A stretch of 34,485 bases of DNA from assembly GCF_041261205.1 (NCBI RefSeq), contig NZ_JBGCCH010000055.1:1-34485 (forward strand), read 5' to 3'. A program made the translations under genes and the position numbers. This document shows positions 1 through 34,485 of the stretch, one piece after another. Within the stretch, counting starts at the first letter, position 1. The number at the start of each line of letters is the position of its first letter. The notes beneath the pieces were generated by a model, which searched no databases, was not told the origin of the DNA, and saw nothing but the letters and a program-made list of their open reading frames with translations. Origin of the DNA: Catenulispora sp. MAP5-51. GTDB lineage: Bacteria; Actinomycetota; Actinomycetes; Streptomycetales; Catenulisporaceae.

Positions 1-11
1 TGGCTGGTTTT

Positions 12-476
12 CGGTTCGTTCCCCTCGGTCGCGTCGGCAGGGCTTGTCCTACAGTGCCGGTTCTCGGGAGTCAAGTTCGCGCTGTACGAAACCGCAGGCC
101 ACGAAGCTAACCGCAGCGCGCGGACTTTACTCCCGGGGTTCGGCGCTGTACCCCTTGGGGCTGACGACGCGACCGAGGGGAACGAACCGCCACCACCCCA
201 CAAACCGCCACCGCTAAGCAGCGACCCGGCCACCCGATGGAGCCGCGCCAGTTCCCCGAGGGAGCCGAGGCCCGCCGGAGGCACCGGCTCTTCACCATGC
301 TCTTGATCTTGACCTTGATCTAGACCTGCCGCCCACCCGGCCGCCACCGAAGGATCCTGAACCAGCCCCGGGCCCGTGAACACCGCAACCCCCGGCCGAC
401 CGACCGACCAGCCACCACCGAACCCCGAACCCGCAAACCATGCGCGAAGCCGTCAAGAAACGCCTGTCGCCTGTAA
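12..476 (-). repeat. Dispersed repeat copy A with long terminal hairpin
   Basis: This gene-free stretch follows the 3' end of the adenylyltransferase-like gene. Read on the minus strand it starts with the family head (430-456, containing GGCTTCGCGCATGGTTTGCG). A core follows at 255-320 (CAAGGTCAAGA and GCCTCCGGCGGGC), then a long imperfect hairpin. The outer arms 12-36 and 165-189 are perfect 25-bp inverted repeats, and weaker pairing continues inward to about position 100. Three other copies of the head and core lie at 8.6, 9.3 and 33.9 kb. I see no convincing gene inside. Confidence 0.7.
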
Positions 477-547
477 CCCACCCACCAACAGCACCGCACC
501 GCCGCACCACACCACAGACAGCTGGCGAGCGCTTGCAACGACCCCAC

Positions 548-1042
548 TCAGAAGTGAGTGGCGATCCCGAAAGCCTTGCGCAGCTGAGCCATATCGTGCC
601 GATCGCGTTCGGCCGGCTCATAGCCCTGATGGAAGTAGACCTGCTGCTCGGCCGACAGGCAGGGCACCGCAGTCCCCGCGATGACGCCGGTGACGAAACA
701 CGAAGCCGGATAGGCAAAAGGCCGGTCCGCCTCCAACGAAGCCTGCGACGCCGACCCGTCCTCGCCGAAGACCAGCGGGTGCAGATCGATCTCCCGTCCC
801 CGTGCGTCGGCCATCACGAACCGCACCGGGCGCCAATCCACCGTCTCGGCGAACCCCGCGCGCGCCAAGGCCGCCACGAGCGCGGGCTCCTGATCGAGCC
901 GGTGCATCAGGTCCACGTCGCGGTGCGGGCGCGTCTGGTCGCCGACCAGGGCGTCGATGCCCCAGCCGCCGCCGATCCAGACGTCGGCGCCCGCCGCCCG
1001 CAGGAGGGCGACGAGCTCCAGTACGTCCTCGGCCGTCATCAC
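548..1042 (-). CDS. Aminoglycoside 2''-adenylyltransferase-like nucleotidyltransferase
   Basis: Small protein of 164 residues. Residues 23-45 carry the nucleotidyltransferase signature: a GGGWGID motif followed by RPHRDVDLM, the D-x-D metal-binding pair of the Pol-beta fold. Length and motif order match the family that includes the aminoglycoside 2''-adenylyltransferases (ANT(2'')/LinB-like), which transfer AMP from ATP to a small substrate. Many chromosomal members have no shown resistance role, so the substrate is unknown. Translation can start at GTG 1042 or at the next codon, ATG 1039; a G-rich stretch 10 bases upstream fits GTG slightly better. It lies 49 bases downstream of metH on the same strand. 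Its stop codon sits in a perfect 7-bp stem, 4-base loop hairpin (544-561). Confidence 0.8.
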   Translation of the reverse strand: MMTAEDVLELVALLRAAGADVWIGGGWGIDALVGDQTRPHRDVDLMHRLDQEPALVAALARAGFAETVDWRPVRFVMADARGREIDLHPLVFGEDGSASQASLEADRPFAYPASCFVTGVIAGTAVPCLSAEQQVYFHQGYEPAERDRHDMAQLRKAFGIATHF

Positions 1043-1059
1043 CGGCGTCTCGCCCCCCG

Positions 1060-1107
1060 TTGAAGCAACCTCACCCCGCCTTGCAGCAACCTCACCCCGC
1101 GTTGAAG
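1060..1107. repeat. 21-bp tandem repeat spanning the metH stop codon
   Basis: Two 21-bp units (1060-1080 and 1081-1101) differ at two positions, and a third partial unit lies at 1102-1107. The metH stop codon (1092-1094) is inside the second unit. Because the period is a multiple of three, the duplicate supplies a second in-frame TGA downstream. Confidence 0.85.
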
Positions 1108-4100
1108 TAAGAGGCCTCGGGGTGGTGCGCCACGATCGCGTCCGTCGACTGCTCCGGGTGCAGCTGGTACTCCTCCGACAGCCGCACGTTGATCCGCTCC
1201 GGCTTCAGCAGCTCCACGATCTTCGTCCGGTCCTCAAGGTCCGGGCACGCCGGGTACCCGAACGAGTACCGGCACCCGCGGTACTCCACCTTGAACAGCC
1301 CCTCGGTCGAGTCCGGGTCCTCCGCGGCGAAGCCCAGTTCGTCGCGCACGCGCGCGTGCCAGTACTCGGCCAGGGCCTCGGCGAGCTGGACGGACAGGCC
1401 GTGGAGCTCCATGTACTCGCGGTAGGAGTTGGCCGCGAACAGCTCCGCCGTCGCCTCGGCGATGCGGGCGCCGACCGTCACCAGCTGGAACGGGGCCACG
1501 TCCACCTCGCCGGATTCCTGCGGGCGCCAGAAGTCGGACAGGCACAGGTGGCGGTCGCGGCGCTGGCGCGGGAAGGTGAAGCTGGTGCGCTGGTCGCCGC
1601 TCTCGTCGAGGATCAGCAGGCTGTCGCCCTTGCTCACCGCCGGGAAGTAGCCGTAGACCACGGCCGCGTCCAGCAGGTTCTCGGTCTGCAGGCGCTCCAG
1701 CCACATGCGCAGGCGCGGGCGGCCCTCGGTCTCGACCAGTTCCTCGTACGAGCGCCCGCCGGAGCCGCGTCCGGGCTTGAGCCCCCACTGGCCCAGGAAC
1801 AGCGCGCGCTCGTCGAGGTAGGGCGCGTACTCCGCCAGCCGGATGCCCTTCACCATGCGGTCGCCCCAGAACGGCGGCGCCGGGATCGGGTTGTCCAGCG
1901 CCACGTCGGAGCGTGCCGGGATCGGCTCGTCCGGGAGCTCGCGCAGCGGCCCGGAGGCCTTCACCCGCCGGGGACGCAGCGCCGGCAGCGAGGCCCCGGG
2001 CACGCCGGCCTTCACCGCCGCGACGGCGTCCATCAGGTTCAGGCCCTCGAAGGCGTCGCGCGCGTAGCGCACCTCGCCGTCGTAGAGCTCGGCGAGGTCC
2101 TGCTCGACGTAGGCCCGGGTCAGCGCCGCGCCGCCGAGCAGCACCGGCCAGCGGCCGGCCACGCCGCGGGTGTTCATCTCCTCCAGGTTCTCCTTCATCA
2201 CCACCGTGGACTTCACCAGCAGCCCCGACATGCCGATGGCGTCGGCGGTGTGCTCCTCGGCGGCGTCCAGGATCGTCTGGAGCGGCTGCTTGATGCCGAG
2301 GTTGACCACGTTGTAGCCGTTGTTGGACAAGATGATGTCGACCAGGTTCTTGCCGATGTCGTGGACGTCGCCCTTCACCGTGGCCAGCACGATCGTGCCC
2401 TTGCCGGTGGAGTCCGACTTCTCCATGTGCGGCTCCAGGTGGGCCACCGCCGCCTTCATGGTCTCCGCGCTCTGCAGCACGAACGGCAGCTGCATCTCGC
2501 CGGAGCCGAACAGCTCGCCGACCGTCTTCATGCCGTCCAGCAGCACCTCGTTGACGATCTCCAGGGCGGGGCGCTCCTCCAGCGCCGAATCCAGGTCGGC
2601 CTCCAGGCCCTTGCGCTCGCCGTCGATGATGCGGCGCTTGAGCCGCTCGTTCAGCGGCAGCGCGGCCAGCTCGTCGGCGCGGGAGGCCTTCAGCGAGGCC
2701 GCGTCCACGCCCTCGAACAGCTCCAGCAGCCGGGTCAGCGGGTCGTAGCCCTCGGCGCGCCGGTCATAGACCAGGTCCAGGGCGACCTTGCGCTGCTCCT
2801 CCGGGATGCGGGCGATGGGCAGGATCTTGGAGGCGTGCACGATCGCCGAGTCCAGGCCGGCCTCGACGCACTCGTGCAGGAACACCGAGTTCAGCACCTG
2901 GCGCGCGGCCGGGTTCAGGCCGAAGGAGATGTTCGACAGGCCCAGCGTGGTCTGCACGTCCGGGTGCCGGCGCTTGAGCTCCCGGATGCCCTCGATGGTC
3001 TCCAGGCCGTCGCGGCGCGACTCCTCCTGCCCGGTACAGATCGTGAAGGTGAGACAGTCCACGAGGATCGAGTCCTCCGGCACGCCCCAGTTCGCCGTGA
3101 TGTCCTCGATCAGCCGCTCGGCGATCGCCACCTTGTGCTCGGCGGTGCGGGCCTGGCCCTGTTCGTCGATGGTCAGGGCGATGACGCCGGCGCCGTGCGA
3201 GGACACCAGCTCCATGATCCGCGCGAAGCGGGAGTCCGGGGCGTCGCCGTCCTCGTAGTTCACCGAGTTGATGACCGCGCGGCCGCCGAGGGTCTCCAGC
3301 CCGGCCTGCAACACCTGCGGCTCGGTGGAGTCCAGCACGATCGGCAGCGTGGAGGCGGTCGCGAACCGGCTGGCGACCTGCTTCATGTCCTCGACGCCGT
3401 CCCGGCCCACGTAGTCGACGCAGAGGTCGAGCATGTGCGCGCCGTCGCGGATCTGGTTGCGGGCGATCTCCACGCACGCGTCCCAGTTCTCGGCCAGCAG
3501 CGCCTCGCGGAACGCCTTGGAGCCGTTGGTGTTGGCGCGCTCGCCGATCGCCAGGTAGCTGATGTCCTGCCGGAACGGCACGTGCTGGTACAGCGAGGAG
3601 GCCCCCGGCTCGCGCTTGGGGTCGCGCTGCGGCACCTCGCGTCCGCCGAGGCTCTCGACCAGCTGGCGCAGGTGCTCCGGCGTGGTGCCGCAGCAGCCTC
3701 CGATCAGCGCGATGCCGAACTGGTCGACGAAGCGCTGGTGCCAGTCGACGAGTTCCTCGGGGCTCAGCGGGTAGTGCGCGCCGTCGGAGGTCAGCACCGG
3801 CAGGCCGGCGTTGGGCATGCAGGACAGGCCGATCGTGGAGTGCTTGGCCAGGTAGCGCAGGTGCTCGCTCATCTCGGCCGGGCCGGTGGAGCAGTTCAGG
3901 CCGATGCGCTCGATGCCCAGGGACTCCAGCGCGGTCAGCGCCGCGCCGACCTCGGTGCCCAGCAGCATCGTGCCGGTGGTCTCAAAGGCCGCCGAGGCCC
4001 ACACCGGGATGTCGACCCCGGCCGCGCGCGCCGCCGCCTTGGCGCCCAGCACCGAGGCCTTGATCTGCAGCAGGTCCTGGCTGGTCTCCACCAGCAGCGC

Positions 4101-4601
4101 GTCGGCGCCGCCGGCGATGAGCCCGGCGGCCTCGGCTTGGTAGGCGTCGCGCAGCGTGGCGTAGCCGATCTGGCCCAGGGACGGCAGCTTGGTGCCCGGG
4201 CCGATCGAGCCGATCACCCAGCGCGGCTTGTCGGCGGTGGCGAAGCCGTCGGCGACCTCGCGGGCCAGCCGGGCCCCGGCTTCGGAGAGCTCGAAGACGC
4301 GGTCGGAGATGTCGTAGTCGCCGAGGTTGGTGTGGTTGGCGCCGAAGGTGTTGGTCTCCACGCAGTCCACGCCGGCGCGGAAGTACTCTTCGTGCACGGC
4401 CTGCACGATGTCCGGGCGGGAGATGTTGAGGATCTCGTTGCAGCCCTCGTGGCCCTGGAAGTCGTCCAGCGTCGGGTTCTGCGCCTGCAGCATGGTGCCC
4501 ATGGCCCCGTCGGCCACCACCACCCTGGTCCGGAGTGCTTCACGGAGTGCGGCGATCCGGGCGTTTCCGGCGTGCGCGGAAGGGGCGGCGGTCGAGGCCA
4601 T
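1092..4601 (-). CDS. metH: Cobalamin-dependent methionine synthase
   Basis: This 1169-residue enzyme transfers the methyl group of 5-methyltetrahydrofolate to homocysteine through cobalamin in the cytoplasm. Domains are in the usual order. The homocysteine domain covers about residues 15-330, with zinc ligands Cys237, Cys303 and Cys304 (in GLNCSTG and IGGCCGTTPEH). Next come the pterin-binding domain (about 350-620), the cobalamin cap and Rossmann domains with the axial His747 in GDVHDIG, and the C-terminal S-adenosylmethionine reactivation domain. I start it at ATG 4601 because GGAGGAA lies just upstream; a reading frame continues 30 codons further up but has no family similarity. No cobalamin or SAM riboswitch is recognisable in the 156-base gap upstream. 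Confidence 0.97.
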   Translation of the reverse strand: MASTAAPSAHAGNARIAALREALRTRVVVADGAMGTMLQAQNPTLDDFQGHEGCNEILNISRPDIVQAVHEEYFRAGVDCVETNTFGANHTNLGDYDISDRVFELSEAGARLAREVADGFATADKPRWVIGSIGPGTKLPSLGQIGYATLRDAYQAEAAGLIAGGADALLVETSQDLLQIKASVLGAKAAARAAGVDIPVWASAAFETTGTMLLGTEVGAALTALESLGIERIGLNCSTGPAEMSEHLRYLAKHSTIGLSCMPNAGLPVLTSDGAHYPLSPEELVDWHQRFVDQFGIALIGGCCGTTPEHLRQLVESLGGREVPQRDPKREPGASSLYQHVPFRQDISYLAIGERANTNGSKAFREALLAENWDACVEIARNQIRDGAHMLDLCVDYVGRDGVEDMKQVASRFATASTLPIVLDSTEPQVLQAGLETLGGRAVINSVNYEDGDAPDSRFARIMELVSSHGAGVIALTIDEQGQARTAEHKVAIAERLIEDITANWGVPEDSILVDCLTFTICTGQEESRRDGLETIEGIRELKRRHPDVQTTLGLSNISFGLNPAARQVLNSVFLHECVEAGLDSAIVHASKILPIARIPEEQRKVALDLVYDRRAEGYDPLTRLLELFEGVDAASLKASRADELAALPLNERLKRRIIDGERKGLEADLDSALEERPALEIVNEVLLDGMKTVGELFGSGEMQLPFVLQSAETMKAAVAHLEPHMEKSDSTGKGTIVLATVKGDVHDIGKNLVDIILSNNGYNVVNLGIKQPLQTILDAAEEHTADAIGMSGLLVKSTVVMKENLEEMNTRGVAGRWPVLLGGAALTRAYVEQDLAELYDGEVRYARDAFEGLNLMDAVAAVKAGVPGASLPALRPRRVKASGPLRELPDEPIPARSDVALDNPIPAPPFWGDRMVKGIRLAEYAPYLDERALFLGQWGLKPGRGSGGRSYEELVETEGRPRLRMWLERLQTENLLDAAVVYGYFPAVSKGDSLLILDESGDQRTSFTFPRQRRDRHLCLSDFWRPQESGEVDVAPFQLVTVGARIAEATAELFAANSYREYMELHGLSVQLAEALAEYWHARVRDELGFAAEDPDSTEGLFKVEYRGCRYSFGYPACPDLEDRTKIVELLKPERINVRLSEEYQLHPEQSTDAIVAHHPEASYFNAG

Positions 4602-4651
4602 GAGGGTTCCTCCGGGGTGAGCGGCTGCTCTTACTTGACCAATCGGACACG

Positions 4652-4680
4652 ATTCTAGTCCGCGGGGCATTCTGAGACAG
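4652..4680 (-). promoter_or_regulatory. Candidate metH promoter
   Basis: On the minus strand CTGTCT (4675-4680) and TAGAAT (4652-4657) are separated by 17 bases. This would give a short leader of about 45 bases before the metH start at 4601. The -35 matches the TTGACA consensus at only three positions, so this is tentative. Confidence 0.35.
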
Positions 4681-4726
4681 GGCGTGTCCACGTGGTGGAG
4701 CGTCCCCGGTGCGGGCCTGCTCCGGC

Positions 4727-4762
4727 CGTGTTCCCGGGCGTGTTGTCAGGCGTGTTGTCAGG
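4727..4762. repeat. 12-bp tandem repeat spanning a stop codon
   Basis: Two identical units of CGTGTTGTCAGG (4739-4750 and 4751-4762) are preceded by a diverged third (4727-4738). The stop codon of the neighbouring gene (4758-4760) lies in the last unit. The 12-base period repeats the TGA in frame. Confidence 0.85.
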
Positions 4763-6626
4763 AGCTGGAGGCCGGCGCCGCAGGGTGGGAGCCCGCCGCG
4801 GCGATCGCCGCCTCGACCGGCATCCGGCGGGTCGCGATCGCCCACGCCACCTCGGCCCACAGCTCCGGACGGCCGTCCAGACGCGCGGCGACCAGGCCTT
4901 CGAGCGGGAAATGGCCGGTCCGGTCCAGTTCCTGCTCGGCACGCAGCCCCTGGGCGCCGAAATCCTCGGCATCCAACAGGTCGACCCAATGCCGGCGCGG
5001 CGTCCGCCGGGCGGCCTCGACCAGCGGTTCGGCGCTGCCGGCGGCCATGGACGCGCGGACCGCGGGCAGCACCGCGTCCAGGCTCCCGGCGCGCTCCAGG
5101 TCCAGCGCCCACACCGGCTCCGGCCCGGCCGCCACGGCCAGGGCGCCGTACACGCAGGTCAGCTCGGCCGGCTCGGTGCGGCTCCGCAGGCCCGCGACCA
5201 CCTGGTGCAGCAGGGCCGGGTCGTCGGTCAGCCACCAGGCCAGGTCGACGAGCCTGTCGCCGCCGGCGGCGGTCCACCGCAGCGCCTCGTCCACCCCGGC
5301 GAGCCCGGCGAACTCGCGGAACACCCGGCTCAGGACATCCGGCGGCACGATCCGCTTGAGCAGGACCTCGCGGGCGTGGCCGAGGTCCATCTGCTCCAGG
5401 ACGTAGTCGGGGCACAGCACGTTCTTCAGCAGCCGGTGGTACCGGCGGACGGAGGTGTACGCCAGGTCATGGTCGACCAGCACCCGGCTCAGCGGGGCGC
5501 TGCCGAGCAGCCACTCCCCCTGGTCGTCGGCGGTCTGCGGCTGGTCCGGCGGGCCGACCAGTTCGTTCTCGACCAGCCGGTCGAGGTAGCGCGCCGCGAC
5601 CGGGTGCGGGGCCAGGGCGAGCAGGATGTTCTGCGAGGCGTAGGCGGAGCGGTCCGGATGCAGGAAGCGGTGGAGACCACCGGGCGCCCGATCCGAACGC
5701 AGCAGTTCGGCGACCGAGCCGGCGAAGCTGCCGCTGAGGTCGATCACCCGCGCCCAGCGCTGGTCGTCCTCCCCCAATGCCTCGGCCAGACGGCGCGCGA
5801 GCAGAACCCTGACGTCGCCGGTCGCCCGGCGCAACCAAGGACGCGAATACTCCGCCGGGGTGCAGACCGCCAGCGCCAACACCAGCGCCGCCGGCCGGGT
5901 GCGCTCCACGATCTGCCTGGCCGTCAGGGACCCGGCGCACAGCGCTTCCAGCGCCAGGGCCCGGATGCGGGCCACGGCGGCGCCGAGGTCGGCGCCGGTG
6001 GGGGCGTCTTCCTCGAGCATGCGGAGATAGGCGTCCAGGCCCAGGGGTCGCGGCGGCACATGCTCGGGCTGCTGGACCAGCCGCCGCGCGAGCATCCGCC
6101 GCACGGGCCCGGGCCCCCACTGCGAGATGTGTGCGACGACGGCCGGCGCCAACGGCAACTCGGCGGTCGCCACCGCCTCGGCGAGCTGATCGGCGGACAG
6201 CGCGGCCAGCGCGGGCACGACATCAGCCGGCCGCGCCGAGCCGAGCAGCCGCAGCAGCGCGACCGGACCGGGGACCGCGTCGGGCGCGGCCTCGCGCAGG
6301 CGGAGGCTTTCGGTGGGCCAGGCTGGCGAGGTCGTGGCGATGGGCACAGTGGATATGACGAGTCCGGCGGCCGATGCTGTTGCAGTTGGCGCGGTGGATT
6401 CGGCGCTCGGCCCGGTTGGCACCGCGAGAACGGCCGCCGCAGCCAACGCACTCGGCCCGGTTGGCACCGCAGGCGCGGCCGCCGCAGCTAGCGCACTCGG
6501 CCCGGCTGGCGCCGCAGGCACGACCGCCGCAGCTAGCGCACTCGGCCCGGTCGCCGACCCCGCCCCGTCGGCCGCCCCCGGCGCGCTCGATCCCGTCGGC
6601 ACCGTCACGAACGCCTGTTCAGCCAC
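4758..6626 (-). CDS. Unrecognised 622-residue protein with N-terminal repeats
   Basis: I do not recognise this family. The first 110 residues or so are low-complexity Ala/Pro/Thr sequence with three 15-residue repeats of the form GPSALAAAxxPAxPT. The remaining 500 residues look globular and mostly helical, with many Leu/Ala/Arg stretches such as RRMLARRLVQQPEHV. There is no obvious signal peptide, membrane segment or catalytic motif. The start is GTG 6626, without a convincing ribosome binding site and directly next to a small hairpin at 6627-6643; a downstream start past the repeats cannot be excluded. It lies 156 bases upstream of metH on the same strand and might share a transcript with it, but nothing links it to methionine metabolism. 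Confidence 0.75.
   Translation of the reverse strand: MAEQAFVTVPTGSSAPGAADGAGSATGPSALAAAVVPAAPAGPSALAAAAAPAVPTGPSALAAAAVLAVPTGPSAESTAPTATASAAGLVISTVPIATTSPAWPTESLRLREAAPDAVPGPVALLRLLGSARPADVVPALAALSADQLAEAVATAELPLAPAVVAHISQWGPGPVRRMLARRLVQQPEHVPPRPLGLDAYLRMLEEDAPTGADLGAAVARIRALALEALCAGSLTARQIVERTRPAALVLALAVCTPAEYSRPWLRRATGDVRVLLARRLAEALGEDDQRWARVIDLSGSFAGSVAELLRSDRAPGGLHRFLHPDRSAYASQNILLALAPHPVAARYLDRLVENELVGPPDQPQTADDQGEWLLGSAPLSRVLVDHDLAYTSVRRYHRLLKNVLCPDYVLEQMDLGHAREVLLKRIVPPDVLSRVFREFAGLAGVDEALRWTAAGGDRLVDLAWWLTDDPALLHQVVAGLRSRTEPAELTCVYGALAVAAGPEPVWALDLERAGSLDAVLPAVRASMAAGSAEPLVEAARRTPRRHWVDLLDAEDFGAQGLRAEQELDRTGHFPLEGLVAARLDGRPELWAEVAWAIATRRMPVEAAIAAAGSHPAAPASSS
6406..6550. repeat. 45-bp in-frame coding tandem repeat
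   Basis: Three 45-bp units begin at 6406, 6451 and 6496, each starting CTCGGCCCGG, and a partial fourth begins at 6541. They encode the 15-residue repeats of the unrecognised protein. A period that preserves the frame and near-identical units point to recent expansion. Confidence 0.9.
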
Positions 6627-6643
6627 CAGGGCATCTTGCCCTG
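6627..6643. other. Small hairpin at a gene start
   Basis: CAGGGCA and TGCCCTG form a perfect 7-bp stem with a 3-base loop. The hairpin abuts the GTG start at 6626, where a ribosome binding site would be expected, and follows the monooxygenase-side intergenic space. It could reduce initiation or help terminate upstream transcription. Confidence 0.5.
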
Positions 6644-6683
6644 TCCGCGCGCGGTTGAGTACCGCCGGGGTCGCCCGCCGGTG

Positions 6684-7811
6684 CTATTGGTTGAGAATCG
6701 TGCTGATCATCTTCAGCCACCGGGTGTAGAACCAGCTGATCAGCGCGTTGGGAGTGAGCAGCCCGGCACCCGGCCGGTACTTGTCAGTCACCTCCGATCC
6801 GGCCACCATCTGCGTCAGCCGCGCGCCCTTGAGGCGCGAGCGTTCGTACTCGGCCAGGCCCGCCGGCAGGTCGCCCTCCTTCAGACGCAGCCCGCGCGCC
6901 AGGGCCCAGCCGTCCTCCAGGGCCTGGTTCGCGCCCTGAGCCACCGTCGGGGGCATCGTGTGCGCGGCGTCGCCGAGCAGGACCACGCGTCCGCGGCTCC
7001 AGCCGCGGGTCACCTTCTGCCGCCGGTGCGCGAAGAACTCGATCTGGGAGTCGTCGGCGGCGGCCAGGGTCTCGGCGACCGGGGAGGCCCAGTGGCCGAA
7101 GCGCTCCTTCAGCATGGCCGTGACCGAGGGCGGCTGCGGGTCCTCGGCGTTCCACGGCCGGTCGAACCACCACTGCAGCAAGCCGTTGCCGGCCGGCATC
7201 AGGCCGCAGAATCCCTCGCGGCCGACGATCATCAGGCCGCGCCGGGAATGCGTGGTCTCCACGTCGACCGGCGTCAGCCCCTGCCAGGTCGCCCAGCCCG
7301 CGGGCCGGGTCGGGTCCGCGCCGTACACCAGGTCGCGCACCACGGAGCGCGAGCCGTCCGCGCCGATCACCAGGTCCGCCGACGCCGCCGTGCCGTCGGC
7401 GAAGCGCACCTCGGCCGAGCCGGGATCCTGGTCGATCGAGACCGCGCGGCGCCCGAAGTGCAGCGTGCCCTCCGGGAGGCCGTCGGCCAGGCGCCGGATG
7501 AGGTCGCGGCGCGGCGTCGAGCGGTGCGGGTAGCCGTAGCGCGCCGCCGCCCGCGTGCAGTCGATGTCCATCAGCATCCGGGCGTCGCTGCCGCGCAGCA
7601 TCGCCAGATAGTCGATCGGCGCGCCGAGGTCGTCGTACGGCACACCGAGCGCGTGCAGCACCGCCGTGCCATTGCTCCACAGTGTCAGTGCCGAGCCCGA
7701 CGTACGCAGCGCCTCGGCCCGTTCGTAGCACGCCACCTCGTGTCCGTCCGCGATCAGTGCCCGGGTCGCGGCCAGACCGCCGATCCCGGCTCCGATGACC
7801 ACCACACGCAT
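6684..7811 (-). CDS. FAD-dependent monooxygenase (aromatic hydroxylase type)
   Basis: This 375-residue flavoprotein belongs to the FAD_binding_3 group, which hydroxylates small aromatic or polyketide-like substrates with NAD(P)H and oxygen. The N-terminal VVIGAGIGG is the FAD-binding GxGxxG motif. GADGSRSVVRD is the DG motif, and GDAAHTMPPTVAQGANQALED is the GD motif that contacts the FAD ribityl chain. The start is ATG 7811, preceded by AGGAGGGG; the upstream extension of the frame lacks family similarity. It is divergent from a TetR-type regulator with a palindrome between them, so it is probably that regulator's target. The substrate cannot be read from the sequence. Confidence 0.93.
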   Translation of the reverse strand: MRVVVIGAGIGGLAATRALIADGHEVACYERAEALRTSGSALTLWSNGTAVLHALGVPYDDLGAPIDYLAMLRGSDARMLMDIDCTRAAARYGYPHRSTPRRDLIRRLADGLPEGTLHFGRRAVSIDQDPGSAEVRFADGTAASADLVIGADGSRSVVRDLVYGADPTRPAGWATWQGLTPVDVETTHSRRGLMIVGREGFCGLMPAGNGLLQWWFDRPWNAEDPQPPSVTAMLKERFGHWASPVAETLAAADDSQIEFFAHRRQKVTRGWSRGRVVLLGDAAHTMPPTVAQGANQALEDGWALARGLRLKEGDLPAGLAEYERSRLKGARLTQMVAGSEVTDKYRPGAGLLTPNALISWFYTRWLKMISTILNQ

Positions 7812-7851
7812 GGTTCCCCTCCTGTCGTCCCGCCTGTCCCGCCTCACGATC

Positions 7852-7891
7852 GATACCACCACAACGATAGTACTATCCCGGCTCCGGTATC
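7852..7891. promoter_or_regulatory. Nested palindromic operator between monooxygenase and TetR genes
   Basis: A perfect 12-bp palindrome GATAGTACTATC (7866-7877) is flanked by GATACC (7852-7857) and GGTATC (7886-7891). Both dyads share the same centre at 7871.5, with 8 bases on each side between inner and outer arms. TATCAT at 7888-7893 could be a -10 for the TetR gene, giving an almost leaderless transcript. The site is the likely TetR operator for both genes. Confidence 0.75.
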
Positions 7892-7902
7892 ATCTCGGGG
7901 TG

Positions 7903-8502
7903 ATGGCTCCCCCTCCGAACCTGGCCCGGCGCCGCGCCCTGACCGACGGCGCGCTGCGCGTGCTGGCCGCCACCGGCCTGCACGGCTTCAGCCACCGCGC
8001 CGTGGACACCGCCGCCGACCTGCCCGCCGGCACCGCCGCCAACTACTTCGGCAGCCGCGACGCGCTGCTGGCGGCCGCCGCCGAGCGCGTGCTGGAACTG
8101 CACGAGGAGGACATGGCGGCCGCCCACGGCCTGGTCGTCGGTCCGGTCGACCGCGAGGGCCTGATCGGCCTGCTGGCGATGTCGCTGGAGATGTCGGCCA
8201 AGCTGCACCGCGACCGCTACCTGGCGGTCTACGAGCTCACCCTGGAATCCACACGCCGCCCGGCCTTGCGGGCGACGTTCGACGCCATCCGGGACGCGGC
8301 GATCGAGTTCACCTGCGAGCAGCACCGGGCCCTGGGCCTGGCCACCTCGCGCCAGGACGTGGAGACCCTGATCACGCTGTACGGCGGCGCGCTGTTCACC
8401 CTGATCACCGGCCAGGCCGGCGAGCACGGCAAGGACGGCGAGCCCGACACCGCGACCTGCACCGCGCTGGCCCGCACGATGGTCGCGGGCATCTCGTCGT
8501 AG
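7903..8502 (+). CDS. TetR-family transcriptional regulator
   Basis: A 199-residue protein of typical TetR length. Residues 10-55 form the DNA-binding domain (RRRALTDGALRVLAATG, then AVDTAADLPAGTAANYFGSRDALL, in which NYFGSRDALL is the classical end of the recognition helix). The C-terminal helical part would bind a ligand and dimerise. The start at ATG 7903 (GTG 7900 is adjacent) fits the family; the longer frame upstream would run through the operator. It probably represses itself and the divergent monooxygenase through the palindrome at 7852-7891, with release by the monooxygenase substrate or a related compound. The ligand is unknown. A 22-bp duplication spans its stop codon. Confidence 0.92.
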   Translation: MAPPPNLARRRALTDGALRVLAATGLHGFSHRAVDTAADLPAGTAANYFGSRDALLAAAAERVLELHEEDMAAAHGLVVGPVDREGLIGLLAMSLEMSAKLHRDRYLAVYELTLESTRRPALRATFDAIRDAAIEFTCEQHRALGLATSRQDVETLITLYGGALFTLITGQAGEHGKDGEPDTATCTALARTMVAGISS

Positions 8503-8528
8503 AACAGCGGGCATCTCGTCGTAGAACA
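8485..8528. repeat. 22-bp perfect tandem duplication spanning the TetR stop codon
   Basis: Units 8485-8506 and 8507-8528 are identical, each containing GGGCATCTCGTCGTAG. The first carries the real TAG stop (8500-8502). The period of 22 puts the copied TAG out of frame, unlike the other stop-spanning repeats in this window. Confidence 0.9.
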
Positions 8529-8559
8529 TGTGAGAGCTGGCGCGGCTGGATGGTGTGTG

Positions 8560-8989
8560 CGTGGCTTGGGGTGGCTGGTGCGGTTTTGGTGGTGATTTTA
8601 GAGGCTTTTTACGGCTTCGCGCATAGTTTGCGGGATCCGCTGGTGGCGCAGTTCAGGTAAGCGTCGCGGGTCGCACTGGCGGCCGGCGGTCGGCGTGTTC
8701 ACGACCGCGCACAGGTCCGAGTCACTGCGCACACGTCATTGCTGGCGGCTGTCTGTCGCGTTTGGTGGGCACCTAAGATCAAAAGCAGGCACCTCCGGCG
8801 GGCGCTCTACAGCGGGGGGCGCCCCCTGCGGACCTGCTTGATGCCGGCGGCCCGCGACTGTTCGGCTTTGTCTTCGTGCGTGGGCGCGCTGCGCTTGTTG
8901 GTGGCGGTGCTGCTTGTGGTCGCCATGTTCCGGGTCCCCGGAACAAAGAGCCCTCTATGGTGTGGCGGGATCCACCTGTCACACAGTGG
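8560..8989 (+). repeat. Dispersed repeat copy B
   Basis: This copy starts downstream of the TetR gene in the same orientation. The head at 8597-8655 contains TTTTAGAGGC and ACGGCTTCGCGCATAG and ends near GGATCCGCTGG. The core at 8772-8812 contains AAGATCAAAAGCAGGC and CCTCCGGCGGGCG. GCTGCTTGTGGTCGCC (about 8910) recurs in copy D. It ends in the left arm (8957-8989) of a hairpin shared with copy C. Small reading frames here have no convincing start or family resemblance. Confidence 0.8.
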
Positions 8990-9017
8990 TCGGCCGCGAC
9001 TGGCCTACGTGCGTGAG

Positions 9018-9330
9018 CACGGTGTGACACGTGGATCCCGCATCCCATACAGGTGACCAACACTCGGACCGCCGCCCACGCGGGGTGTTGATGATCCCTC
9101 AGAGTCTGGAGTGCCCGCCGGAGGCGCCTGCCTTTGATCTTCGGCGCCCACCAAACGCGGCCGGCAGCCGCCAGACCAAACGTGTGCGCAGTGACTCGGA
9201 CCGGTGCGCGGTCGTGAACGGGCGAGCCGCCGGCCGCCAACGTGAAACGAGCGCCTCAACCGAACTGCGCCACCAGCGGATCCCGTAAACCATGCGCGAA
9301 GCCGTAAAAACCTTGACTGTCAACCCACGA
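9018..9330 (-). repeat. Dispersed repeat copy C, inverted to copy B
   Basis: Read on the minus strand this copy starts downstream of the G1 peptidase gene. The head is at 9262-9312 and the core at 9113-9158, and 9018-9049 pairs with 8957-8989. Over about 220 bases it is clearly similar to copy B in the opposite direction, so 8.6-9.3 kb is a large imperfect palindrome. No gene is supported inside it. Confidence 0.8.
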
Positions 9331-9367
9331 ACAAACCGCACCCGCCAAGCACCCCGAAGCGCCAAAA

Positions 9368-9398
9368 GCGCCCGCCGCGAAGGGATCGTGGCGGGCGC
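9368..9398 (-). terminator. Candidate terminator hairpin after the G1 peptidase gene
   Basis: GCGCCCGCC (9368-9376) pairs with GGCGGGCGC (9390-9398) around a 13-base loop. It lies 136 bases beyond the peptidase stop and has no T-tract, as is common for actinomycete terminators. From here to 9533 I see no other feature except the palindrome CGACCGGTCG at 9423-9432. Confidence 0.5.
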
Positions 9399-9533
9399 AG
9401 TCGGCGGACCGGTGGCTGTCGACGACCGGTCGGTCCGTCAGTGGTGCGTCGCTATCGGATTCCGCTGCCGGATGCGGCCCATTCCCAACCGTTCCCGCGG
9501 CATGTCCCGATGGCGGCCTTGCTGAAGGACATA

Positions 9534-10280
9534 CTACTTCCGGCGCGCGTTGCCTCCACCGCCGGGGACCATCGCGAAGGAGCCGTTGTTCAGCGCCGTG
9601 GGCCCGTAGCCGCCGCTGGTCAGCGCCTGCGGGTTCGAGGCGTCGAAGGGCTGGCCGTCGACGGTCACGTTGCTGAAGTCCTGCTCGGAGAACGACGGGT
9701 AGCTCGACGTCGGCGACTCGATGACCGCCTCGGCGCTGGCGTCCTGGCCGTTGTACTGCTGCTGGGTGCTCTCGGTCCAGCCGGCGGTGTTGTCGGTCAG
9801 GGTGACGGTGTAGTTGCCGGTGCCGTCGTCGGAGACGCTGCCGGTGAAGGAGTCGCCGGCCGAGACCGGGTCGTTCCAGTACACCGGCTGCGCCGGGTAC
9901 ATCTCGTACCAGGCCGAGTAGACCGGGCTGCCGGAGGAGCAGTCGGTCTGCACGCCGGTCTGCTCCACGCTCTCCGAGCCGTAGCCGTCGATGCCGACCC
10001 ACGGCGCGTACAGGTCGTTGCTGGTGTTGCAGGTGACCTGCGGCTCGGTCCAGGATCCGGAGATGCTGGTGAAGTTGCCGGTGGCGACGTAGCCGCCCCA
10101 GTTGCTGTCCTGGAAGTTCTTCACGCTCCGGTGGTGGTGCCCGAAGGACACCGGCGTCCGGCTGTGCGCGGCCGCCGCGGGCGCGCCGGTGACGCCGGCG
10201 CCGGCGGTGAGGGCCGCGCAGGCCAGTGCGGCGGCGGCCAGGCGGGCGCGGCGGGGCGCCGGGAAGGTGGGGGTGTGCAT
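9534..10280 (-). CDS. Secreted glutamic peptidase, family G1
   Basis: A 248-residue exported protein. Residues 1-38 form a signal peptide (arginines, a long Ala/Leu core, AAAAHS near the cleavage site). The mature part matches the eqolisin/G1 fold: NWGGYVATG, then SGSWTEPQVTC, then APWVGIDGYGSESVEQTG with catalytic Gln107, and AEAVIESP with catalytic Glu188. Family members are acid-active endopeptidases with a Gln/Glu dyad. Cys84 and Cys114 could form a disulfide. The start at ATG 10280 has GGAG upstream. The gene follows a LuxR-type regulator on the same strand with a 203-base gap containing possible control sites, so that regulator may control it. Confidence 0.9.
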   Translation of the reverse strand: MHTPTFPAPRRARLAAAALACAALTAGAGVTGAPAAAAHSRTPVSFGHHHRSVKNFQDSNWGGYVATGNFTSISGSWTEPQVTCNTSNDLYAPWVGIDGYGSESVEQTGVQTDCSSGSPVYSAWYEMYPAQPVYWNDPVSAGDSFTGSVSDDGTGNYTVTLTDNTAGWTESTQQQYNGQDASAEAVIESPTSSYPSFSEQDFSNVTVDGQPFDASNPQALTSGGYGPTALNNGSFAMVPGGGGNARRK

Positions 10281-10313
10281 GGTGGGGATCTCCAGTTCCG
10301 AGTGATGGACGGG

Positions 10314-10329
10314 GACTGATTCGTCAGTC
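10314..10329. promoter_or_regulatory. Inverted repeat in the G1 peptidase leader
   Basis: GACTGATTCGTCAGTC is a 6-bp inverted repeat around TTCG, 34 bases upstream of the peptidase start codon. It could be an operator or a leader hairpin; nothing distinguishes the two. Confidence 0.4.
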
Positions 10330-10420
10330 TCGGAACCGAACGGCCGGTTGGGAACGCGTCACGGCGGGCCGATGGCGGCCATGGCCGGTCGCGGCCTAAC
10401 CCCCGGACCCCGGGGATTTG

Positions 10421-10455
10421 TGTCAAGGCACGGTAAAACCCCAGATGGAAACCCC
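10421..10455 (-). promoter_or_regulatory. Candidate activator repeats and -35 upstream of the G1 peptidase
   Basis: On the minus strand, GGGGTTT occurs twice as a direct repeat (10449-10455 and 10436-10442) with a 13-base period. A perfect TTGACA (10421-10426) follows 9 bases later. No good -10 is seen at normal spacing, which would fit an activator-dependent promoter. The LuxR-type protein encoded just upstream is the obvious candidate activator. Confidence 0.35.
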
Positions 10456-10468
10456 TCACCGTGATGCG

Positions 10469-10492
10469 GCGTCAGTCCAAGCGTCAGTCCAA
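10469..10492. repeat. 12-bp tandem duplication spanning the LuxR-type gene's stop codon
   Basis: GCGTCAGTCCAA is repeated exactly at 10469-10480 and 10481-10492. The stop (10484-10486) lies in the second unit, and the copy gives another in-frame TGA four codons later. Confidence 0.85.
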
Positions 10493-11554
10493 CAGCCCCA
10501 GCTGCGCGGCCTTCGCCCCGGCCGCGAACCGGCTGCGCACCCCGAGCGCCTCCAGCGTCTGGGCCACCAGCCGGCGCAGCGTGCGCTCCGAACACCCCAG
10601 CTGGCGCGCTATGGCCTCGTCCTTGGCCCCGGTCGCCAGCGCCCGCAGCAGCCTGACGTGCACCGCCGTCAGCTCCTCGTCCCGGTCGCCGCCCGCGCCG
10701 ACGAACGTCGCGTACTTCTCCGCGCCGACCCACAGGTGGTCGAACGCCGCCAGCAGACAGCGGCCGACCACGTCGCTGCGGATCACCACGTCGCACGGCG
10801 GCTCCCCGTCCGGGCCGGGGGTGACCACCACCGAGCCGTCGAGCACTAGCAGCCGCAGCGGGATCGCGTCGGCGACGCGCACCTGCCCGCCGCCCTTCTC
10901 CAGGGCGCTGAGATAGGCCGCGGCGCCGGGCCGCCGCGCGGCGGTCCTGGACACCAGCATCCGGAATCCCACGCCGCGCTTGAGCAGGCCCAGGTCCACC
11001 TTCAGGCTCTCGCGCAGCACGTCGTTCGGGGCCAGCGCGGGATGCATCGCCACCGCGTCGCGGCGGTTGAGCAGCGCGCGGTCGTCCAGCCAGCGCCGCA
11101 GCGCCGCGCGGTCGGTGAAGCGCAGGACGTCCACCCGCTCGGACTCGAACCCGGTGGGCGCCCCGGATGGCCGTTCGCGGTGAACACAGACCAGGTCGGC
11201 CAGGTCCGAGACGGTGGAGCGCCAGCGCTCGACCTCCTCGGCCATCCGCCCCAGCCCGCCGCTGGCCTGGGCCAGCACGTCCAGCACCGCCTGCTCCGGC
11301 AGCGCGACCCCGCCGCCGTCGGGGGCCAGCAGCCGGCGCTCGCCCAGCCACTCCATGCCGGCGCGCGCCTGGTCCTCGGGAACGTCGAGCCCGGAGGCGA
11401 CGGCGGCGACGGGATCGGCTGCGAGATCGGCTATCGGACCGGCCACGGGATCGGCCGCCGGTTCGGCCGCGGCGGGCCGTCCCCGGGCCAGCAGCCGGTA
11501 GGCACGGTGCGCGGTGGTAGCCGGGTCGGGAGGGCGAAATCCACGTCCTGACAC
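10484..11554 (-). CDS. LuxR-type (TrmB-like sensor) transcriptional regulator
   Basis: About 356 residues. The last 60 form a LuxR/GerE helix-turn-helix (ELTAVHVRLLRALATGAKD, then IARQLGCSERTLRRLVAQTL). The middle resembles the TrmB-like/PLD-like effector region found in many actinomycete LuxR-type proteins. An N-terminal winged-helix part carries an Ala/Asp/Pro-rich insert (AAEPAADPVAGPIADLAADP) that is probably a loop. The start is uncertain: GTG 11554 has GTGAGG immediately upstream, GTG 11563 is an alternative, and the frame stays open to 11692, overlapping the divergent XRE gene. It is divergent from that gene and upstream of the G1 peptidase on the same strand, its likeliest target. Confidence 0.85.
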   Translation of the reverse strand: MSGRGFRPPDPATTAHRAYRLLARGRPAAAEPAADPVAGPIADLAADPVAAVASGLDVPEDQARAGMEWLGERRLLAPDGGGVALPEQAVLDVLAQASGGLGRMAEEVERWRSTVSDLADLVCVHRERPSGAPTGFESERVDVLRFTDRAALRRWLDDRALLNRRDAVAMHPALAPNDVLRESLKVDLGLLKRGVGFRMLVSRTAARRPGAAAYLSALEKGGGQVRVADAIPLRLLVLDGSVVVTPGPDGEPPCDVVIRSDVVGRCLLAAFDHLWVGAEKYATFVGAGGDRDEELTAVHVRLLRALATGAKDEAIARQLGCSERTLRRLVAQTLEALGVRSRFAAGAKAAQLGLLD

Positions 11555-11620
11555 GATCCTCACCGTAGTCCGGCATGAGCGAGGCGTAAAGGTTGCGCGA
11601 CTACGTAAGTAATCCGGCGC

Positions 11621-11664
11621 GATGTAAAGCATGCTTGACACTCCCGCGATGTAAAGCGTACTTT
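11621..11664 (+). promoter_or_regulatory. XRE gene promoter with two operator-like repeats, leaderless
   Basis: TTGACA (11635-11640) and TACTTT (11659-11664) are separated by 18 bases, placing the transcription start at about 11671, the A of the ATG. Two copies of GATGTAAAGC (11621-11630 and 11648-11657) sit 27 bases apart. Each continues into a partly palindromic block, AAAGCATGCTT overlapping the -35 and AAAGCGTACTTT covering the -10. This layout indicates autorepression. Confidence 0.7.
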
Positions 11665-11670
11665 CCATCC

Positions 11671-11868
11671 ATGCGGAACGACATGCGGGCACTGCGACAG
11701 GCCAGGGGCCTGTCGCAGCAGGACCTGGGGCAGGCGCTCGGGGTCTCGCGGCAGACGGTCAACGCGATCGAGCAGAACCGCTACGACCCCTCGCTCCCCC
11801 TGGCGATCCGCATAGCGAGGTATTTCGGCACAACGGTGGAGGGGATGTTCCATGTCGACGGATGCTGA
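11671..11868 (+). CDS. Small XRE-family regulator
   Basis: A 65-residue protein made almost entirely of one Cro/C1-type helix-turn-helix (MRALRQARGLSQQDLGQALG, then VSRQTVNAIEQNRYDPSL and LAIRIARYFGTTVEGMF). It belongs to the small YgzD-like group often encoded next to a membrane protein. The start at ATG 11671 fits the family length, and the promoter position suggests a leaderless transcript. It overlaps the following membrane protein gene by 17 bases, so the two are translationally linked. It probably represses its own promoter through the repeats at 11621-11664. Confidence 0.93.
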   Translation: MRNDMRALRQARGLSQQDLGQALGVSRQTVNAIEQNRYDPSLPLAIRIARYFGTTVEGMFHVDGC

Positions 11869-12298
11869 CACGGACGCCGGCGGGGGCCGGGAAGAGAACT
11901 GCGGCCGGGGCCGCAAGAGCCGGGGCGGACCGTGGACGGTGCCGGTGACGGCCGCCGTGCTGGGCGGTGCGTACCTGGCGATCTACCTGGGCCACCACGA
12001 CGTGGCGATGGCCGTCTCGGGCCTGGTGATCATGCTCGGCTACGCGGCGGTCCTGGTCCTGGGCTCGCGCCGCTCGGAGGCGGTGGCCCTGCTGCGCGGG
12101 GAGAGCGGGGACGAGCGGCGGCGGTCGATCGAGCAGCGCGCGGCGGCGCTGACCATGTACGTGATGACCCTGGTGCTGGTCGTCGGCGGTCTGATCGCGC
12201 TGATCCGCGGCAAGGACACGTCGACGTGGACGACGTTGTGCGCGGTGCTGGGCGGCACGTACCTGCTGTCCACGTTCGTCCTGACCCGGCGCGGCTGA
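11852..12298 (+). CDS. Small integral membrane protein paired with the XRE regulator
   Basis: A 148-residue protein with a polar, Gly/Arg-rich N-terminus of about 28 residues followed by four predicted membrane helices: VPVTAAVLGGAYLAIYLG, MAVSGLVIMLGYAAVLVLG, ALTMYVMTLVLVVGGLIAL and LCAVLGGTYLLSTFVLT. The loop between helices 2 and 3 is charged (GESGDERRRSIEQRA). Such proteins commonly accompany YgzD-like XRE regulators; their function is not established. The start at ATG 11852 lies inside the regulator gene. The stop lies in a 10-bp tandem repeat. Confidence 0.88.
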   Translation: MSTDADTDAGGGREENCGRGRKSRGGPWTVPVTAAVLGGAYLAIYLGHHDVAMAVSGLVIMLGYAAVLVLGSRRSEAVALLRGESGDERRRSIEQRAAALTMYVMTLVLVVGGLIALIRGKDTSTWTTLCAVLGGTYLLSTFVLTRRG

Positions 12299-12331
12299 AC
12301 ACGGCTGACCACAGCTGACCGCGGCTGAGCA
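12292..12331. repeat. Four 10-bp tandem units spanning a stop codon
   Basis: Units beginning CGGCTGAACA, CGGCTGACCA, CAGCTGACCG and CGGCTGAGCA occupy 12292-12331 without gaps. The first contains the membrane protein stop (12296-12298). Confidence 0.9.
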
Positions 12332-12335
12332 CGAA

Positions 12336-12376
12336 GGCGCCGTGGCGCGGAACACACCATTCCACGCCACGGCGCC
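12336..12376. terminator. Bidirectional terminator hairpin
   Basis: GGCGCCGTGGCG (12336-12347) pairs perfectly with CGCCACGGCGCC (12365-12376) around a 17-base loop. It lies between two convergent genes, the membrane protein and the amidase, and could serve both. Confidence 0.75.
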
Positions 12377-12396
12377 GGTTGGATCAAACAATCGTC

Positions 12397-12441
12397 ATCA
12401 GTACCGAATCAGCACCGGAACCAACACCGGATCAGTACCAG
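12397..12441. repeat. Degenerate 11-12-bp repeat spanning the amidase stop codon
   Basis: Four units related to ATCAGCACCGG start at 12397, 12408, 12420 and 12431. The amidase stop codon (12432-12434) is in the last unit. They are less regular than the other stop-spanning repeats. Confidence 0.65.
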
Positions 12442-14231
12442 GCGACGACCGTCACCTCCGAGCTCGGCACCCACGCCTCCCGGTGGTTGTAGTCGATGCC
12501 GAACCACAGGTTCTGCGTGCCGTCCTCGAACACCGACTTCGGGGCGGCCCACTCCGAGCCGCTCGGCGCCGACCCGATGATGTCCGCCGAGCTCGTGGTC
12601 GGCCGGCCGTAGATGCCGATCGTCGCGTTCTTCGTCGTCGGCTTCAGGCTCACCACGTAGGAGTGCACCGGGACCGCGGAGCCGGCCGGGACCGCCAGCC
12701 ACGCCTTCTTGGCGTCGGCGTAGTAGCTCGGCGTGGAGTTGGACAGCTGGTCGTTCTCGCCGTACCAGATCTCGTACATGGTCATCCCGGTCCCGGCCTG
12801 GTCGGGCTGGGAGGCCAGGGAGTAGTACGGCATCTGGGTCTCGACGTTGGTGGTCTCGTCCGTGGGATCGGAGCCCGGTGCGCCCGGGATGACCGCGTCC
12901 TTCGTACTGGGACCGGTGTAGAGGGTGAAGAAGCTGTTGTTCGCTGTCGTCTCGGTCCCGTTCGCGCCCAGCGGCCTCTGGTCGCTGCTGGGGTTGACCC
13001 GGAACAGGCCGGCGGCCGGGGTGTTGCCGGTGGGGTAGGCGACGCCCAGGGAGTGGATCAGGCCGAAGTAGTAGTCCCACAGCCAGTACTTGCCCGGGTC
13101 GACGTGGTTCGGCGAGGTGCCGGTGGTCGGCGAGGGCGTGGTGCCGTGCGAGTTGATGTGGGCGTGGTCCAGCGGGATGTTGTACTTGTTCAGCAGGTAC
13201 GCGGTGAGCTTGGCCGAGGCCAGGTACTCGGTGGCGTTGTACCACTGGTAGCCGGTCGCGTCGATGCCCGCGTGCTCGATGCCGACGGCGTGCTCGTTGT
13301 ACCAGAAGTTCCCCGCGTGGTAGGCGATGTCCTTCTCTCTGAGCGTCTGGTAGACCGTGCCGTCGCTGTCGATGACGTAGTGCACGCTGACACCGCTGTT
13401 GATGTCCTGGAACGTGCTGATCGCGTCGGCCGCGGTGCCCTCGATGTCGTGGATGGTCACGTCGTACAGGGCGTAGCTGGTCGGCCGGTTCGAGCTCTGG
13501 TACGTGCACGCCCCGCTGACGACGTTGCAGTCATAGCTCGTCGGCACCACGCAGTCGATCGCCGAGGGGTAGTCGACGTTGCTGTCCTGCGCGCAGCCGC
13601 TCGGCAGCGCGGCCGGGGCCAGCGGCACCGAGCCGAGCGTGGACTTGTCGGGCGTGACCGCCTGCGGCGCCAGGGTGACCTGCGAGCCGTCGTCGGCCGT
13701 GCCGCTGAAGCCGCCCTGGATCAGCTGGTACGCGGCGTCGGCGTACATCCCGGCGACCGAGCGCGAGGAGGCGTGGCTGTAGGCGGCGATCGGCGCGTAC
13801 CAGCCGGCCAGCGTGGCCGGCAGCTTCGGCGCGAGCACGAGCGCCTCGGCGCGCAGCACCGCCGCGCCGCCGCGGATGTTGGCCGCGGTGTCGTGCTGCA
13901 AGGCGGACACGCTCAGCCCGGTCAGCTTCGCGGCCTGGTCGAGGGTGTCGGCCTTGTCGTTCTTCACCAGGTTCATACAGCCGTAGCCGCCGTCGACGCT
14001 GGCCTGGCCGCCGTGGGCGCCGAGCCGGCCCTCCAGGTAGCACACCGATTCCAGCACCTGCTGCGGCACGCCGTACGTGTGCGAGGCGCTGGCGAACGCC
14101 GCCGTGACGCTGCCGGATTGCGTGCCGGCCTGGGCCGGAGCACCGCTGAGGCCGTAGGTGAGCAGTGCGGCCGCGGCCAGCAGCACGCCGGCCAGGCGCC
14201 TGCGGGGTCTGCGCGTATCCCGTCTCAACAT
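12432..14231 (-). CDS. Secreted two-domain N-acetylmuramoyl-L-alanine amidase
   Basis: A 599-residue exported wall hydrolase. A signal peptide (RRPRRRLAGVLLAAAALLTYG, cleavage near APAQAG) leads into a lysozyme/transglycosylase-like domain at about 45-190, with VLESVCYLEGRLGAHGG and GGYGCMNL; the Glu in YLEG is the candidate catalytic acid. Amidase_2 covers about 255-430, with zinc ligands His in VTIHDIEG, His in INSHGTT and Asp in HVDPGKYW. It would cleave the MurNAc-L-Ala bond. The C-terminus has SH3-like wall-binding sequence ending YNHREAWVPSSEV. It is a shorter paralogue of the amidase at 23109. The start at ATG 14231 lacks a strong ribosome binding site. It is divergent from the C39-like peptidase. 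Confidence 0.92.
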   Translation of the reverse strand: MLRRDTRRPRRRLAGVLLAAAALLTYGLSGAPAQAGTQSGSVTAAFASASHTYGVPQQVLESVCYLEGRLGAHGGQASVDGGYGCMNLVKNDKADTLDQAAKLTGLSVSALQHDTAANIRGGAAVLRAEALVLAPKLPATLAGWYAPIAAYSHASSRSVAGMYADAAYQLIQGGFSGTADDGSQVTLAPQAVTPDKSTLGSVPLAPAALPSGCAQDSNVDYPSAIDCVVPTSYDCNVVSGACTYQSSNRPTSYALYDVTIHDIEGTAADAISTFQDINSGVSVHYVIDSDGTVYQTLREKDIAYHAGNFWYNEHAVGIEHAGIDATGYQWYNATEYLASAKLTAYLLNKYNIPLDHAHINSHGTTPSPTTGTSPNHVDPGKYWLWDYYFGLIHSLGVAYPTGNTPAAGLFRVNPSSDQRPLGANGTETTANNSFFTLYTGPSTKDAVIPGAPGSDPTDETTNVETQMPYYSLASQPDQAGTGMTMYEIWYGENDQLSNSTPSYYADAKKAWLAVPAGSAVPVHSYVVSLKPTTKNATIGIYGRPTTSSADIIGSAPSGSEWAAPKSVFEDGTQNLWFGIDYNHREAWVPSSEVTVVAWY

Positions 14232-14265
14232 CTGTCGCTATCACCGTCCGGTTGTGGGGTCCCGT

Positions 14266-14328
14266 GTATCAGAGTCCGGATCGACTCCCGGGGACATGGT
14301 GCGACCGGCGCCGCCGTTTGTCACGTGA
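14266..14328 (-). promoter_or_regulatory. Candidate control sites upstream of the first amidase
   Basis: On the minus strand TGATAC (14266-14271) could be a -10, directly preceded by the dyad GAGTC-N6-GACTC (14272-14287). Further upstream is the palindrome TCACGTGA (14321-14328). No -35 is clear. The dyad would overlap the spacer region and could be an operator. Confidence 0.35.
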
Positions 14329-14353
14329 AATCAACAAGAAACCAAGATGATTC

Positions 14354-14382
14354 TTGACGGGTGCTGCGGTGACTGCCACACT
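14354..14382 (+). promoter_or_regulatory. Promoter of the C39-like peptidase, shared type
   Basis: TTGACG (14354-14359) and CACACT (14377-14382) are 17 bases apart and followed by CC. The same two hexamers with the same spacing, and the same TGC just before the -10, occur upstream of the importer operon at 16894. CAAGAAACCA lies 10-20 bases upstream (14335-14344) and also occurs, inverted, near the second promoter. Confidence 0.7.
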
Positions 14383-14424
14383 CCCGGTTCGGGGAGCCCA
14401 CCGCGGAGCATCCGAAAGGCAGCC

Positions 14425-15798
14425 ATGCACACCTCGCGCGCCGCCAAAGCCTTGACCTGCACGGCAGTCCTGATCGCGGCCTGCGCGGCCGGGACCGCGA
14501 CGGGCACGACGGCCCGCGCGGCGACCGCGGCCGCCGGTTCCACCAGAGCCGCCGCCTCGACCAGCACCGCCGCCGCCGAGCGCGTCAACTTCCGCAAGTG
14601 GACCACCCAGGCCGACTTCCAGTCCGGCACCTCGGCGGGCGTCACCGCACTGGCCGGCGACCGGCAGGGCATCGCGATCTCAAGTACCGTCGGCTCGCTC
14701 CGGTATAAGGACGCGTATCTGCACACCACCAAAACCTACGCCTACAGCACCTGGACTTCGCCGACCTACACGCCGGGATTCGGCGCCACCGAGCTGGTCT
14801 CCTCCTGGGACGCGCAGACCCCGGCCGGCACCTGGCTGAAGGTCGAACTGAACGCCACCATGGAGGACGGCCACCAGACCGGCTGGCTGGACATGGGCAA
14901 CTGGGCCTCCGGCGACACCGACATCGCCCGCACCTCGCTGAGCCCCTCGGCCGGCGTCTACGGCGCAGTGGACACCGACACCTTCAACGCCGCCGCCGGC
15001 CACACACTCCAGAGCTACCAGCTGCGGGCCACCCTGTACCGGCTGCCGACCGGCACCGCCTCCCCCCGGCTGTGGCAGCTCGGCGCCTTCGCCTCGGCGG
15101 TCCCGGCCCGCACCGGCGTGACCCCCAGCCCGCTGGGCGGCGCCGAGGGCACGGACCTGGCAGTCCCGCAGTACTCCCAGCAGATCCACGTCGGCCAGTA
15201 CAACCAGTACGGCGGCGGCGGAGACGCCTGGTGCAGCCCGACCTCCAGCGAGATGATCACCGAGTTCTGGGGCGACGGCCCGAGCGCCGCCGACATGTCG
15301 TGGGTGGACCCCTCCTACGCCGACCCCAGCGTGGACTACGCCGCGCGCTCGACGTACGACTACGCCTACCAGGGCACCGGCAACTGGCCCTTCAACGCCG
15401 CCTACGCCGCGCACTACGGCCTGGACGCCGAAGTGGTCCAACTCCCCTCGGTCGACGACCTGGAGACCCTGGTCAAGGCCGGCATCCCGGTGGCCATCTC
15501 AGTGGCCTTCGACAACGGCGAACTCACCGGCTCCGGCTACGGCACCGCCGGACACCTGATGGTGGTCGCCGGATTCACGGCCGGCGGCGACTTCATCGTC
15601 GACGACCCGTTCTCGCCCTCGGACGCCGCCGTGCACCACGTCTACCAGCGCAGCCAGCTGGAGAACATCTGGCTCCGCACATACTGGACCCGCTCGGACG
15701 GCACGACCGGTTCGGGCTCCGGCGGCGTGGCGTACCTGTACAAGCCGCACGACACGGCGCTGCCGCCGGTCGCGGATCCGACCAATCCGACGTGGTGA
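14425..15798 (+). CDS. Secreted C39-like cysteine peptidase
   Basis: A 457-residue exported protein of the Peptidase_C39_2 group. An N-terminal signal sequence (SRAAKALTCTAVLIAACAAG) is followed by an Ala/Thr-rich linker. The LIAAC stretch could be a weak lipobox. Residues 55-225 form a beta-rich domain of unknown role. The catalytic domain starts near 247 (VPQYSQQIHVGQYNQYGGGG) with Cys270 in GDAWCSPTSSEM, His377 in TAGHLMVVAGF and Asp393/394 in DFIVDDPFSP. Its target could be wall peptides or proteins. The start at ATG 14425 has GAAAGG upstream. Its promoter matches that of the importer operon, so it may be co-regulated with peptide uptake. The stop lies in a perfect inverted repeat (15791-15804). 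Confidence 0.9.
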   Translation: MHTSRAAKALTCTAVLIAACAAGTATGTTARAATAAAGSTRAAASTSTAAAERVNFRKWTTQADFQSGTSAGVTALAGDRQGIAISSTVGSLRYKDAYLHTTKTYAYSTWTSPTYTPGFGATELVSSWDAQTPAGTWLKVELNATMEDGHQTGWLDMGNWASGDTDIARTSLSPSAGVYGAVDTDTFNAAAGHTLQSYQLRATLYRLPTGTASPRLWQLGAFASAVPARTGVTPSPLGGAEGTDLAVPQYSQQIHVGQYNQYGGGGDAWCSPTSSEMITEFWGDGPSAADMSWVDPSYADPSVDYAARSTYDYAYQGTGNWPFNAAYAAHYGLDAEVVQLPSVDDLETLVKAGIPVAISVAFDNGELTGSGYGTAGHLMVVAGFTAGGDFIVDDPFSPSDAAVHHVYQRSQLENIWLRTYWTRSDGTTGSGSGGVAYLYKPHDTALPPVADPTNPTW

Positions 15799-15827
15799 AC
15801 CACGGGCAACCCTCACCCCGCGAACGC

Positions 15828-15860
15828 AAGGCCCCGGCGAACCGCAGTCGCCGGGGCCTT
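15828..15860. terminator. Bidirectional terminator hairpin
   Basis: AAGGCCCCGGCGA (15828-15840) pairs perfectly with TCGCCGGGGCCTT (15848-15860) around 7 bases. It separates the convergent C39-like peptidase and DeoR-type regulator genes and can serve both. Confidence 0.9.
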
Positions 15861-15942
15861 GGTGTGCCCGACAATCCGCGGTGTCTGTCACCCGCCTTGT
15901 TGGAAACCCCCTTGAAACCCACCCTGCTCAAAACCTTGAGCG

Positions 15943-16749
15943 TCAGTCCAACTCCGACCCGCTGGGCGCGACTATGACCCGCGTCCCGCTCTGCTCCAGC
16001 GCCCGCACCGCCTCCGGGTCCGCGCCCGAATCGGTGACGATCGCCGTGACCGCCGACAGCGGGCACACCCGCCCGACCGCGACCCGGCCGAGCTTGGCGC
16101 CGTCGGCGAGGACGTACACCGACTGGGCCTGGCCCAGAATCGCCTGTCGGACCGGGATCTCCTCCAGCTGGTCGCTGGTCACGCCGGCCTTCAGATGCAC
16201 GCCGGAGGCCGCGATGAACGCCCGGTCGGCGAAGAAGCGCTCGAAGAACTTCTCCGACCCCGGCCCCACGCAGGAAAGGTCGCCGCGCCGCACCTGCCCG
16301 CCGGCGAGGTGCACCTCGACGCCCTCGCGGCCGGCGAGTTCCGCGGCGGTGGGCAGGGCCACGCACAGTGCGCGGCCGCTGAAGGTGGCCGGGAGGGCGC
16401 GCGCCGTCTCGGCGACCGTGGTGCCCAGGTCGAAGACCAGGGTCTCGCCGGGCTCGACCAGGGCCGCGGCGGCCGCGGCGATGGCGCGCTTGGGGTCAAG
16501 GCGGGCGATGGCGCGCTCGTCGGCGCCGGGTTCCCAGCCTCGGGACTCCTGGGCGACGGCGCCGCCGTAGACGCGGCGCAGGATGCCGCGCTCCTCCAGG
16601 ACCTGCAGGTCGCGGCGGATGGTCTCGCCGGAGACCCCGTAACGCGCAGCCAGGTCCTCGACCCGGACCCGGGTGTCGCGGCGCAGCTGTGCGGCGATGC
16701 GCAGGCGGCGCTCCTCGGGGAGGACCGCGTCGAGCAGTTCTTCCTTCAT
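15943..16749 (-). CDS. DeoR-family transcriptional regulator
   Basis: 268 residues. The N-terminal DeoR helix-turn-helix covers about 12-65 (EERRLRIAAQLRRD, then VEDLAARYGVSGETIRRDLQ and LEERGILRRVYGGAV, the classical DeoR signature). The C-terminal sensor domain has the sugar-phosphate fold of DeoRC (FDLGTTVAETARAL, VALPTAAELA, LSCVGPGSEKFFERFFADRAF, VLADGAKLG). Family members usually repress sugar or amino-sugar genes and respond to a phosphorylated sugar. The start at ATG 16749 has GGAG 9 bases upstream. It is divergent from the peptide importer operon across 250 bases. With two BadF-type kinases downstream, an amino-sugar phosphate would be a logical effector; that is inference. Confidence 0.93.
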   Translation of the reverse strand: MKEELLDAVLPEERRLRIAAQLRRDTRVRVEDLAARYGVSGETIRRDLQVLEERGILRRVYGGAVAQESRGWEPGADERAIARLDPKRAIAAAAAALVEPGETLVFDLGTTVAETARALPATFSGRALCVALPTAAELAGREGVEVHLAGGQVRRGDLSCVGPGSEKFFERFFADRAFIAASGVHLKAGVTSDQLEEIPVRQAILGQAQSVYVLADGAKLGRVAVGRVCPLSAVTAIVTDSGADPEAVRALEQSGTRVIVAPSGSELD

Positions 16750-16893
16750 CGGTCGGGACTCCACAGCTGGCCGGGGCGGACGCGCGCGGTCGCACGCTGC
16801 CCTCAGCGTAGTGGGGTTCACGTCGGCTGGTGGGCCGAGATCCCCCATCAGCTGCGGAATATGTGGTTTCTTGGTCGAACAATGCGTGGACTC

Positions 16894-16922
16894 TTGACGA
16901 CTCCTCAAGGAATTGCCACACT
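16894..16922 (+). promoter_or_regulatory. Promoter of the importer-amidase operon
   Basis: TTGACG (16894-16899) and CACACT (16917-16922) are 17 bases apart, identical to the promoter at 14354. The expected start near 16929 leaves a leader of about 70 bases. The inverted element TGGTTTCTTG (16864-16873) lies upstream of the -35 and matches CAAGAAACCA near the other promoter. It is a candidate operator for the divergent DeoR-type regulator. Confidence 0.7.
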
Positions 16923-16999
16923 CGGCGCCACGGTGTCGCTGTTTGAGGCGTGAGACCACAACACCGCAAGGCACCACCCACACCGCTTGTGAGGACGCC

Positions 17000-18895
17000 A
17001 TGCCCATCCCCCTCCCCCGACGACGCGCGTTCGCCCTGGCGGCGGCCCTGGCCGGGGCGGCGGTGCTGAGCGCTCCGGCCGCGGCCGCCTCCGGGCCGGC
17101 CCACGCGCGCAGCACCCATAGTCAGACCATTGGTCAGACCTCGTACGCTCAGGCGGCGCCGGCCTCGGCGACCGGCAGCGGCAAGACCCTGACGGTCGCG
17201 ACCACCGGCAGCATCGACTCGCTGTCGCCGTTCCTGGCCCAGCGGGCGCTGCCCACCCAGATCCACCGCCTGATGTACGACTTCCTCACGAACTACGACG
17301 CCACCGACGACCACGCGATCGGCGCGCTGGCTGCTTCCTGGACCACCTCGCCCGACAAGCTGACCTGGACCTTCACCATCCGTGACGCGATGTTGTGGTC
17401 CGACGGCCAGCCGGTCACCGCCGACGACGTGGCCTGGACCTACAACCTGATGATGACCAACGCGGACGCGGCCAGCGCGAACGGGAACTTCGTCGCCAAC
17501 TTCGCCAAGGTGACCTCGGCCGGGAACCAGCTGGTCATCACCTTGAAGCAGCCGCAGTCCACGATGCTGGCGCTGGACATACCGATAGTGCCCAAGCACG
17601 TCTGGGCCTCGCACGTCGCCGACATCGGCAAGTTCAACAACGACACCCAGTTCCCGATCGTCGGCGACGGGCCCTTCATCCTCACCGGATACCAGAAGGA
17701 CCAGTACCTCACCCTGGACGCCAACCCGAACTACTGGCGCGGCAAGCCGGCCTTCGACCACCTGGTGTTCAAGTTCTACAAGGACGCCGACGCCGAGGTG
17801 GAGGCCCTGAAGAAGGGCGAGGTCGACTTCGTCAGCGGCCTGACCCCGGCGCAGTACGACGCCCTGAAGGGGCAGTCGGGAATCGTCACCAACAACGCCC
17901 AGGGCAAGCGGTTCTACGCGCTGGCCGTCAACCCCGGTGCGACCACCACCGGCGGGCAGGCGTTCGGCGACGGCAACCCGGCGCTGCAGAACCAGCAGTT
18001 CCGGCAGGCCCTGATGTACGCGATCGACACCAAGACGCTGGTCGCCAAGACCCTCGGCGGCTACGGCACGGTCGGCAGCGGCTACATCGCCCCGATCTTC
18101 GCCGCCTACCACTGGGCCCCCGACCCCTCCAGCGCCTACACCTACAACCCGGACAAGGCGAACCAGATGCTGGACGCCGCCGGGTACAAGAAGGGCTCCG
18201 ACGGGATGCGCACCACCCCCGACGGCAAGCCGCTGTCGCTGCGCATCATGGGTGAGAGCAACCGGTCCGACGACACCCAGAACGCCGCCTACATCGCCGA
18301 CTGGCTCAAGGCCGTCGGGATCGCCACCAGCACCCAGATCGTGGACCAGGGCAAGCTCGCCGACACCGAGACCGCCGGCACCTTCGACCTGGCCTTCGAC
18401 AGCTGGGGCGAGAACCCGGACCCGGACTACGTGCTGTCGATCCAGAAGTGCGACGGCCGGCCCACCGCCGCGGGCAAGTCCTTCGCCGGCGACGACTTCA
18501 TCTGCGACAAGAACTACGACGCCCTGTACCAGAAGCAGATCACCGAGTACGACCCGGCGACCCGGGCCGACGACGTCAAGCAGATGGAGCAGGCGCTCTA
18601 CAGCGACGCCTACATCAACGTCCTGTACTACGGGAACGTGCTGGAGGCCTACCGGTCCGACGTGATCGGCTCCATGGACAAGCAGCCGCAGCCCAACGGC
18701 CTGTACTGGGGCCAGGACGGCTACTGGGCCTTCTGGTCCGCCAAGCCCGCGTCCGCGGCGGCCGCGTCCTCCTCGTCGAGCTCGAACACCGGCCTGATCG
18801 CCGGCATCGTGATCGCGGTGGTGGTCGTGGTCGGCGGCGGCGGCCTGGTCCTGATGCGCCGGCGCCGCGGCGCGACCGCCGAGGAGCGTGAGTAA
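17000..18895 (+). CDS. Oligopeptide ABC importer, substrate-binding protein with C-terminal membrane anchor
   Basis: 631 residues of the SBP_bac_5 (OppA/DppA) family, which captures peptides outside the cell and delivers them to the permease. A signal sequence (PLPRRRAFALAAALAGAAVL) ends near AAAASG without a lipobox cysteine. The binding domain runs from about 55 to 585, with the family stretch SPDKLTWTFTIRDAMLWSDG and VTADDVAWTYNLM. A Ser/Ala linker is followed by one membrane helix (GLIAGIVIAVVVVVGGGG) and a basic tail MRRRRG at about 600-631. Anchoring is therefore through the C-terminus, not lipid. The start at ATG 17000 has GAGG upstream. It is the first gene of the operon, 5 bases before the permease. 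Confidence 0.95.
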   Translation: MPIPLPRRRAFALAAALAGAAVLSAPAAAASGPAHARSTHSQTIGQTSYAQAAPASATGSGKTLTVATTGSIDSLSPFLAQRALPTQIHRLMYDFLTNYDATDDHAIGALAASWTTSPDKLTWTFTIRDAMLWSDGQPVTADDVAWTYNLMMTNADAASANGNFVANFAKVTSAGNQLVITLKQPQSTMLALDIPIVPKHVWASHVADIGKFNNDTQFPIVGDGPFILTGYQKDQYLTLDANPNYWRGKPAFDHLVFKFYKDADAEVEALKKGEVDFVSGLTPAQYDALKGQSGIVTNNAQGKRFYALAVNPGATTTGGQAFGDGNPALQNQQFRQALMYAIDTKTLVAKTLGGYGTVGSGYIAPIFAAYHWAPDPSSAYTYNPDKANQMLDAAGYKKGSDGMRTTPDGKPLSLRIMGESNRSDDTQNAAYIADWLKAVGIATSTQIVDQGKLADTETAGTFDLAFDSWGENPDPDYVLSIQKCDGRPTAAGKSFAGDDFICDKNYDALYQKQITEYDPATRADDVKQMEQALYSDAYINVLYYGNVLEAYRSDVIGSMDKQPQPNGLYWGQDGYWAFWSAKPASAAAASSSSSSNTGLIAGIVIAVVVVVGGGGLVLMRRRRGATAEERE

Positions 18896-18900
18896 CGCCC

Positions 18901-19968
18901 GTGTCGGCCACCGTCTCCGCTCTGCCGGACCCCGCGACCGCGCCCCCTCCCCCCGGGGCCGTCGCGGCGGTCCGGCGGCGCGGGCCCGTCATCCCCCTGC
19001 GCTACGTCGTCGGCCGTGTCGTCGGCGCCCTGGTGAGCATGATCGCCGTGGTGTTCACCAGCTTCTTCCTGTTCCGCATCGTGCCCGGCGACCCGGTCCG
19101 GGCCATGACCCGGGGGCACCCGATCGGCGCCGCCCAGTTGGCCACGCTGCGCCACCAGTTCGGCATCGACAAGCCGCTGATATCGCAGTTCGGGGACTAC
19201 TCCTCCCGCGTCGCCCGGGGCGACCTGGGCACGTCCTACCAGTACAAGACCTCCGTCGCCGGCCTGATCGGCAGCCACGTGTGGGCCACGGTCTACCTGG
19301 TCGGCACCGCGACGCTGATCGCGGCGTTCCTGGGCCTGCGGATCGGGGTGCGCACGGCGTGGAAGCACGGCAGCCGCTCCGACCGCGCGCACACCAGCGT
19401 CGCGCTGGTGCTGTGGTCGATGCCGACCTTCTGGCTCGGGCTGATCCTGATCGTGGTGTTCGGCGTCGGCGTCGGGCCGATCCCGGGGCTGTTCCCGACC
19501 GGCGGGATGAGCTCGCCGGACGTGCACGGCCTGTTCCCCTCGATCTGGGACCACCTGCGGCACCTGGTCCTGCCGTGCCTGACGCTGGTCGCGGTGGTCT
19601 ACGCGCAGTACCTGCTGACCATGCGCGCCACGCTGCTGGAGGAGATCGGCGCCGACTACCTCACCACGGCGCGCGCCAAGGGCCTGCGCGAGGACGACGT
19701 GCGGCGCAAGCACGCCGTGCCGAACGCGATGCTGCCCGCCGTCACGCTGGTGTTCCTGAACCTGGGCACCGCGGTGTCCGGCTCGATCCTGACCGAGACC
19801 ATCTTCTCCTGGCCGGGCCTGGGCTCGCTGTTCTACGAGGCACTGAGCGTGCCGGACCTGCCGCTGCTGGAAGGGCTGTTCGTCTTCTTCTCGGTGGCGG
19901 TGATCGTCATGAACCTGCTGGCCGAACTGCTCTACCCGATCCTGGACCCAAGGGTGAGAACCGCGTGA
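18901..19968 (+). CDS. Oligopeptide ABC importer permease 1 (OppB-like)
   Basis: 355 residues. After a Pro/Ala-rich cytoplasmic N-terminus of about 30 residues comes a first membrane helix (VVGALVSMIAVVFTSFFLFRIVPGDPV, typical of DppB/OppB), then an extracellular segment and the five-helix permease domain. The EAA coupling loop is seen in GADYLTTARAKGLREDDVRRKHAVPNAMLP. The C-terminus ends LLYPILDPRVRT, as in the family. The start is GTG 18901, 5 bases after the binding-protein stop. It overlaps the next permease gene by 4 bases (GTGA), so translation is coupled. It forms the membrane channel with permease 2. Confidence 0.95.
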   Translation: MSATVSALPDPATAPPPPGAVAAVRRRGPVIPLRYVVGRVVGALVSMIAVVFTSFFLFRIVPGDPVRAMTRGHPIGAAQLATLRHQFGIDKPLISQFGDYSSRVARGDLGTSYQYKTSVAGLIGSHVWATVYLVGTATLIAAFLGLRIGVRTAWKHGSRSDRAHTSVALVLWSMPTFWLGLILIVVFGVGVGPIPGLFPTGGMSSPDVHGLFPSIWDHLRHLVLPCLTLVAVVYAQYLLTMRATLLEEIGADYLTTARAKGLREDDVRRKHAVPNAMLPAVTLVFLNLGTAVSGSILTETIFSWPGLGSLFYEALSVPDLPLLEGLFVFFSVAVIVMNLLAELLYPILDPRVRTA

Positions 19969-20804
19969 TCGCCGACTTCCGCCGCCAGCGGTCCGGGCTG
20001 GCAGGGCTGGCCCTCCTGCTGCTGACCGCCCTGGTGGCCCTGGCAGCCCCCTTGTTCATCACCGCCAAGGACATGTCGGCGGTGTTCGCGCCCGGCACGC
20101 CTCGGCAGGCCCCCTCCGGCCAGTACCTGCTCGGCACCGACGCCTACGGCCGCTCCATGGTGGACGTGACCATCTGGGGCGCCCGGATCTCGCTGACCGT
20201 GGGCCTGCTGGCCACGGCCCTGGCGGTGGGGATCGGGGCGCTGGTCGGCATCACCGCCGGACACTTCGGCGGCTGGCTCGACACGGTGCTGATCCGGATC
20301 ACCGACTGGTTCGTGGTGCTGCCGGTACTGGTGCTGGCCACCGCGCTGGCCTCGGTGCTGACCCCGGGGGTGAGCACGGTGGTGGTGGCGATCGGGGTGA
20401 CCGCGTGGCCGACCACGGCGCGGGTGGTGCGGGCGCAGACGCTGTCTGTGGAGTCGCGGCCCTACATCGAGCGGGCCAAGGCCCTGGGCGGCGGACACCT
20501 GCACGTGATGCGCCGGCACATCCTGCCCAACGTCATGCCCCTGATGCTGGCGCAGGCCACTCTGACGGTGTCCTCGGCGATCCTCACCGAGGCGACGCTG
20601 GCGTTCCTGGGCATGAGCGACCCGACGAAGGTGTCCTGGGGCACCACGCTGCAGCTGGCCCGCCAGGTCGGCGCGATCAGCGCCAACGACTGGTGGATCC
20701 TGCTGCCGCCGGGCGCCGCGATCGTCGCGGTGTCGCTGGCCTTCACCCTCGTCGGCCGGGCACTGGAGCAGGTGCTGAACCCGCGGCTTCAGGAGCGCAC
20801 ATGA
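19965..20804 (+). CDS. Oligopeptide ABC importer permease 2 (OppC-like)
   Basis: 279 residues. The N-terminal helix GLAGLALLLLTALVALAAPLF is followed by GQYLLGTDAYGRSMVDVTIWGARISL, the hallmark of OppC/DppC (LGTDxxGRD, here with S in place of D). The EAA loop is SRPYIERAKALGGGHLHVMRRHILPNVMP. The start is GTG 19965 in the GTGA overlap with permease 1, with GGGTGAG upstream; the longer open frame upstream is not protein-coding by family comparison. It overlaps the next gene by ATGA at 20801. Confidence 0.95.
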   Translation: MIADFRRQRSGLAGLALLLLTALVALAAPLFITAKDMSAVFAPGTPRQAPSGQYLLGTDAYGRSMVDVTIWGARISLTVGLLATALAVGIGALVGITAGHFGGWLDTVLIRITDWFVVLPVLVLATALASVLTPGVSTVVVAIGVTAWPTTARVVRAQTLSVESRPYIERAKALGGGHLHVMRRHILPNVMPLMLAQATLTVSSAILTEATLAFLGMSDPTKVSWGTTLQLARQVGAISANDWWILLPPGAAIVAVSLAFTLVGRALEQVLNPRLQERT

Positions 20805-21904
20805 CAGAGACCGAACAGACCGATCAGAGCCGGCAGAACAAGCCGAGCAAGCCGGGCGAGCTGAGTGAGCCGAGCAAGCTGAGCGAACAGAGCGCCGCGC
20901 CCGAGAACGACAACGAGGCGGCGCGCGCCGACGTGCTGCGCTTGGAAGACCTGCACGTCTCCTACAAGACGGCGGCCGGGCCCGTGCCCGCGGTGCGCGG
21001 CGTGGACCTCGCGCTGCCCGCCGGCGGCCGCCTGGGCCTGGCCGGGGAGTCCGGCTGCGGCAAGTCGACGCTGGCCGGCGCGGTCCTGCGGCTGCTGCCC
21101 AAGTCGGCGGAGGTGCGCGGCCGGATCCTGCTGGACGGCGAGGACGTCCAGGCCATGACCTGGGGCCGGCTGCGCGCGGTGCGCTGGGCCGAGGCCTCGA
21201 TCGTGTTCCAGGGCGCGATGCACTCGCTGAACCCGGTGCGCCGGGTCGGCGACCAGATCGCCGAGCCGATCCTGTTGCACGACAAGACGGTCGGCCGCGC
21301 GGCCGCCGACCGCCGGGTGGCGACCCTGCTGGACCAGGTCGGCCTGGTCGCGGCGCGCGCGTCGGCCTATCCGCACGAGCTGTCCGGCGGCCAGCGGCAG
21401 CGCGTGATGATCGCGATGGCGCTGGCCTGCTCGCCGCGCCTGATCGTGGCCGACGAGCCGACCACGGCGCTGGACGTGATGATCCAGGCGCAGATCCTGC
21501 GCCTGATCGGCGAACTGGTCGCCGAGCACGGCATCAGCCTGCTGATGATCAGCCACGACCTGGCGGTCCTGGCAGAGCACTGCGACCGGCTGGCGGTGAT
21601 GTACGCCGGCCGCATCGCCGAGCAGGGCCCGGCGGGCCAAGTGTTCACCGACGCCCGGCACCCCTACGGCCGCGCCCTGGCCGACGCCTTCCCGCGCATA
21701 GGCGACCCGGCCAGCCGCCGCGGCCCGCGCGGCCTGCCCGGCGACCCGCCGGACCCGGCGCGGCTGCCGCAGGGCTGCACGTTCGCACCGCGCTGCCCGA
21801 TCGCCGCCGAGGAGTGCCTGAGCGCCGAGCCGCCGCTGATCGCGGCCGGGGACGGCCGGCTGGCGGCGTGCGTGCGGATGGATGTTGCGCGGGAGGGGTT
21901 GTGA
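20801..21904 (+). CDS. Oligopeptide ABC importer ATPase 1 (OppD-like)
   Basis: 367 residues. A charged, repetitive N-terminal extension of about 45 residues ([18 protein letters not shown]) precedes the ATPase domain. Walker A is GESGCGKST, the Q-loop is in [10 protein letters not shown], the ABC signature is LSGGQRQRV, Walker B is [12 protein letters not shown], and the switch is ISHDL. The C-terminal oligopeptide-transporter domain has the cysteine cluster of [16 protein letters not shown], which in relatives binds an iron-sulfur cluster. ATP hydrolysis here powers import with ATPase 2. The start at ATG 20801 overlaps the permease stop and the end overlaps the next gene by GTGA. Confidence 0.95.
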
Positions 21905-23112
21905 GCCCGGAGGTGGAGATGGAAGACACGGCGGCGGACAGGGCCGCGGCGCCCGAACGCGGCGTGCCCCGGCAGGAACCCGCGGCCGAGCAGGCGGCAC
22001 CTGTACCTGTACCTGTACCTGTACCCGTATCAGGGCTCGAAGACGGCGTGGTACCGGTGCTGTCGGTGCGCGACCTGTTCGTCGCCTTCCGATCCCGCCA
22101 CGGCCGAGGCCAGGCCCGCGCCGTCGACGGCGTCGATCTGGACATCGCCCCCGGCGAGATCGTCGCGCTGGTCGGGGAATCCGGCTGCGGCAAGTCCACC
22201 CTGGCGCGGGCGCTGACCGGTCTGGTCGTGCCGACCGCGGGCCGGGTGCTGCACGACGGCGTACCGGTGTCGTACAAGTCGCGCGCGTTGAAGGCTTATC
22301 GGCGCGGCGTGCAGCTGGTTCTGCAAGACCCGACCGGCGCGCTCAACCCGCGCCGCACGGTCTACGAAGCGGTCGCCGAAGGCCTGCGCATCCACGGGAA
22401 ATCGGCCCTCGGCGGCTTCCCCGACGAGAAGGCGAAGGTCGCCGACGCCCTGGCGCGCGCCGGCCTGCGCCCGCCGGAGCGTTTCTTCGACCTGCGTCCG
22501 CACCAGCTCTCCGGCGGCCAGCGGCAGCGCGTGGTGATCGCCGGGGCCCTGGTGCTGGATCCGCAGGTCCTGGTCGCCGACGAGCCGGTCGCCTCGCTGG
22601 ACGCCTCGGTGCGCGGGGAGATCCTGAAGCTGATGCTGGACCTGCGCGCCGGCACCGGGCTGTCCGCGCTGGTCGTCACCCACGACCTGGGCCTGGCGTG
22701 GAACATCGCCGACCGGGTCGCGGTGATGTACCTGGGGCGGATCGTGGAGACCGGCACGGTCGAGGAGGTCCTCACCGCGCCGCAGCACCCGTACACCAAG
22801 GCCCTGCTGTCGGTGGTCGCCGAGTCCGGCGAGGATCCGGTGATCCTGACCGGCGAGACCCCGGACTCCGCCGCCATCCCGGCCGGCTGCCGCTTCCATC
22901 CGCGCTGCCCGCTGGTCGCCTCGGGCCAGGCCGAACAGCTCGGCATCGCGGCCCGGTGCCGGACCGAGGACCCCAAGCCGCTGCCCGCCTCGGGCCGGCA
23001 CGCCGCCTGCCACGCCGCGAACCTGCTCGGCGTCGCTGCACCAGAGGTACCAGACATGCCAGACGCACCACAGAACGCTCCCACCCCCTCCGATGTCGAA
23101 GGAGCCCAATGA
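21901..23112 (+). CDS. Oligopeptide ABC importer ATPase 2 (OppF-like)
   Basis: 403 residues. The N-terminus has a Val-Pro repeat (PVPVPVPVPV) encoded by four tandem CTGTAC hexamers at 22001-22024. The ATPase domain has Walker [11 protein letters not shown]-loop LQDPTGALNPR, signature [11 protein letters not shown], Walker B VLVADEPVASLD and switch VTHDLG. The C-terminal domain has the cysteine cluster CRFHPRCPLV and a final CHA. The start at GTG 21901 lies in a 4-base overlap and has GGGAGGGG upstream; ATG 21919 is an alternative. The stop overlaps the amidase start (ATGA), so a wall hydrolase is translationally coupled to the importer. Confidence 0.94.
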   Translation: MSPEVEMEDTAADRAAAPERGVPRQEPAAEQAAPVPVPVPVPVSGLEDGVVPVLSVRDLFVAFRSRHGRGQARAVDGVDLDIAPGEIVALVGESGCGKSTLARALTGLVVPTAGRVLHDGVPVSYKSRALKAYRRGVQLVLQDPTGALNPRRTVYEAVAEGLRIHGKSALGGFPDEKAKVADALARAGLRPPERFFDLRPHQLSGGQRQRVVIAGALVLDPQVLVADEPVASLDASVRGEILKLMLDLRAGTGLSALVVTHDLGLAWNIADRVAVMYLGRIVETGTVEEVLTAPQHPYTKALLSVVAESGEDPVILTGETPDSAAIPAGCRFHPRCPLVASGQAEQLGIAARCRTEDPKPLPASGRHAACHAANLLGVAAPEVPDMPDAPQNAPTPSDVEGAQ

Positions 23113-25217
23113 GACGCCCCCAAAGACGCCTCCGCAGGCGCAGAGCCCTGATACCTGTGGTCGCCTCCGCGCTGATCGCGGCGACCGCGGCGTTCGTGCC
23201 GGCCGCGCACAGCGCCGCGGCCATCGGCACCCCGGCCGGTCCCTCCACCCCGGCCGACCCCGGCTCGCGCCAGGCCGCGTTCGCGGCGGCCTCGGCGGAG
23301 TTCGGGGTGCCGCTGCCGGTCCTGATGTCCGTGTCGTACAACGAGTCGCTGTGGGAGGCGCACGGCGGCAAGCCGAGCTTCTCGGCCGGCTACGGCCCGA
23401 TGAACCTCACGAACCTGACCCAGGCCGAACTCAACTCGGCGGGCTTCACCAGCACCTTCCGCACCCCGGACCTGCTCAACGCGCCGGCTCTGCACACCGC
23501 CGCCAAGGCCGCCGCCCTGGCCGGGATCGACCTGGCCACGGCCGAGACCAACGACGTGCAGAACATCCGCGCCGGCGCCGCGCTGCTGGCGTCGTACGAG
23601 AAGCAGTTCGACCACGGCGTACTGCCTCCGGCCATGAACCTGAACGCCTGGACCGTCGGCGTGGCCCGCTATGCCGAGGCCTCGGAGACCAAGGTCGCGC
23701 AGGTCTTCGCCGACGACGTGTTCACCAACATCCGCACCGGCCAGTCCGCGACCACGCAGGACGGCCAGACGCTGTCGCTGGCCTCGCAGCCGTGGGCCTA
23801 CGACGACCCGGCCGCGGCCAAGAAGCTGGGCCTGGTCAGCGTGGTCCCGCCGGCCGACCCGGTGCACGACCCGTCGCTGCTGACCGCCCCGGAGTGCCCG
23901 GCGGACCTGGACTGCAGCTACTCCCCCGACGGCTTCTTCCAGCTCGACCCCAACGACAAGTCGAACTACGGCGGGCACGACCCGGCGAACCGTCCGGCGA
24001 CCACGGACATCCGCTACATCACGCTGCACGACAACGAGGAGACCAACGACGGGACGCTGTGGCTGTTCCACGACCCCTCGTACCAGGCCTCGGCGAACTA
24101 CGAGGTGCGCTCCGAGGACGGCCACGTCACCCAGATGATGCCGGACGAGGACATCGCCTGGGACAGCGCGAACGAGTCCTTCTACCAGCACTCGATCGGC
24201 ATCGAGCAGGAAGGCTACGCGCTGGACGGGGCCACCTGGTACAGCGAGCAGATGTACCACTCGACGGCCACGCTGGTGCGCTACCTGGCGGCGAAGTACG
24301 ACATCCCGCTGGACCGGCAGCACATCCTGGGGCACGACAACATCCCCGGCAGCAGCGACAGCCGGATCGCCTCGCAGCACTGGGACCCGGGACCGTACTG
24401 GAACTGGTCGCACTTCATGGACCTGCTCGGCCAGCCGATCCACGCCGACGCCCCGCCGACGTCCAACGTCGTGGCGATCAACCCGGTGTTCCAGCTCAAC
24501 CAGCAGGTGGTCTCCGGCTGCCAGAACATCCAGGACCTGACGCCGTACCCGGGGCCGTACCACGGCGCGGAATGGCCGAACCTGAACGGGCCCTGCCCGG
24601 CGAGCTACTACATCAACATGCCCAAGCAGCCGACGAACTTCGTATGGCTGCGCACGGCGCCCAGTGACAGCGCACCGCTGCTGTCGGACCCGTATCTGCA
24701 CTCCGACGGCTCGGCCGGCACCACCGAGGCCGACGACTGGGGCGACCAGGCCAGCACCGGGCAGGAGTTCGTGGTGGCCGACCGGGCGCCCGGAGGCTGG
24801 ATCGCGATCTGGTTCGCCGGCCAGAAGGCCTGGTTCCACAACGACTTCGGGCCGCTGACCGCCGCGCCGGTCAAGGCGCTGACGGTGGTGCCGAAGGCGG
24901 GCAAGACCAGCGTGCCGATCTACACCGAGTCCTTCCCGGAGGCCTCGGCGTACCCGGCGGCGTTCACGTCCTGGTACGGCGGCATCCCGCGCTCGCAGCG
25001 GATCGCCTCGAAGTACACGCTGACGCCGGGGCAGGCCTACGTGACCGACGGGAAGCCGCTGCAGAGCGACTGGTTCAACGCCTTCAACATCGACGGGTCG
25101 GCGTTCATGGACCAGACCGACTTCAAGGGCACGACGCAGTACTACCTGATCACGTACAACCACCGGATGGCGTTCGTGAACGCCGCCGATGTGGATGTGG
25201 TGCCCTCGACGTCCTGA
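23109..25217 (+). CDS. Secreted two-domain N-acetylmuramoyl-L-alanine amidase, last gene of the importer operon
   Basis: 702 residues. The signal peptide has six arginines or more, then LIPVVASALIAATAAFVPAA. A lysozyme/transglycosylase-like domain (about 50-215) has VLMSVSYNESLWEAHGGK and GYGPMNLTNLT, with the Glu of YNES as candidate catalytic residue. Amidase_2 (about 295-450) has His in TLHDNEE, His in ILGHDNIPG and Asp in HWDPGPYW. The C-terminal part is SH3-like and ends with YNHRMAFVNAADVDVV, matching the paralogue at 12432. It would cut both glycan and stem peptide bonds if both domains are active. ATG 23109 overlaps the ATPase 2 stop. The stop sits in CGTCC-TGA-GGACG. Confidence 0.94.
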   Translation: MRRPQRRLRRRRALIPVVASALIAATAAFVPAAHSAAAIGTPAGPSTPADPGSRQAAFAAASAEFGVPLPVLMSVSYNESLWEAHGGKPSFSAGYGPMNLTNLTQAELNSAGFTSTFRTPDLLNAPALHTAAKAAALAGIDLATAETNDVQNIRAGAALLASYEKQFDHGVLPPAMNLNAWTVGVARYAEASETKVAQVFADDVFTNIRTGQSATTQDGQTLSLASQPWAYDDPAAAKKLGLVSVVPPADPVHDPSLLTAPECPADLDCSYSPDGFFQLDPNDKSNYGGHDPANRPATTDIRYITLHDNEETNDGTLWLFHDPSYQASANYEVRSEDGHVTQMMPDEDIAWDSANESFYQHSIGIEQEGYALDGATWYSEQMYHSTATLVRYLAAKYDIPLDRQHILGHDNIPGSSDSRIASQHWDPGPYWNWSHFMDLLGQPIHADAPPTSNVVAINPVFQLNQQVVSGCQNIQDLTPYPGPYHGAEWPNLNGPCPASYYINMPKQPTNFVWLRTAPSDSAPLLSDPYLHSDGSAGTTEADDWGDQASTGQEFVVADRAPGGWIAIWFAGQKAWFHNDFGPLTAAPVKALTVVPKAGKTSVPIYTESFPEASAYPAAFTSWYGGIPRSQRIASKYTLTPGQAYVTDGKPLQSDWFNAFNIDGSAFMDQTDFKGTTQYYLITYNHRMAFVNAADVDVVPSTS

Positions 25218-25231
25218 GGACGCCGGTTGTC

Positions 25232-25267
25232 CGGCTTGTTCGGCTTGTTCGGCTTGTTCGGCTTGTT
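25232..25267. repeat. Four perfect 9-bp tandem units after the amidase stop
   Basis: CGGCTTGTT is repeated exactly four times, beginning 15 bases after the stop at 25217 and just before a terminator-like hairpin. Confidence 0.95.
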
Positions 25268-25269
25268 CG

Positions 25270-25302
25270 GCGGGTGGGGTCGCGACGCGCGGCCCCACCC
25301 GC
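25270..25302 (+). terminator. Terminator hairpin of the importer-amidase operon
   Basis: GCGGGTGGGG (25270-25279) pairs with CCCCACCCGC (25293-25302); further partial pairing extends inward. There is no T-tract. It separates the operon from the kinase gene. Confidence 0.75.
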
Positions 25303-25343
25303 TCAGCGCTGCCCGTAACCGGTCCCGGACCTGGCCGAAGCCG

Positions 25344-25372
25344 TTCTCAGGCCCCGGTTCGCATGCCAGACT
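25344..25372 (+). promoter_or_regulatory. Weak candidate promoter of the first kinase gene
   Basis: TTCTCA (25344-25349) and CAGACT (25367-25372) are 17 bases apart, and TGC precedes the -10 as in the shared promoters at 14354 and 16894. The -35 is poor, so this is a suggestion only. Confidence 0.3.
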
Positions 25373-25421
25373 GTGTCAGGCACCGACCCCACAGGACTTC
25401 ACGTCCACGCCAGGAGGACCC

Positions 25422-26468
25422 ATGCCGTCCGCTTCCGCCGCCGCCCCGGCATCGCCCCCGCCGATCCGGCAGGGCACCCGCACCGGCGTCGTCCTGGGCG
25501 TGGAGGCCGGATCGACACTGGTGGAGGCGGTGGTCGCCAGCGTCGAGGGCGAGGTGATCGGCCGCGGCCGCTCAGCCCTGGCGAACCCGACGGCACTGCC
25601 CATCGCGGACGTCGTGGCGCACCTGAGCGACGCGGTCACCCAGGCCCTGGGCACCGTGGCACCGGCCTCGGTGGCCGGCGTCGTGGTGGGCGCGGCGGGC
25701 ATCCTGCGCTACTCCCGGGGCCCCAGCGCCGAGGCCCTGGCCAAGACCTGGGTGGACGCCGGCCTGACCTGCCCGGTCTCCGTGGTCGCCGACCCCGTGA
25801 CCGCCTTCGCCGCCGGCACGCCCCGCCGCAGCGGCTCGGTCCTGATCGCCGGCGTCGGCTCGATAGCCGCCCGCGTCGAGGGCGAGGAGGTCACCGCCCG
25901 CATCGACGGCAACGGCTGGCTCGTCGGCGACGACGGCTCCGGCTTCTGGATCGGCCGCCAGGCGGTCCGCGCCGTCTTCGCAGCCCTCGACGGCCGCGGC
26001 GAGCAGACCCTCCTGGCCCCGGCGGTCCTGGCCACGGTCACCGGCGACGACATGGTCCCGCAGTCCACCGAGGACCAGATCGCCGCCCTGCGCGACGCGG
26101 TCTACGACGGCCCCCCGATCGCCCTGGCGGCCCTGGCCCCGCTGGTGTCGGCGGCGGCGACGGCCGGCGACCGGGTGGCCCAGCGCATCGTGGACCGCGC
26201 GGTCAGCCTGCTGATGTCCACCGCCACCGCCCTGACCGGAGACAACCCCGACGAACCCCTGGTCCTGGCCGGCTCCCTGCTCACCGCGCCCGGCCCGATC
26301 GGCGCCGAAGTCCAGCGCCGCCTGGCCGAGCACCACGGCGGAACCCCCCTGATCGCCGCTCCGGGCGCGGTGGGCGCCGCGTGGCTCGCGGCGCGGGTGC
26401 TGGAGCCGGGGATCGATGCCGGGGTGCATGCGCGGCTGGCCGGTCGGGCGGGGACGGGCGCGGAGTAG
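25422..26468 (+). CDS. BadF/BadG/BcrA-type ATPase, probable amino-sugar kinase 1
   Basis: 348 residues of the BadF/BadG family, which also contains N-acetylglucosamine kinase and the clostridial MurNAc/GlcNAc kinase MurK. Motifs: VVLGVEAGSTLVEAVV (phosphate-1, about 29-44), VVVGAAGILRYS, VVADPVTAFAAGT (phosphate-2 region), VLIAGVGSIAARV (adenosine/GTGS type) and GWLVGDDGSGFWIGRQAVRA. In phosphate-1 a Glu replaces the usual Asp of DGGGTKT, which could affect catalysis. The start at ATG 25422 has AGGAGGA. No activase cysteines typical of the radical dehydratase activators are seen, which favours a sugar kinase. Context of wall hydrolases suggests GlcNAc or MurNAc; this is inference. Confidence 0.88.
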   Translation: MPSASAAAPASPPPIRQGTRTGVVLGVEAGSTLVEAVVASVEGEVIGRGRSALANPTALPIADVVAHLSDAVTQALGTVAPASVAGVVVGAAGILRYSRGPSAEALAKTWVDAGLTCPVSVVADPVTAFAAGTPRRSGSVLIAGVGSIAARVEGEEVTARIDGNGWLVGDDGSGFWIGRQAVRAVFAALDGRGEQTLLAPAVLATVTGDDMVPQSTEDQIAALRDAVYDGPPIALAALAPLVSAAATAGDRVAQRIVDRAVSLLMSTATALTGDNPDEPLVLAGSLLTAPGPIGAEVQRRLAEHHGGTPLIAAPGAVGAAWLAARVLEPGIDAGVHARLAGRAGTGAE

Positions 26469-26486
26469 GGCGGCTGCACGAGTTAC

Positions 26487-26510
26487 GGGTGGCGGCGTTG
26501 GCCGCCGCCC
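26487..26510 (+). terminator. Terminator hairpin after kinase 1
   Basis: GGGTGGCGGC (26487-26496) and GCCGCCGCCC (26501-26510) form a 10-bp stem, with one T-G pair, around GTTG. It lies 19 bases after the stop. Confidence 0.75.
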
Positions 26511-26839
26511 GGTTGTCGGCATGCCTTCTGCCGCGGTCCACTATTTCGCCGCACCCTGTGCTGATGCGCTAAAGCCTCCCGGATGAGGGCGCACCCAACC
26601 CCACACCATCGCAGCGCCTTACGCCAAGCGCCCTGACCTGGCCCTGGCCCGCCGCCATTTGTTCGGCGCGCGCCATCGTGGGCCAAGAATCCACATCAAC
26701 CCAGACGCCTGGATCCGCACCGTCCGAACCCGGGCCCACCGTCCGCCACCGGCCCCTCACCTGCCCTCCATCAGGCCCACAGCCGCCCGACCGGGAGCGT
26801 CCCAGATCCGGGGGCGGGCGTCAAGGGTCTGCGATGGCG
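26511..26839. other. Gene-free spacer between the two kinase genes
   Basis: I see no supported gene, RNA or repeat here. Short open frames on both strands lack plausible starts and are expected at this GC content. Confidence 0.5.
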
Positions 26840-26868
26840 TTGAGTTGTGGTGCCTGCTCTGGCAAGAT
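26840..26868 (+). promoter_or_regulatory. Candidate promoter of kinase 2
   Basis: TTGAGT (26840-26845) and CAAGAT (26863-26868) are 17 bases apart. The predicted start near 26875 coincides with an in-frame ATG at 26874, so a leaderless form 20 residues longer than the annotated protein is possible. Confidence 0.45.
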
Positions 26869-26933
26869 CCCACATGACGCCACAGGGATGTGCCCGGTGG
26901 CCGGTGGCGGGCGATCGGGAGGTGGCGGCATCC

Positions 26934-28148
26934 ATGGCGGACCCGTGCGTGGTGGGGCTCGACGTCGGGGGGTCGCATTCGCGGGCCGTGCTGGCCACCG
27001 TCGACGGGCGCACGCTGGGGACCGGGCATGCCGGCGGCGGGAATCCGACCGTGCTGGGGGCCGCGGCGGCCGTGGCGAACATCGTGGCGGCGCTGGGGGC
27101 CGCGCTCGGGGACGTGCCCGGCGACCGGGTCGGGGCCTGCGTGGTGGGGCTGGCCGGAGTCAGTACCCTGATGGCCGATCCGAAGGCGCCGCGGGTGCTG
27201 GAGCAGGCCTGGGCCGACGCCGGTCTGGTCTGTCCGGTGCGGGTGGTCTCGGACGTCACCGTCTCCTTCGCCGCCGGCACCTCCGCCCCCGACGGCACGC
27301 TGCTGGTCTCCGGCACCGGCGCCGTAGCCGCCCGCATGCACGACCGCCTGCCGGCCCGCTTCAGCGACGGCTACGGCTGGCTGCTGGGCGATGAGGGCTC
27401 CGGCTTCTGGATCGGACGCCAGGCCGCGCGCGCCGCCATCGCCGCCGCCGACGGCCGCCGCCCGATGGCCGAACTCGCCACCGCGGTGCTGGCGCAGCTG
27501 CTGGATCAGGAGGCTGAGTCGGGCCGGGCGACCCTCGATCCCGACACCGCACCCCAAGCCGCCGCGGGCACCGGTGCGAACACTCCCGCCGGCCCTCCGC
27601 CGACCACCCGGACCACCTCGACCACCCGGACCACCTCGACCACCCCGACCGCCGCGCACCCGTCAGCCCCCGGCCATCCCGCCGCCACCACCACGCTGCC
27701 GCTGGCCGCCAGCATCGGCGAGGGCTTCACCCTGCGCGGCCGCAGGCGCGCCGCCGAGCTGGTCCGGGCCGTGAGCGCGCAGCCGACGGTCGCGCTGGCC
27801 GGGCTCGCGCCGCTGGTGATGACCGCGTACGAGCTCGGCGACCCGGCGGCGGTGCGCATCGTCGCCGAGGCGGCCGGGGCGCTGGTGGACAGCCTGGCCG
27901 CGCTCGGGCCGGCGGCCGGGGAGCCGGTGGTGCTGGGCGGCTCGGTGCTGGTCAGCCGCTCGCCGGTGTTCCAGGCGGTGGCCGCGGCGATCGGCCGGCG
28001 CTGGCCGGACTCGCCGGTGGGGCTGGCCGCCGACGGCGCCGCCGGGGCCGCCTGGCTGGCCGCGCGGGCGCTGGTGGGGGCCGAGGCGGCCGCGGCCGGA
28101 CACGCGGTGTTCACCGGTGCGGACCATCAGTTCGCAGAATTCTCATAA
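26934..28148 (+). CDS. BadF/BadG/BcrA-type ATPase, probable amino-sugar kinase 2
   Basis: 404 residues, a paralogue of kinase 1. VVGLDVGGSHSRAVLATV carries the normal phosphate-1 Asp. VVSDVTVSFAAGT, LLVSGTGAVAARM and GWLLGDEGSGFWIGRQAARA follow in the expected order. A roughly 50-residue Pro/Thr-rich insert at about 200-250 (TTRTTSTTRTTSTT) separates the two halves. It is encoded in part by 18-bp tandem repeats at about 27603-27645 and is absent from kinase 1. The start at ATG 26934 has GGGAGGTGG; ATG 26874 is possible on a leaderless transcript. Likely substrate GlcNAc or MurNAc from wall turnover (inference). A strong promoter for the muramidases lies 8 bases after its stop. Confidence 0.88.
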   Translation: MADPCVVGLDVGGSHSRAVLATVDGRTLGTGHAGGGNPTVLGAAAAVANIVAALGAALGDVPGDRVGACVVGLAGVSTLMADPKAPRVLEQAWADAGLVCPVRVVSDVTVSFAAGTSAPDGTLLVSGTGAVAARMHDRLPARFSDGYGWLLGDEGSGFWIGRQAARAAIAAADGRRPMAELATAVLAQLLDQEAESGRATLDPDTAPQAAAGTGANTPAGPPPTTRTTSTTRTTSTTPTAAHPSAPGHPAATTTLPLAASIGEGFTLRGRRRAAELVRAVSAQPTVALAGLAPLVMTAYELGDPAAVRIVAEAAGALVDSLAALGPAAGEPVVLGGSVLVSRSPVFQAVAAAIGRRWPDSPVGLAADGAAGAAWLAARALVGAEAAAAGHAVFTGADHQFAEFS

Positions 28149-28155
28149 ACAGTCG

Positions 28156-28183
28156 TTGACTGTTGTTGTTTTCCCGCTACATT
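28156..28183 (+). promoter_or_regulatory. Promoter of the GH25 muramidase pair
   Basis: TTGACT (28156-28161) and TACATT (28178-28183) are 16 bases apart in an unusually AT-rich patch (GTTGTTGTTTT in the spacer). Expected transcription start is near 28190, leaving a leader of about 145 bases. Confidence 0.7.
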
Positions 28184-28196
28184 GACTCAATGCCGA

Positions 28197-28246
28197 CGGC
28201 GGCGAGCCGGGGTGCGAAACAGCACCCTGACAGCTCCCCACCGCCG
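28197..28246 (+). promoter_or_regulatory. Structured leader element upstream of the GH25 genes
   Basis: Three stacked helices: CGGCGG/CCGCCG (28197-28202 with 28241-28246), GAGC/GCTC (28204-28207 with 28233-28236) and GGGTGC/GCACCC (28210-28215 with 28222-28227, loop GAAACA). They are separated by uneven internal loops of 1/4 and 2/5 bases. It begins about 7 bases after the predicted transcription start. I do not recognise it as a known riboswitch. Confidence 0.5.
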
Positions 28247-28335
28247 AAGGCACAGGACGGGGGCGTCTTCGGGCGTTCGCGCTCCCTGTCCACGTCGTGG
28301 TTCCACCATCAGGTCTCACCCCACAGGAGAGCTCA

Positions 28336-29079
28336 ATGGTCAAGATCTCGTCGCACAGCGCCCCCCGCACCCGGCGCCGCACCCTCACGGCGCTGGCGAT
28401 CGGCGCTCTGGCCGCCACCGCGGCGCTGGCGCCGTCGATGGCGCAGGCCGCAGGCGACCCCCATGGCGACGACGTGTCGTCCCACCAGGGCAACGTGAAC
28501 TGGTCGGCGACCAAGGCCGCCGGCGCCCAGTTCTCGTACTCCAAGGCGACGGAGGGCACGTACTACACCAACCCCTACTTCGCCCAGCAGTACAACGGCG
28601 CCTACAACGCCGGCCTCATCCGCGGCGCGTACCACTTCGCCATCCCCAACGGCGGCACCGGCGCCTCCCAGGCCGACTACTTCGTCGCGCACGGCGGCGG
28701 CTGGTCCAAGGACGGCAAGACCCTGCCGGGCGCCCTGGACATCGAGTACAACCCCTACGGCGCCGAGTGCTACGGCCTGAGCCAGGCCAGCATGCGCAGC
28801 TGGATCGCCTCGTTCATCAACGAGTACCACGCCAAGACCAGCCGCTGGGCCGTCATCTACACCACCACCGACTGGTGGACCACCTGCACCGGCAACTACA
28901 GCGGCTTCGCCGCCAACGACCCGCTGTGGGTCGCGAACTACAACGGCTCGGCGGGCACGCTGCCGGCCGGCTGGGGCTTCTACACCATCTGGCAGTACGC
29001 CGACTCCGGCTCCATGGCCGGCGACCAGGACGTCTTCAACGGCGACTACAGCCGCGTGCAGGCGCTGGCCAACGGCTGA
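28336..29079 (+). CDS. Secreted GH25 muramidase 1
   Basis: 247 residues. A signal peptide (RTRRRTLTALAIGALAATAA, cleavage near AQAAGD) leads directly into a GH25 domain of about 205 residues. Asp46 in DDVSSHQGNVNW and Asp135/Glu137 in GALDIEYNPYG match the catalytic residues of Cellosyl-type lysozymes, which hydrolyse the MurNAc-GlcNAc bond. FSYSKATEGTYYTNPYF, LIRGAYHFA and the C-terminal WQYADSG are also typical. The start at ATG 28336 has GGAGA. No wall-binding domain is attached. It is followed 15 bases later by its paralogue, so the pair is probably one transcript. Confidence 0.95.
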   Translation: MVKISSHSAPRTRRRTLTALAIGALAATAALAPSMAQAAGDPHGDDVSSHQGNVNWSATKAAGAQFSYSKATEGTYYTNPYFAQQYNGAYNAGLIRGAYHFAIPNGGTGASQADYFVAHGGGWSKDGKTLPGALDIEYNPYGAECYGLSQASMRSWIASFINEYHAKTSRWAVIYTTTDWWTTCTGNYSGFAANDPLWVANYNGSAGTLPAGWGFYTIWQYADSGSMAGDQDVFNGDYSRVQALANG

Positions 29080-29094
29080 GACGACGGTGTCCTG

Positions 29095-30051
29095 ATGTCC
29101 CCCCTCGGAATCCGGTCCGCGCGCTCCTCGCGCCGCCTGGCCGTCCTGGCGCTGGCCCTGGCCACCGCCGGAGCGGTGCTCCTGCCGGCCGCCGGCGGCA
29201 CGGCCGCGGCAGGCGCCCCCGTCGTCCAGGCGAACCCGCACCCGGGTTACGCGCGGACCGTATCGGGCCAGCTGGTCAAGGTCGACACCACCCGGCACAA
29301 CACGCCGGTGCACCCCACGGTGGCGACCCACCCGCAGCTCGACCACATGGGTTCCACGATCCCGGCCCACGAGCCGGCCGCGCGCAGCGCCGCGCGGCCG
29401 GCCGTGGCGCCGGACTCGGTGCCGCAACTGCCGGGCATCGACGTCAGCGCCTACCAGGGCAACCTGGACTGGGCCGGTATCGCGCCCAACATCGACTTCT
29501 CTTATGCGAAGGCGAGTGAGGGTACTTACTACACGAACCCCGACTTCTACAACCAGTACGTCGGGCCCTACGACCAGGGGCTGATCCGCGGCGCCTACCA
29601 CTTCGCGAACCCCAACGACTCCAGCGGGTCGGCGCAGGCCGACTACTTCGTCGACAACGGCGGCGGCTGGTCCTCCGACGGTCAGACCCTGCCCGGGATG
29701 CTCGACATCGAGTACAACCCCTACGGCTCGGAGTGCTACGGCCTGTCCGGAAGCCAGATGACCAGCTGGATCTGGGACTTCGCGAACGAGTACGCCTCGC
29801 GGACCGGCGTCTACCCGGTGATCTACTCGACCACCGACTGGTGGAACACCTGCACCAGCGACGACACGAACTTCGCGGACTACGACCCGCTGTTCATCGC
29901 GAACTACGCGGCCTCCGGCGGCGGCACGCTGCCTCCGGGCTGGGGCTACTACACCTTCTGGCAGTACGCGGACTCCGGTTCGGAGCCCGGTGACCAGGAC
30001 GTGTTCAACGGCCCCTACAGCCAGCTGCAGGTCCTGGCCAGGAACGGCTGA
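29095..30051 (+). CDS. Secreted GH25 muramidase 2 with pro-region
   Basis: 318 residues, a tandem paralogue of muramidase 1. The signal peptide (SARSSRRLAVLALALATAGA) is followed by an extra segment of about 75 residues, rich in His/Pro/Ala (VDTTRHNTPVHPTVATHPQL), that may be a propeptide or a linker. The GH25 domain starts at PGIDVSAYQGNLDW and has catalytic MLDIEYNPYG, FSYAKASEGTYYTNPDF and FWQYADSG. Conserved Cys residues around ECYG and NTCTS may form a disulfide in both paralogues. The start at ATG 29095 has only a weak ribosome binding site, which suggests reinitiation after muramidase 1. Confidence 0.94.
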   Translation: MSPLGIRSARSSRRLAVLALALATAGAVLLPAAGGTAAAGAPVVQANPHPGYARTVSGQLVKVDTTRHNTPVHPTVATHPQLDHMGSTIPAHEPAARSAARPAVAPDSVPQLPGIDVSAYQGNLDWAGIAPNIDFSYAKASEGTYYTNPDFYNQYVGPYDQGLIRGAYHFANPNDSSGSAQADYFVDNGGGWSSDGQTLPGMLDIEYNPYGSECYGLSGSQMTSWIWDFANEYASRTGVYPVIYSTTDWWNTCTSDDTNFADYDPLFIANYAASGGGTLPPGWGYYTFWQYADSGSEPGDQDVFNGPYSQLQVLARNG

Positions 30052-30073
30052 GCGACCCTCGGCGCCTGAAGAC

Positions 30074-30110
30074 GAAGTCCCCGCCTCCGAAAACCGGAGG
30101 CGGGGACTTC
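30074..30110 (+). terminator. Strong terminator of the muramidase pair
   Basis: GAAGTCCCCGCCTCCG (30074-30089) and CGGAGGCGGGGACTTC (30095-30110) form a perfect 16-bp stem with a 5-base loop. It can also serve the convergent beta-propeller gene. A 13-bp direct repeat (TTCGTGTRCTGAC, 30111-30136) follows. Confidence 0.93.
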
Positions 30111-30148
30111 TTCGTGTGCTGACTTCGTGTACTGACCTGAAGCGGCTC

Positions 30149-31258
30149 TTAGCGCGTCACCGCCGCCAGACCGGCCGCGCTGGCCGGGATCCCGGTGGTG
30201 GTGACGCTCGGCGCCCCCGGCGTCCCGTCGGCGGCCAGCGGAACGTCGTCGATCCGGCCCTTCGCGGTGTCCAGGATCCACAGCGCGCCGCCGGACACGG
30301 CCGCGTCGCCGACGTGGCCGCCGGGGGCCGCGGCGGTCGCGTCGAGCAGACGCAGCGCACCGTCGGCGCCCACCGCGTAGGTCGACACGGTGCCGGACCC
30401 GGCGTTCTCGACGTAGGCGGTCCGGCCGTCGGGCCCGACGGCGACCCAGCAGGCCGCGGTCTGGCCGTCCGGCAGCGCGGCGGCGGTGGTGCGCAGCGCG
30501 CCGTGCCGGACCTGGTACCCGCTGGCCGAGCTCGCTCCGGCGCCGGCTCCGACGTTGGAGACCACGGCGGTCCCGCCGCGGCCGAACGCGAAGCCGAACG
30601 GCGTCTGGCCGCCCGAGGCGCTCTTCGAGGCCTGGCCCGGGACGCCGAAGAAGTCCAGCGCGAACACGTCGAGCGTGCTGGAGCCCTTCTCCGTCACCAG
30701 CAGCGCGCGGCCGTCGGGGGTCACGGCCACCTCCGCCGCGCCCGAGGTGCCGGCCGACAGCCCGCGCTGCGCGACCTGGGCCAGGGTGTCGCCGAAGCGC
30801 CAGTAGGCGGTGACAGAGTTCTGCCCCAGGACGTACACGTGGTCGCCCTGGACGGCGACGCTGACCGGGCCCGTGCCGGTCCCGAACGTCCCGAGCGGCC
30901 GCAGGGCGCCCGAGGGCGCCACGGCGAACTCCGAGACGCTGTCGGAGCCGCCGTTGACGGCGAACAGCGTGCGGCCGCCGTCGGCGACCGTCACAGCCCC
31001 CTGCGATCCCAGTCCGGCGCCCGTTCCGGCGCCCCCGGTCGCGTAGGCGCCCGCCGACGAGCCGTCGGCGTGGAAGGCCAGGACCTCGTTGCCGGCGGCG
31101 GCGTTGGTCTCGGTGTAGACGGTGGTGTGCGCGGCTCCCGCCGGACGGTTCGCGGCCGCCTGGGCCTGACCGCCGGTCACGGCGACGGCGCCCAGGGTCC
31201 CGGCGACGACTCCGGCAATGGACAGTGCGTTCTGGGCTTTGCTCTTGCCCTTGCTCAT
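30149..31258 (-). CDS. Secreted beta-propeller protein (lactonase/YncE-like)
   Basis: 369 residues. An N-terminal signal sequence (SKGKSKAQNALSIAGVVAG, cleavage near AQAAAN) is followed by repeated blades with motifs such as GAVTVADGGRTLFAVNGGSDSVSEFAV, AAEVAVTPDGRALLVTEKG and CWVAVGPDGRTAYVENAGSGTVSTYAV. This places it among seven-bladed propellers related to 6-phosphogluconolactonase (PF10282) and YncE. Exported actinomycete members have no settled activity; the cytoplasmic lactonase role is unlikely here. The start at ATG 31258 has AAGG upstream; GTG 31267, with GGAG, is a close alternative. It is divergent from the TPR gene. Confidence 0.85.
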   Translation of the reverse strand: MSKGKSKAQNALSIAGVVAGTLGAVAVTGGQAQAAANRPAGAAHTTVYTETNAAAGNEVLAFHADGSSAGAYATGGAGTGAGLGSQGAVTVADGGRTLFAVNGGSDSVSEFAVAPSGALRPLGTFGTGTGPVSVAVQGDHVYVLGQNSVTAYWRFGDTLAQVAQRGLSAGTSGAAEVAVTPDGRALLVTEKGSSTLDVFALDFFGVPGQASKSASGGQTPFGFAFGRGGTAVVSNVGAGAGASSASGYQVRHGALRTTAAALPDGQTAACWVAVGPDGRTAYVENAGSGTVSTYAVGADGALRLLDATAAAPGGHVGDAAVSGGALWILDTAKGRIDDVPLAADGTPGAPSVTTTGIPASAAGLAAVTR

Positions 31259-31422
31259 GGCCTTCACCCTGATCACTCCTGAATGCTGGTCGGTACTCGC
31301 TGACACAGGGGCAGTGGCGGGGCCGGGCCGATCTGTTACTGCTCCATTCCTTACAGAAATCGAACGCGCGGCCGGGGCGGCATCCCCGCTGGTCGCGGCC
31401 GTCTCTAGACGCCCCGACGGCG

Positions 31423-31455
31423 TGTGCTCCAGCACATGGTTCAGCTCGCTACTCT
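31423..31455 (+). promoter_or_regulatory. Palindrome over the TPR gene promoter
   Basis: TGTGCT-CC-AGCACA (31423-31436) is a perfect palindrome. It contains GTG-N6-CAC, the general form of a CRP/FNR-family site. TACTCT at 31450-31455 could be the -10, in which case the palindrome covers the -35 and would act as a repressor site. Confidence 0.45.
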
Positions 31456-31502
31456 GTTCTCTTCCGCGATCACGCCACGGATCGCCGTGTCAGGGGAGAA
31501 CG

Positions 31503-32390
31503 ATGAGCCGGGTTCAGCTGTCGGGCGCTGAAGCCATGAAGTTGCTGCAACGAGGTGAGGACGCCGCCGACATCCGGGACTGGCCGGTCGTCGCCGCCTG
31601 CTACGAACAGTTCCTCACCGCTTTTCCGGACACCCCGATCAGCCCCGAGCTCTGGTTCGACGCGGCGCTGGCCAACAAGTTCCTGCGGAACTGGCAGAAG
31701 GCGTACGAGTTGGGCCGGCAGGCGGCGCTGCGGGCCGGGGAGCCGTCCGGCAGCCCGGCGTGGTGGAACCTGGGGATCGCGGCCACCATGGTCGGCGACT
31801 GGGGCACGGCGCGCGAGGCGTGGACCAACTACGGCGTGCCGCTGTCCCCCGGCGAGGGCGAGATCGAGGACGGGTTCGGCTCGGCCCTGGTGCGCCTGGA
31901 CCCCGACGGCGAGGCCGAGGTGGTCTGGGTGCGGCGCATCTGCCCCACCCGGGCCCGCATCCTGTCGGTGCCCTACGGCCGGCGCCGCTTCGGCGAGATC
32001 GTCGTACACGACGGCGCCCCGACCGGCGAGCGCCGCGTCGAGGACCACACCTTCCCGGTCTTCGACGAGCTGGCGCTGTGGCGGGAGTCGCCGGCCGCGA
32101 CCTGGCTGGCCCAGGTCACCGCGCCGGTATCGCGGGACATGACCGCGCTGGCGGACGCCTTCGACGACGCCGGGCTGGCGATGGAGCCGGTGGACAGCCT
32201 GACGTTCCACTGCGCGTGCTGCAGCCACGGCGCGCTGACGACCGGCACCACGGCGCTGGCCGGCGCGCGCGACGTGCTGCTGGCGGCGCCGGACGAGGCG
32301 ACGGCCACCGGGATCCTCACGCGCTGGGCCGTGGCCGGCGTGGGGCGGGCTTGGCACGCGGTCCACGCCAAGGCGGGAAACCCTCAGTGA
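31503..32390 (+). CDS. TPR-containing protein of unknown function
   Basis: 295 residues, apparently cytoplasmic. Residues 10-110 contain two or three tetratricopeptide-like helical pairs (RDWPVVAACYEQFLTAFPD, LWFDAALANKFLRNWQKAYELGRQAAL and AWWNLGIAATMVGDWGTAREAWTNYG), which usually mediate protein contacts. The rest is a beta-containing domain (VVWVRRICPTRARILSVPYGRRRFGEIVVHDG). FHCACCSHG near residue 240 is a Cys/His cluster that could bind metal. The same architecture occurs in uncharacterised actinomycete proteins. The start at ATG 31503 has GGGGAGAA. No operon partner is evident. Confidence 0.85.
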   Translation: MSRVQLSGAEAMKLLQRGEDAADIRDWPVVAACYEQFLTAFPDTPISPELWFDAALANKFLRNWQKAYELGRQAALRAGEPSGSPAWWNLGIAATMVGDWGTAREAWTNYGVPLSPGEGEIEDGFGSALVRLDPDGEAEVVWVRRICPTRARILSVPYGRRRFGEIVVHDGAPTGERRVEDHTFPVFDELALWRESPAATWLAQVTAPVSRDMTALADAFDDAGLAMEPVDSLTFHCACCSHGALTTGTTALAGARDVLLAAPDEATATGILTRWAVAGVGRAWHAVHAKAGNPQ

Positions 32391-32737
32391 GCGAGGCGTA
32401 ATTCTGAGGCCCGGCAAGGGGAATCGCGTCTAATACAAGCTTCGTAGATTGGCTACGCTGATCCGCCAAGCGCGCGGGCGAGTATCCCGTGGTGGCGCAT
32501 CGGCGCTGGTCCGGGCGCCACCGAGAGAACCGGGACAAGCCGTCACCAACCGCCTGAAGGCGTGTCGTTACCGCTCATAACCCACACCTCATATCACCCT
32601 CAACCTGCCTTCCAGCATGACTCAATACCCCGATATGCTCCGGCGCTGTCCACGAGCACTTATGCCGCTGACAACCCAGTCACACTAAGTGAACCGGCCG
32701 CGAGGTCCCGGGGCCGGCCACAGAGAAGAGCCACCAC
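32391..32737 (+). promoter_or_regulatory. Long gene-free leader before the LAHTG surface protein
   Basis: There is no gene in these 347 bases. GGTGGCGC (32491-32498) can pair with GCGCCACC (32515-32522), or GGCGC (32501-32505) with GCGCC (32515-32519), so two alternative hairpins compete. GCCGTCACCAACC (32549-32561) and a CGCC-TGAA-GGCG hairpin follow. This is faintly like the 3' part of actinomycete c-di-AMP (ydaO-yuaA) riboswitches, but the 5' half is not recognisable. Confidence 0.35.
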
Positions 32738-33694
32738 ATGACCACTAGCCGAATCGGCCGGGGGGCGCTCGTCACGCTCGCCGGTGCGGCCGCGTCGCTG
32801 GCCGGTGCCGCCGGCGCCGCGAACGCCTGCGAGAAGCCGCCGCCGGAGCACACCTGCTCCCTGAGCAACAACGACGTGCAGTGGGCGGCGAACGGCGCCG
32901 ACGGCAAGCCGGCCACCGCGTTCCATTCCAGCTCGTCGTTCACCCGGGTCAACGCCGAGCCGGTCAACGGATTCACGGTCCAGCTGTCGCAGCGCGCGAT
33001 CGCCGACCAGTGCGCCGGCGGCGTCGACGTCTCGCTGGCCTCGTACACCGCCGAGGGCCCGACCTGGGAGACCTCCGGCACCCAGACGTTCGTGGACTTC
33101 GCGACCGTGCACCTGAGCACGGCTTCGAAGAGCTCGGAGACGCAGTCGCTCACGGTGAAGCTGCCCGGCGCGCCGCCGTGCTTCGGCCAGATCGACTTGT
33201 ACCACGGCAAGACGAAGTACGACGGCAGCAACGGCCACCAGATACCGAACCACGACAAGGGCATCAACACGCCCTACGGCCTGTTCGCCGCCTGGAACGG
33301 CTCGGACGCCGGCGGCTGCGCCGTGACGCCTCCGCCGACCACCCCGCCCCCCACCACCCCGCCGACGACCCCGCCGACGACGCCTCCCACGACGCCGCCG
33401 ACGAAGCCCACCACGCCGCCGACGACGAGTCCGACCTCGCACCCCTCGACGCCGGCCTCCTCGACCCCGCCGAGCACGCCGCCGACGACGCCGACCACCC
33501 CGACGCCCAGCGGCAGCACCAGCACGCCGGCCACCCCGGCCACGCCGACCACCACCCCCGGCACCCCGACCCTGGCCCACACCGGCGCCAACGTCGGCGA
33601 GGTGAGCCTGGTCGCGCTGATGTTCTTCGGCGCGGGCGGCGGCGCGATGTTCGCCTCGCGCAAGGTCAAGGCGGCCGAGGCGCGCAAGCACTGA
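32738..33694 (+). CDS. Wall-anchored surface protein with LAHTG sorting signal
   Basis: 318 residues. A signal peptide (RIGRGALVTLAGAAASLAGA, cleavage near ANACEK) is followed by a globular beta-rich domain of about 170 residues with four or more cysteines. A stalk of about 75 residues is almost pure Pro/Thr/Ser (TTPPTTPPTTPP). The C-terminus is a sortase signal: LAHTG at 279-283, a hydrophobic stretch EVSLVALMFFGAGGGAMF and the basic tail SRKVKAAEARKH. LAxTG is the motif preferred by class E sortases of actinomycetes. No sortase gene is in the window. The start at ATG 32738 has AGAGAAGAG upstream. The domain's function is unknown; adhesion or surface structure is likely. Confidence 0.9.
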   Translation: MTTSRIGRGALVTLAGAAASLAGAAGAANACEKPPPEHTCSLSNNDVQWAANGADGKPATAFHSSSSFTRVNAEPVNGFTVQLSQRAIADQCAGGVDVSLASYTAEGPTWETSGTQTFVDFATVHLSTASKSSETQSLTVKLPGAPPCFGQIDLYHGKTKYDGSNGHQIPNHDKGINTPYGLFAAWNGSDAGGCAVTPPPTTPPPTTPPTTPPTTPPTTPPTKPTTPPTTSPTSHPSTPASSTPPSTPPTTPTTPTPSGSTSTPATPATPTTTPGTPTLAHTGANVGEVSLVALMFFGAGGGAMFASRKVKAAEARKH

Positions 33695-33708
33695 GCAGGA
33701 CCGAACAC

Positions 33709-33734
33709 CACGCACAGCACGCACAGCACGCAAG
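33709..33734. repeat. 9-bp tandem repeat after the surface protein stop
   Basis: CACGCACAG occurs at 33709-33717 and 33718-33726, followed by CACGCAAG. It begins 15 bases after the stop and just before the terminators, as after the amidase at 25217. Confidence 0.85.
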
Positions 33735-33746
33735 TCACGGGGCCCA

Positions 33747-33817
33747 GCCGCCGTGGGTCAGGGCACTGACTCACGGCGGCCTTCGAACCGCCGACCGGCC
33801 GCGACCGGTCGGCGGTT
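33747..33817 (+). terminator. Tandem terminator hairpins
   Basis: The first hairpin (33747-33780) pairs GCCGCCGTG and GTCAG with CTGAC and CACGGCGGC around GGCA. The second (33786-33817) pairs AACCGCCGACCGG with CCGGTCGGCGGTT perfectly around 6 bases, followed by CTGTGT. Together they end the surface protein transcript. Confidence 0.9.
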
Positions 33818-33859
33818 CTGTGTCCCCTCCAAAATCGGCGCCCCTGGCTTATGTGGGGG

Positions 33860-34295
33860 TCAGGGTGGGGGTGTTGGTGCGGTTGGGTGGTGGGTTTTAG
33901 AGGCTCCTTTTACGGCTTCGCGCAGGGTTTGCGGGATCCGTTGGTGGCGCGGGTCGGGGGTGGCGTTGGTTTCGTGGGGCGGTGGTGGTGTGGGTAGGTG
34001 GTCGGCTCTACTGCGACAGTCAAGGGCAAGGTCAAGAGCTTGAAGAGCGCCTCCGGCGGCGCCTGCGCGGCGAGCGGCCTCGCTCCGGGGAGTGGGGGGC
34101 CGCGCTGTCAGGAGGCGGACGCTGCTTGTGGTCGCCTCTGTCCCGGATTCCCCGTCGCTTCGTCGCCTTACGGAAGCAGGCCGGTCCGGTGGTATCAAGC
34201 CGGATCGCCCAGCTGGTGGTCCAGTATCAGCGACTTGACACCACCGGCCCGGCCTGCTTGGCTACGCCCGCCGAAGCGACGGGGAATCCGGGACA
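33860..34295 (+). repeat. Dispersed repeat copy D with long terminal hairpin
   Basis: This copy starts downstream of the surface protein and its terminators, in the gene's orientation. The head at 33884-33956 closely follows copy B (GGTTTTAGAGGC, TTTTACGGCTTCGCGCAGGG, GGATCCGTTGG). The core at 34020-34092 contains CAAGGTCAAGAG and GCGCCTCCGGCGGC. GCTGCTTGTGGTCGCC at about 34121 matches copy B. It ends in a hairpin with perfect 24-bp outer arms (34139-34162 and 34272-34295) and further imperfect pairing inward. No gene is supported. Confidence 0.8.
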
Positions 34296-34391
34296 ACCCC
34301 GGCCTGTGGTGTGGACGGGGTCCACTTGGTTCGCACAGGCTGCGGTGACGTGGCGGGCGTGGGGCGCGGGAACCCTTCCCACAGGTGGGTT

Positions 34392-34485
34392 TGTCCCGGA
34401 TTCCCCGTCGCTTCGGCGGTGCTTGCACAACCATCCCGGACTGGGCGGTGTCAAGCCGCCGATACTGGACTACAGCAACAGTGAT
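34392..34485 (+). repeat. Third copy of the terminal hairpin arm, truncated by the window end
   Basis: 34392-34415 repeats the 24-bp arm of copy D exactly (TGTCCCGGATTCCCCGTCGC and on). The following bases, including GGTGTCAAG and GATACTGGAC, also match the reverse complement of copy D's right arm. The rest lies outside the window. Confidence 0.75.

Follow-up and report, generated by a model that had tools for sequence, protein, structure and literature searches.

A palindromic, MITE-like element with ISL3-type termini is biased towards gene 3′ ends in Catenulispora

Why should the copies of a dispersed repeat all lie just past a gene and read in the direction of that gene? The question arose in a 34,485-bp stretch of DNA from Catenulispora sp. 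MAP5-51, here called the window, which is the whole of contig C55 in a draft assembly of 10.9 Mb and 87 contigs. A first-pass annotation of the window described four copies sharing a head and a core, judged their common sense unlikely if insertion were random, and offered 3′ untranslated region (UTR) elements, small RNAs or a non-autonomous mobile element targeting gene ends as readings. All four arms do lie downstream of a gene, each in the sense of that gene. They belong to three elements, one complete and two halves cut by the contig ends: the supposedly independent copies at 8560–8989 (plus strand) and 9018–9330 (minus strand) form the two arms of a single element (about 8539–9363), and those at 12–476 (minus strand) and 33860–34295 (plus strand) are both cut by the ends of the contig. 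The elements and their neighbours are as follows.

1–533, minus strand: cut element half, third subfamily by eye; head at 411–472 (nhmmer, 41 bits); the outer end at about 533 is diverged and an uncertain reading by eye, and the terminus has no confident score
7903–8502, plus strand: TetR-family regulator gene (PF17940, PF00440), convergent left neighbour of the complete element
8539–9363, no strand: complete palindromic element, 825 bp, B subfamily, with two inward-facing arms
8595–8655, plus strand: head of the left arm of the complete element (profile, 57 bits)
9260–9310, minus strand: head of the right arm of the complete element (profile, 57 bits)
9364–9398, minus strand: terminator-like hairpin (9368–9398) followed by TTTT (9367–9364)
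9534–10280, minus strand: peptidase A4 family gene (PF01828), convergent right neighbour of the complete element
33786–33817, plus strand: terminator-like hairpin, by eye, between the stop codon of the gene at 32738–33694 and the element
33829–33836, plus strand: presumed target-duplication copy CCAAAATC, its partner copy past the contig end
33837–34485, plus strand: cut element, about 60% of full length, A subfamily; terminus GGCGCCCCTGGC at 33837 (score 36), head at 33893–33956

Inverted-repeat detection gave 202-nt arms that are 84% complementary in the complete element. As RNA, this element folds with an energy of −592 kcal/mol, whereas 20 shuffled sequences averaged −385 (z = −28); for the cut copy at the window's right end, z was −9.4. 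The arms are thus not one-way copies, as had been assumed, but halves of a symmetric structure. A symmetric element flanked by convergent genes is counted twice, so the four same-sense copies are not four independent draws.

The shared head and core are real features of a large family. With up to three mismatches allowed, the 20-base head matched the host genome 99 times (52 forward, 47 reverse), compared with 0 forward and 1 reverse for the reversed pattern, and the matches often paired in opposite orientation, mostly 0.7–1.2 kb apart. A profile search for the head, from which one match below 25 bits was dropped, yielded 116 arms: 58 are single and the others form 29 complete pairs. Of the single arms, 33 point towards a contig end no more than 1.4 kb away; the other 25 lie within contigs with no recognised partner arm. 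A hand tally, which also includes one complete pair and two arms recognised later, puts an arm in front of 36 of the 174 contig ends; in practical terms, many breaks between contigs of this draft assembly fall at the palindromes.

Read from the outside inward, each side of an element consists of a terminus, GGCGCC(C/T)CTGAC-TTATGTGTGGGT, a linker, the head, a core (GCCTCCGGCGGC) and nested hairpins, and the left half recurs on the right as an inverted, diverged copy, making the whole a near-full palindrome. The termini can be written GGCGCCCCTGAC-TTATGTGTGGGT, or as an inverted pair GGCGCCCCTGAC...GTGTGGGT; where readable, they mostly lie about 55–90 nt outside the head. Among eight complete copies with a duplication of 0–1 mismatch and no internal insertion, seven measured 1028–1071 bp and one 1295 bp. 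By eye we distinguished at least three subfamilies, one for each element in the window. Left and right arms do not form separate classes: similarity between elements was 0.777 for left–left, 0.764 for right–right and 0.769 for left–right comparisons, as expected since orientation is arbitrary, and we rejected side-specific arms. A codon-usage gene caller placed no coding-scored gene inside 28 of the 29 complete pairs, and the single copy for which open reading frames were listed held overlapping frames only. The exceptional pair, of 2.4 kb (L056; host C9, about 279910–281440), carries an IS256/Mutator-type insertion (PF00872) between two hairpin blocks, at about 1910–3440 of the locus with approximate limits. 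Its protein was considered as the autonomous transposase of the family and rejected, being of Mutator/IS256 type and lodged in the middle of the element.

Two further observations concern the form of individual copies. At the start of host contig C58 (L107:12–86), part of a group II intron (RF00029, 59.8 bits) lies within the head of one arm and splits it; the start of the contig falls inside the intron. Clusters in Catenulispora acidiphila (for example L298 and L301) include many short derivatives, about 130–700 bp aligned, in which seemingly only outer arm parts are kept; their layout suggests internal deletion of the palindrome.

The family bears the marks of transposition. Exact 8-bp target duplications stand beside GGCGCC-type termini in 6 of the 29 complete pairs (GGTTAAGC, AGAAAAGC, TCATTATC, TTTTCTCA, GCATAGGG and TGATTTTT), and under a stricter end rule they were present in 5 of 29, compared with a mean of 0.16 and a maximum of 3 in 2,000 shuffles of partners. 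Both sides carry a GGCGCCCCTGAC-like terminus (up to 3 mismatches in 12) in 12 of the 29 pairs. At a terminus score of at least 24, 56 of the 116 arms qualified as against 7 of 2,000 control scans; a confident terminus was absent at the remaining 60. The window's complete copy has diverged termini and no intact target duplication, and in C. acidiphila an automatic rule found a duplication in 2 of 43 clusters, with one mismatch each, the ends there being diverged or outside the aligned part.

Related genomes supplied empty sites. At the locus of the window's complete copy, both flanks match in relative G008 with 858 bp missing and 4 bp in their place, and the copy is also absent from G006, G002 and G009. 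A second host copy (C8:95064) has an empty site in G006 and G001, with the G008 flanks 1.7 kb apart, and one C. acidiphila copy has an empty orthologous site in G001 and G006. At these three readable loci the element is therefore not common to the species compared; for a fourth (L109), no genome among the matches listed held both flanks together. Terminal inverted repeats, target-site duplication and the lack of an internal transposase gene are the hallmarks of miniature inverted-repeat transposable elements (MITEs). These are usually a few hundred base pairs long, and we call the present element MITE-like because its length, mostly 1.03–1.07 kb, exceeds that. Our main reading, to which we assign a probability of roughly 0.85, is that the family consists of large MITE-like foldbacks, non-autonomous DNA transposons that an ISL3-family transposase inserts into A/T tracts following hairpins. 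Among the three readings first proposed, the non-autonomous mobile element at gene ends is thus the one that fared well, backed by the termini, the 8-bp duplications and the empty sites together with the ISL3 match and the hairpin enrichment described below.

The candidate mobiliser emerged from the termini. A terminus search of the host genome located a truncated gene (C1:523404–523784) that ends in the element's own terminus and encodes a match to the ISL3 transposase family. C. acidiphila (G004) has a full ISL3 insertion sequence of 1403 bp, with a 425-aa transposase (PF01610, 239 bits; NF033550, 267 bits against a cut-off of 180), termini GGCGCCCCTGACTTATCCGTGGGT / GGCGCCTCTGACTCATCCGTGGGT and target duplication CATTTTTC; over 119 residues, this transposase and the truncated host protein share 90% identity. 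The element thus shares its termini with an ISL3 insertion sequence, and it also has the terminus type, 8-bp duplications and A/T tracts of ISL3 insertion sequences (PF01610, NF033550). Like the element, the C. acidiphila insertion sequence sits directly after a terminator-like hairpin, in this case a perfect one, and its T tract. Unlike ISL3 insertion sequences, the element lacks a transposase, and no convincing similarity to the ISL3 insertion sequence showed in its interior. Likeness to the C. acidiphila sequence is confined to the outermost 16–34 bp (best E values 0.003 and 0.14, from one copy), and the window's complete copy gave no terminal match to it above noise. Because likeness is limited to the outermost bases, the case for mobilisation in trans depends on the termini, the length of the duplication and the target.

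In the host genome we found no full-length insertion sequence with matching termini; its full-length ISL3 (L193, C34:33458–34180) has different termini, GGCTCTTCG, and duplication GAAGAAAG/GAAAAAAG. ISL3 relatives in named genomes occupied 31 loci, of which 24 entered the end scan and 7 were left out. Inverted ends with an 8-bp duplication (up to 2 mismatches; 6 exact) were present at 10. Of those 10, 8 have ends of the GGCTC type; in most cases a subterminal GTGGGT is present and the duplications are A/T tracts. Taken from these sequence comparisons, the element is probably moved by an ISL3-type insertion sequence in trans. A survey (PMC9208149) reports ISL3 elements as over-represented between tandem genes, so that the convergent bias described below is not general for ISL3.

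We then examined target sites. Target 8-mers were collected at the 56 confident ends, to which some elements contribute both of theirs. A/T makes up 58% of these 8-mers, compared with 33% of intergenic DNA, and is most frequent at positions 3–6. At 35 of these ends no T tract reads into the element, which left 21 for a hairpin test, each from another element. A hairpin of −10 kcal/mol or lower precedes the T tract at 15 of the 21 sites, compared with 292 of 800 intergenic controls chosen by the same TTT rule (p = 0.002). When at least five A/T were required of both sets, a hairpin was present at 13 of 17 sites and 102 of 363 controls (p = 8e-5). Across other thresholds p ranged from 0.0008 to 0.013, the weakest giving a modest enrichment of 16 of 21 against 374 of 800 (p = 0.013). 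The window offers an example: the right end of its complete element abuts the TTTT of the hairpin at 9364–9398, past the stop codon of the gene at 9534–10280, and this hairpin is present at the same place in G008, G006, G002, G009 and G001, being kept in relatives that lack the element.

Gene context follows a similar bias. Using genes from our own codon-usage caller, and dropping one pair with no left neighbour, we classified 28 complete host copies as 14 convergent, 13 tandem and 1 divergent. Background gaps of at least 60 bp (n = 147), drawn from 16 host control regions (L115–L130), comprised 25 convergent, 82 tandem and 40 divergent (p = 3.7e-4 for the convergent and 6e-3 for the divergent class). 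In 12 of the 13 tandem copies the upstream stop codon is nearer than the downstream start. The complete genome of C. acidiphila, compared with the same host background, holds 30 convergent, 12 tandem and 1 divergent among 43 clusters, and all 12 tandem copies lie nearer the upstream stop. The same-sense pattern arises because a symmetric element sits at gene 3′ ends, and the outside gene accordingly reads into 86 of the 114 arms that have a neighbour, as expected of such an element. The bias first noticed in the window therefore holds genome-wide as a tendency; it is not absolute, since 28 of the 114 arms do not follow it. Random orientation or copies on the promoter side at similar frequency, which the first-pass annotation had named as grounds for abandoning its proposal, did not appear: divergent gaps hold 1 of 28 host and 1 of 43 C. 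acidiphila copies. Target choice and symmetry together explain the orientation puzzle, and a likely mobiliser can be named.

In the mechanism that we propose, an ISL3-family transposase would recognise the termini GGCGCCCCTGAC...GTGTGGGT and insert the element, with an 8-bp duplication, into short A/T tracts. In this GC-rich genome, tracts after a hairpin, that is, intrinsic terminators, would be favoured. The duplication would regenerate the T tract, so that insertion should leave termination intact and the gene's own terminator should stay working. Insertions at terminator sites would be tolerated and kept, those in genes and promoters would be lost, and a palindrome at gene 3′ ends would present each arm in the sense of the neighbouring gene. 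We infer in this way the mobilisation in trans by ISL3, the preserved termination and the split between targeting and selection. A conservative version would see a selfish passenger that lands where harm is small, the T tract being restored by duplication.

Could selection alone, by removing insertions from promoters and genes, produce the orientation bias with target choice limited to A/T tracts? The near-emptiness of divergent sites is what purifying selection predicts. Tract preference as the whole explanation was rejected, since weighting A/T tracts by the target profile seen here predicts 10% convergent and 30% divergent sites and 14 of 28 copies are convergent; the data therefore call for a preference for hairpins, for selection against insertions in promoters, or for the two together. 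The convergent share exceeds the supply of A/T tracts even when start-proximal tandem sites are removed (high-scoring sites numbered 22 convergent and 164 tandem, roughly half of the tandem weight lying closer to a start), and hairpins are more frequent than in controls when one tract rule is applied to both. We regard selection acting by itself as a doubtful account, one that nevertheless deserves to be weighed.

Another explanation, which we consider rather unlikely, is that copies of whatever origin have been domesticated and are kept between convergent genes as bidirectional terminators or 3′-end stabilisers. The convergent shares (14 of 28 host copies; 30 of 43 in C. acidiphila, nearly all of the latter with no recognisable duplication) would fit, as would the strong fold of the window's complete copy (z = −28) and the position of 24 of 72 adjoining gene ends in C. 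acidiphila within 30 bp of the aligned element part. Host copies with a duplication (up to one mismatch, hand-picked) are convergent in 3 of 9 cases against 41 of 62 for all other copies, a comparison of young and old that does not reach significance (Fisher p = 0.07) and that a convergent candidate omitted from it, L070, would weaken further. The two arms of an element resemble each other more than they resemble foreign arms (0.815 vs 0.769; permutation p = 2e-4, using 23 of the 29 pairs after leaving out pairs of at least 1000 bp), yet the own arm is the best match in just 5 of the 23. Domestication is also at odds with the three readable loci, which are not common to the species compared, with the host hairpin that already precedes the element at 15 of 21 testable ends, and with the absence, by eye, of a U tract after the arms. 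Survival in harmless places accounts for the same data.

Under our preferred reading of an ISL3-mobilised transposon, old copies may play a terminator role, as bidirectional gene ends. The boldest version holds that a terminator-choosing ISL3 lineage spread giant palindromes genus-wide and that the survivors serve as shared bidirectional 3′ ends of convergent pairs; we think it improbable. Were it true, the genus would have a transposon-built layer of transcription termination. Two questions follow: does an ISL3 transposase recognise terminators, and does the bacterium reuse insertions as gene ends?

Small RNAs and 3′ UTR elements were also put forward at the outset; a regulatory family of this sort, transcribed together with the gene upstream, is very improbable. 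The neighbouring gene reads into 86 of 114 arms and the fold is strong, as this idea would have it, but the neighbour reads away from the other 28, sense and antisense are nearly equivalent in so symmetric an element, and target duplications and empty sites mark a mobile element. A search of the window against Rfam gave no match at the gathering threshold, leaving these two options with no positive evidence. Least credible of all are REP/BIME-like palindromes moved by a RAYT or other transposase and terminator targeting in the manner of group IIC introns, which target terminators: the family is palindromic, intergenic and present in many copies, and the C58 arm is interrupted by a group II intron, but its 8-bp duplications and inverted termini match an ISL3 insertion sequence, and to our knowledge REP units and introns have neither such duplications nor such termini.

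We next asked how far the element extends. A complete-element query matched 10 of 10 Catenulispora genomes and 0 of the 187 other genomes searched in the order. Plasmid records held no match to the element, nor did the named genomes to the head, in a scan that may omit near relatives, and titles and abstract openings in the open-access literature yielded no description of this element.

Several known systems invite comparison. Galileo-type foldback elements have long inverted repeats, as does the Catenulispora element. REP/BIME palindromes are short and are not known to make target duplications, unlike this element of about 1 kb with its 8-bp duplications. Galileo (PMC4168063), from Drosophila, belongs to the eukaryotic P superfamily, and the likeness is one of analogy only; REP/BIME (PMC1525189) are likewise intergenic palindromic repeats in many copies. 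IS1272 (IS1182 family) and TnSha1 use hairpin targets, some of them confirmed terminators (PMC4923244). According to that paper, IS1272 deletes part of the stem-loop, makes no target duplication and belongs to another family, whereas the present element makes 8-bp duplications. The bacterial hitchhikers described in a review are likewise non-coding and strongly structured, share inverted termini and target duplications with insertion sequences and occur in many intergenic copies. Examples from that review are about 150–235 bp long, whereas the Catenulispora element is about 1 kb and palindromic nearly throughout; the term ISL3 is absent from the main text of the review on such elements. Our observations add an ISL3-linked, kilobase-long palindromic element to this group.

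The window has other features of note. The gene at 548–1039 (minus strand), beside the cut element at the contig start, matches the aminoglycoside-2''-adenylyltransferase family (PF10706, 213 bits). At 28336–30051 lie two neighbouring lysozyme-like genes of glycosyl hydrolase family 25, both with PF01183, and repeat detection indicates that the pair resembles a tandem duplication. A tandem repeat of 9–15-bp units occupies 33323–33510, within the gene at 32738–33694, which has no Pfam match.
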